Of a DNA stretch of 64,000 nucleotides, positions 1 through 64,000 are shown in pieces (positions within the stretch are counted from its first letter, which is position 1; every line of letters starts with the position of its first letter). The stretch spans positions 26,306 to 90,305 of the forward strand of contig WSUB01000163.1 of assembly GCA_019633425.1 (NCBI GenBank), given 5' to 3'. A program made the position numbers and the translations under genes. The notes below the pieces were generated by a model, which was not told the DNA's origin, ran no database searches, and saw only the letters and a program-made list of their open reading frames with translations. This stretch comes from Tulasnella sp. 424. Taxonomy: Eukaryota > Basidiomycota > Agaricomycetes > Cantharellales > Tulasnellaceae.

Positions 1-2
1 CC

Positions 3-2030
3 AAAGCCGAAGAGTCGTTCCTCCAGGCCCGCGATACCTACTCTCAACTAGGGAATCAACAAGGCTTTGCCAACTCGGTCAGGGGTCTGGCCGATGTGTA
101 CCTCATGCTCAAGAAATATTCCACAGCCGAGGAGTCGTACATCCGAGCCCGTGACACCTACTCTCAAATCGGTAATCAGGTCGGCTTTGCCAGCTCGGTC
201 CGCCATCTGGGAGAGGTGTACCGAATGCGAAGCCAGTATTCCAAAGCCAAAGAGTCATTCATCGCAGCCCGTGACACATACTCTCAAATCGGGGATCAGG
301 TTGGCTTTGCCAACTCGGTCGGGGGTCTGGCCGATGTGTACCTCATGTGCAACGAGTATGCCAAAGCCGAGAAGTCGTACATCCAAGCCCGGGATACCTA
401 CTCTCAACTCGGGAATCAGGTCTGCTTTGCCAACTCGGTCAAGGGTCTAGGAGACGTGTACCTTAGGCGTGGCGAGTATTCCAAACCCGAGGAGTCGTAC
501 ATCCAAGCCCGCGATACCTACTCGCAAATAGGAAATCAGCAAGGCTTTGCCAACTCGCTCAAGGCTCTTGGAGATGTGTACCGGATGCGGAGCGAGTATT
601 CCAAAGCCGAGGAGTCGTACATCAAAGCCCGCGACACCTACTCTCAAACAGGGAACCAGCAAGGCTGTGCCAACTCTCTCAAGGCCCTTGGAGACGTATA
701 CCGGATGCGAATCGAGTATTCTAAAGCCGAGGAGTCGTACATCAAAGCCCGCGACACCTACTCTCAAATCGAGAATCAGGACGGCTTCGCCAGCTCGGCC
801 CGCCATCTGGGAGAGGTGTACCGAATCCGAAGCGAGTATCCCAAGGCGAAGGAGTCGTTCCTCCAAGCCCGCAACATGTACTCTCAAACCGGGAATCAGG
901 TCGGCTTTGCCAACTCGGTCGAGGATCTGGCCAATGTGTACCTCATGTGCAGCGAGTATTCCAAAGCCGAGGAGTCTTACATCGAAGCCCGCAACACCTA
1001 CTCTCAAATCGGGAGTCAGCATGGCTTTGCCAACTCGATCAAGGGTCTGGGAGATGTGTACCGGATGCAAAGCGAGTATTCCAAAGCTGAGGAGTCGTAC
1101 CTCCAGGCCCGCAACATCCACTTTCAAATTGGGAATAAGCTCGGCTTGGCGAACTCGGTCTTGGGTCTGGGAAAGGTGTACTGTTTGCAGAACGAGCATT
1201 CCAAAGCCGAGGGGTCGTACATCCAAGCCCGCGACGCCTACTCTCAAATTGGGAATCAGCAAGGCTTTGCCAACTCGGTCAAGGCTCTTGGAGACGTTTA
1301 CCGGATGCAAAGCGAGTATTCCAAAGCCGAAGAGTCGTACATTCAAGCCCGCGACACCTGCTCTCGAATCGGGGATCAGCTCCGCTTTGCCAACGCGGTC
1401 AGCCGCCTGGGAGAGGTCTACCGCATGCAAAGGGAGTATTCCAAAGCCGAGGAGGCCTACATCCAAGCTCACAACGCCTACTCTCAAATTGGGAATCAGC
1501 AAGGCGTTGCCAACTCGATCTTGCGTCTGGCTGAGGACTATCTCGAGGGCGGCGACTATTCCAAAGCCAAAGAGTGGTACATCCAAGCCCGTGACACCTA
1601 CTCTCGAATCGAGGATCGGCTCGGCTTTGCCAACTCGGTCATGGGTCTAGGAGATGTTTACCACATCCAAGGCAAGTACTACAAAGCTGAGGAGTCGTAC
1701 ATCCAAGCCCGCGACACCTACTCTCAAATCAGGGATCAACAGGGCTTTGCCCGCTCGATTTTGCATCTGGCAGAGGAGTACATCATAGGCGGCAAGTATT
1801 CCAAAGCCAAAGAGTCATACATCCAAGCCCGTGACACTTACTCTCGAATCGAGGATCGGCTTGGCTTTGCCAAGTCGGTCAAGGGACTAGGAGATGTATA
1901 CCACATCCAAGGCAGGTACTCCAAAGCTGAGGAGTCGCACATCCAAGCCCGCGACACCTACTCTCAAATCGGTGATCAGCTTGGGTTTGCCAACTCCGCT
2001 CAAGCGCTGGGCCGCGCGTACTCAGCCTCG
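3..2030 (+). repeat. 17 tandem 120-bp coding repeats
   Basis: Units begin near 3, 121, 241 and so on every 120 bases with no change of length. Neighbouring units differ mostly at a few codons: after GLG/VY, the pair before LGDVY, and the residues after SQIG. The array therefore behaves as an in-frame minisatellite that can gain or lose units without breaking the protein. Confidence 0.9.
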
Positions 2031-2279
2031 AGACAGTACGCTCAGGCCGACAAGTCGTACTTGGAGGCACAGGCGGTATATCGTCAGATCGCAGCCACGA
2101 AATCTTTGGCCAGCAACCTGTGGCACCTGGGCCGGCTCCGTCGCCGCCAGGCACAATATGGAGAGGCCAAGCGTCTCGTTTGCGAAGCATCGACACTTTA
2201 TGGCGAACTTGGTCTGAAGAGTGATGTGGCGAGATGTGATACATTTCTTGACAAGGTTCAGCAGCTGATGGCATCTTAA
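3..2279 (+). CDS. KT1: TPR region of a kinase-TPR fusion gene (5' partial)
   Basis: The reading frame is open from base 3 to a TAA ending at 2279, and the window starts inside a repeat, so the start and any kinase exons lie upstream. I count 17 consecutive 40-residue units with core SKAEESYIQARDTYSQ and GFANSVxxLGDVY, each exactly 120 bases. A degenerate unit (AEAQAVYRQ type) and a capping helix ending in VQQLMAS follow. Spacing and residues fit TPRs of the LGN / kinesin-light-chain style, which bind protein partners. By homology with KT2-KT8 this should be the last exon of a kinase-TPR gene, though the kinase is not visible here. It has two to four times as many canonical units as any other copy. 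Loss of its kinase exons upstream cannot be excluded. Confidence 0.85.
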   Translation, partial: KAEESFLQARDTYSQLGNQQGFANSVRGLADVYLMLKKYSTAEESYIRARDTYSQIGNQVGFASSVRHLGEVYRMRSQYSKAKESFIAARDTYSQIGDQVGFANSVGGLADVYLMCNEYAKAEKSYIQARDTYSQLGNQVCFANSVKGLGDVYLRRGEYSKPEESYIQARDTYSQIGNQQGFANSLKALGDVYRMRSEYSKAEESYIKARDTYSQTGNQQGCANSLKALGDVYRMRIEYSKAEESYIKARDTYSQIENQDGFASSARHLGEVYRIRSEYPKAKESFLQARNMYSQTGNQVGFANSVEDLANVYLMCSEYSKAEESYIEARNTYSQIGSQHGFANSIKGLGDVYRMQSEYSKAEESYLQARNIHFQIGNKLGLANSVLGLGKVYCLQNEHSKAEGSYIQARDAYSQIGNQQGFANSVKALGDVYRMQSEYSKAEESYIQARDTCSRIGDQLRFANAVSRLGEVYRMQREYSKAEEAYIQAHNAYSQIGNQQGVANSILRLAEDYLEGGDYSKAKEWYIQARDTYSRIEDRLGFANSVMGLGDVYHIQGKYYKAEESYIQARDTYSQIRDQQGFARSILHLAEEYIIGGKYSKAKESYIQARDTYSRIEDRLGFAKSVKGLGDVYHIQGRYSKAEESHIQARDTYSQIGDQLGFANSAQALGRAYSASRQYAQADKSYLEAQAVYRQIAATKSLASNLWHLGRLRRRQAQYGEAKRLVCEASTLYGELGLKSDVARCDTFLDKVQQLMAS

Positions 2280-3123
2280 TTCCGGTCCCAGCTTTCCGTT
2301 TAATTATTCCCAAATCTGTTTACCGACCCCTACGTTGACATCGCTTAACATGCACGTTTCAATTTCGCATTGATTTCATTCTCTTTCCTGTCCTTGTTCC
2401 CTCTACAGGTTTTTCGGCGATATTTGTTCGACTCCGTATATCTTCCAGTACATTTATGATTTTGGAGCTGACCGTTCGAACGGGGATTGGATGTCGTGCA
2501 TGAAATGTGAATATCCACTTCAGTCCTCGGTGTCATCAAATCCGCGGTCGTGGTTGCGCGTTTAACCTTTCCCCCTCCCTGATTCTAGTGGGCATAGCCT
2601 CGATATTTGAGGTAGAAGGACCTCGTAAACCTTGTCCCCCATCCAAACCCCGTCGCTCATACTACCGAACCCGGCGCTTCCTCCGCTACACCCCTCCAAA
2701 AACACGCTTTGGTGATCAACCGAAAAGTGCCCCACTCACTGCATTGTCGTATCATCCTGACCCTGAGACTGGCCAACGACTCTACGAAAATACACTCTTC
2801 ATCTCCACCGATTCAAATTCCTATGATTTGATTGTTGAGCGGGATGTCATTTTTTGACGATGCTGAGAGAAGCATGTGCCCGTGAAGAGCTGCGTCATCG
2901 GCTCGGTAGCACCTTCCAAAAGGGCTATCGCTCGTGGTGCTTACGGGCGACTAGCCGGCTGAGCAACTTCACCGTAGTCAACCACCATCACTGACGCACG
3001 ATATTTGATGACGCTCTCAGTTTAAGGGCCCTACTCCAAATTTTCGCCAGGAGGCGATGAGAGGGAAAGAAATGGTCTCTTATTTGCGTTTGACTCGAGA
3101 TAAGAGGTGAAAGAGGTCTGAGG
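2280..3123. repeat. KT1 3' spacer fused to a KT-promoter relic and a unit spacer block
   Basis: After the KT1 stop a short 3' flank leads at about 2450 into a stretch matching the promoter found upstream of complete KT genes (compare 6410-6580 and 48750-48905: same TTCGAACGGG, GTGCACGG/ATCCACTTCAG and AATATTTGAGGTAGAAGGACC order). At about 2625 it switches abruptly to the block starting CTTGTCCCCCATCCAAA, seen again at 36030, 40520 and 54635. This is a recombination scar between array units. I see no intact gene. Confidence 0.6.
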
Positions 3124-3209
3124 ATGTCACCACAGAGGAGAACGACAATTCATTGGGTCCGCACCTTTGTCGTCAGTGTGACATGGGGTTGTTCGATGTG
3201 TAACTCGAG

Positions 3210-3407
3210 TGACGTCACACCATTGGTTTTTATCCCCCAAGCACAAGATCTTTTCCATGGACACGTCCCGGTAGAAAATGCTAGGGATATAAATTTGCCA
3301 GTCTTACACGCGCCGACACGGTGTGAATGGAAACATTGTCAAATGAGGACTGGTATCTTTTGTACTCGTGTGCTATTGCACCTGTATGGCCGGGGCTATC
3401 ACACGTG
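3210..3407. promoter_or_regulatory. CRE/CCAAT plus E-box module, unit 1
   Basis: Perfect TGACGTCA at 3210-3217, ATTGG a few bases on (3222-3226) and CACGTG at 3402-3407. The arrangement recurs in several array units. TGACGTCA is the classic bZIP/ATF-CREB site, ATTGG is the inverted CCAAT box, and CACGTG is a bHLH/bZIP core. It precedes the P1 relic, so it is probably the old promoter of the P genes. Occupancy is inference. Confidence 0.5.
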
Positions 3408-3544
3408 ACTGAAAGCACAAGCGTGGGGTTAGCGCCGCTTTCGATTTCAACCAAACCCCAAGTCTCGACTGATACTCTATCCACCTCTCTGCACACACTG
3501 TATTAATGCAAGAACAAAAAATCGAACCTCGCACGAAGCACCGC

Positions 3545-6130
3545 CGACATCCGCATCTCGCCACATGAACTTTGATACTAGTAAGCGGTGCTCTCACTGT
3601 TCGTTGTTCTTTTCGATGAGGTGGGTCGTTAACGGAAGACGCCTGTAGGATGTACATAGACGCTCAAATTTTATGCATGGCGGAATCACATTGACGGACC
3701 TTCCAATATTGCAAAAGCACTCTCAATCCCATGCCCAGGCTCGGTGGATGTTGATCTGGCCAACGCTCCCCGTTCATTTCCTCTATCACTCGCATCTCTG
3801 AGCCAATAGATACCCCCAGGAACCTTTGCCTCTCGACTCCGGACCACAAAACCACCCCTTCATCGGGCCAGCTCAACTGAGTATCGATACCCGACCTGGC
3901 TCGCTCGGATGCTTCAACTGGGCTCGAACGACGTTGAATGGGAGAAAGAGCGGCGAACAACCACGGGGAACCGGGTAAGCTGCGTCTCCATTGTACCCTT
4001 CTGAAAAACCGGACTAAAGCTCGGTTGCAAGTTAGCTTTGCAGTATCACGGAATGCTCCTGCTCGACTCAATTTCAAATCTCGGCTTCGACCATCTCAGC
4101 CTTCACCAGCACCAGCTCTACCATCCAACTAACCAACTCGCCGCGGAAAGTCGAACCCCAACTTGCGCACCAAATTCCCTCCTCCCCACCCCATAGCATG
4201 CGGCCTATATTGAAGAAGTGGTCCTGGACCTTTGACGACGTCAAACTGTCAAGCTCCCCTCAGCGGAGTCGTAAGTCCGACTCGCCTCCAACCAATGCCG
4301 CTTAGCACTCCACCAGCGCAAGACTCGAGTTTCGGAAGGAAGATCTTGGCTGTACACTGGGAGATTTACGCATATATGCACCGGACAAAACCGCTTTCAA
4401 GGAGCTTTAGGCTTTTTTAGCTTGTCGCGCGCAAGACCCGATATTCGGTGTGGGCTTCCAGCGTTCAAGGGAGCTCCTTTCACGCTTCTCCATCATTCTA
4501 CACCGACCACGTCGATCCGCTCACAGTGATTGATCCCTACTCTACCCCTCACCACTTTCCACGCCGGCAGAATTCTCCGAGCTGAACGACCTCGTAAACG
4601 ACGGTTGCGGAACCGTCCTTTTGGCGATTTTGGCTTTGCAACTTGACAGCTGTACACGAAGGGCATGCCGGTTTGACAACCAGCTCCGAATTCAAAGGGT
4701 CAATGTGATGGTGTAGTCGGGAAGTGCTCCTGGTCGAGGAAACGACGTGGAAGAGATATTTGAGGGCGGGGTTGCCTCGGGTTAGAGGTAGGTACAGTAC
4801 CAGCACCTTCGACGAGGTCAAGTAATCCAGCCATCCCTTGTCACTCACTCACTCACCTTTCCCCGTTTTTAGACTATGTCAGGAAGCCCTCCTTATCACG
4901 ACATCAGAAACGACATGGGTGTGCTCATTGTGCGCCCGACCATTCAAAAACGAAAGGCTCAGGAACCGATTCTCACACCTGCGTTCCTCAACGGGTTACT
5001 CGATATCCTTTGAAAATGCGTGACTTTGAGCTTGACAAGCGGCCAGAAGCGCGGATGTGTGTAGCGGCAATCAGTGCACTGAAACCGTGCGGGTGTGGGT
5101 AGGTAGGAATCCGAGTTTGAGCGCCTGGAATGGTACGTCTAATGCTTGGAACGAGTGCAGGGGGAAGCGAGAGGGTTGGAAGGTTGGATCATGAGCACAT
5201 CCCCAATCCGATTCAAGGATCCATTCCCCGAGCCACTCTCGACACGGACGTCGCTTAGAAATCCTGCCAACTCTCGCCGCCGTCGAGGATGGAGCTCGAA
5301 GACGAACTTTAAGATATCAGGGTACGTGCTATATTGTACATAAGGTAGTAGGGAACCAGTGGCTGAGCTGATGTTGGGTTCGTTTGATCTCCCGCGCAGA
5401 CAACGCTGGTAGGGGACCAGAATGGTCAACCCCTACCGTAAAATTACCGAAGCATCGCGAGGCGACTATCAAACAAGAGTCCGGCGTCAGCAACTAGCCG
5501 TGGCCGCTACGGGGATTTGTCCAGATTCGGTCGTTGTCGACGCCAGCCAGACACGCCAGAGATCCCGTATGAAAAATTCCCCGTGCCATTTCTACGCTGC
5601 GCAAACCAGTCACACTATCTCGCCAACCTGCGGGAGCTTCACGATATCCTCAGAGACGAAGGTGCTCGATTCGACAACAAGCCGATACCTCTTCTCCGCC
5701 CTCCCGGGCTTCGGACGTCTCGTACGACACTATCCCGACGACTTCCTCTTAGACGTAGCAAGTTTCCTCATCGACGTGTACGACGAGCAGCGCGTTCGTG
5801 GAGGAAATCAGGTTCCCTGCTTAGAGATGGAATTGCAAGCTGCTGAACGGTATCGAGAACTCTCGAGGACTGACGGAAACTTCCTATCACGTCGGACTGG
5901 AGCGTTAGAAAATACCGTTGCAAGCTACGCAATTCTGGGCTTACACGTGAAGGCACGTGTGTCCGTGGCAGACTCTGGCTCGTACGTTGGTCAGGTACAC
6001 CCAGGTCCTGTATCGCTTGGGCCGAGTTTGGAACGACAGCGATGTTGTGGACGCTTACAGGGAGCTTTCAATATATACGATTCGCGGGATTGGGGGGGGG
6101 GGGGACTCGGGTAGCCAAGGGGTTGGCTAG
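3545..6130 (+). pseudogene. P1: decayed kinase plus helical-repeat gene
   Basis: No long frame survives, but landmarks appear in order in different frames: a short 5' exon ending at GTAAGC near 3594; a region at 4560-4640 resembling the NVLVNDD catalytic-loop tail and a DFG-like motif; PPYHDIR-like at about 4885-4905; KRPEA of kinase subdomain XI at about 5040; then 5580-5990 encoding RHYPDDF, DVASFLIDVY, LEMELQAAERYREL and a helical segment of TPR type. Stops and frameshifts separate the parts. The family is inferred by comparing the five other relics. It is distinct from KT: different catalytic-loop context and different repeats. Confidence 0.6.
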
Positions 6131-6393
6131 GAGCAGTTCGGAGGCCGTCTGGCTGATGCACTGGTCGACTTGGATCTTTGTCGAGGAAGGGGCGACAGAG
6201 TGAAACCATTGAAAGTGGAGAATCAGCTTGTAGAAGGCGTTGGGTAAGGGTGGAGGCGAAGAAGAGAAGGGGTGCGCTATTGATCATGACAAGTTCTAAT
6301 CACAACAAGTGCGATCGAAGAAGGCGTAGGTTAAGGAGTTTGTGTACAAGACATCCCTCATCTTGGAGCGTTTCGTGTCCGAAGTAGACCGCT
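6131..6393. other. tail of P1 relic
   Basis: Sequence matching 13500-13720 and 48400-48620 of the sister units, carrying remnants of the P helical-repeat 3' end. A run of 12 G precedes it near 6096. No gene of its own is seen. Confidence 0.4.
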
Positions 6394-6788
6394 ATATATG
6401 TTCATGCATTTGGAGCGGAGCGTTTGAACGGGAGCTGGATGCCGTGCACGGAGACAGAGTACATACATATCCACTTCAGTCCTCCGCGTCATTGACCTGT
6501 CGTCCTTGCGCGTGAAACCTTTCCACCTTCAGGACTCTGCTCGTCATCTTCGAGGCCAGAAAAATCAAAGACAAAGTTTGATTTGCGCCGATACATGCGT
6601 TTACAATGAGCACACATCCTAGTGCGGCGTACTGGCGTCCCAGCCCCCAGGAAGTGGCGTTCGTTCCCAAGGTCCCCCTCAGATCCCACCACCAACCACC
6701 ACCACCGTACTCAATCAACACTTCACCTCACGCCTCCGGCCAAATAATCCACTCCCCCACCGAATAGCTCGATCAGGATCATTCTGCT
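6394..6788 (+). promoter_or_regulatory. KT2 promoter and 5' leader
   Basis: About 390 bases conserved before every complete KT gene: a TATATA-like stretch just upstream (6391-6397), TTTGAACGGGAGCTGGATG, an A-rich AAAAATCAAAG / AAGTTTGATTTG element, a CCACCACC-rich stretch, and GATCAGG(A/C)TCATTCT ending at the ATG. Conservation across copies suggests a shared promoter and leader. Confidence 0.5.
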
Positions 6789-9195
6789 ATGGCTGACGAT
6801 ATCAAAGAGCTTCAAGAAACAAGTGCTTCACACCCACCGATAAGCGCTCAAGATGCCGCTATCGACGAAGTCGAACAGGCGATGATGCGTCTGAGAATCT
6901 CTCCGGTGGGCGGCTCTATCGATGCCCATTTCGTTAACACTGCAAGAAGCTAACCGCCAAATACTGCTTTAGAGAAAAGTCCTTGCATCGCTGGGACATC
7001 TCCGAATCGAGGAGGCTCGAATCAAACCGCTTGAGGATAGAGCTCCCAAGAAAGGCGGGAAAGCGGACGTGGAGCCAGCGATACTCGTTCCTGCCCAGTC
7101 CCCAAATTCCCTGACATCCGAAGACCCGGAGTACATCGCCGTCAAGAAGCTACGTTGCGACACCGACACCGCCGACGACCGAGTCCTCGCGGTAGGTTGT
7201 CGCCAGATTTCCACTCACAGCGGGTGTTCTAACTCGGGTACACCTCTTGCGTCAAGCCATTTACTCATGAGGTCAAGCTTCTAAACGACCTATCCCACCC
7301 GAGCGTGGTAAGGATCGTTGGTTTCGTCGAGGACGTCGAGCAGGGCATCGCCTGGCTGGTGTTTTCCTGGGAGAAGAATGGCAACTTGCGAGAGTTTGTT
7401 CGGTCCGCCCGCTGGGAGCTTCCAGAACGCGTATCCCTGGTAAACACATCTCTCCCACTACGAGAGTCTAACCTTCGCTTACGGAGCCACAGATAGATGA
7501 CGTGGCCAGGGGACTTAATTACCTCCATGGAAGGACCCCACCAATCTGCCACGGTGATCTGAAATCGGTAAGCTTAATGTGCTTGTCGCTTTTCTGCGTG
7601 GACTGACATTTACCCGGATACAGCTCAACGTCCTGGTCAACTCCGAGAACCGGGCGGTTATTACGGACTTCGGTTCTGCTCGGACGATGGATTCTACGGG
7701 CGTAGGAGCAATCAGAGGCGCCCGTTCGGCGGCTATGGAGTTCCAGCATCGAATCGCAACGACAGCGCCCGCGGTGGACTCCTTGAAGGCCGAGCTAGCT
7801 GCGTCCGGGGATTTCATCACCATGACGGGCCCAGCTTGGACCATCCGATGGGCCGCCCCGGAGCTGCTCGAAGGGGAGTTACCCAGTTTGGCAAGCGACA
7901 TCTGGGCATTGGCTTGGATCTGTTGGGAGGTACTTTGGAGTGAATTGTAGAGAGATCCGGGCCTTCGCTCATCCCCTTTCCGGCTCGGTCTAGGCAATCA
8001 CTGGGAACTTTCCATTTGATGAGGAGAATGATGTCGCAATTGTTCTACGCATTACCAGAGGCGATCTTCCGGCGGTCGGAGATGATGCCCAGCTCAAGCA
8101 AGTCAAGGTACTCTGTAGCCTCATGGGGCGGTGTTGGAGCTTGAATGCAAATGAGCGACCAACGGCTATGAGATGTCAACAAGAAATTTCATTCATGGTA
8201 CGGAGTCCTCATTGTTGTAATTTCCACGTACCTAATTGGCATTCTCGCAGAATCAAGTTATACCCTCAGGCAGCAAACTGAGCGGATCGGCTACAACTCG
8301 CTCGAGCGGACTTTTGCATGCCCTTGGCTCGATTCAACTGCGGAATGACATGGTGGCTGAAGCAGAAAAGTACTTCCAAGAGTCGTTTGTGGTTGCCAAT
8401 TCGGTTGGAGATAAAGAGGGCAAGGCTAGAGCATTAGAAGCACTTGGAGACGCGTACTACTTTCAAGATCGGTACTCTAAAGCCGAGGAGTCATACATCC
8501 AAGCCCGCGACAACTACTCTCAAATCGGGAATCAGCGCGGCTTCGCCGACTCGGTCAGAGGTCTGGGAGACGTGTACCGCATGCGAAGCGAGTATTCCAA
8601 AGCCGAGGAGTCGTACATCCAAGCCCGCGACACCTTCTCCCAAATTGGGGATCAGCTCGGCCTTGCCAACTCGGTCAGGGCTCTGGGACACGTGTACCGC
8701 ATGCGAAGCGAGTATTCCAACGCCAAGGAGTCGTACATCCAAGCCCGTGACACCTACTCTCAAATCGGAGATCAGCTCGGCTTTGCCAACTCGGTCAGGG
8801 GTCTGGGACACGTGTACCGTATCCGAAGCGAGTATTCCAACGCCGAGGAGTCGTACATCCAAGCCCGCGACACCTACTCTCAAATCGGGTCTCAGCTCGG
8901 CTTTGCCAACTCCGTCCAAAGTCTGGGTCAGGTCTACTCAGCTTCGGGTCAGTATGCCAAGGCCGAAAAGTCGTACTTGGAGGCTGAGGTGGTGTATCGT
9001 CGGATCGGAGACATGCTATCTTTGGCCCACAACCTTTGGTACCTCGGCTGGCTCCGTCGCGACCAGGCACAATATGGAGAGGCCAAGCGTCTCGTTTCCG
9101 AAGCATCGACACTGTACGGCGACCTTGGTCTGACGAGTGATGTGGCGGACTGCGATAAATTTCTCGAAAAGGTTCAGCAGCTAATGGCAGCGTAA
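6789..9195 (+). CDS. KT2: protein kinase-TPR fusion, complete
   Basis: Exons 6789-6905, 6973-7191, 7257-7439, 7493-7567, 7624-7929, 7994-8197 and 8251-9195; all introns GT-AG and phase 0; 682 aa. Kinase: degenerate glycine loop (KKGGKADVEPAIL), VAIK-type Lys97 in IAVKKL, Glu117 (THEVKLL), catalytic HGD with Asp195 and Asn200, Asp213 in DFG, RWAAPELLEG as the APE region, SDIWAL, and ERPTAM in subdomain XI. HGD in place of HRD is common in basidiomycete kinases. Exon 7 holds a linker, one degenerate unit, four canonical 40-residue TPRs and two degenerate closing units. There is no signal peptide or membrane segment, so it is probably cytosolic. Substrate and ligand are unknown. Its kinase resembles KT7/KT8 while its TPR tail resembles KT3-KT5. 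Confidence 0.9.
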
Positions 9196-10265
9196 TTAGG
9201 GCTTCATACTTCCGTGTAATTATTTCAAGCTTTGTTCATCAACGTTCCATGGTGCCGTCCGATTTGCATGTTCCGCAATGTCTTTACTGGAATTCCTGTC
9301 CTTTGTTCGTATTGACCACCTTTTTCGTCTCAGGCTTTCCTACCTGCCTGCGAATCCCCTCGGCGGGGGACACTTGGGCTGCGTCGGTTGTTCGAATCCC
9401 CGCTTCTCCTAATGCGGAGAGGTCCGGTCATCTGGCTTAACAGAGCCCCATAGCCCGGTAAACTGAAGTGTTGGCACTTTTACATCTACTTACGACGTGA
9501 GTTTTCTTGGTGCGGCTATGAGTATCAGACGTGACGCTTAGGGTGGAGAACCCAATCTTGAACCAGCTTCAGCTTTCACGAGACCTTTTGCCGATATCCA
9601 GGTCCCTCTTACCGCGATAATATATGTACCTCGAGAAATGCTGCACTGCCAACGATCACAGCTCAATACCCACCGGATACCAGGCAGAACAGCGCGACAT
9701 CTTCGTCGCAAGGCCTGTGGATAAATGCGCGTACCTCGTAAAATAGAATTCCTTTCAGCACATAAGCCACCGATTCGACGCTAATACGCTTCTGCAATCT
9801 CATATTCGCACAAGTTCGGCGACAGCTACTAAAACAGTCCAAACTACGCCGAGAAGAACCTTCAACGTCATTACAGAGTGGTCGGGGTTGGACCGAATGA
9901 TTGAGTTCCAGGTGCAAAGTAGCCGCTACCGTGCGCTGTAATGACGATGGGGGTTATTAAAGTGACGATATTTCATGGACAACTATGTTGAATATCAGAC
10001 GTCGACGCTCATGTTATCCGTGCCCCCGCGTTCGAAGAGTTGATGGGACAGTGCTTCGGCGCGACTATGCCGGTAAAACCAAAAAGATAAAACACTGCAA
10101 TAGGGCGGGCAGAGACGCTGGATCGAGGTGTGCTCTTCTCAATCCTTTCTCAGTGCATGCCGCTAGCGCGGGCCGGCCACAATGACACAAAAATACAGTC
10201 TTCATCTCCACCCATGCCAATTCCTATGATTCGATTGTTGAGAGAGTTGTCATTTTCTTGACGAT
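9196..10265. repeat. unit spacer downstream of KT2
   Basis: Repeated with 70-90% apparent identity after KT3, KT4, KT5 and partly KT6. It starts TGTAATTATTTCAAGCTTTGTTCA, carries the segment CGGCGGGGGACACTTGGGCTG with GTTCGAATCCCCGC, then GAACCCAATCTTGAACCAG, a minus-strand short frame, and CGTTCGAAGAGTTGATGGGACAG. Unit 2 lacks about 300 bases present after KT3. No convincing gene on the plus strand. Confidence 0.6.
9670..9871 (-). pseudogene. short membrane-protein-like frame, broken
   Basis: Starts with ATG at 9871 (minus) as MTLKVLLGVVWTVLVAVAELV, a hydrophobic helix, then stops. A second frame continues as VAYVLKGILFYEVRAFIHRP and ends LVSGGY. The same two pieces recur at 17881, 26686 and 35704. 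Possibly a roughly 70-residue membrane peptide gene carried along in the array and now frameshifted. Not recognised. Confidence 0.3.
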
Positions 10266-10906
10266 GCTGAAAGAATGTGCCCAGCAAGAGCTATGTCGTC
10301 AGGATCGGTGGCACCTTCCGAACGGGTTATCACTCGTGTTGCTTGCGGGCGGCCGGCCGGCTGAGCGACTTCGCGGTAGTCAACCACCATCATCGACGCA
10401 CGATTTTTGATGGCGTTCTCAGTCTAAGTGTCGAACGGGAATATCAAATATAGAGGCAAGCCTCCCCGTGGTAGGGGATTGGAAGTGAGCGGGTGGAGCT
10501 CCGAGGGTGTTTGCATATTGCTTGGGTTGATCTGGTAGGGAGGATCGGAGGAATGAAGGCGTTTACTGCAAGTCCCTAGGCATGCGAGTTTGTCGCTCCG
10601 CCTACGAGTATCGCTGGGACCAATCTAGGGAGGGTGTATGAGGATGCGGTTGTTCGCCGTCCCAAGCCGACTCCGTTCACGGACAAGGGTACATGCTCAA
10701 CGTTAACAGTTTCACTGATGGGTTTCACTACTAGGCGGTGAGAGGGAAAGAAATTGTCTGGTTTTTGTTTGCGTTTGGCTGGAGAAAATTGCAAAAGGTG
10801 AAAGAGGTCCATGGAAGATTAATGCGTCCGAGTGCGCCGCTTCGTGACGGTTGGGTCCGTGGGTTTGTCCTCAGTGTGACGTGGGTTGCTCGATGCGGAA
10901 CTCGAG
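10266..10906. repeat. unit spacer block before CRE module, unit 2
   Basis: Matches 18270-18400, 27050-27700, 36260-36850 and 40730-41390. Frames such as MLKECAQQELCRRxRWHLP recur, so this may be a coding relic, but I cannot name it. No complete gene. Confidence 0.4.
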
Positions 10907-11121
10907 TGACGTCACACGATTGTTTTGTTTACTCCGTAAAAGTCTTTCCCCCTCAAGTTACATAGACACGCTGCGGTAGAAAATGACGGCGACATTGATT
11001 GCCAGCCCAAATGCGCCAAATATGCGTGTATTAATCATTGTCAAATGGGAACTGGTATCTTTGTACTCCCGTATTTTGCATCGATCCCAAACGATGATCT
11101 CGTTCTGGGCAATCACACGTG
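10907..11121. promoter_or_regulatory. CRE plus E-box module, unit 2
   Basis: TGACGTCA at 10907-10914 followed by CACGATTG, and CACGTG at 11116-11121 within ATCACACGTGACCGAAAGG. GTTAGCGCCGATT and TTTCAACCAACCCCA follow, as in the other units. Confidence 0.5.
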
Positions 11122-11329
11122 ACCGAAAGGAAAAGACGCGGTACCGGTGTTAGCGCCGATTGTAATTTCAACCAACCCCAGGTTTCGACCATCGACAGCT
11201 CCGGCCGGACACTCTATCTCACCACCTCGCCCTCTCTACACCCGCTATATCGCAAGAACAAATACTATCGGGAGCAATCGAGTGCCGTACAACTAGAACC
11301 TCACATGAAGCAACGTCGACATCAAGCAT

Positions 11330-13720
11330 CTCGTCAGATGACCAACCATGAACTTGATACTAGTAAGCCGGACTCTCGCTGTCCGTTATTCTGTCATTCT
11401 TTTCGGTGAGGCGTGCAGTTAACGGAAGACCTCTTTAGGATGCGCAAAGACGCTGAAATTTTGCGGCGGCATCAAGTTGACGGCCGGAGCTTCCGATGTA
11501 AAAGCACCTTCAATCCCATACCCGGCCCAGGCTTGGCGGATGTCAATCTGTGTGCCAACGCTCCAACCCACTATCTCTATCATTTGCATCTCCGAGCCAA
11601 TTGGTGCACCTCGGAATCTCGTCTTGGGCGTTTTCGACTGAGCCGTAAAAACGACTCACCTCCAAACTACAAGCGCTTAGCATACCACCGGCGCAAGACT
11701 CGGGTTTCGGAAGGAAGGTCGTGACTCTACACTGGGAGTTTCGCGCATATTTACACCGGAGAAAACTCTTTCAATGAGCTTTAGCCTGTCGCGTGCAAGG
11801 CCCGAGATGCCGTGTTGGCTTCCAGCTTTCGACGAAGCTTCTTTCACGCTGCCCCATCATTCTACACCAACCCCGTCGCTCCACCCAGTGTCATTCATCT
11901 CTACTGTACCCCTCACCCCCTTCTACTCCAGCAAAATTCTCCCAGCTGAATTTCCTTGTAAACGATGACTGCAGAACCGTCCTTGGATTTTGGCCTTGCA
12001 GCAGTCGCAAGCCGCACGAGAAGGGCATACCGGTTTAACCACCAGCTTCGAAGCCAAAATGTCCACGCGGCGGTGGATTCGGGAAGGGTTTATGGTCGAG
12101 GGAAGGACGTTGAAGAGATATTTTGGGGTGGGGATACCTCGCGTTGGAGGTGCGTACGAGTACCTTGGTCGAGGTCATGTAATCCAGCCATTCCTTGTCA
12201 CTCACTTACCTTTCCCCATTTTGTCATTCTTTCAGACTATGTCCGGAAGCTTTCCCTATCACGACATCCGAAACGATGCGGGTATTCTCATTGTGTTCCC
12301 GACCATTCCACACGAAAGGCTCCGGAACCGACTCTCACACCTGTTTTCCTCAACGGCTTGGTCGGAATCCTTCGAAGAAGCTGGAACTTTGAGCCCGACG
12401 AGCGGCCAGAAGCGTGCTCGTGTGTGACAGCGATCATTCCACTGAACCCGTGCAGGTGTGAGTGGATAGGGATCGAAGGTTGGGCGCCTGGGGTGATGTG
12501 TCTAAAGCTCGGAACGAGTGCAGGAGGAGCCGAGATGGTTGGACACTTGGATCATGCAGTGCATCCCCATGTTTGAGAACAGGATTCAAGGATGCATCTC
12601 CCAAATCACTCTCGACACGGACGTCGTTAAGAAATCCCGCCAGCTCTCGTTGCTGTTGAGAACGGAGCTCGAAGCCGAACCAGGGTACGTAATATATTGT
12701 CCATACGGTATCGGTGGCTGAGCTGACGTTGGGTTCGCTTGTCTCCCGCGCAGATGACGCTGCAAATGGACGAGAACGGTCAACCCCTACCATAATTAAG
12801 GAGGAGATACCTTAAACCTCCCGAGGCGACTGTCAACCAAGAGTCCAGCGACAGAAACTCGTCGTGGCCGCTACTAGTAGGCGTTTGTCCAAATTCGGTC
12901 GCTGTCGTCTCCAGCCAGACACTCCAGAGATCCCTTATGGAAAGTTCTCCGTGCCATTTCTACACTGCGCAAACCAGTCACACTGTCTCATCAACCTGCG
13001 GGAGCTCCCCAATCTCCTCAGAGACGATGGTCCTCGACTCGACAACAAGCCGATACCTCTTCTCCACCATCCAGGGCTTCGAACGTCTCGTGCGACACTA
13101 TCCCGACGGCTTCCGCCCAGACGTAGCAAGCTTCCTCATCGACGTTGGCTACGAGCAGCGCGTTCGTGGAGGAAATCGGGTTCCCTGCTTGGCAGTGGCA
13201 TTGCAAGCTGCTGAACGGCATCGAGAACTCTCGGGGACCAACGGAAACTTCCTATCGCGTCGTGCTAGACCGTTAGGAAAGGTCGTTGCAAGCTACGAAG
13301 TTCTGGGCTTACATAAGAACGCGCGGGCAGCTTTGGCTGGAGCGATTTGGGTTGACCAAGGATGAACCAACACGACTGGGGAGCACCACGCTTTCCAAAT
13401 CTTCCTTGACTCGCAACGCCGTACGAGAACCTCCCAAGATATAGGATTCGCCAGTTTGGTGGGGCAACTCGGAGAGCCATGGAAACGATTAGGAGCGGTT
13501 GGGAAGCCATCTGGCTGATGCGCTGGTCGATTTGGATTTGACCTTGTGAGGAAGGGGAGGCAGAGCGGAAGCATTGAAGGTGGAGAACGAGCTGATACAT
13601 TCACACAAGGCGTTGGATGAGGGTGGTCAGCGGTAGAGGTGAACAACAGAGGGGATGCGGCATTGATGATGACAGGTTCCGATCGCAAAAGGAGGCGTAG
13701 GTTAAGGGGTGTGTGCACCA
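11330..13720 (+). pseudogene. P2: decayed kinase plus helical-repeat gene
   Basis: Best ordered of the P relics. ATG near 11337 and GTAAGC donor at about 11363; downstream exon with MRKDAEILRRHQ at about 11440; catalytic-loop tail and DFG at 11943-12000; a TRRW-type activation segment at about 12060; PYHDIRNDA at about 12258; KRPEA-like near 12400; then LRELPNLLRDDG, HYPDGF, DVASFLID and VALQAAERHREL at 12900-13365. Each piece lies in a different frame or is separated by stops, including a frame change between the activation loop and the DIWGWG-like segment. Probably non-functional. Stops inside introns are not counted. Confidence 0.6.
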
Positions 13721-13789
13721 AGTATCCCTCACACCAGGCCATTTCGATTGGTCTGACAGAAGCGGAGGCACTAGGGTTGCGGGAATCTT

Positions 13790-14219
13790 ATATACACTAG
13801 TGTCAGAAGTAGACCGCTATGTTCATGTATTTGTTCGAACGGGAGCTGGATGTCACCAACACGGAGTACATATCTACATGGTACCATCGGCATCATTAAC
13901 CCGTCATGCTGCGCGTTTCAACTCCCTGACTCTGGTAGTGAAAGCCTCAATCTTTGAGGTGGATGGACCTGGTATCTTTGAATCAAGAAAGATCACAGCC
14001 GAAGCTTGGTTTGAGCCGATCCATGCGTTTATAGTGAGCACACATGCTGGGGGTGCATGCGGCATCCGGGCGTACAGCCACCAGGAAGTGGCGCTCGTTC
14101 CCAAGGTCTCCCTCAAATCCCACCACGACTACCACCGTACTCAATCGACACTTCACCTCTCGCCCCCGGCCCAAATCATCCACTCCCCCACTGGATAGTT
14201 TGATCGGGCTCATTCTGCT
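13790..14219 (+). promoter_or_regulatory. KT3 promoter and 5' leader
   Basis: Matches 6394-6788 element by element: GTTCGAACGGGAGCTGGATG, the AAAGATCACAG A-rich stretch, ACAGCCACCAGGAAGTGGCG, CCACCACGACTACC, and GATCGGGCTCATTCTGCT at the ATG. Confidence 0.5.
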
Positions 14220-16867
14220 ATGACTGACAATATCAAAGAGCTTCAAGAAACAAGTGCTTCACGCCCACCGATAAGCGCTCAAGGTGCCGCTATCGACGAA
14301 GTCGAAGAGGCGATGACGCGTCTTAAAATCTCTCCGGTGGGCGGCTCTATCTACGCACATTTCACCAGGACTGCAGGAGACTAATCTCAAAGTGCCGCTT
14401 TAGAGGAAGGTCCTTGTATCGCTGGGACATCTCCGGATCGAGAAAGCCCGAATCAAACCGCTTGAGGATAAAGCCCCCAAGGCAGGCGGGAAAGCCGACG
14501 TAGAGGCAGCCGTGCTCGTTCCAGTCCAGTCGCGAAATTCCCTAGGATCCAAAGAAACGGAGTACGTTGCGGTCAAGAAGCTACGTTTGGACACCGACAC
14601 CGACGACGATAAAGTTATCACTGTAAGTCGTCGCAGGACTTTCACGCGCAGCGGGTGTTCTAACACGGATACCGATTGCGTGAAGCCATTTGCTCATGAG
14701 GTCAACCTCCTAAACGACTTGTCCCATCCGAATGTGGTGAAGCTCGTCGGTTTTGTCGAAGACGTCGAGGGAGGCATCGCCTGGATGGTGTTTTCCTGGG
14801 AGAAGAATGGCAACTTGCGAGAGTTTGTTCGGTCCGCCAACTGGGAGCTCCCGGAACGCCTGTCTTTGGTAAGCGAATCTCCTCCACCGCAGCCATCTAT
14901 CCTTCAGACTGACGGAACCTCAGATAGGTGACGTGGCCAGCGGACTTACTTATCTCCATGGAAAGACCCCACCAATCTGTCACGGTGATCTGAAATCGGT
15001 AAGCGTAATGTACTTGCTCTTTGTGCGTGAGCTGACATTTACCTCAATACAGCTCAACGTCCTGGTCAATTTCAAGAACCGAGCGATGATTACCGACTTT
15101 GGTTCTTCCCGAACGATGGACTCCACGACTACGAAACCAGTTAGAAACGCCGGTGCAGCGGCCGCGGAAACGTTACAGCATCGAAGGCCTACTACAGCGC
15201 CCACCCTGGAGTCATTGAAGGCGGAGCTCGCTGCATCCGGGGATTTCATCACCATGACGGGTCCAGCCTGGACCATGCGATGGGCCGCCCCGGAGCTGCT
15301 CGAAGGAGAGTTACCCGGTTTGGCAAGCGACATCTGGGCTTTGGGTTGGATTTGTTGGGAGGTACGTTGGAGTGAATTGCAGAGGGATTTCGGCCTTCGC
15401 CCATCCCCGTTCCGGGTCGATCTAGGCAATCACCGGGAACTTTCCATTTGATGAGGAGAGCGACGTCGCAATTATTCTACGCATCACCAAAGGCGATCTT
15501 CCGGCGGTCGGAGATGATGCTCAACTCAAGCAAGTCAAGGTCCTCTGCAGCTTGATGGGGCGGTGTTGGAGTTTGAACGCAAATGAGCGACCAACGGCTA
15601 TAAGGTGCCAACAAGAAATTTCATTCATGGTATGGACTCCTTGTTGCCGTAATCTACGGGTACTTACTCGGCATTCCCGCAGCATCAAGTCGTACCCTCA
15701 AGCAGCAAGCTGAGCGGGTCGGCTACAACTCGCTCAAGCGAGCTTTTGCGTGCCCTTGGCCTGATTCAACAGCGGAATGGCATGATGTCTGAAGCAGAAA
15801 AGCACTTCCAAGAGTCAATTGTGGTTGCCAAGTCGGTTGGAGATAAACAGGGTCAGGCTAGAGCATTAGATGCGCTTGGAGACGTGTACTACTTGCAAGA
15901 CGAGTATTCCAAAGCCGAGGGGTCATACATCCAAGCCCGCGACACCTACTCTCAAATCGGGGATCAGCTCGGCTTTTCCAACTCGGTCTTTGGTCTGGGA
16001 GACGTGTACCGCGTGCGAGACGAGTATTCCAAAGCCGAGGAGTCGTACATCAAAGCCCGTGACACCTACTCTCAAATCGGGGATCAGCTCGGCTTTGCCA
16101 ACTCGGTCAAGGGTCTGGGAGACGTGTACCACATGCAAAGCGAGTATTCCAAAGCCGAGGAGTCGTACATCCAAGCCCGCGACACCTACTCTCAAATCGG
16201 GGATCAGCTCGGCTTTGCCAACTCGGTCAGGGGTCTGGGAGACGTGTACCACAGGCGAAGCGATTATTTCGAAGCCGAGGAATCGTACATCCAAGCCCGC
16301 GACACCTACTCTCAAATTGGATCTCAGCTCGGCTTTGCCAACTCGGTCGATGGTCTGGGAGACGTGTACCGCATGCGAAGCGAGTATTCCAAAGCCGAGG
16401 AGTCATACATCCAAGCCCGTGACACCTACTCTCACATCGGGGATCAGCTAGGCTTTTCCAACTCGGTCCGGAGTCTGGGAGACGTGTACCGTATGCGAAG
16501 CGAGTATTCCAAAGCCGAGGAGTTGTACATCCAAGCCCGCGACACCTCCTCTCAAATCGGGGATCAGCTCGGCGTTGCCAACTCCGTCCAACGTCTGGGC
16601 CAGGCCTACTCATCTTCGGGTCAGTATGCTAAGGCCGAAAAGTCGTACCTGGAGGCTGAGGTGGTGTATCGTCGTATTGGAGACCTGGAATCTTTGGCCA
16701 ACAACCTTTGGTACCTTGGCTGGCTCCGTCGCGACCAGGCACAATACGGAGAGGCCAAGCGTCTCGTTTCCGAAGCATCGACACTTTACAGCAACCTGGG
16801 TCTGAAGAGTAATGTGGCGGGCTGCGATGAATTTCTCGAAGTGGTTCAGCAGCTAACGGCAGAGTAA
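14220..16867 (+). CDS. KT3: protein kinase-TPR fusion, complete
   Basis: Exons 14220-14336, 14404-14622, 14686-14868, 14924-14998, 15053-15361, 15426-15629 and 15683-16867; all phase 0; 763 aa. The kinase keeps VAVKKL Lys, FAHEV Glu, CHGDLKS, TDFGSSR, RWAAPELLEG and SDIWAL. Exon 5 is one codon longer than in KT2/KT7/KT8, placing this kinase in a subgroup with KT4-KT6 (NAGAAAAETLQH-type activation loop). Exon 7 encodes six canonical 40-residue TPRs between a degenerate first unit (EAEKHFQESIVVAK) and the closing AEVVYRRIGD / EASTLYSNLG units. The downstream spacer and upstream P2 relic follow the usual unit order. Likely a soluble signalling protein with a protein-binding repeat arm; the role is inferred. 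Confidence 0.9.
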
Positions 16868-18400
16868 TTGGGACTCCATACATCCGTATAATTATTTCAA
16901 GCTTTGTTCATCAACGTTCGATGACATCGTCCGATTTGCATGTTCTGCAATGTCTTTACTCTCATTTCTGTCTTCTTTCCCTCCACAGAGATTGTAGTTT
17001 TGGCTATTGTTCTTCGAATCATTTGTATTCTGAGATCTCCCATCACACTAGTACTTGCTATTTGTACATTTCTAGCCTAGTAAAAGTTTTGCGAAGTGTT
17101 TCCCCACTACAATGTGAGACCCGAAGCGCGTGGTGTCCATGGACCATACTGTCTCAATTATGCGGGCACCCCTCTTACACAACGAGTTCCAGGTTAGTGT
17201 TTGACGGTCCCAAACGCTGGCTTCGTGCCACGGGACAGGATGGATAGGCTTTGCCAGATATATGCTCCATACTGCATCGCAATATCAGCACAATAATATT
17301 AACTTGCCGTTCGTATTGACTAGTTTTTCCGTCTCAGGCTTTCCTACTTGCCTGCAAATCCCCTCGGCGGGGGACACTTGGGCTGCGTCGGTTGTTCGAA
17401 TCCCCGCTTGTGCTAATGCGGAGAGGTCCGGTCTTCTGGCTTAACAGAGCCCTATAGCCCGGCAAACTAGGTGTTAGCACTTTTACACCTATTTACGACG
17501 TGGGTTTTCCTGGCGCGGCTATGGATATTAGACGTGACGGTGCTAGGGTGGAGAACCCAATCTTGAACCAGCTTCAGCTTTCACGAGACTTTTTGCCGAC
17601 ATCCGGGGACTTTCATTTTCTCTCTTACCGCGATATGTACCTCAAGAAATGCTGTACCATTAACGATCACAGTTCAATACCCACCGGATACCAGGCAGAA
17701 CAGCGCGACATCTTTGACGCAAGGCCTGTGGATAAACGCACATACCGCACCGAATAGCACCCCTTTCAGCACAAAAGCCACCGATCCGACGCCCATACGC
17801 TTCTGCAATCTCATTTAGCACAAGTCCGGCGATAGCTATGAAAACAGTCCAAACTAAGCCGAGAAGAACCTTCAACGTCATCGCAGAGTGATCAGGGATG
17901 GACTGGATGGTTGAGTTACAGGTGCAAAGTAGCCGCCACCGTGCGCTGTAATGACGATGTACGTATTAAATTGACGATATTCCATGCACAACTATGTTGA
18001 ATATCAGACGTCGCGTGTTATCCGTGGCCCCGCGTTCGAAGAGTTGATGGGACAGCGCTTCGGCGTGACTATGCCGGTAAAACCAAAACGATAAAACACT
18101 GGAATAGGGCGGGCAGAGAGGCTGGATCGAGGTGTGCTCCTCTCAATCCTTTCTCAGTGCATGCCACCAGCGCGGGCCGGCCACAATGACACAAAAATGC
18201 AGTGTTCATCTCCACCGATGCCAATTCCTAGGATTCGAATTTTGAGAGGGTTGTCATTCTCTTGATGATGCTGAAAGAATGTGCCCAGCAAGAGCTATGT
18301 CGTCGGGCTCGGTGGCACCTTCCGAAAGGGTTATCACTCGTGTTGCTTGCGGGCGGCTGGCCGTTCGCGGTAGTCAACCACCATCATCGACGCACAATTC
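16868..18400. repeat. unit spacer downstream of KT3
   Basis: The fullest copy of the KT 3' spacer: TGTAATTATTTCAAGCTTTG, CACTAGTACTTGCTATTTG, GCCTAGTAAAAGTTTTGCG, CACAATGTGAGACC-type segment, then the CGGCGGGGGACACTTGGG block and GAACCCAATCTTGAACCAG. No plus-strand gene is evident. Confidence 0.6.
17660..17881 (-). pseudogene. short membrane-protein-like frame, longest copy
   Basis: ATG at 17881 (minus) opens MTLKVLLGLVWTVFIAIAGL, a clear hydrophobic helix, and stays open for 73 codons. However, the part shared with other copies (VLKGVLFGAVCAFIHRP, LVSGGY end) is in another frame, so a frameshift after residue 25 is likely. Four array units carry this element. No family recognised. Confidence 0.3.
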
Positions 18401-18496
18401 CGACACTGCATGTATGGATGCACTGTCCAATGGGGACTGGTATCTTTTGTATTCGTGTGCTCCTGCACCTGTGGCAGACGATGACCAGCGCCACCA

Positions 18497-18502
18497 CACG
18501 TG
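18497..18502. promoter_or_regulatory. first E-box of unit 3 (duplicated module)
   Basis: CACGTG in CACACGTGACTGAAAGG. In unit 3 this module half occurs before the transposon at 18540 and again, complete with a CRE, at 19410-19611, so the promoter block is locally duplicated. Confidence 0.45.
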
Positions 18503-18539
18503 ACTGAAAGGAACGCGGGGTTAGCGCCGGTTTCGACTT

Positions 18540-19128
18540 AGCCTCCCAAGTCAGGCGTTGTCGTCCGAGGAAACCGGTTTGTGCCGCGTGGGAATCAGAC
18601 GAGCTGATGGGCGCAAGGTTCCTTGTTCTACGCCTGACCCAGTTCGTTCTATGGCTTAGCGGAAACGACCGCTTTCCCCAACCCCCTCTCATCGCATACC
18701 ATTCCCGCCCCCAGAGCCCCTCCTAAACTACTGTTACATATTACTTAAACTTCCCAGAACACGTCCACGTCTTTATAACTCTAAAAGAAGCTTGAAATAA
18801 AACACCATCACCGGGCCGATTGATTTTGTGCCTCTGGTACAGGACCGGTCGAGGACCGAGGCTTTACCCTTATTTTATTGCCGCTGAGCGCGTTGCAAGT
18901 CATATAATTGACGTAAAAAGGTTATGGTACACGTAAAAGTAGTTTAGGGAGGGCTGAGGGGGCGGGAATGATATGCGGTGAGGGGGGTAGGGGGAAGCGG
19001 TCGTTTCCGCTAAGCCATAGAATGAAGTGGGTCAGACGTTCCTGACGGAACCTTGTGTCCATCAGCTCGCCTGATTCTCACGCGACACAAACAGGTTACC
19101 GGAGGGTTAACGTCTGACCCGAGAGACT
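18540..19128. mobile_element. non-autonomous TIR transposon (Mutator-like, MITE)
   Basis: The first about 190 bases (from AGCCTCCCAAGTCAGGCG) reappear inverted as the last about 190 (ending ACGTCTGACCCGAGAGACT), including the shared core GAATCAGRCGAGCTGATGG and the GGCTTAGCGGAAACGACCGC stretch. The element is flanked by GTTTCGACTT on both sides (18530-18539 and 19130-19139), while the matching site of unit 1 (about 3434-3445) has one copy. Length about 589 bases with no coding frame inside. Long TIRs with a 9-10 base target duplication are typical of Mutator-like elements; superfamily assignment is inference. Confidence 0.85.
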
Positions 19129-19139
19129 AGTTTCGACTT

Positions 19140-19409
19140 CAACCAAACCCCAAGTCTCATCGACTCCTCCCCCGTCTCACGGCGTCCACCTCTCTCCACA
19201 CACTGTATTAATGCAAGAACAATCGAAACTCGCACGAAGCACCGCCGACATCCGCATCTCGTCACATGAACTTTGATACTACAAGAGGTGACAGAGTTAC
19301 AGAGGAGGACGACCACTCTTCGCATGGAAGATTAATGCTTCGCTTGGCGACGGTGGCTCCGTGGACTTGTACTCAGTGTGACCTGGGGCTGTTTGATGTG
19401 GAACTTGAG
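19140..19409. repeat. duplicated promoter-block sequence, unit 3
   Basis: Continues the sequence interrupted by the transposon (CAACCAAACCCCAAGTCTC, CACACACTGTATTAATGCAAG, GACATCCGCATCTCGTCACATGAACTTTG as at 3446-3575), then jumps at about 19285 back to the block that normally lies upstream of the CRE. This marks an in-unit tandem duplication. Confidence 0.55.
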
Positions 19410-19611
19410 TGACGTCACACCATTGGTTTGCTCACAAGATCTTTTCTCTTCCAGTTCCATGGACACTTCGCGGTAGAAAATGATGACGAGGTTGATTGCT
19501 AGCCGGAGACAAAGCATCGAAACGCGCTAGCTCCTCGTATCTTGAGCGCCATGGATCATTGTCGAATGAGGACTCGTATATCTGTGGTCGCCGTTTTGGA
19601 CATCACACGTG
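19410..19611. promoter_or_regulatory. CRE/CCAAT plus E-box module, unit 3
   Basis: TGACGTCA at 19410-19417 followed by CACCATTGG, and CACGTG at 19606-19611 in ATCACACGTGACCAAAAGG. Same spacing as units 1, 2 and 4. Confidence 0.5.
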
Positions 19612-19769
19612 ACCAAAAGGAAAAGGCGCGGTGTTAGCGCCGATTGCCATTTCAACCAACCCCAAGCCTCGGACGGTCGAGTGCTCAGTTTGGCAATCTA
19701 TCTCGCCACGTCCCTCTCTACGCCAACTATTTCTCAAATCCTAACGTCACGGGAAGGAGTTGAGATCTG

Positions 19770-22720
19770 CGTTTCGAAAACCTCCGACGCAGCAACGTTG
19801 GCGACCTGGTGACAGTAAGGTATCCTTACTGCCGTTTTTTATCGTTGTTCCAAGAGGGGCCTGCCAATGACCAAAGATTTCGGGGGGATTGATGTCCAGG
19901 GCTGTAGCGGAATACCGTCGAATTGTCCTCCCTCTGCCAAATGCACCTTCAATACCATACCTAGGCTCAACAGCTGCGGATTGTACCCCAAATCTCATAT
20001 GCTCTCTCAATTTCTGCGCATTTCCGAGCCAATCGAACCTCCAGTGAACTTCATCCGGTACATTGCAACCTACCACTCCGGTCTTGGCAACGCCGCGGCG
20101 GTTCGCCTTGTGCATCCACCCCCGGTCGAGCTAAACGCACGCGGGATTGCACTTCCGACTAGGGCTTCGACGAGTTTCGAGTGCCACGATGTTTCAGCGG
20201 AGACGGAGGAGATGGAGACCCGTTCGACCCTGCTATCACTTCCCCCTGGACTCCGGACCACGAAACCAACCCTGCATCGGGCAATTCAACTGAGTATCGA
20301 AAACGCAGATACCCCAACGCGGCTCGCTCGGATGCTTCAACTGGGTTCGAACGACGTTGAATGGAAGAAAGCGCGGCGAACTCACACGGCGAGCCGGTCC
20401 TGAACACGGACGGGTGCGTCTCTATTGCACTAGTGCTCTTATGCAAATCGGACTAAATCTCGATTGGAGGTCACCTTTCCAGTCTTGCAGAGCGTTTCTG
20501 CTTGATTCAATATCGAATCTCGGCGTCAACGCTCTCGACCTTGGCCAGCGCTACCATCCATTCCCAACGAACCAACTCGCCGCGGAAAGCCGACCCCAAA
20601 CTTGTGCAGCTACTCCCCTCCACCCCACTTCATAGCCTGCGCTTTATATAGAAGAAGAGGTACTGGACTTTCGACGAAGAGAAACCGTCAAGCTCCCCGA
20701 GGCCGAATTGGAACAACGACTTGCCTCCAACCACACGCACTTTGCGTGTCATCGGCCCCAGACTCTGGTCTCGCAAGGGAGGTTTTGACTCTACGTTCGG
20801 AGCTTTGCTCAGCTTGCATTGTTTCAACGATCTTTAGCCTGCCGTGTGCAAGACCTGACGGCAAGCGGCTCCCAGCTTTCGAGGAGGAAGCTTTTCCTTT
20901 TTCCTCATCATTCTGTGTCAACCCATCGATCCGCTCACTCTGATTCATCCCAGTTCTACCCCTCGCCACCTTTCCACACCGACGAACTCTCCCGCCAAAC
21001 GCCAGTGCTAACGAGGAACGCAGAGCCGTTGTTTGCAATTTCAAGCTTACAGCAGCGGTCCGAAGAGGGCATACCGGTCTGCCTACAGGCTCCAAATACA
21101 AGGGTTCTACGTGGTCTGTAGCCTGGGCATGGTCATATTCGAGAAACACGGCTCTGAAGCGTGGTATTTTGGAGCGTAGATGTCCTCGCTTTGAAGGTCC
21201 GTATCAAGTTTCTCGCTGGGGTCAAATGAACCTGTCGTCTCTCGTCACTCATTCACCTTTCAATGTTTATGATTCGTTTAGGTGATGACGAGAAGTCACT
21301 TTGTATCACGACATCGACACCAGTGCATGTGTTGTCCTCATTCATGAGTGGTGGCCGTTCGAAACGAAAGAATCCTGAACTGACCCTCATACCTACTTCC
21401 CTGACGGCATGCTCGATGTACTTCGAACATGCTGGAGCATTAGACCTGACAAGAAGTCGGGTGCGTGCACGTGTACTCAGCTTGTAGGCCGGTACCACAA
21501 ACCGAAACTCGGAGTCTGGGTGAGCAAGAATTGGCCGTTAAGCGTCTTTGGTATATACGCCTAACGCTTGGAGCTACTACAGCAGGAAGCGAAGCGCCTG
21601 GACAACCCGACAACGCATTATGATTCCATGTTCAACAACACAACTCGAGGATGTATCTGTCCAACCGCTCTCGATCCGGACGTTACGCAAGGGCTTTGCC
21701 ACGTCTCGGTGCTGTCACCGATGGAACTCGTCGACGAACTTTAAGATGTAAATGTACGTGCTATTTGAACATACAGGAAAGATCAAGTGACTGAGCTGAC
21801 GTTGGTTCTAGTAGTCTAATTCGCAGACTACTAGTATGTTGCAAAAGGACGACAACAGTCAACCCTCCCATGATTCACCTCAAACTTTGCGCGACGACTC
21901 TATACCACCCAATTCAAGTCCAGCGTTAGCATTCATTGTGACCGCGACGGGATTTATCCGGGTTTGACCACTATCGACTCTAACCGGACGCTCCAGGGAT
22001 CTCGGACGGGGAATCGTTCGAGCCATTCCGGCGCTCTGCAAACCGGTCAGACTACCCTGGAAGAAACTTGGAGAGATCTACAGGAACTTGCGATCGATTT
22101 TCCTCAAAGACGATGTTGCTCTACTCGAAGATAGTCGATCCCTCCCAACGTTCAGGAGGTTCGTGCGACGCTACCTTGACGACTTCCACCCGGTCGAAGC
22201 AGGGTTCGTCATCGACGTGTATCAGGAGCACCACCTTCGTCCAAGTAATCACGTTCTCGGTCTAGAGGTGGCATTGCAGATGTCCAACGCTATCGAGGAC
22301 TCTCGAGGAACAACCGAAACGCCTTCTCAAGGCCTTCTGGGAGCTTTAGTAAACGCTATGAAATTGGAGGCATACAGGAGAACGCACGGGTCCCTTGGCA
22401 GAAGCGATTTGGGAGTACTAACAGGTCCATCCCTGCGTCGTCTTAAACCCCCCCCCCGGGTCTACGTTAGTCGCGTGCCACCGGGTTGACAGATTGACGC
22501 TGTTGAGGAAAGGCGTTAGAGTGGAGGCGTTGAGCGTGGAGGATTGGCTGATGCATTTGTATAAGGTTCTTGGTGAGGACGAGCAAGCGGTGGAGATGAA
22601 GAGACGGTGTGCCCTTGATGGAGGCACAGGTTCAGCAGCTTGTGCTCGAGTAGACGATACCCTAGCTCTTACAAATAGAGAGTCGTTTGAACCAATATAG
22701 GAATATCTGAAGGAAAGATC
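19770..22720 (+). pseudogene. P3: decayed kinase plus helical-repeat gene, divergent subtype
   Basis: Same landmark order as P1/P2 but more diverged: N-terminal relic 19870-20400, catalytic-loop-like stretch at about 20985-21060, C-lobe relic 21290-21450, then 22088-22300 with FVRRYLDDFHP, FVIDVYQEHH and LEVALQMS matching the P helical repeats. Details shared with P6 (CACTTTGCGTG, TTTCAATGTTTATRATTC) but not with P1, P2 or P5 suggest a second subfamily. Many stops; no usable frame. Confidence 0.5.
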
Positions 22721-22739
22721 TACCAATATATACCGACGA

Positions 22740-23049
22740 ATAGGTCGCTATCTTTCGGCTCTGTCATATCATCGCTTGCTCGTTTACCGCCTACCACCTC
22801 TCTGACTTTGTTGTCAGAGACTTCGTATCTTCGTATCAAGAAAGATGAAAGTCGGTGCAATGAGCGTAGCACATCGGGTACGAGTGAGGCGCCCAAACCG
22901 TCCAGGCACCGCGTGAGGAAGTGACTCAGACGTGCGTTCCAAAGGTCCCCCTTCGTTGACAACCACCCCGTCGCTCAACTGATAGTTCACCTACCTCCGC
23001 CGAAATCTTCTACCCCACCACCGCACAGTTTGATCAGACGCATTCTGCC
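22740..23049 (+). promoter_or_regulatory. KT4 promoter and 5' leader
   Basis: Shorter and more diverged copy of the KT promoter: ATCAAGAAAGATGAAAGTCG, GTTCCAAAGGTCCCCCTC, ACAACCACCCCGTC, and TTTGATCAGACGCATTCTGCC at the ATG. Confidence 0.45.
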
Positions 23050-25694
23050 ATGGCCCACAACATCAACGAGGTTCAAGAAACAAGTCCTTCACACCCACCG
23101 ATAAGCGCTCAAGACGCCGCTATCGGCGAAGTCGACGAGGCGATGGCGCGTCTTAGAATCTGTCCGGTGGGCAGCTCTTCTCTATGCACCTTTCGTCGGG
23201 ATTGCAGGAGGCTAATTGCCAGGTGCTGCTTTAGAGAAAAGTCCTTGCACCACTGGGGCATCTCCGAATTGAGACAGCCCGCATCAAACCGCTGGAGGAT
23301 AAAGCCCCCAAGGCAGGCGGGCAAGCGGACGTACAGGCAGCGATACTCGTTCCAGCCCAGTCTCAGGAATCCCTAGGATCCAAAGAAACGGAGTACATCG
23401 CCGTCAAGAAGCTACGTTTCGACACCGACACCGACGACGATAAAGTTATCACTGTAAGTCGCATGAGTTTCACGCACAGTGGGTGTTCTAACGCGGATAC
23501 CGATTGTGTCAAGCCATTTGCTCATGAGGTCAACCTTCTAAACGACTTGTCCCATCCAAATGTGGTGAAGCTCGTTGGTTTTGTCGAAGACGTCCAGCAG
23601 GGCATCGCCTGGATGGTGTTTTTGTGGGAGAAGAATGGCAACTTGCGAGAGTTCGTTCGGTCCGCCAACTGGGAGCTCCCGGAACGCCTGTCTTTGGTGA
23701 ACCAATCTCCTCCACCACAGAGATTGATTTTTCAAACTGACGGAACCACAGATAGGTGACGTGGCCAGGGGACTTAGTTATCTCCATGGAAGGACTCCAC
23801 CAATCTGCCATGGTGATCTAAAATCGGTAAGCAAAATGTACTTGCTCTTCGTGCGTGGGCTGACATTGACCTCCATACAGCTCAACGTCCTGGTCAATTC
23901 CAAGAACCGTGCGATTATTACCGACTTTGGTTCTGCCCGAAGAATGGACTCCGCAACTGCAAAACAAGTTAGAAACACAGGTGCGGCGGCCGCGGAAACG
24001 TTCCAGGATCGAAGGCCGACCACGGCGCCCACTCTGGAGTCATTGAAGGCCGAGCTCGCTGCATCCGGGGATTTCATCACCATGACAGGTCCAGCTTGGA
24101 CCATCCGATGGGCCGCCCCGGAGCTGCTAGAAGGAGACTTACCCGGTTTGGCAAGCGACATCTGGGCATTGGGTTGGATCTGTTGGGAGGTACGTTGGAG
24201 TGAATTGCAGAGAGATCGGGGCGTTCGCTCACCCCCTTTCGGGTCGATCTAGGCAATCACTGGGAACTTTCCCTTTGATGAGGAGAACGACGTCGCAATT
24301 GTTCTACGCATCACCAAAGGCGATCTTCCGGCGGTTGGAGATGATGCTCAGCTTAAGCAAGTTAAGGTACTCTGTAGCCTGATGGGGCGGTGCTGGAGCT
24401 TGAACGCAAATGATCGGCCAACAGCTATGAGATGCCAACAAGAAATTTCATTAATGGTATGGAGTCCTTGTTGCTGTAATCTATGGGTACTTACGTGGCA
24501 TTCACGTAGCATCAAGTCGTACCCTCAAGCAGCAAGCTGAGCGGGTCGGCTACAACTCGCTCGAGCGGGCTTTTACGTGCCCTTGGCCTGATTCAACAGC
24601 AGAATGGCATGATGTCGGAAGCAGAAAAGCACTTCCAAGAGTCATTTGCGGTTGCCAATTCGGTTGGAGATAAAGAGGACAAGGCTAGAGCATTAGATGC
24701 GCTTGGAGACGTGTACTACTTGCAATCCGAGTATTCCAAAGCCGAGGGATGGTACATCCAAGCCCGCGACACCTACTCCCAAATTGGGGGTCAGCTTGGC
24801 TTTGCCAACTCGGTCTTGGGCCTGGGAGGCGTGTACCGCATGCGAAGCGAACATCCAAAAGCCGAGGAGTCCTATATCCAAGCTCGCGACACCTACTCTA
24901 AAATCGGGGATCATCTCGGCTTTGCCAACTCGGTCAAGGGTCTGGGACACGTGTACAACATGCGAAGCGAGTATTCCAAAGCCGAGGAGTCGTACATCCA
25001 AGCCCGCGACACCTACTCTCAAATCGGGGATCATCTCGGCCTTGCCGGCTCGGTCTTGGGTCTGGGAGACGTGTACCGCATGCGAAGCGAGAATTCCAAA
25101 GCCGAGGAGTCGTTCATCCAAGCCCGCGACACCTACTCTCAAATCGGGGATCAGCTCGGCTTTGCCAATTCGGTCAAGGCTCTGGGACACGTGTACAACA
25201 TTCGAAGCGAGTATTCCAAAGCCGAGGAGTCATACATCCAAGCCCGCGACACCTACTCTCAAATCGGGTCTCAGCTCGGCTTTGCCTACTCGGTCGAGGG
25301 TCTGGGAGACGTGTACCGCATGCGAAGGAAGTATTCCAAAGCCGAGGAGTCGTACATCCAAGCGCGCGACACCTACTCTCAATTCGGAGATCAGCGAGGC
25401 TTTGCCAACTCCGTCCAAAGTCTGGGTCAGGCCTACTCAGCTTCGGGTCAGTATGCTAAGGCCGAAAAGTCGTACTTGGAGGCTGAGGTGGTGTATCGTC
25501 GGATCGGAGACACGCAATCTTTGGCCAACAACGTTTGGTACTTCGCCTGGCTCCGTCGCCGCCAGGCACAATACGGAGAGGCCAAGCGTCTCGCTTCCGA
25601 AGCATTGACACTTTACGGCAACCTTGATCTGAAGAGTATGGTGGCGAGATGCGATAAATTTCTCGAAGAGGTTCAGCAGCTAATAGTGGTGTAA
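23050..25694 (+). CDS. KT4: protein kinase-TPR fusion, complete
   Basis: Exons 23050-23166, 23235-23453, 23514-23696, 23752-23826, 23881-24189, 24253-24456 and 24510-25694; all phase 0; 763 aa, the same size as KT3. Kinase residues are intact (IAVKKL Lys, FAHEV Glu, CHGDLKS, TDFGSAR, RWAAPELLEG, SDIWAL). Exon 7 carries six canonical TPR units; most begin SKAEES, one HPKAEE and one NSKAEE. The tail is AEVVYRRIGD then EALTLYGNLDL. KT3 and KT4 have equal unit numbers, but their individual repeats do not line up one to one, as expected if repeats are being reshuffled. Start chosen because all KT copies begin M(A/T)(D/H/N)xI(K/N/E)E with the same leader. Confidence 0.9.
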
Positions 25695-27707
25695 TTGGGG
25701 TTCTCTACTTTTCGTGTAATTATGTCAAGCTTTGTTCATTAACGTCTGACGACATCGTCCGATTTGCATGGTCCGCGATGTCTTTACTCTCATTTGTATC
25801 TTTCTTTCCCTCCACAGAGACTGTACCTTCGGCGTAGTTCTTCGAATCCATGATATTCTGATATCTCCCATCACACTAGAATTTGCCATTCGTACATTGC
25901 TAGCCTAGTAAAGTTTCCCCACTACAATGTGAGACCCGTAGCGTGTGGTGTCCATGGAGTACACCGTCTCGATTCCGCGGGCACCCCTCTTACACAACAA
26001 GTTCCACCTTAGTATTCGACGCTCCCTCCCGCTGGCCTCGTGCCACGGGACAGGGGGGATAGGCTTTGCCAAATATGTGCTTCATACTGCATCACAGTCT
26101 CAGCCCATCAATCTTAGTTTGCTGTTCGTACTGACTAATTTTATTGTCCCACCCTTCCTACCGGCCTGCAAATCCCATCAGCGGGGGACACCTTGGCTGC
26201 GTCGGTGTTCGAATCCCCGCTTGTGCCAATGCGGAGAGGTCCGGTCATCTGGTTTAACACAGTCTCATAGACCGGCAAGCTGAGGTGGTGGCACTATTAC
26301 ATCGTGGGGATTCCTGGCGCGGCTATGGGTATTAGACGTGACGGTGCTAAGGTTGAGAATCCAATCCTGAACCAGCTTCAGCTTTCACGAGACCTTTTGC
26401 CGACATCCAGGGGATTTTCGTTTTCTCTCTTACCGCGATATGTACTTCAAGAAATGCTGCACCGCCAACGATCACAGTTCAATACCCACCGGATACCAGG
26501 CAGAAAAGCGCGACATCTTCGTCGCAAGGCCTATGGATAAATGCACATACCTCGTAAAATAGAATTCCTTTCAGCACACAAGCTACTGATTTGACGCTAA
26601 TACGCTTCTGAAATCTTATATTAGCACAAGTCCGGCGATAGCTACCAAACAGTTCAAACTAAGCCGAGAAGAACCTTCGACGTCATTGCAGAGTGGCCAG
26701 CGATGGACCGGATGGTCGAGTTACATCTGCAAAGTAGCCGCCACCGTGCGCGGTAATGATGATGGGCGTATGAAAGCGACGATATTTCAAGGACAACTAT
26801 TTTGAATATCAGACGTCGACGCTCATGTTATCCGTGCCCCCGCGTTCGAAGAGCTAATGGGACAGTGCTTCGAAGTGACTACGCCGGTAAAACCAAAAGG
26901 CTGGATCGAGGTGTGCTCCTCTCAATCCTTTCTTCGTGCATGCCACCAGCGCGGGCCGGCCACAACGACAAAAAATGCAGTCTTCATCTCCACCCATGCC
27001 AATTCCTATGATTCGATTGCTCCGAGGGTTGTCATTTTCTTGACAATGCTGAAAGAATGTGCCCAGCAAGAGCTATGTCGTCGGGCTCGGTGGCACCTTC
27101 CGAATGGGTTATCACTCGTGTTGCTTGCGGGCGGCTGAGCGACTTCGCGGTAGTCAACCACCATCATCGATGCACGATTCTTGATGGCGTTCTCAGTTTA
27201 ACTGTCGAGCGGGAATATCAAATATAGAGGGAAGCTTACCCGTGGTGGGGGATTGGAAGTGAGCGGGTGGATCTCCGAGGGTGTTTGCATATGGCTTGGG
27301 TTGATCTGGTTACGAGGATCGTAGGAATTTGCGAGATGAAGGCGTTTACTGCAATTCCCTAGGCATAAGGGCGTGTCGCTCCGTGTACAAGCATCGCCGG
27401 GACCAATCTGGAAGGGTGTACGAGGATGCGATGTTCGCCGTCTCAAGCCGACTCCATTCAAGGACAAGGGTAAACGCCCAAAGGTTTCACCCACAGTTTC
27501 ATCAGGAGACGCTGAGAGGGAAAGAGATTGTTTGGTCTCTTATTTGAGTTTGACTGGGGACAAGAGGTGAATGAGGTCTGAGGATGTTATAGAGGAGAAA
27601 GACCATTCGACGGGTTCCATTAATGGGTTCGAGTGTTTCGCTTGGTGATGGTGGGTCGGTGGATTTGTCCTCAGTGTGACGTAGGGTTGTTCGATGTGTC
27701 ACTTGAG
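25695..27707. repeat. unit spacer downstream of KT4
   Basis: Same order as after KT3: 3' flank, GCGGGGGACACCTTGGCTG block, GAATCCAATCCTGAACCAG, short minus-strand frame, CGTTCGAAGAGCTAATGGG, MLKECAQQELC-type relic, then the block leading to the CRE. No intact gene. Confidence 0.6.
26480..26686 (-). pseudogene. short membrane-protein-like frame, broken
   Basis: ATG at 26686 (minus) reads MTSKVLLGLV and then hits a stop; the VLKGILFYEV part survives in a different frame. Fourth-unit copy of the element at 9871 and 17881. Confidence 0.25.
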
Positions 27708-27912
27708 TGACGTCACACGATTGGTTTTTATTTCCCAAGTAAGATCTTTTCCATGGACACGTCGCGGTAGAAAATGGATATGGATTTGCCAGCCTGACAC
27801 CCCCCGACACTGCGTGTATGGATTCATTGCCCAATGGGACTGGTATCCTTTCTACTCGGGTGCTCTTGCACCCATCGCAAACCATGAACCTCGTTTTGGG
27901 CTATCACACGTG
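27708..27912. promoter_or_regulatory. CRE/CCAAT plus E-box module, unit 4
   Basis: TGACGTCA at 27708-27715 followed by CACGATTGG, and CACGTG at 27907-27912 in ATCACACGTGACCGAAAGG. Confidence 0.5.
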
Positions 27913-28084
27913 ACCGAAAGGAACGGACGCGGAGTTAGCGCCGATTGCAATTTCAACCAACCCCAAGTCTTCGAACGCTCGACTGAATGCTCTGTCTCAC
28001 CACGTTCCACTCTCTACGTATATACACCAACTGTATCGCAAGAACAAATATCATCGGGAGGAATAGAGTGCTGGATAATTAGAA

Positions 28085-30930
28085 CCTCACATGACGCACC
28101 GCCGACGTCCGCATCTCGTCAGATGGCCATCCACGAACTTGATCCTAGTACGCTGTCCTATCGTTATCGGTTGTTCTGTCACCCTTTTTGGTGAGGCGCA
28201 TCGTTTTTGGAACGTTTCTAGAATGTACAAGGTCACTAAAACTTTATGGCAGAATCACCTTCCAATTCACAAATACTTTGAATCCCGTACCCACTCGACC
28301 CGTATGCCAAAGCTCCCAATTCCTTCTCTTCATCACCCGCATCTCCGAGCCAATTTATTGCCCTCGGAACCTTGTCCAGCGTGTTGCAATCTTCCACCCC
28401 AGCCAAGGGGCTCGCGGACCTGCAACTAGTCGAACTAAACGCTCGCGGGATTGCACTTCTAATCACGGCGAGGACAAGTTACAAGTGCCCGCGATGCTTC
28501 TAGAGGAGACAGAGGAATTTTGACCCCATTCGGCTCCGCTTTCATCTGCCTCTTGACTCTGGGGCCTAGGCCACAAGCCAACCCTTCAATGGGCTAGTTC
28601 AGCTGAGTCTCGACAACGTAGATACGAAAACCCGGCTCGTTCAGATGCTTTAATTGGGGGCGGACGACCTTTGAATCGGAGAAGGAGCGGCGAACATACA
28701 CCGGGGAACCGGCCTTGGAGCGTACGGTGCGTCTCCATTGCACCCTCCTGAACACTGGACTAAAGCTCGATTGTAGGGTTAGCTTTGCAGTTGCGCAGAC
28801 TGTTCCTGCTCGCTTCGGTTCCGAATCTCGCCGTCGACGATCTCGACCTTCACCAGCGCTACCATCCATTCCCGCCCGAACCAACGCACTCGGTCGCGGC
28901 GCAAAGTCAACCCCCCGGCTTCCGCGGCAACTCTCCTCCGTCCCATAGCTTGGGCTCCATATGGAAGAAGCGGTGCTGGACCTTCGGCGACGTCGAACCG
29001 TCGAGCTCCCCTCGACCGAGTCCTAAAACGACTCGCGTCTAACTACACGCACTTAGCATCCCACACCGCAAGACTCGGGTTTCGGAAGAAAAGAAGATCT
29101 TGACTCTCCACTGGGAGATGTTACGCATGTTTGCACCGGAGAAAACCCTTTCAACGAGCTTCAACTTGCCGCGTGCCAGACCCGATATGCGGTGTTGGCT
29201 TCCAGCTCTCGAGGAAGCTTCATTCACCCTTCCCCACCATTCTACACCAACTCCGTCGATACATTCACTGTGATTCATCCATACTCTACCTCTCACTGCC
29301 TTTCCACGCCGGCAAAATTCTCAGAGCTGAACGTCCTCGGAAACGCTGGTCGCAGAACGTCCTTTGACGATGTTGGCTATGCAACAGTCGCAGGAGAAGG
29401 GCATACCGGTTTGACTACCAGTTCCAAATTCAAAGGTCAATGTGGTGTAGTAGCTGGAAAGTGATCATGGTCGAGGGAAGGACGTCGAAGAGAGATTTGG
29501 GGGTGGGGATGCCTCGCGTTGGAGGTGCGTACAAGTGCCTTTATCAAACCCTTCTGAAAACCGGACTGAAGCTCGGTTGCAGGTTAGCTTTGCAGTCTCA
29601 CGGGATGCTCCTGCTCGACTCAATCTCTAATCTCGGCATCGACGATCTCAGCCTTCACCAGCTCTACCATCCAATGAACCAACTCGCCACGGAAAATCGA
29701 ACCCCAACTTGCGCAGCAAATTCCCTCCCCCCCATCGCATAGCATGCGTGCTATATTGAAGAAGTGGTCCTGGACCTTTGACGACGTCGAACCGTCAAGC
29801 TCCCCTCAGCGGAGTCGTAAAAACGACTCGCCTCCAACCAAAGCCGCTTAACACTCCACCAGCGCAAGACTCGGGTTTTGGAAGGAAGATCTTGGCTCTA
29901 CACTGGGAGATTTACGCATATTTTGCACCGGACAAAAGCACTTTCAAGGAGCTTTAGGCTTTAGCCTGTCGCGCGCAAGACCCGATATTCGGTGTAGGCT
30001 TCCAGCGCTCGAGGGAGCTCCTTTCATGCTTCCACATCATTCTATACCGACCACGTCAATCCGCTCACGGTGATTGATCCCTACTCTACCCCTCACCACC
30101 TTCCTCGCCGGTACCATTCTCCGAGCTGAACGGGCTCGTAAACGACGGTTGCGGAACCGTCCCTTCTGGCGATTTTGGCTTTGCAACTGCCGTACACGAA
30201 GGGCATGCCGGTTTGACGGCCAGCCCCGAATTCAAAGGGACACTGTGATGGTGTAGTCGGGAAGTGCTCCTGGTCGAGGAAACGACGTTGAAGAGATATC
30301 TCAGTGTGGGGATGCCTCGCGTAAGAAGTAGGTACCAACACCTTCGTCGAAGTCAAGAAACCTAGCCATTCCTTGTCACTCACTCACCTTTCCCCGCTTT
30401 ATCATTCTTTCAGCCTATGTTCGGATGCCCTCGTTATCGCGACGCCAGAAACGATGCGGGTGTTCTCATTGCGTGCCCGACCATTCAAAAACGAAAAGGC
30501 TCTGGAACCGACTCCCACTCAACGGCTTCACATGCGAGACTTTGAGCTCGACAAGCGGCCAGAAGCGTGCATGGATGTAGCAGCGATCAGTCCACTGAAA
30601 CCGTGCGGGTGTGGGTAGGTTAGGAATCCGAGGTTGAGCGCCTGGGGTTGTACGTCTAATGCTTGGAACGGGTGCAGGAGGAAGCGAGAGGGTTGGAAGG
30701 TTGGATCATGTTTGACAACAACACGATTCAAGGAATGCAATCTCCCAAGTCACTTTCAAGAGTCTCAACACGGACGTCGCTCAGAAATCTGCCAACTCTC
30801 GTTGCAGTAGAGGATGGAGCTCGAAGACAAACTTTAAGCCATCAAGGTACAAGGGCAGAGAATGGAAAAAAAAACCGCGCGGGAACAGTAGTAATTCTAC
30901 CGAGGGAGACTTTCTACAGTGAACCCCTTT
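28085..30930 (+). pseudogene. P4: decayed P gene with internally duplicated kinase segment
   Basis: The 5' exon and following relic (28090-28560) are followed by two successive copies of the middle of the gene, about 28720-29530 and 29545-30410. Each has the CTGGACCTTYG/TCCCCTC block, the RARPD...GWLP-like block and a catalytic-loop/DFG relic (near 29321-29385 and 30119-30185). The second copy is far closer to P1 (3990-4860) than to the first. C-lobe relic 30425-30560. The helical-repeat end is missing; sequence passes into a truncated KT promoter at about 30940. Confidence 0.55.
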
Positions 30931-30939
30931 GACACGGTT

Positions 30940-31238
30940 TAGCGCTCACAACCTTCCCACCTCCCTGGCTCTGCTCGGTAAAGTCTCTATATTTAGGACA
31001 TCAGATCTTCGAATCAAGAAAAATCAAATTCGAAGTTTGATTTGAGCGTGTACGACGAGAACACCTACCGGCGTTGCGGCGTCCCGAAGTCCGATCACCG
31101 AGTAGTGGCGCTCGTTCCAAAGGTCCCTCTCGTTTAAATCCCACCACCACCACCACCATACTCATCAGTAGTTCACCTCCTACCCCGACCCAAATCATCC
31201 ACTCTCCCACCAAATAGCTCGATCAGGCTCATTCTACC
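30940..31238 (+). promoter_or_regulatory. KT5 promoter (5'-truncated) and leader
   Basis: Retains only the proximal half of the KT promoter: GTCTCTATATTTAGG, GAATCAAGAAAAATCAAATTCG, CCACCACCACCACCATAC, and CTCGATCAGGCTCATTCTACC at the ATG. Confidence 0.45.
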
Positions 31239-34128
31239 ATGGCTGACAATATCAAGGAGCTTCAAGAAACTAGTACTTCACCCCCACCGATAAGCGCTCA
31301 AGACGTCGCTGTCGACGAAGTCGAAGAGGCCATGGCGCGTCTTAAAATCTGTCCGGTGGGCGGCTCTATCCGCGCATATTTCGCTGGGACTGCGAGAAGC
31401 TAATCGCCACGTATTGCCTTAGAGAAAAGTCCTTGCATCGTTGGGACATCTCCGAATCGAGAAAGCCAGAATCGAACCGCTGAAGGATAAACGCCGCAAG
31501 GCAGGCGGGAAAGCGGATGTACAGGCTGCAATACTCGTTCCAACCCAGTATTCGAATTCCCCAGGATTCGAAGATACGGAGCACATAGCGGTCAAAAAGC
31601 TACGTTTTGACAGCCTGACCGACGACGAGAGAGCTCTTGCTGTTAGTCGTCATCAGATTTCCACTCGCAGCCGGTGTTCTAACCCGGATACCGTTTATGT
31701 AAAGCCATTAGCTCATGAGGTCAGCCTTCTAAACGACCTATCCCACCCGAGTGTGGTAAAGATCGTTGGTTTCGTCGAAGACGTCGAGCAGGGTATTGCC
31801 TGGATGGTGTTTTCTTGGGAGAAGAATGGCAACTTGCGAGAGTTCGTTCGGTCCGCCAACTGGGAGCTCCCAGAACGCGTATCCTTGGTAAAACACATCT
31901 CTTCTGCTACGAAAGTCTAACATTCGCTTACGGAACCACAGATAGGTGACGTGACCAGGGGACTTGATTATCTCCATGGAAGGACCCCACCAATCTGCCA
32001 CGGTGATCTGAAATCGGTAAGCGTAATGTACTTGCTCTTTGTGCGTGGGCTGACATTTACCCTGAATACAGCTCAACGTCCTGGTCAACTCCAACAACTG
32101 GGCGATTATTACTGACTTTGGTTCTGCCCGGACAATGGACTCCGCAACTGCAAAACCGGTTAGAACCGCCGGTGCGGCGGCCGCGGAGACGTTCCAGAAT
32201 CGAAGACCAACTACGGTACCCACTCTGAAGTCATTGAAAGCCGAACTAGCTGCATCTGGCGATTTCATCACCATGACGGGTCCAGATTGGACCATTCGAT
32301 GGGCCGCTCCGGAGCTGCTGGAAGGAGGGTTACCGAGTTTGGCGAGCGACATATGGGCATTGGGTTGGGTATGTTGGGAGGTGCGTTCGAGTGAATTACA
32401 AATAGGTCTGGGCGTTCGCTCATCCCCTTTCCGGGGTCCATCTAGGCTATCACTGGGAACTTTCCATTTGACGAGGAGAACGACGTCGCAATTGTTCTAC
32501 GCATTACCAGGGGCGATCTTCCGGCGGTTGTAGATAATGCTCAACTCAAGCAAGTCAAGGCACTCTGTAGCCTGATGGGACGGTGTTGGAGCTTGAACGC
32601 AAATGAGCGACCAACAGCTATGAGATGCCAACAAGAAATTTCACTCATGGTATGGAGTCCTTGTTGCTTGTCATCTACGGGTACTGACTTGACATTCCGG
32701 CAGGATCAAGTTGTACCCTCAAGCAGCGAACTGAGCGGGTCAGCCACAACTCGCTCGAGTGGACTTTTGCTCGCCCTTGGCTCGATTAAACGACAGAATG
32801 GCATTATGCCTGAAGCAGAAAAGTACTTCCAAGAGTCATTTGTGGCTGCCAAGTCGGTTGGAGATAAGCAGGGCAAGGCCGGAGCATTAAATGCACTTGG
32901 GGACCTGTACCACGCGCAGGGCGAGTATGCCAAAGCTGAGGAGGCATACATCCAAGCCCGCAATACTTATTCGCAAATCGAGGATCAGAAAGGCTTTGCT
33001 GACTCGGTCAGGGGTCTGGGAAACGTCTATCACGCGCGGGCCGAATATTCGAAAGCCGAAATATCGTACATCCAAGCCCGTGACATCTACTCTCAAATCG
33101 GGGATCAGCTCGGCTTTTCCCATTCGATCTCGGATCTGGGAGACGTGTACCGGATGCGGAGCGAGGATTCCAAAGCCGAGGAGTCGTACATCCAAGCCCG
33201 CGACACCTACTCTCAAATCGGGGATCAGCTCGACTTTGCCAACTCGAACAGAAATCTGGGAGATATCTATTACTTCCAGAATGAGTATTCCAAGGCCGAG
33301 GCATCGTACATCCAAGCCCACGACACCTTCTCTCAAATCGGGAATCAGCGAGGCTGCGCCAACTCGATTTTGGGTCTGGGAAACGTGTACTGGATGCGAA
33401 GCGAGTATTCAAAAGCCCAGGAATCTTACATACAAGCCCGCGACACTTATTCTCAAATCGAGGATCAGCTCGGGATTGCCAACTCGGTCAAGTGTCTAGG
33501 AGAAGTGTACCGCATGCGAGGCGAGTATTCCAAGGCCGAGGAGTCGTACGTCCAAGCCCGCAACACCTATTCTCAAATCGAGGATTCGCTCGGCTTTGCC
33601 AACTCGGTCAGGTGTCTAGGAGAAGTGTACCGTATGCAAGGCGAGTATTCCAAAGCCGAGGAGTCGTACGTCCAAGTCCGCAACACCTACTCTCAAATCG
33701 GGGATCAGCTTGGCTTTGCCAACTCGGTCCAGGGTCTGGGAGACGTGTACCGCATGCGACGCGAGTATTCCAAAGCTGAGGAGTCGTACATTCAAGCCCG
33801 CGACACCTACTCTCAAATCGGGGATCAACAAGGCTTGGCCAACTCCGTCCAAGGTCTGGGTCAGGCCTACTCGGCTTCGGGTCAGTATGCTAAGGCCGAA
33901 AAGGCGTACTTGGAGGCTGAGGTGGTGTATCGTCGGAACGGAGCCATGGGATCTTTGGCCAACAACCTTTGGTACCTCGGCTGGCTCCGTCGCCACCAGG
34001 CACAATATGGAGAGGCCAAGCGTCTCGTTTCCGAAGCATCGACAATTTACGGCAATCTTGGTCTGAAGAGTTATGTGGCGGACTGCGATGAATTTCTCGA
34101 AGAGGTTCAGCAGCTAATGGCGGCGTAA
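31239..34128 (+). CDS. KT5: protein kinase-TPR fusion, complete
   Basis: Exons 31239-31355, 31423-31641, 31705-31887, 31942-32016, 32072-32380, 32446-32649 and 32704-34128; all phase 0; 843 aa. Kinase residues intact; one unusual change is NNWAIITDFG where other copies have NR before AII. Exon 7 has eight canonical TPR units, three with acidic IED in place of IGD, between a degenerate first unit and the AEVVYRRNG / EASTIYGNLG closing units. Its first four repeats match KT6 one by one (ARNTYSQIED, ARDIYSQ, LGDIYY, AHDxFSQIGNQRG), so these two genes are recent duplicates even though a single-copy aminotransferase lies between them. Confidence 0.9.
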
Positions 34129-34857
34129 TTGGGGCTCCCTACTTTCGTGTAATTATTTTAAGCTTTGTTCATTAACGTTTGATAACATCGTCCGATTTTC
34201 ATGTTCCGCAATGTCTTTAATCTCATTTCTGTCTTTCGCTCCCCTACGCAGAGACTGTACTTTCGGCTATAGTTCTTCGAATCCTTTGTATTCTGATATC
34301 TTCCATCACACTAGTCCTTGCTATTCGTACATTGCTAGCCTAGTAAAGATTTTGCGAAGTGTTTCCCCACTATAATGTGAGACCCGTAGCGTGTGGTGTC
34401 CATGAAGCACACCGTCTCAAATTTCAATTATGCGGACACCCCTCTTACACAACGTTCCACCGTAGTGTTTGACGGTCCCTCACGCTGGCCTCGTGCCACG
34501 GGACAGGAGGGACAGGCTTTGCCAAATATGTGCTCCATACGACATCAACATTAATGCTAATTTGCCGTACGTATTGACCGATTTTCTCGTCTCAGTCTTC
34601 CCCCCTTGCATGCGAATCCCCGAGGCGGGGGACACTGGGGCTGCGTGGTTCTTCGAATCCCTTTGGTGCTAATGCGGAGAGGTACGGTCACCTGGCTTAA
34701 CACACGGTCATAGACCGGCAAATTGAGGTGGTTGCGCTTTTGGATCTGCTTACTATGTGGGTTTTCCCTGACCCCGTTTATGAGTAGGGGACGTGACGGT
34801 GCTAAGGACGGAAATCCCGGAGAACCCAATCTTGAACACTCTTTTCACTTCTTTGCT

Positions 34858-35389
34858 GAGGCTCACGGATGCAAGCCCCTTACCTTCAGCCCAAGCTGAC
34901 TCCCGCAACTCATTATCGTAGTCGAGTCTGTCGTCGGCGCCATTGGGAAAGGGGGGGAAGTTGTAGTGAAGTAGCTGGGGAGCAAGTGTGGGAGCTCACT
35001 GTGGCGCTCACATCAGTGGCATGAATCCGCAATAACTCCCCACATACTTGAGATGAAAGTTGAAGGCATCGTACTATACTAAAATCGAGCTCTCCATTTC
35101 GATGTTGTGTCTGGAGGACAGCTATGAAGGAAAATCGTGAGGGTCGGGATGGTGACGTCTGAGAGCATGGCTATTGGCTTTAACTTTGTACTTTTTGCCT
35201 TGGGAGTGACACGAATACTCACTCGAAAAGGAGCTTAGTACAGCTTCTGCCAATACGCCGTGTTGGATCAAAGTAGTGGTGATGAAGGAATTCGTTAGGG
35301 AAGTTACCTCCTCGACGCGCGCACCTTGTCCCAAGCCCCTTCTAGCGAAGGTGCTCCGCCCCCGGAGCAGGGGCTTCCGTGTGAACCTA
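34858..35389. mobile_element. short TIR element with 9-base target duplication
   Basis: Absent from sister spacers. Flanked by TTCTTTGCT at 34849-34857 and 35390-35398; the empty site in the KT6 spacer (about 45645-45665) reads CACTTGTTTGCTTTTACGAG. Imperfect terminal inverted repeats: GAGGCTCACGG...AAGCCCCT at the left and, inverted, TAGGTTCACACGGAAGCCCCT at the right. No transposase frame. A 9-base duplication again points to a Mutator-like non-autonomous element, but the short diverged TIRs make this less certain than the element at 18540. Confidence 0.6.
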
Positions 35390-35509
35390 TTCTTTGCTTT
35401 CACGACACTTTTGCCGACATCCACAGGACTCTCCTTTCCTCTCCTACGCAATACGTAGTACCTCAATACATGCTGCACCGTCAACGGTCACGGTTCAATA
35501 CTCACCGGA

Positions 35510-35704
35510 ATGCTCGGCGGAACGGCGCCACATCTTCGTCGCAAGGCCCGTCGATAAATGCACATACCGCGTTGAATAGCATTGCTTTCGGCACGAAGGC
35601 CACAGATCCGACGCTCATACGCTTCTGCAATCTTATGTCAGCACGAGTCCGGTGGCAGGTTCCAAAATAGTGCAAACTACGCCGAGAACAACTTTCAACG
35701 ACAT
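35510..35704 (-). pseudogene. short membrane-protein-like frame, broken
   Basis: ATG at 35704 (minus) reads MSLKVVLGVVCTILEPATGL and stops after TGLVLT; the shared second part (VGSVAFVPKAMLFNAVCAF) is in another frame. Fifth-unit copy of the same relic. Confidence 0.25.
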
Positions 35705-36853
35705 TGCAGAGCCTGGGTGGCCAGGGAACCTCAAGTTACAGATGCAAAGCAGTGACCACCGTGCGTTGTAATGATGACGGACCTATTAAAATGACGATCT
35801 TTCATGAACAACTATGGATATCAGACGCCGATGCTCACGAACGTTGTCCATGCCCTCGCGTTCGAAGAGTTGATGGGACAGCGCCTCGGCGTGACTAATA
35901 TGTTCGGTAGAACCCAGAAATATGAAACAGTGGAACAGCGCGGTCGGAGGCGGCTTGATCGAGGTGCGTTCCTTCTCTAAATCCTAGCATGGATTTGCTC
36001 AGTGGGCACCAGTGCGGACCGGCCACCTTCAACCTTGTCCCCCATCCAAATCCCGTCGCCCAACGCGGCGCCTCCTCCACGACATTAACTTCTATCCCTC
36101 CAAAAACACAGTTTTTCAACTGGCGATCAACCGAAAACGGTCATACTCCCTTCATTGTGGCATCATCCTGGAGACCGGACAACTACACGAAAGTACACTC
36201 TTATCTCCACCGATGCCAATTCCTATGATTCGATTGTTGAGCTGGTTGTCATTTTTTCACGATGCTGAGAGAAAGATGTGCTGGGAAGAGCTTTATCGTC
36301 GGGCTCGGTGGCACTTTCCGAACGGGTTATCTTCTCAGTTTAAGGGTCCAACGGGAATAGCAAACGACGCAAGCAATGTTAACCGTGGAAGGTCATTGGA
36401 GTGAGCGGGTGGAAGGTGTTGGCGCCATGGCTTGGGTCGTTCTGGTTGGAGAGTCGGAGGTTTTCGCGAGATGAAGGCGCTTACTGTAAGGTCCCTCGGC
36501 GTACTAGTTTGTCGCTCCATATACGAGCATCGCCGGACCAATCTGAGCGGGTATATGAGGATGCAGTATCCCGAGATGTACGCCGTCCCAAGGTGGGTCC
36601 GTTCTAGGCCAAGGGCAAGGTCACAAGTCGGAACGGTAGGCGACGGGAGGGAAAGGAGTCGTCAGGTGTATTATTGGCGTTCAGCTCGAGACATTTGCAA
36701 GAGGTGGATCCGGAAGAGGACGGAGGATCAAGGAAAACGACCACTCGATGATTTCACAGAGTGGATGGGTTCGGTTGTTTCGCCGGGTGATGGCTTGTCC
36801 TTCGCGGACTTGTCCTCGGTGTGTCAGATGGCGTCTTTGACGTGAAGCTCGCG

Positions 36854-36861
36854 TGACGTCA
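36854..36861. promoter_or_regulatory. CRE, unit 5
   Basis: TGACGTCA followed by TATGATTG. The E-box half is missing because array sequence ends at about 36930, where the aminotransferase 5' region begins. Confidence 0.45.
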
Positions 36862-37162
36862 TATGATTGTCGAGAAAAACTCTGTTCGCTTCCGATTGCC
36901 CGTATGTACATGTCGTGGTAGAACATGCCGATGTGGTGGAGGTTAATGTGGGTTTAGGAAGAGGTTGTTTAGTGCTTTGGATCAAGTGGGGCGCTTTCCA
37001 TGGCAGTTCAGTTCTCAATGGGACTCTCTCGCGATTTCGAACTCTACTAATTCCCAGCCCGCGGCGTTGTCTCCTCATTCGGATCGCCTCCGCGCGCGAT
37101 TTTTCAGAAACGATGCTTTTAAGTTTTCACTCTATCCAGCCAAGGGAACAAAGAACCGGTTC

Positions 37163-38794
37163 ATGCGTCTTTCGAAAACCATAGTAGCCGTTCCTAAACC
37201 ACCGTGCGTGCTCATGTGCCGTCCTTCGCGTCAACCGGAGATAGCCTGACTCGACTTCAAATCTCTCCACAGCATAGCCAAAGTCGGGCAATGGCTGAAG
37301 CGCTACAATAATGAATTCGGCCCACCTATCGACCTATGCCAAGGTGCCCCATCAGCGCCGCCATGCGAACAGCTCAAAAAAGCACTCGCCAGCGCAGCGT
37401 CGGACCCTGCCAGTGCCAAATATTCAGGGAATTTTGGGATGCAACTCATGAGAGAGGCGTTGGCAAACGAGATGAAGGTCGTCTACGGCCCTAATACGGA
37501 CGTCAAGGCTACGGACGTCGCTTTGACGGCAGGATGCAATTTGGCGTTTTACGCTGTGGCGCAGGTTGTAGCTGATAGAGGGGATGAGATTATATTGCCG
37601 GTACCTTGGTGAGCGACACAAAATGCACGTACATACGATCTGCTTTCAACCTTGTTGACGTCTCTGGGATAGGTACTTTAATCACCAGTGAGAGAATATC
37701 TCTCTAAGCCTTGAGTCGCGAATTCACACCTACGTGGTTCTCCGTTCCGCGCAGAATGGCTCTTCAGATGCTCGGTATCACGTGTGTTCCGCTCCCTCTC
37801 AAACCTGAAGATGGATTCCAACCTTCCGTTGAAGCGTGCGAGGCCTTGATCACACCGAGCACGAGAGCGATCGCGCTCGTCACGCCGAACAATCCGGTTC
37901 GTAACCATACAACCCCGCGATTCACACCCTGGCTACCAACAAAGCCATCTTGATTTTTCTTTATCTTCATTGCAGACAGGGGCTATCTACTCACCAGAGC
38001 TGCTCAAGTCCTTCGCGTCGTTTGCCCAGAAGCACGACATTATGTTAATCCTCGACGAGACCTACCGCGACTTTATCACCACTGGTCCCCCCCATTCCCT
38101 ATTATCTTCAAGTGATGCATGTAACTGGAGAGACAGCATCGTCCATCTTTTCTCGTTCTCCAAGAGCTATGCGATCCCAGGTTACCGATTGGGCGCTATC
38201 GTCGCGGGAGAGTCCGTTCTTGAGCAAGTTGGAACGGTTTTGGATACGATTCAGGTAAGAGCGCCCGCTTTCTCGCCTTCAGCCTTGGACTTCAACGAGT
38301 TATGATAGATTTCTCCGCCTACCCTCCCCCAACTCGCTCTTCAATCGATCCTCCCATCCTTGCGGCCACTCTTGATCGACACCGCCCAAGCTCTTGCAGC
38401 CCGCCACGACCACTTTAGACGTGCTCTAACCACCTCAGCTCCTCGGTGGGGCATTGGTAGTCAAGGTGGTTATTTTGCTTTCATCCGCCACCCATTCGAG
38501 CATAAGCACTCGGCCGAGGTTTGCGAAGGTCAGTAGACTTGAACTATCTCTTTGCTCAGCGGAGCACCCACATTTAGTACCGTTGTACTAATGTGAACAA
38601 TAGGTCTGGCAGCGCGAGTGGGGATTGCATGTCTTCCAGGGAGCAACTTTGCAACAGAGCGAAATGGGATCATCACCAGCGACGGAGAAGAGTTCGCGCG
38701 CAAGTGGGTCCGAATCGCCGTGGCGAACGTCGATGAGGAGCAGTTGACGGAAGTCGCGAGGAGATTAACCATATTCGAAGAAATGGCTGAATAG
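37163..38794 (+). CDS. class I/II PLP-dependent aminotransferase
   Basis: Exons 37163-37203, 37273-37608, 37673-37687 (15-base microexon), 37755-37896, 37976-38254, 38309-38528 and 38604-38794 give 407 aa in one frame. The fold-type I signature is clear: DLCQGAPSAPP near the N-terminus, ALTAGCNLAFY, PVPWYFNHQM around the microexon, TPNNPTG (substrate-binding Asn), LILDETYRDF (Asp205 to the PLP ring nitrogen, Tyr208), and SFSKSYAIPGYRLG with Lys241 as the probable Schiff-base lysine; a C-terminal Arg lies in KWVRIAV. It transfers amino groups between an amino acid and a 2-oxo acid, probably in the cytosol as no targeting signal is seen; exact substrate unknown. It interrupts the KT array and appears intact. 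Confidence 0.92.
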
Positions 38795-39000
38795 AAATTA
38801 GTCTGAATATGTATTCGAAAAAAAAAAAACAATGTTCGAAAGCACAAGGGCATGTATAGACGGTAAATAAGTAGTCCCCCAAGCCAGCCCTTCATCTCGA
38901 GTTAGCCACTCCACTCGTTCTTCAGCTTCCATTCCCCCTAATCCCACATTCACGGTGGATGTCTCCGCGTACTGAATACGTATCTATCCAGAACTCGAGG
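38680..39000. repeat. left copy of the aminotransferase/GH47 junction repeat
   Basis: Covers the last exon end and 3' flank of the aminotransferase and, from about 38895, a fragment of the GH47 C-terminus on the minus strand (LDRYVF-type reading, with NTQ/NTE positions mutated). It aligns along its length with 55403-55712. The shared flank includes AATTAGTCTGAA, GGTARATAARTAG, CCAGCCCTTCAT / CCCAGTCCTTCAT and CCACTCGTTCTTC. Confidence 0.75.
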
Positions 39001-39008
39001 GCTCGGGT

Positions 39009-39105
39009 GAAGGGATGAGATTATACTGGTGAGCGACTTAGAACGCACGTGAGATTTACTTTCAGCGTTGTTGACGCTTCTGGTGGGTACTTACATAAGT
39101 AAGAT
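39009..39105 (+). pseudogene. aminotransferase exon2/intron/exon3 fragment
   Basis: GGATGAGATTATA, GGTGAGCGACTTAGAACGCACG, TTGTTGACG and GGTACTTA line up with 37581-37680, the end of exon 2, the intron and the start of the microexon, with the coding joint damaged. A second, small duplicated scrap of the neighbouring gene. Confidence 0.6.
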
Positions 39106-39265
39106 ATTCATAGATTTGGAGCTGAACACGAGCTGGCTATCATTCACGGAGACGGAGTGTCCCCGCTGTAGTCCGCCGCTCCATCAACTCGCGCTTATCA
39201 CCCACAAATTGTGCACCTTCCTGAATCGGCTCCGCAAAGTCTCTATATTTAGGGAAATGTAATTT
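39106..39265. repeat. truncated KT promoter relic
   Basis: Contains TTCACGGAGACGGAG, CTGTAGTCCGCCGC, CACAAATTGTGCACCTTCC and AAAGTCTCTATATTTAGG as at 41690-41785. No KT coding sequence follows. Confidence 0.5.
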
Positions 39266-40262
39266 CACATCATAGAAGATCAATGACGTTCAGTTCATAT
39301 TGTAATTGCATCATACGGGTGAGGGGGAAACATGACTCTCGATGACATCGGTTGGCCGTCGCCCATTGTTTACTCCAATTCAATCCTTTGCCCTACGCCT
39401 TGGCGCCCATCAACTATTCAAATCCCGGAGCTCCTGTGAGGCCGTACCTGTCCCCGGGCCTGCCCGAAGGATTTACGTGGCCTTCAGTATTTAAACTCTC
39501 CCATCCGAGCTCGGCCACTCTCATTCCCCCTTTCACTCACCACAGTTCGGTACGTCTATCACCATCTACACCCTCCACACACATAGTCCTGCATCGCTCT
39601 CCTCCACAGATCACCCAATTACCATGTGGTCTGCTCTGGTTTTGTTGGTGAGCGAATCCTCTTATCAACGTTACTGTACTATTGTTTAACCCTTCCCCCC
39701 ACCCGCAGCGGTTACCGGTCCAGACTTAGGTTATAACTCAGCGAAGCACGGCTAGCCACCTGTCCCGCGGGCTGTGTGGAGGAAATTTCCGGTGGGCATA
39801 TCCTTATAAAGTCTTTAGTTCTTCGCCGGTATCCCCATGGTTGGCGTCATGGGGGTGTCGAATCCGATGGCCATAGCACTTTACTGCTCTTTTTTGGGGG
39901 CTCGTAGTAGTACGCGGACCTCCTCGTGGTGAGCCCTGGAAACACTTCGTCATCGGTTGATGAGAAGTGGCGAGACCGCGTGCGCAATGTCGTTCTTCTT
40001 TGTTCCTCCCTCGAGCTCGCTTTCCTCCATGACATTTGTTAGCATTGTCTCTATCGTTTGTAAAATGTCGTTTCGGAATGAGACTCGGAATTTTTCTAAT
40101 GATTTGTTCGCAACGCGCTGGATGCTTGAAATCCAGTGGAACCACTATCCAAACATCTATTCAAACGAAAGCTGTAAAAAATGCGGGAGGACGATGGGCT
40201 GGTCCAGCTCATGTGGTTCGACGGCGACGAACTTGAGGTCGGCAAGCCCAAGTAGCTCTAAG
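39266..40262. other. non-array segment with a truncated gene start
   Basis: Not repeated elsewhere in the window. A TATTTAAA box at about 39488 and an ATG at 39624 opening MWSALVLL before a GTGAGC donor look like the promoter and first exon of a gene for a secreted or membrane protein. Beyond the acceptor at about 39709 every frame soon stops, so it is probably a scrap. A minus-strand open stretch at 39804-40145 is rich in R, H, P and G and not recognised. Confidence 0.3.
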
Positions 40263-41392
40263 TATTACACTGGCGATATTTCATGCACAGCTGCCATGTT
40301 GGATATCGGGCGTCGGCGCTTACGTTGTTCGTGCCCCCGCGTTAGAAAGGTTGACGGGACGGCGCTTCGGCGTGACTATTTCCGGTAGAACCAGAAATAT
40401 AAAACAGTGGAATAGCGCGTGGTTGGAGGCGGTTGGATCGAGGTGTGTTCCTTCTCCAAAATCCTACTATGGATGTGCTCCGTGCGCGCCACCAGCGCAG
40501 ACCGGCCGCCTGCAACTTTGTCCCCCATCCAAACCCTGTCGCCCGCATGACCGAACGATGCGCTTCCTCTGCTCCGTTGACTTCTATCCTTTCAAAAACA
40601 CGCTTCTGCTAACTGGCGATCAACCGAAAACTGCCTTAATCACTTCATTGTCGCAGCATCTACGAAAATATAATCTTCATCTCCACCGATGCCAATTCCC
40701 ATGATTCCATTTTGTCATTTTTTTTGACGATGCTGAAAAAAGAATGTGCTCGGGAAGAACTGTGTCGTCGGGCTCGGTGTCACCTTCCGAAAGGGTTATC
40801 GCTTGTGCTGCTCGTAGGTGGCGAGCCAGCTGAGCGACTTCACCGTAGTCAACCACCATCATCGACACACGATTTCTGATGGCGTTCTCAACTTAAGGAT
40901 CTCATGGGTTAGAGAACTACACAGGCAATGGCAACTGTGGTGGGTCATTGGGAATGAGCGGGGTGGGGGTGTTGGCGCCATGGCTTGAGTTGTTCTGGTG
41001 GGGAGGTCGGAGGTGTTCGTGAGATGAAGGCGTTTACTCTAAGTCCCTAGGCATACTAGTTTGGCGCTCCATGTACGAGCATCGCCGGGACCAATCTGAG
41101 CGGGTGTACGAGGATGCGGTATCCCGAGATGTACGTCGTCCCAAGGTGGGTCCGTTCTAGGACAAGGGCGAAGGTTCACAAGTCGGAACGGTAGGCGACG
41201 AGAGGGAACGAGTTGTCGGGTCTCTTATTTGCGTCTGGCTCGAGCCAATTGCAAGAGGTGAAAGAGATCAGAGAATGGAGGAGAACGACCACTTGATGAT
41301 TCCATGGAGTGGATGGGCTCGAGTATTCCGCTGGGGGATGGTTTGTCCTTCGTCCCCAGCGTGTCTTGGAATCATTGGATGTGAAACTCGCG
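40263..41392. repeat. unit spacer block before KT6
   Basis: Resumes the array: GATATTTCATGCACAGCTGC, GCCCCCGCGTTAGAAAGG, CTTTGTCCCCCATCCAAACC, TCTCCACCGATGCCAATTCC, then the block preceding the CRE. Very similar to 36000-36850. Confidence 0.5.
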
Positions 41393-41590
41393 TGACGTCA
41401 CACAGTTGTCTTTTTTTCCCAAGTTAAAAGTCTATTCCGAAATGTACATGTCGGTGACGATGCCGGGGGTATTGATTGCCATCCCAAAAACAGACCAACT
41501 CTGCGTGTAGGGAATGCCATTGATCCTTGTCGCATGCATATGGGGACTTACACCGCAAAGGATAACCCTGTATTTGGGCAATCACACGTG
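41393..41590. promoter_or_regulatory. CRE plus E-box module, unit 6
   Basis: TGACGTCA at 41393-41400 and CACGTG at 41585-41590 in ATCACACGTGACCGAAAGG. The P gene that normally follows has been deleted: at about 41688 the sequence jumps directly into the KT promoter. Confidence 0.5.
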
Positions 41591-41689
41591 ACCGAAAGGC
41601 GGTTAGCGCCGATTCCGATTTCAACCAACCCCAAGTCTCCACCATCGACTGCTCCGCTGGACACTCTACGGTATCTCACCACCGGTTGT

Positions 41690-42036
41690 CATTCACGGAG
41701 ACGGGGTCTCCCTGTAGTCCGCCGCGTCATCTCGCTCACAAATTGTCCACCTCCCTGAGTCTGCTCGGCAAAGTCTCTATATTTAGCACCTTGGATCTTC
41801 GAACCAAGAAAAATCGAATTCGAAGTTTAATTTGAGCTGAGACATGCGCTTCTAATGAGAACACCTACCGGCGGCGGTGGCGGATTGCCGAGTCGTGGTG
41901 CAGCGCTCGTTCCAAAGTCCCTCTCGTTTAAATTCCTCCTCCACCACCACCACCATACTCATCAATACTCCACCTCCTACCCCCGGCCAAAATCATTTAT
42001 TTCCCCATCGAATAGTTTGATCAGGCTCATTCTACT
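41690..42036 (+). promoter_or_regulatory. KT6 promoter and 5' leader
   Basis: Standard KT promoter elements (AAAGTCTCTATATTTAGC, ACCAAGAAAAATCGAATTCG, CCACCACCACCACCATAC, TTTGATCAGGCTCATTCTACT) joined directly to the CRE/E-box module about 100 bases upstream. KT6 is the only copy with those sites within 650 bases of its start. Confidence 0.5.
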
Positions 42037-44925
42037 ATGGCTGACAATATCAAGGGGGTTCAAGAAAATAGTCCTTCATCCCCACCGACCAGCGCTCAAG
42101 ACGCCGCTATTGACGAAGTCGGAGACGTGCTGACGCGTCTTAGAATCCGTCCAGTGGGAGGCTCTATCCACGCGCATTTCGCTGGGACTGCATGAGGCTA
42201 ATCGCCACGTACTGCTTTAGAGAAAAGTCCTTGCATCGTTGGGACATCTCCGAATCGAGAAAGCCCGAATCGAACCGCTTAAGGATAAACGCCGCAAGGC
42301 AGGCGGGAAAGCGGACGTACAGGCAGCGATACTCGTTCCAATCCAGTCTTCGAATTGCACGGGATCCGAAGATATGGAATACGTAGCGGTCAAGAAGCTA
42401 CGTTTTGACAGTCTGACCGACAACGATAGAGCTCTTGCTGTAAGTCATCGCGGGATTCCCACTCGCACCGGGTGTTCTAACCCGGATACCGTATATGTCA
42501 AGCCATTAGCTCATGAGGTCAACCTTCTAAACGACTTATCGCATCCAAGCGTGGTGAAAATCGTTGGTTTTGTTGAAGACATCGAGCAGGGCATCGCCTG
42601 GATGATATTTTCGTGGGAGAAAAATGGCAACTTGCGAGAGTTCGTTCGTTCTGCAGACTGGGAGCTCCCAGAACGCGTATCCTTGGTGAATACATCTCTT
42701 CCACTACGAGAGTCTAACCTTCGCTTAGCGGAACCACAGATTGGTGACGTGGTCGAGGGACTTGATTACCTCCATGGAAGAACCCCGCCAATCTGCCACG
42801 GTGATCTGAAATCGGTAAGCGTAATGTACTTGCTTTTTCTTTGCGTGGGTTGACATCTACCTGGATACAGCTCAACATCCTGGTCAATTCCAACAACCGG
42901 GCGATTATCACCGACTTTGGTTCCGCCCGGACGATGGACTCCGCAACTGCAAAACCAGTTGGAAACGCCAGTGTGGCGGCCGCGGAAACGTTCAAAGATC
43001 GAAGAACAACGACGGCGCCCACTCTCGAGTCATTGAAAGCCGAGCTAGCTGCATCTGGGGATTTCATCACCATGACGGGTCCAGCTTGGACCATCCGATG
43101 GGCCGCTCCGGAGCTGCTGGAAGGAGGGCTACCGGGTTTGACAAGCGACATATGGGCACTGGGTTGGATCTGCTGGGAGGTGCGTTGGAGTGAATTGCAG
43201 AGAGATCTGGGCGTTCGCTCATCCCCTTTCCGGGTCGATCTAGGCCATCACTGGCAACTTTCCATTTGATGAGGAGAAAGACGTCGCAATCGCTCTACGA
43301 ATTACCAGAGGCGACCTTCCGGCGGTGGGAGATAATGCTCAGCTCAAGCAAATCAAGGAACTCTGTAGCCTGATGGGACGGTGTTGGAGCTTGAACGCAA
43401 ATGAACGACCAACGGCTGTGAGATGCCAACAAGAGGTTTCGTTCATGGTAGGGACTGCACAATGCTCTAATTTACGTGTACTGACTTGGCATTCCCCCAG
43501 GATCAAGTCATACCCTCAAGCAGCAAAGTGAGCGGGTCAGCCACAACTCGCTCGAGTGGACTTTTGCTCGCCCTTGGCTCAATTAAACGGCAGAATGGCA
43601 TGATGTCTGAAGCAGAAAAGTACTTCCAAGAGTCGCTTGTGGCTGCCCAGTCGGTTGGAGATGAACAGGGCAAGGCCGGAGCATTAGATGCACTTGGGGG
43701 CCTGTACCTCGCCCGGGACGAGTATTCCAAAGCTGAAGAGTCGTACATCCGAGCCCGCAATACCTACTCCCAAATCGAGGATCAGCTCGGCTTTGCCAAC
43801 TCGGTCAAGGGTCTGGGACACGTGTATCACAGCCGGGCCGAGTATTCCAAAGCCGAAACGTCGTACATCCAAGCCCGTGACATCTACTCTCAAGTCGGGG
43901 ATCAGGTCGGCTTCTCCTATTCGGTGTCGGGTCTGGGAGACGTGTACCGCATGCGAAGCGAGTATTCCAAAGCCGAAGAGTTGTACATCCAAGCCCGCAA
44001 CACCTACTCTCAAACCGGGGATCAGCTCGGCTTTGCCAACTCGGTCAGAGATCTGGGAGATATTTACTACCAGCAGAACGAGTATTCCAAGGCCGAGGCA
44101 TCGTACATCCAAGCCCACGACATCTTCTCTCAGATTGGGAATCAGCGAGGCTTTGCCAACTCGATCTTGAGTCTGGGCGACGTGTATCAGATGCGAAGCG
44201 AGTATTCCAAAGCCGAGGAATCGTACATACAAGCCCGGGATACTTACTCTCAAATCGGGGACCAACTCGGGTTTGCCAACTCGGCCAAGGGTCTGGGAGA
44301 CGTGTACTCGGTGCGACGTGAGGATTCCAAAGCCGAGGAGCAGTACATCCAAGCCCGTGACACCTACTCTCAAATTGGGAGTCGGCCCGGCTTTGCCCAC
44401 TCGGTAAGGGGTCTGGGAGACGTGTACCGCATGCGGGACGAGTATTCCAAAGCCGAGGAGTCGTACGTCCAGGCCCGCGACACCTGCTCTCAAACCGGGG
44501 AGCAACTCGGGTTTGCCAACTCGGTCTTGGGTCTGGGAGACGTGTATCGGTTGCGAAGCGAGTATTCCAAAGCCCAGGAGTCGTACGTCCAAGCCCGCGA
44601 CACCTACTCTCAAATCGGGGAGCAACTCGGTTTTGCCAACTCCATTCAAGGGCTGGGGCGCGCCTACTCCGCTTCGGGACAGTACACTCAAGCCGAAAGG
44701 TCATACCGGGAGGCCGAGGCGGTATATCGTCAGATAGGATCCATGACATCTTTGGCCGACAATCTCTTGTACTTGGGCCGGCTCCGTCGCGACCAAGCAC
44801 AATATAGAGAGGCCGAGCGTCTCGTTTGCGAAGCCTCGACACTTTACGACAACTTTGGTCTGAAGAGTGCTGTGGCGGAATGCGATAAATTTTTTGAAGA
44901 GGTTCAGCAGCTAATGGTAGCGTAG
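42037..44925 (+). CDS. KT6: protein kinase-TPR fusion, complete
   Basis: Exons 42037-42153, 42221-42439, 42503-42685, 42740-42814, 42871-43179, 43244-43447 and 43501-44925; all phase 0; 843 aa. Kinase residues intact (VAVKKL, LAHEV, CHGDLKS, TDFGSAR, RWAAPELLEG, SDIWAL). Exon 7 has eight canonical TPR units, the early ones matching KT5. The closing units instead read REAEAVYRQIGS and REAERLVCEASTLYDN, close to KT1 and KT8 and unlike KT5, so the gene looks like a mosaic. Unlike most copies it has no P relic upstream. Confidence 0.9.
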
Positions 44926-45700
44926 TGGGGGCTCCATACTTCCGTGTAATTAGTTTAAGCCTTGTTCATCAACGTTCGAAGCGTCGTCCTATTTGCATGA
45001 TCCGAAATGTCTTTACGTCCGTTTCTGTCCCTCTTGCCCTCTACACAGACTTTCTTTCGGCCATACTTCTTCGAATCCTTTGTATTGTGATATATCCTAT
45101 CACACTTGCTATTCGTATATTGCTAGCCGAGTACAAAGTCCGTGAGACCCGCAGCCTGTAGTGTCTACAGAGCACAACGTTTTCATAGACCGTCTCGGGT
45201 ATGCCGGCTCCCCTCCTACAGAACAATTTCCACCTTGGCGTTTGAATGTTCCTCACGCTGGTCTCGTGCCACGGGATATTGGGGATAGGCTTTGCCAAAT
45301 ACGTGCTCCATCTGGATCACAACCTCAGCACATTAATACTAATTTGCCGTTCGTATTGACTGATTTTCTCGTCTGTCTTCCGTACCTGCCAGCAAATCCC
45401 CTCGGCGAGGACACCTGGGCTGCGAATCCTATCTTGAGCTAATGCGGAGATGTCCGACCATCCGGTTTAACACTTTATCATAGACTGGCAAATCGAGGTG
45501 GTGGGGCTTTTGCATCTATTTGTTACATGGGTTTTCCTGATGTCGTTACGGCCTGCCGCTATGGGTATTGGATATGACGGCGTCAAATGCGGAAATACCA
45601 GAGAACCCTACTAATATTAATCTTGAGCAAACTTCAGCCTCTTTCTCACTTGTTTGCTTTTACGAGACTATTCGATTGCTTCGCCGGGTGATGGTTTGTC
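44926..45700. repeat. unit spacer downstream of KT6, internally deleted
   Basis: KT 3' flank, then CGGCGAGGACACCTGGGCTG block and GAACCCTACTAATATTAATCTTGAGC. At about 45670 it jumps to TTCGCCGGGTGATGGTTTGTCC, the block just before the CRE, skipping the short minus-strand frame and about 1 kb. It holds the empty site for the insertion at 34858. No gene. Confidence 0.5.
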
Positions 45701-45976
45701 CTTCGTGGACTTGTCCTCAGCCTGTCTTGGGGTCTTTTCATGTGAAATTCGAGTGAAGCTACTTGATTGTTATATTTACTCCTAAACGTCTCTTCCCTTT
45801 CAATTGCGAGTTCCAGCTTATGTAAGGGCACGCTGCCGTAGAAAATGACGGGGCAATATTGATTGCCAGCCTAAAACGCGCCAGGTCTGCGTGTAATTGA
45901 TAGTGTCAAATGCGTACGGTGATTCGTATCTTTATACTCGCGTATTTCCCAATGGTGATCTCGTTCTGGGCAATTA

Positions 45977-45982
45977 CACGTG
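45977..45982. promoter_or_regulatory. E-box of unit 7 (CRE lost)
   Basis: CACGTG in ATTACACGTGACCGAAGG. At the expected CRE position (about 45750) the sequence reads GAGTGAAGCTACTTGATTG, so the palindrome has mutated while the flank is preserved. Confidence 0.4.
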
Positions 45983-46149
45983 ACCGAAGGAAAAGACACG
46001 GCGTTAGCGCCGATTGTAATTTCAACCAACCCCAAGTCTCGACCATAGACTGCTCCCGCCGGACACTATATCTCACCACGCCCCCCTCTTTACGCCCGCG
46101 TATCGCAAGGACAACCATCATCAGGGGGACCTGAATGCTATACAACTAG

Positions 46150-48650
46150 AAACTCACATGAAGCACCGTCGCCGTCCGCATCTCATATGATGGCCAAGCA
46201 TGCACTTGATACTAGTAAGCTGTGCTCTCGCTGTCCGTTGTTCCGTCATTTTTTCGGTGGGGTGTGCAGTTAACGGAAGATATCTTTTCAGGATGCGCAG
46301 AGACGCTGAAATTTTGTGGCGGAATCACTTTGACGGAGCTTCCGATGCAAAAGCACCTTCAATCCCATACCCAGGCTCGGCGGATGTCAATCTGTATCCC
46401 GACGCTCCATACCCACTCTCTCTATCGTTCCCGTCTCCGAGCCAATCAATCCCCCTCGGAACTCCGTCCAGGGCGTTTTCGACCGAGTCGCCAAAACGAC
46501 CCGCCCCCAACTACACGCACTTAGCATGCCACCAGCGCAAAGTTCGAGTTTTGGAAGGAAGACCTTGACTCTGCACTGGGAGCTTCGCGCGTATTTGCAC
46601 CGGATAACACCCTCAACGAGCTTTAGCCTGTCGCGTGCAAGACCCGAGATGCGGTATTGGCTTCCAGCTTTCAAGGAAGCATCTTTCACGCCGCCCCATC
46701 ATTCCACACCAACCCCGTCCGTCCGCTCAGTGTCATTCATCCATACTCCACCCATCACCTCTTCCACTCCGGCAAAATTCTCCCAGCTGAACGTCTCTGT
46801 AAACGATGACCGCAGAACCGTCCTTTTGCGACTTTGGCCTTGCAGCAGCCGCACGAGAAGGGGCATACCGGTTTGAGCCCCGAACTCAAAGGGTCTACGC
46901 GGCGGTGGAGTCGGGAAGTGCCCATGGTTGAGGGAAGGATGTTGAAGAGATATTTGGGGGTGGGGATGCCTCGCGTGGGAGGTGCGTACGAGGACCATCG
47001 TTAAGGTCAAGTAATCCAACCATTCCTTGTCACTCACTCACCTTTCCCCGCTTTTTCGTTCTTTTAGACTATGACTAGAAGCCCTCCTTATCACGACATT
47101 AGAGACGACGCGAGTGTTCTCATTGTCTGCCCGACCGTTCAAAAACGAAAGGCTCTGGAACCGACTCTCACACCTGCCTTCCTCAACGACTTACTCGATA
47201 TCCTTCGAAAATGCGGAACTGTGTGCTCGACAAGCGGCCAGAAGCGTGCATATGTGTAACAGCGACAAGTCCACTGCAACCGTGGGGGTGTGGGTGAGTA
47301 GGAATCCGAGGTTGAGCGCCTGGGGTTGTACGTCTAATGCTTGGAACGAGTGCAGGAGGAAGCGAGATGGTTGGGTGGTTGGACCATGAGTACATCCCCA
47401 TGATGTTTGACAATACGATTCAAAGATCCACTTCCCGAGCCACACTCGACACGGACGTCGCTTAGAAATCCTGCCAACTCTCGCCACCGTCGAGGATGGA
47501 GCGCGAAGGCAAACATTAAGATATCATGGTACGTGCTATATTGTACGTACGGTAGTAAGGAACCGGTGGCCAAGCTGACGTGGGGTTCGTTTGATCTCCC
47601 GCGCAGACAACGCTGCTGGAGGACAAGAATGGTCAACCCCTAGCATAATTAACCAGGAGATAGCTGAAAATTTCCAACCCGACTGTCAACCAAGAGTCCG
47701 GCGCCAGCAACTTGTCGTGGCCGCTCCGGGGTTTGTCCAGATTCGGTCGCTGTCGACTCTAGCTAGACGGTCTAGAGATGCCGTATGGAAAATTCTCCGT
47801 GCCATTTCTACACCGCGCAAACCAGTCGCACTGTCTCGTTAACCTGCGGGAGCTCCACTTGAAACTTCTCAGAGACGACGGTGCTCGACTCGACAGCCGA
47901 TACCTCGTTCTCCGCCATCCCGGGCTTCCAATGTCTCGTGCGACCCTATCCCGACGACTTCCACCCGGATGTAGCTAGCTCCCCTATCGACGCGTACTAC
48001 AAGCAGCATTTTCGTAGAGGAAATCAGGTTCCCTGTTTGGAAGTAGCATTGCAAGCCGCCGAACGGGATCGGGAACTCTCGAGGACCAACGGAAACCTCC
48101 GATCAGGTCGTGCTGGAGCGTTAGAAAAAACCGTTACGAGCAACCAAATTCTTGGCTTATATGAGAACGGGCGGGCAGCTTCGGCTGGAGGCGCAATTTG
48201 GGGCTACCGAGAATGAACCAACACGACTAGAAAGCACCACGCTTTCCAAATCCCCTTGGCTCGTACGTTGGTCAGGTTCCGCCAGGTCCTGCATCGCTTG
48301 GGCCGAGATTGGAACGATAGCGACGTTGTGAACGCTTTACGGGAAGCTTCCAAGATATACGGCTCCCGGGTTTGGTGGGACGACTCGGAGAGCCAAGGAA
48401 ATGGTTAGAGGCCATCTGGCTTATGCGTCGGTTGATTTAGATTTGACCTTGTGAGGAAAGGGTGGCAGAGTGGAGGCATTGAAGGTGGAGGATCAGTTGA
48501 TACATTTGTACCAGGCGTTGGGTCAGGGTGAGCAAACAGCAGAGGTGAAGAACGGAAGGGATGCGGCATGGATGATGATCACACTGAATGCGATTGAAGG
48601 AGGCGTAGGTTAAGGAGTGGGTGCACAGGGTATCTCTCACGCCAGGCCGT
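46150..48650 (+). pseudogene. P5: decayed kinase plus helical-repeat gene
   Basis: First exon from ATG at about 46158 to GTAAGC at about 46216; MRRDAEILWRNH at about 46294; NVSVNDDRRTV and a DFG relic at 46785-46845; SPPYHDIRDDA and LEPTLTPAFLNDLLDILRKC at 47080-47215; KRPEA-like at about 47228; LRELHLKLLRDDG and VALQAAERDRELSR at 47820-48090. The C-lobe piece is open for about 60 codons, but the upstream activation-loop part is in a different frame and stops follow. It shares the activation-loop frameshift with P1, P2 and P4. Confidence 0.6.
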
Positions 48651-48719
48651 TTCGATCTACAAAAGCAGGAGCATTAGGGAGGTTACGGGAATGTCTTAGG
48701 AAAGATCCTCACTCGTGCC

Positions 48720-49146
48720 CGAATAGACCGCACTGTGCATGTATCTGGAGCCGAACGTTCGAACGGGAGCTGGATGTCGTGCACGGAGACGGAGTACATA
48801 TCCACTTCAGGCTTCGGTGTCGTCAACTCCGTCTTGCTTGCGCGTTTAACCTTTCCACTTCCCGAACTCTACTCGTAAAAGTCTCAATATTTTAGATGGG
48901 AGGACCTCGTATCTTCGAATCAAAGAAAGATCAAAGTCGAAGTTTGATTTGAGCCGATACATGCGTTTACAATGGGCAGACATCTTTGGGGTGGCCCAGC
49001 CACCAGGAAGTGGCGTTCGTTCCCAAGGTCCCCTCAGATTCGGCCACGTGCACACCACCACCGTACCTCAATCGATACTTCGCCTCCCGCCCCCGGCCCA
49101 AATCATCCACTCACACATCGAATAGTTCGATCAGGCTCATTCTACT
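48720..49146 (+). promoter_or_regulatory. KT7 promoter and 5' leader
   Basis: Full-length KT promoter: TTCGAACGGGAGCTGGATG, CGGAGACGGAGTACATATCC, AAAAGTCTCAATATTTTAG, GAATCAAAGAAAGATCAAAG, GAAGTTTGATTTGAGCCG and TTCGATCAGGCTCATTCTACT at the ATG. Confidence 0.5.
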
Positions 49147-51421
49147 ATGGCTGATAATATCAAGGAGCTTCAAGAAACTAGTCCTTCACCCCCACCGATA
49201 AGCCCTCAAGACGCCACTATCGAAGAAGCGATGAAGCGTTTGAGAATCTGTCCAGTGGGTGGCTCTATCCTATGCACATTTCGTCGGGACTCCAGGAGGC
49301 TAACCCCCAAATGCTGCGTTAGAGAAAGGTCCTTGCTTCGCTGGGACATCTCCGAATCGAGAAAGCTCGAATCAAACCGCTTGAGGACAAACCCCCCAAG
49401 GCAGGTGGGAAAGCTGACGTGGAAGCAGCGATACTCGCTCCAGTCCAGTCCTCAAACTCCTTGGGATCTAAAGACACGGAGTACGTCGCCGTCAAGAAGC
49501 TTCGTTTCGGCGCCTCCACCGACAACGATAAAGTTATTGCTGTAAGTCGTCGCAAGATTCCGACTGACAGTCGTTGTTCTAACTCGAATACCGTTTGTGT
49601 CAAGCCATTTGCTCATGAGGTCAAGCTTCTGAATGACTTATCCCATTCGAACGTGGTCAAGATCGTTGGTTTCGTCGAAGACGTCGAGCAGGGCATTGCT
49701 TGGATGGTGTTTTCCTGGGAGGGGAATGGCAATTTGCGAGAGTTCGTTCGGTCCGCCAACTGGGAGCTCCCAGAACGTGTATCCTTGGTAGTCACATCCC
49801 TCACATCACGGCAATCTACCTTCACTTACGGAGTCACAGATAGGTGATGTGGCCATGGGACTTCGTTATCTCCATGGAAGGACCTCACCAATATGCCATG
49901 GTGATTTGAAATCGGTAGGAATAACGTACTTGCTCTTTTGTGTGTGAGCTGACATTTACCTGGATACAGCTCAACGTCCTAGTCAACTCCGAGAACCGGG
50001 CAATTATTACGGACTTCGGTTCTGCTCGGACGATGGATTCCGCAAGTGCGCCAACAGCTAGAAGCGCCCGTTCGGCGGCTATGCAGTTCCAGCATCAAAT
50101 CACAACGACAGCGCCCATCGTGGAGTCCTTGAAGGCGGAGCTAGATGTGTCTGGGGATTTCATCACCATGACCGGCCCAGCTTGGACCGTCCGATGGGCC
50201 GCTCCGGAGCTGTTGGAAGGAGAGTTAGCCGGTTTGGCAAGCGACATCTGGGCATTGGGTTGGATTTGTTGGGAGGTGAGTTGGAATGAATTGTAGAGGG
50301 ATCTGGGCGTGCACCCACGTCCTTTCTGGGTCGATCTAGGCAATCACTGGGAACTTTCCATTTAATGAGGAGAATGACCTCGCAATTGTTTTACGCATCA
50401 CCAAAGGCGATCTTCCGGCGGTGGGAGATGATGCTCAGCTCAAACAAGTAAAGGCACTATGCAGCCTGATGGGGCGATGTTGGAGATTGAATGGCAACGA
50501 ACGACCAACGGCCATGAGATGCCAACAAGAACTTTCATTCATGGTATGGAGTCCTTGTTGCTGTGATCTGCGGGTACTTACTTGGCATTCCCGCAGCATC
50601 AAGTTGTACCCTCCAGCAGCAAACTGAGCGGGTCGGCTCCAACTCGCTCGAGTGCACTTTTGCGTGCCCTTGGCGGGATTCAACTGCGGAATGGAACAAT
50701 GTCTGAAGCAGAAAAGTACTTCCAAGAGTCATTTGCAGTTGCCAAGTCGGCTGGAGATAAACAGGGCAAGGCCAGAGCACTATATTCGCTTGGATACATG
50801 TACTCCACGCAAAGCGAATACTCCAAAGCCGAGGAGTCGTACACCCAAGCACGCGACGCCTACTCTGAAATCGGGGATCGGGAAGGCTTTGCCGACTCTG
50901 GCTGGGGTCTGGGAGAGGTGTACCGGCTGCAAAACGAGAATTCCAAAGCCGAAGAGTTGTACAACCAAATCCACAACACCTACTCTCAACTCGGGAATCA
51001 ACATGGCATTGCCTACTCATTCATGGGTCTGGGAGACGTGTACCAGATGCGAAGCGAGTATTCCAAAGCCGAGGAGTCGTACATCCAAGCTCGCGACACC
51101 TCCTCTCAGATCGGGGATCAGCTTGGCTTTGCCAACGCCGTCCAAGGGCTGGGGGGCGTATTCTCAGCTTTGGGGAACTACGCTGAGGCCGAAAAGTCGT
51201 ACTTGGAGGCACAGGCCGTGTATCGTCAGTTGGGAGACGTGCTATCTTTGGCCAACAATCTTTGGTACCTCGGCTGGCTCCATCGCAACCAGGCCCAATA
51301 TGGAGAGGCCGAGCGTTTCGTTTGCGAAGCGTCGACACTTTACGGTAAACTTGGTGTGAAGAGTGATGTGGCGGTCTGCGATGAATTTATTATAGAGGTT
51401 CAGCAGCTAAGGGCATCTTAA
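49147..51421 (+). CDS. KT7: protein kinase-TPR fusion, shortest copy
   Basis: Exons 49147-49254, 49323-49541, 49605-49787, 49840-49914, 49970-50275, 50340-50543 and 50597-51421; all phase 0; 639 aa. Exon 1 is three codons shorter than in other copies (QDATIEEAMKRL). Kinase residues intact (VAVKKL, FAHEV, CHGDLKS, TDFGSAR, RWAAPELLEG, SDIWAL). Its activation loop (ARSAAMQFQHQ) groups it with KT2 and KT8. Exon 7 has only three canonical TPR units, two of them unusual (TQARDAYSEIGDREG and NQIHNTYSQLGNQHG), and closes with LEAQAVYRQLGD. A reduced repeat arm may alter partner binding; that is inference. Confidence 0.9.
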
Positions 51422-51918
51422 TTCCTGCCCCATCTTTCCCCACTGCATTATTATTTCGAAATTCTTTTGTCGAGCCGTCGTTGAGATCTGTTCGAACTTC
51501 GTATTGGTTTTATTTTCATTCCTGTCTTTGTTTCCCTCCATAGTGACTGTTTTTTCGACGAAACTTTGCTCGACTCCTTTATATCCTGATATATTACCTC
51601 GATATCGATCCATCTCACTCGCCCTTCTTACATTGCTGGCCTAGTACAAGGTGTTGCGCGGCGTTTCCCTATTACAATGTGAGGTCCACGGTACAATGAA
51701 AGTCGAAATTTAATCTGGGCCGTTAGATTGTTCACACTGCACAGGCAATGTAGAGGGGTGCGGAGTCTGTGGCGTCCAGGCACGCGAAGTTGCCGCTCAT
51801 TCGGAAGCTTCGTCCTTATCGGCGACCACCACCGTGCTCAATCGATACTTCGCTCCCTACCCCCCGGGGCCCAATCATCCACTACATAACTAGATAGTTT
51901 GATCAGTCTCGTTCTACT
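51422..51918. repeat. KT7 3' flank fused to KT8 promoter
   Basis: The KT 3' flank (CTGTCTTTGTTTCCCTCC, CATTGCTGGCCTAGTACAAGG, ACAATGTGAGGTCC) is joined at about 51695 directly to the proximal KT promoter (GAAAGTCGAAATTTAATCTGG to TTTGATCAGTCTCGTTCTACT). Spacer, CRE module and P relic are absent, so KT7 and KT8 lie only 497 bases apart. This looks like a deletion between repeats. Confidence 0.55.
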
Positions 51919-54442
51919 ATGGCTAACTGTATCGAAGAGCTTCAACCAACAAGTCCTTCACACTCACCGATAAGCGTCCAAAATGCCGCTATCGACGAAG
52001 TCGAAGAGGCGATGACGCGTCTTAGGATCCGTCCGGTGGGCGGCTCTGTTCTATGCATATTTCGTTGGGACTGCAGGAGACTGATCAAAAATTGCTGCTG
52101 TAGAGAAAAGTACTTGAATCATTGGGACATCTCCGAATCGAAAAAGCTCGAATCAAACCGCTTGAGGATAAAGCCCCCAAGGCAGGCGGGAAAGCAGACG
52201 TTGAGGCAGCGACACTTGTTCCCGCCCAGTCCTCGTATTCCCTGGAATCCGAAGATACGGAGTACATCGCCATCAAGAAGTTACGTTTCGACACCGACAC
52301 CGACGACGATCGAGCTCTCGCTGTAAGTCGTCCCAAGATTTCCACTCATAGGGAGCGTTCTAACCCGGAGACCACTTGGGGCAAGCCATTTGCTCATGAG
52401 GTCCAGCTTCTGAACGACTTATCCCATCCGAGCGTGGTAAAGATCGTTGGTTTTGTCGAAGATGTCGAGCAGAGTGTCGCCTGGATGGTATTTTTGTGGG
52501 AGAAGAATGGCAACTTGCGAGAGTTCGTCCGGTCCGCAAACTGGGAGCTCCCAGAACGCGTGTCTTTGGTAACAAATATCTTCCACTACGAGGGGGTAGC
52601 CTTTGCTTACGGAGCTACAGATATATGACGTGGCCACGGGACTTGATTACCTCCATGGAAGGACCCCACCAATATGCCACGGTGATTTGAAATCGGTTCG
52701 CGTCACGAACTTGCTCTGTTGTGCGTGGGCTAACATTGCCCTGAATACAGCTCAACATTCTAATTAATTCCGAGAACCGGGCGATTATTACGGACTTCGG
52801 TTCTGCTCGGATGATGGATTCCGAGAGCGCAGGAACAATTAAAAGCGCCCATTCAACGGCTATGGAGTTGCCGCATCGAATCGCAGCGACAACGCCCTCC
52901 GTGGAGTCCTTAACGGCCGAGCTAGCTGCGTCCGGGGATTTCATCACCATGACGGGTCCGGCTTGGACCATCCGATGGGCCGCTCCGGAGCTGCTGGAAG
53001 GAGAGTTACCCGGTTTGAGCAGCGACATCTGGGCATTGGGTTGGATCTGTTGGGAGGTGCGTTGGAGTGAATTGCAGAGAGATCTGGGTGTTCGCTCACC
53101 CTCTTTCCGGGGCGATCCAGGCTATCACTGGGAACTTTCCATTTGATGAGCAAAACGACCTCGCAATCGTTCTACGCATCACCAAAGGCGATCTTCCGGC
53201 GGTGGCAGACGATGCCCAGCTCAAACAAGTCAAGGTGCTCTGTAGCCTGATGGGTTGGTGTTGGAGATTGAATGCGAATGATCGACCAACAGCTATGAGA
53301 TGCCAACAAGAGATTTCACTCATGGTACGGAGTCCTCGTTGCTGTAGTCTATGCATACTTATTCGGCATTGCCGCAGGCTAAATTCATACCCTCAACCAG
53401 CGAAGCGAACGGGTTGCCTACAACTCGCTCGAGTGGGCTTTTGAAAGCCCTTGGCTGGATTCAATACAGGAATGGCATGATGCCTGAAGCGGAAAAGTAC
53501 TTCCAAGGGTCGTTTGTGGTTGCCACGTTGGTTGGAGATAAAGGGGGCAAGGCTAGAGCGTTAAATGCCCTTGGAGATGTGTACCACATGCGAAGCGAGT
53601 ATTCCAAAGCCGAGGGATTGTACATCCAAGCCCGCGACACTTGCTCTCAAATCGAGGACCAGCTTGGGTTTGCCGACTCGCTCAAGGGTCTGGGAGACGT
53701 GTACTGCAAGCGAAGCGAGTATTCCAAAGCCGAGGAGTCGTACATCCAAGCCCGCGACACCTACTCTCAAATCGAGCATCAGCGAGGCTTTGCCCACTCG
53801 CTCAAGGGTCTGGGACACGTGTACCGCGTCCGAAGCGAGTATTCCAAAGCCGAAATGTCGTTCATCCAAGCCCGCGACACCTACTCTCAAATCGGGGATC
53901 AGCTCGGCTTCGCCAACTCGGTCAAGGGTCTGGGAGACCTGTACCTCTTGCAAAGCGAGTGTTCCAAAGCCGAGGAGTCGTACCTCCAAGCCCGCGACAC
54001 CTTCTCTCAAATCGGAGATCGGCTCGGCTTAGCCAACTCGGTCAAGGGTCTGGGACGCGTGTACCTCATACAAAGCGAGTATTCCAAAGCCGAGGAGTCG
54101 TACATCCAAGCCCGCGACACCTATTCTCAAGTCGGGGATCAGCTTGGCTTTGCCAACTCCGTCCAAGGGCTGGCGGGTGTCTTCTCAGCTTTGGGAAACC
54201 ATGCTCAGGCCGAAGAGTCGTACTTGGAGGCACAGGCGGTATATCGTCAGATCCGAGCCATGCTATCTTTGGCCAACAACCTTTGGTGCTTGGGCTGGCT
54301 CCGTTGCGATCAGGCCCAGTATGGAGAGGCCGAGCGTCTCGTTGGTGAAGCATCGGCACTTTACAGTGAACTTGGTCTAAAGAGTAATGTGGCGAGATGC
54401 GATGAATTTCTTAAAAAGGTTCAGCAGGTGATGGCAACGTAA
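51919..54442 (+). CDS. KT8: protein kinase-TPR fusion, complete
   Basis: Exons 51919-52035, 52104-52322, 52386-52568, 52621-52695, 52751-53056, 53121-53324 and 53378-54442; all phase 0; 722 aa. Intron 4 begins GTTCGC, a weak donor compared with GTAAGC in the sisters, and intron 5 ends CCAG where others have CTAG. Kinase residues intact (IAIKKL, FAHEV, CHGDLKS, TDFGSAR, RWAAPELLEG, SDIWAL). Exon 7 opens AKFIPSTS instead of the usual (H/D/N)QVxPSxSKLSG, then has five canonical TPR units and an AQAEESYLEAQAVYRQ tail like KT1 and KT7. Splicing efficiency of intron 4 is the main uncertainty. Confidence 0.87.
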
Positions 54443-54484
54443 TTAGGGCTCTATTTTTCTGTACCGTTAGTTTGAGGTTTGTTT

Positions 54485-55400
54485 GACGATGCTAGATGAC
54501 ATCATCTGATATATATGCTCCGCCAAGGCTTAATTCTGTTTCTGTGTTTGCCTCATCCACGTGTGTTCATTCCCTTGATGCCACCATGGATGCGCTCAGT
54601 GCATGCCCTCACCTCGGACCGGCCACCTTGAATCTCGTCCCCAGTCCTAGCCTTGTCGCCCGCACAACAAGGCTCGGCGCTTTCTCAGCTACGTTGAATT
54701 CCTTGCATCGCTCCTAAAACACGCTGTTGTTAACCGGTGATCAACCAAAACCTGCCTTAGTACTCGCTTCAATGGCGTACCATCCCGGTCCACTGCTCCC
54801 GATGAGGCCGCCCAACTTGCGCAGCAACTTTTCCACACCCCATAGCGTGCCCTCTATACAAATGGAGTAGTATCAGACCTTTAGCAACGACTTCGGCCCG
54901 TGAAGCTTCCTTAGGCCGACCCGTAAAAACGACTTGCCTCCAACCATACTCACTTTGCGTGCCATCACCCCAAGACTCTGGTAGATTTTTCCTCGACATT
55001 TGAAGATTTGCTCAATTTTGCACTGCAGAAGCCGCTCGCAACGGGCTTTAGCCTGCCGTATGCAGGGCCCGATGCGTGGTGGTGGCTTCCAGCCTTCGAG
55101 GGGGAAGCTCTTGGCATACTGGTTTGATGAAAGGCTCTGAATTCAAGGGGTTCACGCGTTGGTGTAGTCTTGAAGTTATAGGAAGTGCTCATGTGCGGGG
55201 AAAGTCGATATTTGAGAGCGATATTTTGAAGTGGGAATGTCTTGCGTTGAAGGCGCGGCGTACCAGCATTCTCTCAGGTGAGCCTGTTATCTCTTGTCAC
55301 TCATTTGCTTTTCAATGTTTATAATTCCTTAGATAATATCGGACGCACCTCTTATTACGACATCAAGACTTATGCGAGTGCTGTCCTCATCGTGAGGCGA
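54485..55400 (+). pseudogene. P6: truncated P relic of the divergent subtype
   Basis: A spacer block (GGACCGGCCACCTTGAATCT, as at 36010) leads into P sequence with the P3-like CACTTTGCGTGCCATC and TTTCAATGTTTATAATTCC. It is cut in the C-lobe at YYDIKTYASAVLIV (about 55350-55395) and joins aminotransferase-derived sequence. The rest of the P gene is missing. Confidence 0.5.
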
Positions 55401-55402
55401 AG

Positions 55403-55712
55403 ACGGGGACGAGTACCCGCGAAAGCGGATCGGAATATTCGTGTCGGACGTCGATGAACGGTTAACGGAAGTCGCGCGGAGATGGGGCACACTCGAGGAA
55501 TTATCTGGTTGGAAATTAGTCTGAAAGGAAACGAGCAACGTTTGAAAGGAAAACGGTGTGCATAGATGGTAGATAAATAGACCCCCCAAACCCCCAGTCC
55601 TTCATGTTTTAGCTATGCAGCCTTCCACTCGTTCTTCCTCTTCCAACCTTCCCACCCCCACCTCGGTAGTGGGTGTCCCTGCGTATTAAACACATATCGG
55701 TCCAGGGGGATC
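55403..55712. repeat. right copy of the aminotransferase/GH47 junction repeat
   Basis: 55403-55510 is a mutated end of the aminotransferase last exon (GACGTCGATGAACGGTTAAC matches GACGTCGATGAGGAGCAGTTGAC at 38729); 55511-55600 matches its 3' flank. From 55613 the same repeat is the living C-terminus of the GH47 gene on the minus strand. In this copy GH47 is intact and the aminotransferase is a remnant, the reverse of 38680-39000. Confidence 0.75.
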
Positions 55713-58476
55713 AAATCGGCGTTCGATGCTAACAGGAAGCAGTATTTGAGCGTCTCGGAGAGGAACCAACTATCACGCAAAGGTTTTGTCCATCAGCTTC
55801 ATTCACTGACCAAGGGTGGCGATGAAGGGAAAACAAGGTAACGGAATGACACGCACCTCGGCATCGAGTCGGTCCATCTAGCAGGAACACTATCCACGTT
55901 CCTCACAGTTGAATACGCTCCGGAGGGTGTTCTTGCATGACCTTGTTCGTCTATGATCGCTTCACAGATCTGCCATCCCTTTTCACGCCACTTCAAGTCG
56001 TTCGTCGTTCTCCAGAGGATGTACAAGCTTTCGATGACCTGCGATACAAAGTAGTGTGTTAGTATGTAAGCACACCTCAAGGGAGAATGAACGCGCGGCA
56101 CCTCTGGCCTCAATGCATTCTCGGGTCTCCTCAGCCAATAATCCCTCTTGCCCATTCCCTTCCCTTCTCCTTTTCCCTTCCGACCTTCTCCGCTTTCCTC
56201 TCCACTATCATCCCCCTTCGCTCTGTCTCTCCCCAAAACTACGGGAACGACGCTCCTCACTCCAGGAGGCGCGTGATTCGCCTCTTCGTGTGACCCCCAA
56301 ACCCCGCCTTTCCTCCACCGCGAATTCGACGCTCGCTCCCATTCCGCTAAAGCGTCCACCCATCGACCTGCTCGACGGTCTTCTTCGTTTTGCTGTTCGG
56401 GCGTTAGAGGGATGTGTTTGCCTTATCCCCCACCCGTACCAAAAAAAAAGTCAAAATGCTTAGAAACTCGCAGCACATCCGCAACTAGGTTTCACACTCA
56501 CCGTCTTTACCTTTCTCCCTGCCCCACCTCCCAAATACGACTTCGTCAGGACCCAGTCCGGTTTCCTGATCGACCGAAATAACCCAACAGGTTTCGGCTA
56601 GACCTTCCGCTGCCCACATGTGTGTCCTGCGCTGTCGTAACGTCAAATGCTCGTGTAGCGTGTGGACTCCGAGGGAGAGTAGGCCGGGTAGGAAACACGA
56701 GAGGTGTTCGAATTTACCTATTAAGTGGAAGGGGGGGGGGGTTAGGGAGTTGTGAGAGAGGGAGGTGGGTTAGTGAGGGTGCACTGGCGAAGGTGGTTGG
56801 ATGGGGGAGACTTCACCAGTTGGTACGCCAGTCTTGTAGTTTGGTATGTCCGTTGCGTAGAGTAAATGTCGAGTCGGCGAGAGGTACAGGAGAATGGATA
56901 TTATCGCGTCTGCGGCGGATATATCTGCACCACCATTGTGTTTCGAGGGGAGTTCAGAGAGAAGCGGGAAAAGTATGAAGAGCGATCACTGTACTCACAC
57001 ATCTCCCTAAACTCCTTCGAGTTCGAGTCGCTCAACCACGTTTTCAGGAGGTACTCGTACTGCAATGCCCCGGCAAGAATTGTGTTGAATCAGAAACAAC
57101 GTCCCGCATATAGGCGTCCGAGTCAAATCCCAAGTTTCACTCACCCCACTATCTGCGTTTCCACCAACAGCAATACTGTCTGGAGGGGAGGGAAAAAGCC
57201 CAGCGGACATTCAGTATGAGCTCAGAGGACCCCGACAGCCCGAAGACGCTGATGCTTACTGCTCAACGGCCTCGTGCTCTCCCCATCCCAAAACGTGGGC
57301 CAAAGGTTGTTCTCGAATCGAGACGAAGCTAATAGGTCCGATAGTCGCTCAACCTGGTTTCGTGGACAAAAGAGTGAGGCCAACAAAATCGTTTTCACGA
57401 ATTCGACTCTGAGTAAGCCAAGGAGAGGGGAACGCGAACGAAAAAAAGCACGTACGTGATCCTTATAGACACTCTTCCCAGTATATTTGGAAAGGGTTAA
57501 AAACTCTAACCCGAAGGAAGTCGTTTCTGAGAAGGCACTTCGTCGGGCATTTGCACCTGGTTTGGGTTTCTTTCTGTTTGTAAGGTCCAGCGGTTTCCGT
57601 GCGTTTCATTTGGGAGTCGAAAGCAGTGCGGAATGGATGGACATAGGGAGAGGAAAAGAAATATTTAGTGAACATCAACAGAGGAGGCGGTTTGGGGACT
57701 CGATCGAAGCAGTGTCCCCTTTCGGCCGACCACGTACTTTGTCAAGTCCACGTTAAAACTCGGTAAACCGGATTGAGTATCGAAAGCGGGTAAGAGGAGT
57801 TGGCCGAGTTCGTCTGCGCGAGTGAGGAATAGCTTGTCCGAGCTTAACGTGTATGCTGAGAGGAAGCCTCCGAGGTAGCGGATGGTTGTTTCGAAGAAGG
57901 GGATGTGTTGGGAGTCTGGGCTCTGGTGTTTTATGCGGAGGAATGAAGGTGTAAGATGGTATATACAACAATTGTTGAGCTTCGAGGTGAACTTACGTCA
58001 GTTGGTTGGGAGAGGCGTAATTTCTTTACGTGCTCCAGTGCCCTTTTGTACTCTGGTTTGAGCTCCATCAAGAGTAAGGTATCGAGTGAGTCAATTATAG
58101 TCACTCCCCACCCATTAAAGCTGGAGTTTTCCGTCGTAGAAAAAGGTGCCCACGTTAGTAATCTGTCTTGCGAGAAAGGGAAAGCCACCCACTTGTTTGA
58201 ACCTTTTTTCGAAACGGGCATCAACTCATCTTGACCGAAAGCTGATTCTTCATATGCATGATATGCGCTTAAGAACGCCTGCTTGACCCGATCGGCTCGA
58301 CCAGACCACGAATCATTCCCGCTCATTGAGGCGGGCCCCGCATGGTGGAAAGATGTGCTGTCGCTTGATGATGACTTGTTCGGATCGGAACGCCACCATC
58401 GAACGAAGACGATGAAGAGAAGGAAGCCGATGATATATCTAAGTGATCGAGATGGTGCGCGTTGACGGGAGTGCAT
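55613..58476 (-). CDS. GH47 class I alpha-1,2-mannosidase
   Basis: Minus-strand exons (5' to 3'): 58476-57997, 57922-57738, 57573-57456, 57353-57260, 57179-57145, 57059-56999, 56924-56817, 56717-56502, 56367-56102, 56038-55857 and 55769-55613; one frame, 473 aa. Type II membrane topology: [18 protein letters not shown] near residue 15 is a signal anchor, as in ER/Golgi mannosidases that trim N-glycans. GH47 signatures: [66 protein letters not shown] (catalytic Glu region) and [12 protein letters not shown]. The last replaces the usual NTEAHP at the Ca2+ site, and a basic/acidic [12 protein letters not shown] insert precedes DYWLRR. Exon 3 boundaries are the least certain. Confidence 0.9.
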
Positions 58477-59385
58477 GGGAGAAGCCCTTTCCCCGTATTT
58501 AGTGACCGGGAAGGGGAGCTTAAGTTCGGGTGCACGTGGGTGGCGGTGAAAGTTGGTTCGAACGGCTTTTGCTTTCCTACGCCCACGAAAAGGCACGAAA
58601 GGGACCCTGCTCGCGTGGCTCTGCCTTCCCTTTGGTGCCGACGGCCCGGCAATAGTCACCCCTCTCGGCACAAGTACTCTACCGCGGCTGGCTTCCGAAC
58701 ACAACCAAAAGACTCCGCTGGTCAGATTTTCCGAAACTTCAACCGAATTGAATCCAGGGTCCACCGTCTGACATCAGCAAGCCGTGCTTCGCTTCTTCCA
58801 ACCCACAACAAGCGTTTTGTCTCAGAATGTCTCGGCATGTTCGAGCTACGGGAAGTCATCTATATATATAGTAGCAAAAGTCTCTCCACCGCCTCCATCG
58901 CTTTATAAAAGTCCAAATATCTGTCCCGCCGGCGGTCGTCCCCAATAACCTCCTTTGTGAATCACCGACTCTTGCTCTTTCTGATCCAAACTTTGTGCTG
59001 GACGGAAATTGGACTGTCCTTTGGGAAAGTGGAGGTTTCATCCCCCTGACGTAAACTCCTCCATTTACTGAGTACGTGTAGGCTACATCCTTGTCGCTCT
59101 TGTCGATGCACCGGAAGATGAGGACCATCTTGGCCAGGCACCGCCAGTAGCGTATTCAGTTATATTGAGGATCATCTATCTCGTTTTACAGCTTGGAAAA
59201 TCGACTCAAAAAAATCATCCGCGTGATGGAGGCGAATCAACCTTCCGGAGGCTTTGAAACACTACCCAGATACAAGGCAGCCGATCGAAGCCAAGGCAAG
59301 CCCTAGCATGCCAGAGACTCCAAGAGTCCGAATCCATGTTAAACCGTCTATATTGCAGCGCATCTCTTAGCTGATGATATGGACC
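58477..59385. other. intergenic region between divergent genes
   Basis: Divergent promoter space for the GH47 gene (minus) and the membrane protein (plus). A TTTATAAAAG box at about 58902 reads on the plus strand. A 90-codon minus-strand frame at 58856-59128 (FRCIDKSDKDVAYTYSVNG) has some coding look, but I recognise no family and cannot support it as a gene. Confidence 0.4.
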
Positions 59386-60748
59386 ATGATGGCCTCTCCG
59401 CTCCTAGGTCAGCGGCGAAGAACATATTTCATCATCGAGCGCCCGAGTTGACATAAAAATTCCCACAACCCCAATTAAAAGAAACTCCTTTCTTCTTGCT
59501 TTGATTGCTGCAGTGGTGCACCACGGCGGGGAAGTATTTCTCCTGTGGGTAGGGATACCTCCCAGCATTTTCCTTCGGTTCCATAACAAGCGGTGCGTCA
59601 AACGCTGTACGTAAGCTCAATAGAACTTACCCACTGATCAATTCATTTAAAAAAGCTTATCGGGCCAATTTCGCTTATCTGGGTATCGCATTCTTATGCT
59701 TTTAACACTTTCCTTTGGAATGATGGCGATCGTTTTCGCGGTCGTAGGGCGGGGCAGTAGTCCTTCGGCCGGAGTGGGGATTGCAGCTGCAGGCTTCGCG
59801 GCGATCGGGTGAGCTTCTTCTTTCTACATTTAATCTGGCTATCAGCATTGTCTTAATCGCAATCCGATTGCTTGTTAAGCCTGTATGTCCTGAAAGAACA
59901 TCGGGAGAATTTTCCAGACTTCGCCCCATGGCTTTTCGAAAAAGATTACAAGCCCGATAGTGTGGTCGCGGGTGAGTGTAATTTTTAGTTTAATTCGTTT
60001 TGCCTTCCAACTAATAATTGGGTTTGATAGTATTGCTGGTAGCTCTTATAGGTATCTATATTCGGGAAGCTGGAGACAGTGGATTTCTGATCCCGTCGTC
60101 TTTCTTCAGGAATAGGACGCTTGCCCCTTGTCATTTACATCTATGCGGTTCACCCCGAGGTCACCAAAGTCGCTCCCCAGGCGAAAACGTTTCTTTACGC
60201 ACTGGGCTTTGAGGTCTCGGCCGGCAACTTCGTTCTTCCGCTTGGGCTTTACTACGAGCTAACCGGCGGACGGGCACACGGAAAAGAGGAAGAAGAAGAA
60301 GAGGAATCCTTTATCTTGCGTCTTCTTTGGGAGGAAATGTGGATCGTTTTCCCTCGGTTTCTCTTGCTATTGATTATCCGGAACAACCCGATACAGGCGG
60401 CCAAGGTAGGTTGCGTTTAATGCTTCTCTTTCCTGTCGAGTTCTGATCAGAGGGGGGGGGGGTTTATATATAACCCGGTGTCCAGGTTCTCCAGGGGTTC
60501 TCCGTCATCGCCGTTTACGACGTTATTACATTGGCGAGTAACTTGATGGGGGAAAAAATTAAAAAATATCCCTGATGACCTTGGTTTTTTTTTCTTTCTT
60601 CCAGTTTTTCCTAATGTATCTCTTTCGAAAGGACAAGGTTGGAGCGGAGCGAAGCGACGATCTTAAGGACGGATCTGGGGAGGGAAAAATCACCGCTTCA
60701 CCAGCGAGCCCTGTCACCGATGAAAAAGGATATTCCGATGGGGTTTGA
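59386..60748 (+). CDS. multi-pass membrane protein of unknown function
   Basis: Proposed exons 59386-59407, 59514-59592, 59656-59808, 59880-59971, 60031-60051, 60110-60405 and 60605-60748 read through in one frame. The product has about six hydrophobic stretches (VFLLWVGIPPSIFL, LMLLTLSFGMMAIVFAVV, VGIAAAGFAAIGLYV, VVAVLLVALIG, LPLVIYIYAV, FPRFLLLLII), a soluble loop HRENFPDFAPWLFEKDY, an acidic run of seven Glu, and a hydrophilic Ser/Asp-rich tail. Motifs VVHHGGEV and YIYAVHPEVTKV look conserved-protein-like, but I do not recognise the family. The first two exons are the weakest: the start could lie further upstream. Confidence 0.55.
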
Positions 60749-62456
60749 CTGAAAATCTTATACTTCTCTGTTTTCAGCGAGAATTTTTATTTATTCTACT
60801 GCCCATCCTTTCCCCTCGGGAGGAACATTATTTGACAGCGACTCGAGAGACCAAAGCGACCCCAGCCTTTCTTTACTTGCTTTCTGTCGATGTATGTAGC
60901 TTCGCGGTGGGGCCTTTTCCGGTTTATTACGTGCTCTTTTAATCTTATTCTCTAAAATCGACTCGTGGTAGCGATAAGTGAGAGGGGAATGATGAAGGGA
61001 TATGAAGGGATCTGGGGAGCGACGTAGAGCGTTGGAGTGTGAGCGAAAACCGCGCTTGCGTTGTTATGTAAGTTAACCCGGTTGGGCCGGCTCTTAAAAC
61101 TTGGCGGAACGCGAGCTATCCCAGCAGGAGACAAAAGGTCGAGGATGAACCCTTTCCAGGAGTGGGGTTGTAAACCAAACATATATATTGCTCGGGGTGG
61201 CTTGGCGTTCCGGCTGTTACCGGTTGTATGGCAGTTGCTCCTTTCGGCAAACTATACCCGGAAGAAACCGGCTAACGGGCTAGCTTTCACCCCGAGCCGT
61301 GTCCCCCACCGCACCCCACACTGGACTCGATTCATCCACGACGGAGAGTGTGTAAAAAATAGGAACCATGTGTAGCAGGTGGATTTGCATCCGGTGAGAG
61401 TGGGTTTTGCGGGTGGAGGGTGGAGGTTATGTAAGTGGAGGTTGCACGCGCGCGGGGACCGGAGGCCTTGAAGAGGTATATTTGAAGTGAGTGAGAGTGT
61501 AATGAGATAGTTAGACTCCCCTCAGACGGGCTGAAGGCTTAAGGCGCCCTTGCAATATACCGTTATCGGCTCTGTAATGCCGTCTGCATACAATTTTAAT
61601 AAACGAAGAGAAGTAGTTTGCAGCCCAGATGGTGCAGCGAGATTACGCCGAAAGGGGGAGTAATGTGCCTGTTCGCGAATCCGATGATCGTTGCATCGAC
61701 AAGGGACGGCATGTTGGTCTTGGCTGTGTCTATTTGTGGACGCACTACTACTGCGATGTCCAAGTGTTGGTTGTATATGGGAAAGGAGTAGGAGTGATGT
61801 CATGGACGTTAGTGTCAGCGATCGAGTAAGCATTTCTAATCATGTCTAATCGTTCCAAGGGGCGCGCGCAGTGTGTATCCCAAAACGTGCCTGTTCAGCG
61901 CTTGCCGAAGGGATGCCGGGTCGATGACGCGCGGACGGTTTGTCGTTCTCGGTGCATCGTCTCCCGAGAGAGCCAAGAGTCAATCGACACAATGGGCGCT
62001 TCCACGCAGTCGAGAGGCATTATTACCCGAATGGCTAAATGCGACAATGAAGGCGGCCGGGAGAGTCTAATAATAGATGTAAGCAGGTCAGCTTCGTGTG
62101 GATGGTGAGGTGGAGAATGTTGTGGGTCCCGACGAACGGTTGGCAAAAATTCCCGGCTACCGCCGCTGACACATACCCTGACAGTCAAATCTCCCTACCA
62201 CCCAGACCCACCGGCCACCTCTTTCTGCCCCAGACCACACTTATAAAAAGGATGCCAGAAACGTTCATCTCCACTTCCCCATCAATCCTTTTCCCTTTTC
62301 CCCTTCCTCAAAGGCCAACAACACCAACAGCGTCCGGTCCAACACCGTAGACCCGACGTTCTAATCTAGACTAGAGGCCAAAAACACAATCCCCTCCCTA
62401 GAGGCAGCCCTCCCAACTAGATCAAGTCCCACTTACCCTCTAGACACCCGCTCAAG
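60749..62456. other. intergenic region upstream of the MFS gene
   Basis: 1.7 kb without a convincing gene. A 103-codon minus-strand frame at 61522-61833 starts with a signal-like hydrophobic stretch (LTSMTSLLLLSHI) but has no recognisable domain. A TTATAAAAAG box at 62241-62250 and a pyrimidine-rich stretch at 62275-62310 look like the core promoter and leader of the transporter, about 210 bases upstream of its ATG. Confidence 0.4.
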
Positions 62457-64000
62457 ATGTCCTCTTCGGATTTGGACCTTGAAAAGCAACGCTCAACTCC
62501 AAAACCCCCAGGCGTCCCAATGGACTCCCGAGTTGACACTTTACAACTCCCGCCCATCGACTCGCTATACAACCGGAGCAGCCTCGCCGACGAACTCACC
62601 GTCGTCGAAAGCAACGGCAGCCATCGAAACGAAAACGGCGACGCCGATCTCGTCGACGCACCGGGCGAACCGAAATTGGACGAAAAGACCGAACACAATC
62701 CGTTCCTCGTAAAATGGGACGGACCTGACGATCCTGAAAATCCAAAGGTACGCGCCCTCACACACATGCTAAACGCATCCCCTTTACGTTCCTTACTGAC
62801 GAAATCCTCATTATTTTTTCTAGAACTGGTCTGTAGCGTACCGATGGTACATCACCGCCATCGCAGGCCTTCTCGTCCTCAACGCCACATTCGCTTCCTC
62901 CGCACCTGCCGGAGTCCTAGGCCAACTCATCCCGGAATTCCACCTCTCACACACCCTCGCCGTCCTCACCATCTCCCTCTTCGTCGCAGGCTACTGCGTC
63001 GGCCCACTCCTCTGGGGTCCCCTCTCCGAGCAATTCGGTCGCAAACCCATCCTCCTCGTCGCGTTCTTCGTCTACACTGGTTTCCAAGTCGGCTCTGCAC
63101 TGGCCCCCAACACAGCTAGCGTCCTCATCTTCCGCTTCCTCGGAGGCACGTTCGCTGCTAGTCCGTTGACCACTTCAGGCGGTATGATCGCCGACGTGTG
63201 GAACGCTGACGTCCGTGGCAAAGCCCTCGCGTTCTTCACGCTCGCTCCATTCGCTGGACCCGCAATCGGACCCATCGTTGGCGGCTACATCGACGTCGGC
63301 GGAGCGAGCTGGAGGTGGTTGTTCTGGGTCTTGACGATGTTCGCCGCGGTTTGCTTCTTCCTCATCCTTTTCACCGTCCCCGAGACCTACGCCCCCATCA
63401 TCCAAAAACAAAAGGCAGCTAGGATGAGAAAGGAAACCGGCGATCAGCGCTACTTTTCCGAGATAGAAGCTCAGGACATGCATTGGAAGCAGAGGATGGA
63501 GACCGTTTTGGGAAGGCCGTTCAAGGTTTTGTTCATGGAACCCATGTTGATTGCTCTCACGCTTTACATGAGTGTAAGTTTCCTAATTTCTCATTTCTGC
63601 CTTCGTTACTTGATTCTGACTTTTGATTTGGAACAGTTCGTCTATGGCTGCATCTACCTTCTTTTCGAAGCTTACCCCATCGTCTACACGATCGGACACA
63701 ACCTCAACGCCGGTGAAAGCGGTCTTATGTTCCTTCCTCTGTTCTTGGGAGGTGTCGTCGGAGTTATCATCGTAAGTCCCTTTATCCCCCGCTCTTCAAT
63801 AATTCCCGAATCTAACCTTCCTCCTTTTCGCAGTACCTCATCTACTTCAACCCATTGTACGAAGCTCAAATCCCCAAATACGCTCCCAGGATGGTCCCAC
63901 CGGAACAACGTCTCCTGCCAGCCTTCTACGGCGGTCCGCTCCTCGTGATCTCCTTCCTGTGGTTCGGCTGGACGAGCTACTCCAACCTCTCCCTCTGGGC
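62457..64000 (+). CDS. MFS transporter, DHA1-type drug/polyamine:H+ antiporter (3' partial)
   Basis: Exons 62457-62747, 62824-63573, 63637-63771 and 63834 onward; the window ends inside exon 4 after about 447 codons. A cytosolic N-terminal tail of about 100 residues leads to NPFLVKWDGPDDPENPKNWS, the usual entry to fungal DHA1 carriers. Then come TM1 (WYITAIAGLLVLNATFASS), motif A GPLLWGPLSEQFGRKPILL, and motif C of antiporters, GPAIGPIVGGYI, in TM5. The QKAARMRKETGD stretch is the central loop. Members export drugs, polyamines or small toxic compounds at the plasma membrane; the substrate cannot be read from sequence. Start chosen as the first ATG after the TATA box and pyrimidine tract. Confidence 0.93.

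Follow-up and report, generated by a model that had tools for sequence, protein, structure and literature searches.

The plant kinase BSK3 carries a TPR domain, and both BSK and bacterial PknG are cases of few genes with short TPR domains. BSK3 has been described in plants (PMC6336344), and for bacterial PknG a scaffold of TPRs is described as the link between the detection of a signal and phosphorylation (PMC8546545). For fungi, the accessible part of the NLR survey of Dyrka et al. (2014; PMC4986451) lists protein kinase among the N-terminal domains of fungal NLRs, gives highly conserved internal repeats (85%, at least 100 aa) in about 21% of the NLR TPR arms and reports an average of 72 NLR hits per species in agaricomycetes. 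Expanded TKL kinases were described in Laccaria by Kosti et al. (2010; PMC2838846). In addition, the text available of a Tulasnella-orchid transcriptome study (PMC11503967) reports 266 kinase-like genes that change in symbiosis, unmatched to the family described below and with no mention of a TPR fusion, and states that the molecules by which the partners of orchid mycorrhiza signal to each other are still largely unidentified. In the part of the open-access literature that was searched we found no description of a fungal kinase-TPR repertoire.

The window analysed here is a stretch of 64,000 nucleotides of one contig (C72) of Tulasnella sp. 424, and its positions 1-54442 contain seven complete kinase-TPR genes (g2-g8) and an eighth truncated at the window edge (g1) (Table 1). 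All eight TPR exons have a period of 120 bp (TRF scores of the arm arrays from 386 to 2065) and the same orientation, with the kinase exons 5' of each, and both these scores and the genome-wide HGDLKS|GT counts given below are far above chance expectation. The models of g2 to g8 have seven exons and six GT-AG introns each, no internal stops, and code for proteins of 682, 763, 763, 843, 843, 639 and 722 aa, respectively. The regions flanking the genes are duplicated too, with 63-88% identity. Both the common structure of seven complete genes and a partial one and their tandem amplification, proposed in the first-pass annotation, are thus borne out. The kinase exons of g1 were all found on the same contig beyond the window edge, giving an open frame of 1763 codons in total, with GTA in place of the ATG found at the start of the other seven genes. 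Since g1 completes upstream with 31 units, the array ranges from 3 to 31 units; the range proposed before, from 3 to at least 17, had the right minimum and too low a maximum, because only the part of g1 inside the window had been counted.

Table 1 Kinase and TPR-arm exons of the eight genes. Positions are those of the window except where C72 is given.
Feature	Position	Strand	Units or basis
g1 kinase exons 1-6	C72:22932-24346	+	outside window
g1 whole exon 7	C72:24400-28584	+	splice transfer; open frame from C72:24370
g1 exon 7, 3' part (TPR arm)	1..2279	+	31 canonical 40-aa units + cap in whole exon
g2 kinase exons 1-6 (N-terminal extension + kinase)	6789..8197	+	gene model
g2 exon 7, TPR arm	8251..9195	+	4 canonical units + cap
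g3 kinase exons 1-6	14220..15629	+	gene model, Pfam
g3 exon 7, TPR arm	15683..16867	+	6 canonical units + cap
g4 kinase exons 1-6	23050..24456	+	gene model
g4 exon 7, TPR arm	24510..25694	+	6 canonical units + cap
g5 kinase exons 1-6	31239..32649	+	gene model
g5 exon 7, TPR arm	32704..34128	+	8 canonical units + cap
g6 kinase exons 1-6	42037..43447	+	gene model
g6 exon 7, TPR arm	43501..44925	+	8 canonical units + cap
g7 kinase exons 1-6	49147..50543	+	gene model
g7 exon 7, TPR arm	50597..51421	+	3 canonical units + cap (shortest)
g8 kinase exons 1-6	51919..53324	+	gene model
g8 exon 7, TPR arm	53378..54442	+	5 canonical units + cap

The catalytic elements of the kinase (the Lys of AVKK/AIKK, the Glu of HEV, HGDLKSLN, DFGS and APE) can be read in g2-g8 and also in g1, confirming the intact catalytic residues reported at first. 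In g3 the kinase matched PF07714 (PK_Tyr_Ser-Thr) with 122.4 bits against a cut-off of 23.1, and this domain (Pfam, g3) together with the motifs (g1-g8) assigns the predicted kinases to the TKL/TK-like type. The Pfam scan, carried out on g3, returned kinase and TPR families plus weak TPR-like families and neither NACHT, NB-ARC nor another NTPase, so that for this gene the absence of NACHT and NB-ARC claimed earlier holds. Inspection by eye revealed no signal peptide or membrane span, and the array proteins are probably soluble, intracellular TKL/TK-like kinases. Estimated over the 21 pairs of g2-g8, the kinase exons had a mean omega of 0.254 and a mean dS of 0.41 (ranges in the array 0.20-0.30 and 0.26-0.54), values that show purifying selection at the codon level. 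Outside the array, 17 kinase sites from 15 sampled loci had DFG in 16 and APE in 14 cases by a strict regular expression.

All eight genes carry a C-terminal repeat arm of the TPR type predicted, from the fold model of a homologue, to form a superstructure. In the model of this T. calospora homologue (pLDDT of about 95) the helical TPRs of the arm follow one another without a break, and the closest PDB matches of the arm were the peptide-binding TPRs of LGN/Pins (TM-score up to 0.87 of target). The ligand groove of such a unit is formed by what we take to be canonical positions 2, 5, 9, 12 and 13. At these positions the array units had an entropy of 2.28 bits versus 0.88 elsewhere, a value equalled by 41 of 658008 position sets; units therefore vary most around the expected TPR ligand face, in line with the variable repeat arm of the first-pass annotation. 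The enrichment was repeated in 149 units from 22 other loci (45 of 658008 sets) and was weaker in a distant family member, C408a (12809 of 658008 sets). The positions singled out earlier as candidates for diversifying selection (29-30, 37-39 and 20-23) correspond to canonical 5-6, 13-15 and 36-39 if the unit starts at Tyr17. At the codon level, none of the 40 positions passed the selection check in the array and one passed, uncorrected, in the other loci. The omega of the groove positions, 0.74-0.78, did not reach 1, and among 20000 sets of five positions taken at random 1416 and 2365 scored as high, figures that do not establish diversifying selection. The arm as a whole, in the two gene pairs compared, had omega values of 0.40 and 0.74. 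Groove positions are expected to vary in TPR families in general, which suggests use for ligands rather than arms-race evolution. The ten most variable positions gave omega 0.89–0.94, a figure in which the selection of positions is circular. A groove omega of 2.2 in g3/g4 was discarded because it came from 35 codons per gene with very few synonymous changes; the value for g5/g6 was 0.51.

It had also been proposed that the units of one gene closely resemble each other. Actually all the units are alike, with no excess within genes (mean amino-acid identity 0.661 within versus 0.670 between genes; mean nucleotide identity 0.780 versus 0.786), and core units within individual genes had mean amino-acid identities of 0.52-0.78. 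Concerted evolution of the units within each gene was accordingly rejected in its simple form. For 34.5 of 71 units (16.3 expected), or 11.5 of 40 without g1 (5.4 expected), the closest unit belonged to their own gene, an excess indicating some local duplication. When blocks of 3, 4 and 6 units were considered, the best ones of g1 barely surpassed the 99% level obtained with shuffled orders, whereas those of C408a did not surpass it. In the pair g3/g4 the dS of the arm (0.137) is lower than that of the kinase (0.257), which hints at conversion. In g5/g6 both are alike (0.291 and 0.303), and most g5 units have their positional counterpart in g6 as best match.

The tandem array represents a small part of a much larger family. 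Genome-wide, the kinase motif HGDLKS|GT was found in exact form at 697 sites, versus a single one in the reversed control, a TPR arm was present at all 12 sites drawn at random from 80 listed, and the family in Tulasnella sp. 424 probably exceeds 500 genes. This draw took the place of a test of adjacency between kinase-exon and TPR matches. In the kinase-exon search, with 150 of 798 candidates scored, a TPR match was found downstream of 33 of the 35 listed matches with at least 65% identity and of 27 of the remaining 115, the TPR list holding the 150 scored of 4394 candidates. Genes g2 to g8 form a single clade (support 0.999) that is, as judged from the phylogeny, lineage-specific. Among the best 120 of 621 relatives there were 53 proteins of T. 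calospora and 34 of UAMH 9824, and the relatives already existed as database entries under the names 'hypothetical protein' or 'protein kinase domain'. When the g1 arm was used, the 31 Tulasnella-named proteins among the best 120 relatives listed carry kinases, and the five non-Tulasnella named fungal proteins all carry STAND/NACHT/NB-ARC domains, favouring the likeness to fungal recognition repertoires drawn in the first-pass annotation. The matches listed for this arm include other kinase plus TPR proteins as well, some named 'eukaryotic-like serine/threonine-protein kinase'.

NB-ARC gave only two matches genome-wide, both weak, and the NPHP3_N type of NACHT at least 150 (150 of 167 candidates scored). 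On two contigs (C268 and C26) NACHT matches are preceded, at a distance of under 2 kb, by PF00069 matches. The possibility that these neighbours and the array kinases are the same was rejected: the three loci read have HADIKPENVL/DFGLS versus HGDLKSLN/DFGS in the array, and the NACHT neighbours are therefore kinases of another type. A crude motif scan of eight NACHT loci, covering flanks of only ~1.5 kb, found one WD40 and one TPR motif in total, too little for any conclusion.

Starting from the architecture, the intact catalytic motifs, the purifying selection on the kinase exons, the large family, the variable groove positions and the lineage-specific clade, all of them established, we give about an even chance to an intracellular sensor repertoire, in which ligands or substrates would be read by the TPR arm and the kinase fused to it would signal. 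The arm would be an open TPR superhelix with a concave groove that differs from unit to unit and from gene to gene, and given this variation we propose that each member might recognise its own protein or peptide ligand, or dock its own substrate, binding at the arm switching or targeting the attached kinase. The repertoire could have arisen by tandem duplication of entire genes together with their flanks, 120-bp units being gained and lost besides, and would amount to a set of NLR-type sensors in which a kinase takes the place of the NTPase. The groove may bind ligands, their binding may control the kinase, and the ligands could be of foreign origin or come from a partner (orchid, bacteria, other hyphae). 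We regard as rather doubtful the bolder version in which Tulasnella replaced or supplemented NLRs with several hundred NTPase-free receptor kinases, combinatorial TPR grooves sensing non-self (orchid host, bacteria, other mycelia) and the kinase triggering the response.

It is quite possible, instead, that these are ordinary endogenous signalling kinases, the arm docking substrates or scaffolds that belong to the fungus itself, in the manner of BSK or PknG, and that they expanded for development or symbiosis signalling. The kinase-TPR fusions of plants and bacteria agree with this, as do the other kinase plus TPR proteins among the listed g1-arm matches, the TKL expansion already known in Laccaria, the groove omega below 1 and the kinase-like genes that change in orchid symbiosis, the last of which count in favour of the sensor repertoire too. 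Nevertheless, 697 sites, neighbouring paralogues with such different numbers of units and a lineage-specific clade are in our judgement more than core signalling usually needs. Mostly neutral or selfish amplification, with duplication outrunning function and most copies redundant or decaying, could explain the duplicated flanks, the missing ATG of g1 and the relaxed omega of the arm in the two gene pairs, but we consider it unlikely with ORFs and splice sites intact in seven of seven complete genes at the kinase dS and omega found, and with catalytic motifs persisting in distant members. Furthermore, the long ORFs of the relatives are free of introns and lie on short contigs, as would be expected of spliced transcripts. 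It seems very improbable that the array and the family are inflated by an artefact of assembly or by haplotypes left unmerged; the assembly is in 448 contigs and the family-bearing C380 and C360 are just 10-12 kb long, but there is a single copy (one match, of 100%) of the GH47 region adjoining the array, the array members are separated by the dS values given above and the related species are rich in members.

If the arms read ligands, the sensor repertoire that we favour would constitute a fungal system of intracellular receptor kinases, and could be the means by which orchid fungi sense host or rival. Perhaps more than 500 kinase-TPR fusions in one fungus would exceed the agaricomycete average of NLRs cited above. 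The family joins two separate literatures, that of the repeat arms of fungal NLRs and that of the unexplained TKL expansions of mycorrhizal fungi.

Plant BSK and bacterial PknG resemble the array genes in the fusion of a kinase to TPRs and differ in being without an array of 3 to 31 units. LGN/Pins proteins have GoLoco motifs after the TPR domain and, to our knowledge, LGN has no kinase, whereas the array arm ends in a TPR cap and GoLoco is absent from the Pfam list of g3. Their TPR superhelix, solved with bound partner peptides, is the closest solved fold to the T. calospora homologue arm (PDB 3sf4, 6hc2, 4wnd), although with 15-20% identity in the matches listed. Fungal TKL/FslK kinases (PMC2838846, PMC3937382) share, as far as the available text of both articles goes, a big TK-like expansion in Agaricomycetes and the clustering of recent paralogues by species, but the array kinases are fused to a TPR arm; in that text the string 'TPR' appears once in the former and not at all in the latter. 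Fungal NLR/STAND proteins with TPR arms, as presented in the accessible part of PMC4986451, are similar in the variable-length C-terminal arm and in the amplification of the genes. They differ in the central NACHT/NB-ARC NTPase, which g3 lacks by Pfam, and in highly conserved repeats, a frequent and not required feature; the array repeats, at the mean core-unit identities given above (not obtained by the procedure of that survey), stay below 85% and, unlike those of model NLR arms, are no more alike within than between genes. NLR-like TPR arms and expanded TKL kinases are thus known kinds, and what is remarkable here is the scale and the lack of an NTPase (Pfam, g3).

The kinase-TPR array reported in the first-pass annotation is real, and was understated there. 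The genome carrying it comprises 46.85 Mb in 448 contigs, the window corresponding to C72:26306–90305, and the window scan found eight exons of 120-bp repeats, all on the plus strand. A seven-exon model was made on g3, the third gene, and then transferred to g2 and g4–g8; across these seven complete genes all introns (42/42) are GT–AG and the frames hold no internal stops, bearing out for these seven the common gene structure claimed earlier. Exons 1–6 code for an N-terminal extension and the kinase, exon 7 for the TPR arm. A Pfam scan of g3 gave PK_Tyr_Ser-Thr and TPR_12 and found no NTPase, so that for this gene the reported lack of NACHT and NB-ARC domains is correct. Upstream of the window the kinase exons of g1, the gene cut by its start, are intact. 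At its expected start codon (C72:22932) this gene reads GTA, in contrast to the ATG of all seven neighbours; the first in-frame methionine after it is residue 32 and the remaining frame is open.

Features of the array, its surroundings and one distant gene (window coordinates unless a contig is named)
Feature	Position	Strand	Remark
g1 exon 7	C72:24400–28584	+	inside open frame of 1404 codons
Repeat-exon 3' ends, g1–g8	2279, 9195, 16867, 25694, 34128, 44925, 51421, 54442	+	window scan
Tracts resembling g3-upstream tract (9304 onward)	2784-3825, 17309-18399, 19323-19737, 20712-22413, 26123-30832, 34567-36706, 40263-41683, 45349-48263		63-88% identity, piecewise
Open frames upstream of g2, g3, g4	5413-6114, 12796-13365, 21968-22489		similar by eye
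Fragment with class I/II aminotransferase match	37850-38305		between g5 and g6
GH47 alpha-mannosidase	55799-58773	minus	3' side of array
MFS transporter	62824-63948	plus	3' side of array
More kinase genes, other types (L009, L010)	C72:1-16200		HGDIKPSNVL, HADIKPANVL; same contig as array
Distant kinase-TPR gene (L063)	C408:173000-178800	minus	31 units, one open frame of 1413 aa

Intergenic tracts match the one upstream of g3, and therefore whole segments were amplified. The adjoining GH47 region is single copy, which speaks against unmerged haplotypes there. The open frames upstream of g2, g3 and g4 have no Pfam match and are possibly remnants of a co-duplicated gene.

Canonical units number 31, 4, 6, 6, 8, 8, 3 and 5 in g1–g8, and a separate unit scan adds one or two divergent cap units per gene. 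The variation in unit number noted earlier is therefore wider, from 3 to 31, the previous "at least 17" being the window part of g1. Units, described earlier as very alike within a gene, are equally alike across genes, amino-acid identity being 0.661 within and 0.670 between genes. We assumed a TPR numbering anchored on the landmarks A20 and Y24, and a ligand groove that we take to be positions 2, 5, 9, 12 and 13. Array units vary most at positions 5, 12, 38, 13, 6, 15, 2, 36, 9 and 4 (the top ten), and mean entropy was 2.28 bits in the groove versus 0.88 elsewhere, a groove value reached by 41 of 658008 five-position sets. For 149 units of 22 other loci (some truncated by the locus end) the values were 2.28 and 0.91 (45/658008 sets as high), and for C408a, a distant gene, 1.62 and 1.03 (12809/658008).

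Omega was obtained by parsimony counts on unit trees. For the groove, all other positions and helix B it was 0.78, 0.44 and 0.34 in the 71 array units, and the corresponding values in the 149 others were 0.74, 0.47 and 0.40; five positions chosen at random scored as high as the groove in 1416 and 2365 of 20000 draws, respectively. No position was significantly positive in the array units, and one of 40 was in the other loci (p 0.037, uncorrected). Substitution is less constrained in the groove than in helix B, with omega below 1 at both, and the counts fall short of a signal of diversifying selection. Kinase exons gave a mean omega of 0.254 (range 0.195–0.296, mean dS 0.41, 21 pairs), and the arms of two close pairs 0.40 (g5/g6) and 0.74 (g3/g4).

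The search for like genes proposed in the first-pass annotation found many in the genome and in relatives. The kinase-exon query hit at least 150 places, and HGDLKS followed by the intron GT had 697 exact matches (367 and 330 per strand) versus one for the reversed control. From 100 matches listed (contigs C1 to C42), less 15 on C27 and 5 seen earlier, a seeded draw took 12 of the remaining 80, all on C4–C36 and at least two (C30, C35:115271) near TPR matches listed earlier. Within the 2.8 kb examined at each, 12/12 carried a TPR arm encoded by one open frame on the kinase strand; these arms comprise from 6 to at least 14 units, and none of the loci had opposite-strand units. If the 12 count as a random sample, at least 78% of the matches would carry arms (one-sided 95% bound), or ~540 genes. 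Three extra loci chosen by eye also had arms. Among 17 kinase sites in the 15 loci, DFG was present in 16 and APE in 14 (strict regex), and the beta-3 lysine motif in four of five with adequate upstream sequence.

The g3 protein search scored 7992 candidates and returned 621 proteins; the best 120 all carry kinase and TPR Pfam domains (table read by eye), 112 being named, all Tulasnella. The eight unnamed sit on contigs of 2.0–3.3 kb, and the three examined (P0017, P0024, P0026) are intron-free from kinase through to arm, suggesting spliced transcripts. In a tree of kinase parts from 118 relatives (two were too short) and g2–g8, built without g1 and the C27 members, g2–g8 group as a single clade with 0.999 support, and the tree shows 39 changes of species label versus at least 58 in 300 shuffles. 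The T. calospora homologue P0013 shares 64% identity with g3. Its predicted structure (mean pLDDT 80) shows a kinase, interrupted at 218–268 by an insert of low confidence, and then unbroken helices from 384 to 757 (pLDDT about 95). Foldseek ranks the TPR domains of LGN/Pins, most of them determined in complex with partner peptides, highest among its PDB matches, followed by kinases such as CSK, EphA3 and JAK1.

Most likely, the diversified TPR groove picks ligands or substrates for the attached, predicted-active kinase. Non-self recognition is one possible use, less likely than not. The same genome has at least 150 NPHP3_N NACHT matches and two weak NB-ARC matches. Kinase exons precede NACHT exons by less than 2 kb, in the same orientation, at L060, L061 and L062 (C268, C26), either as fusions or as neighbours; these kinases are of another type, ruling them out as the array's kinase type. 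Among the best 120 of 170 proteins matching the g1 arm (limited by the length rule of the search to 772–2457 aa), all 31 named Tulasnella proteins have kinase domains, and all five from other named fungi (Tetrapyrgos, Gymnopilus, two Athelia, Favolaschia) have STAND, NACHT or NB-ARC. Bacterial or unnamed TPR proteins account for many of the remaining listed matches; CHAT or kinase domains are frequent in them, and kinase-TPR fusion as such is therefore not unique.

In the literature searched, chiefly outside subscription journals and available in part, we found no description of a fungal kinase-TPR repertoire. TKL and FslK expansions are described (PMC2838846, PMC3937382), the string "TPR" occurring once and never, respectively, in the two papers, and in Tulasnella SV6 266 kinase-like genes reportedly differ in symbiotic samples (PMC11503967). 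According to PMC4986451, kinases are among the N-terminal domains of fungal NLRs, whose TPR arms show repeat-number polymorphism and positive selection. Fungal protease domains joined directly to WD40, TPR or ANK repeats, as described in PMC12881547, offer a precedent for NTPase-free sensors.
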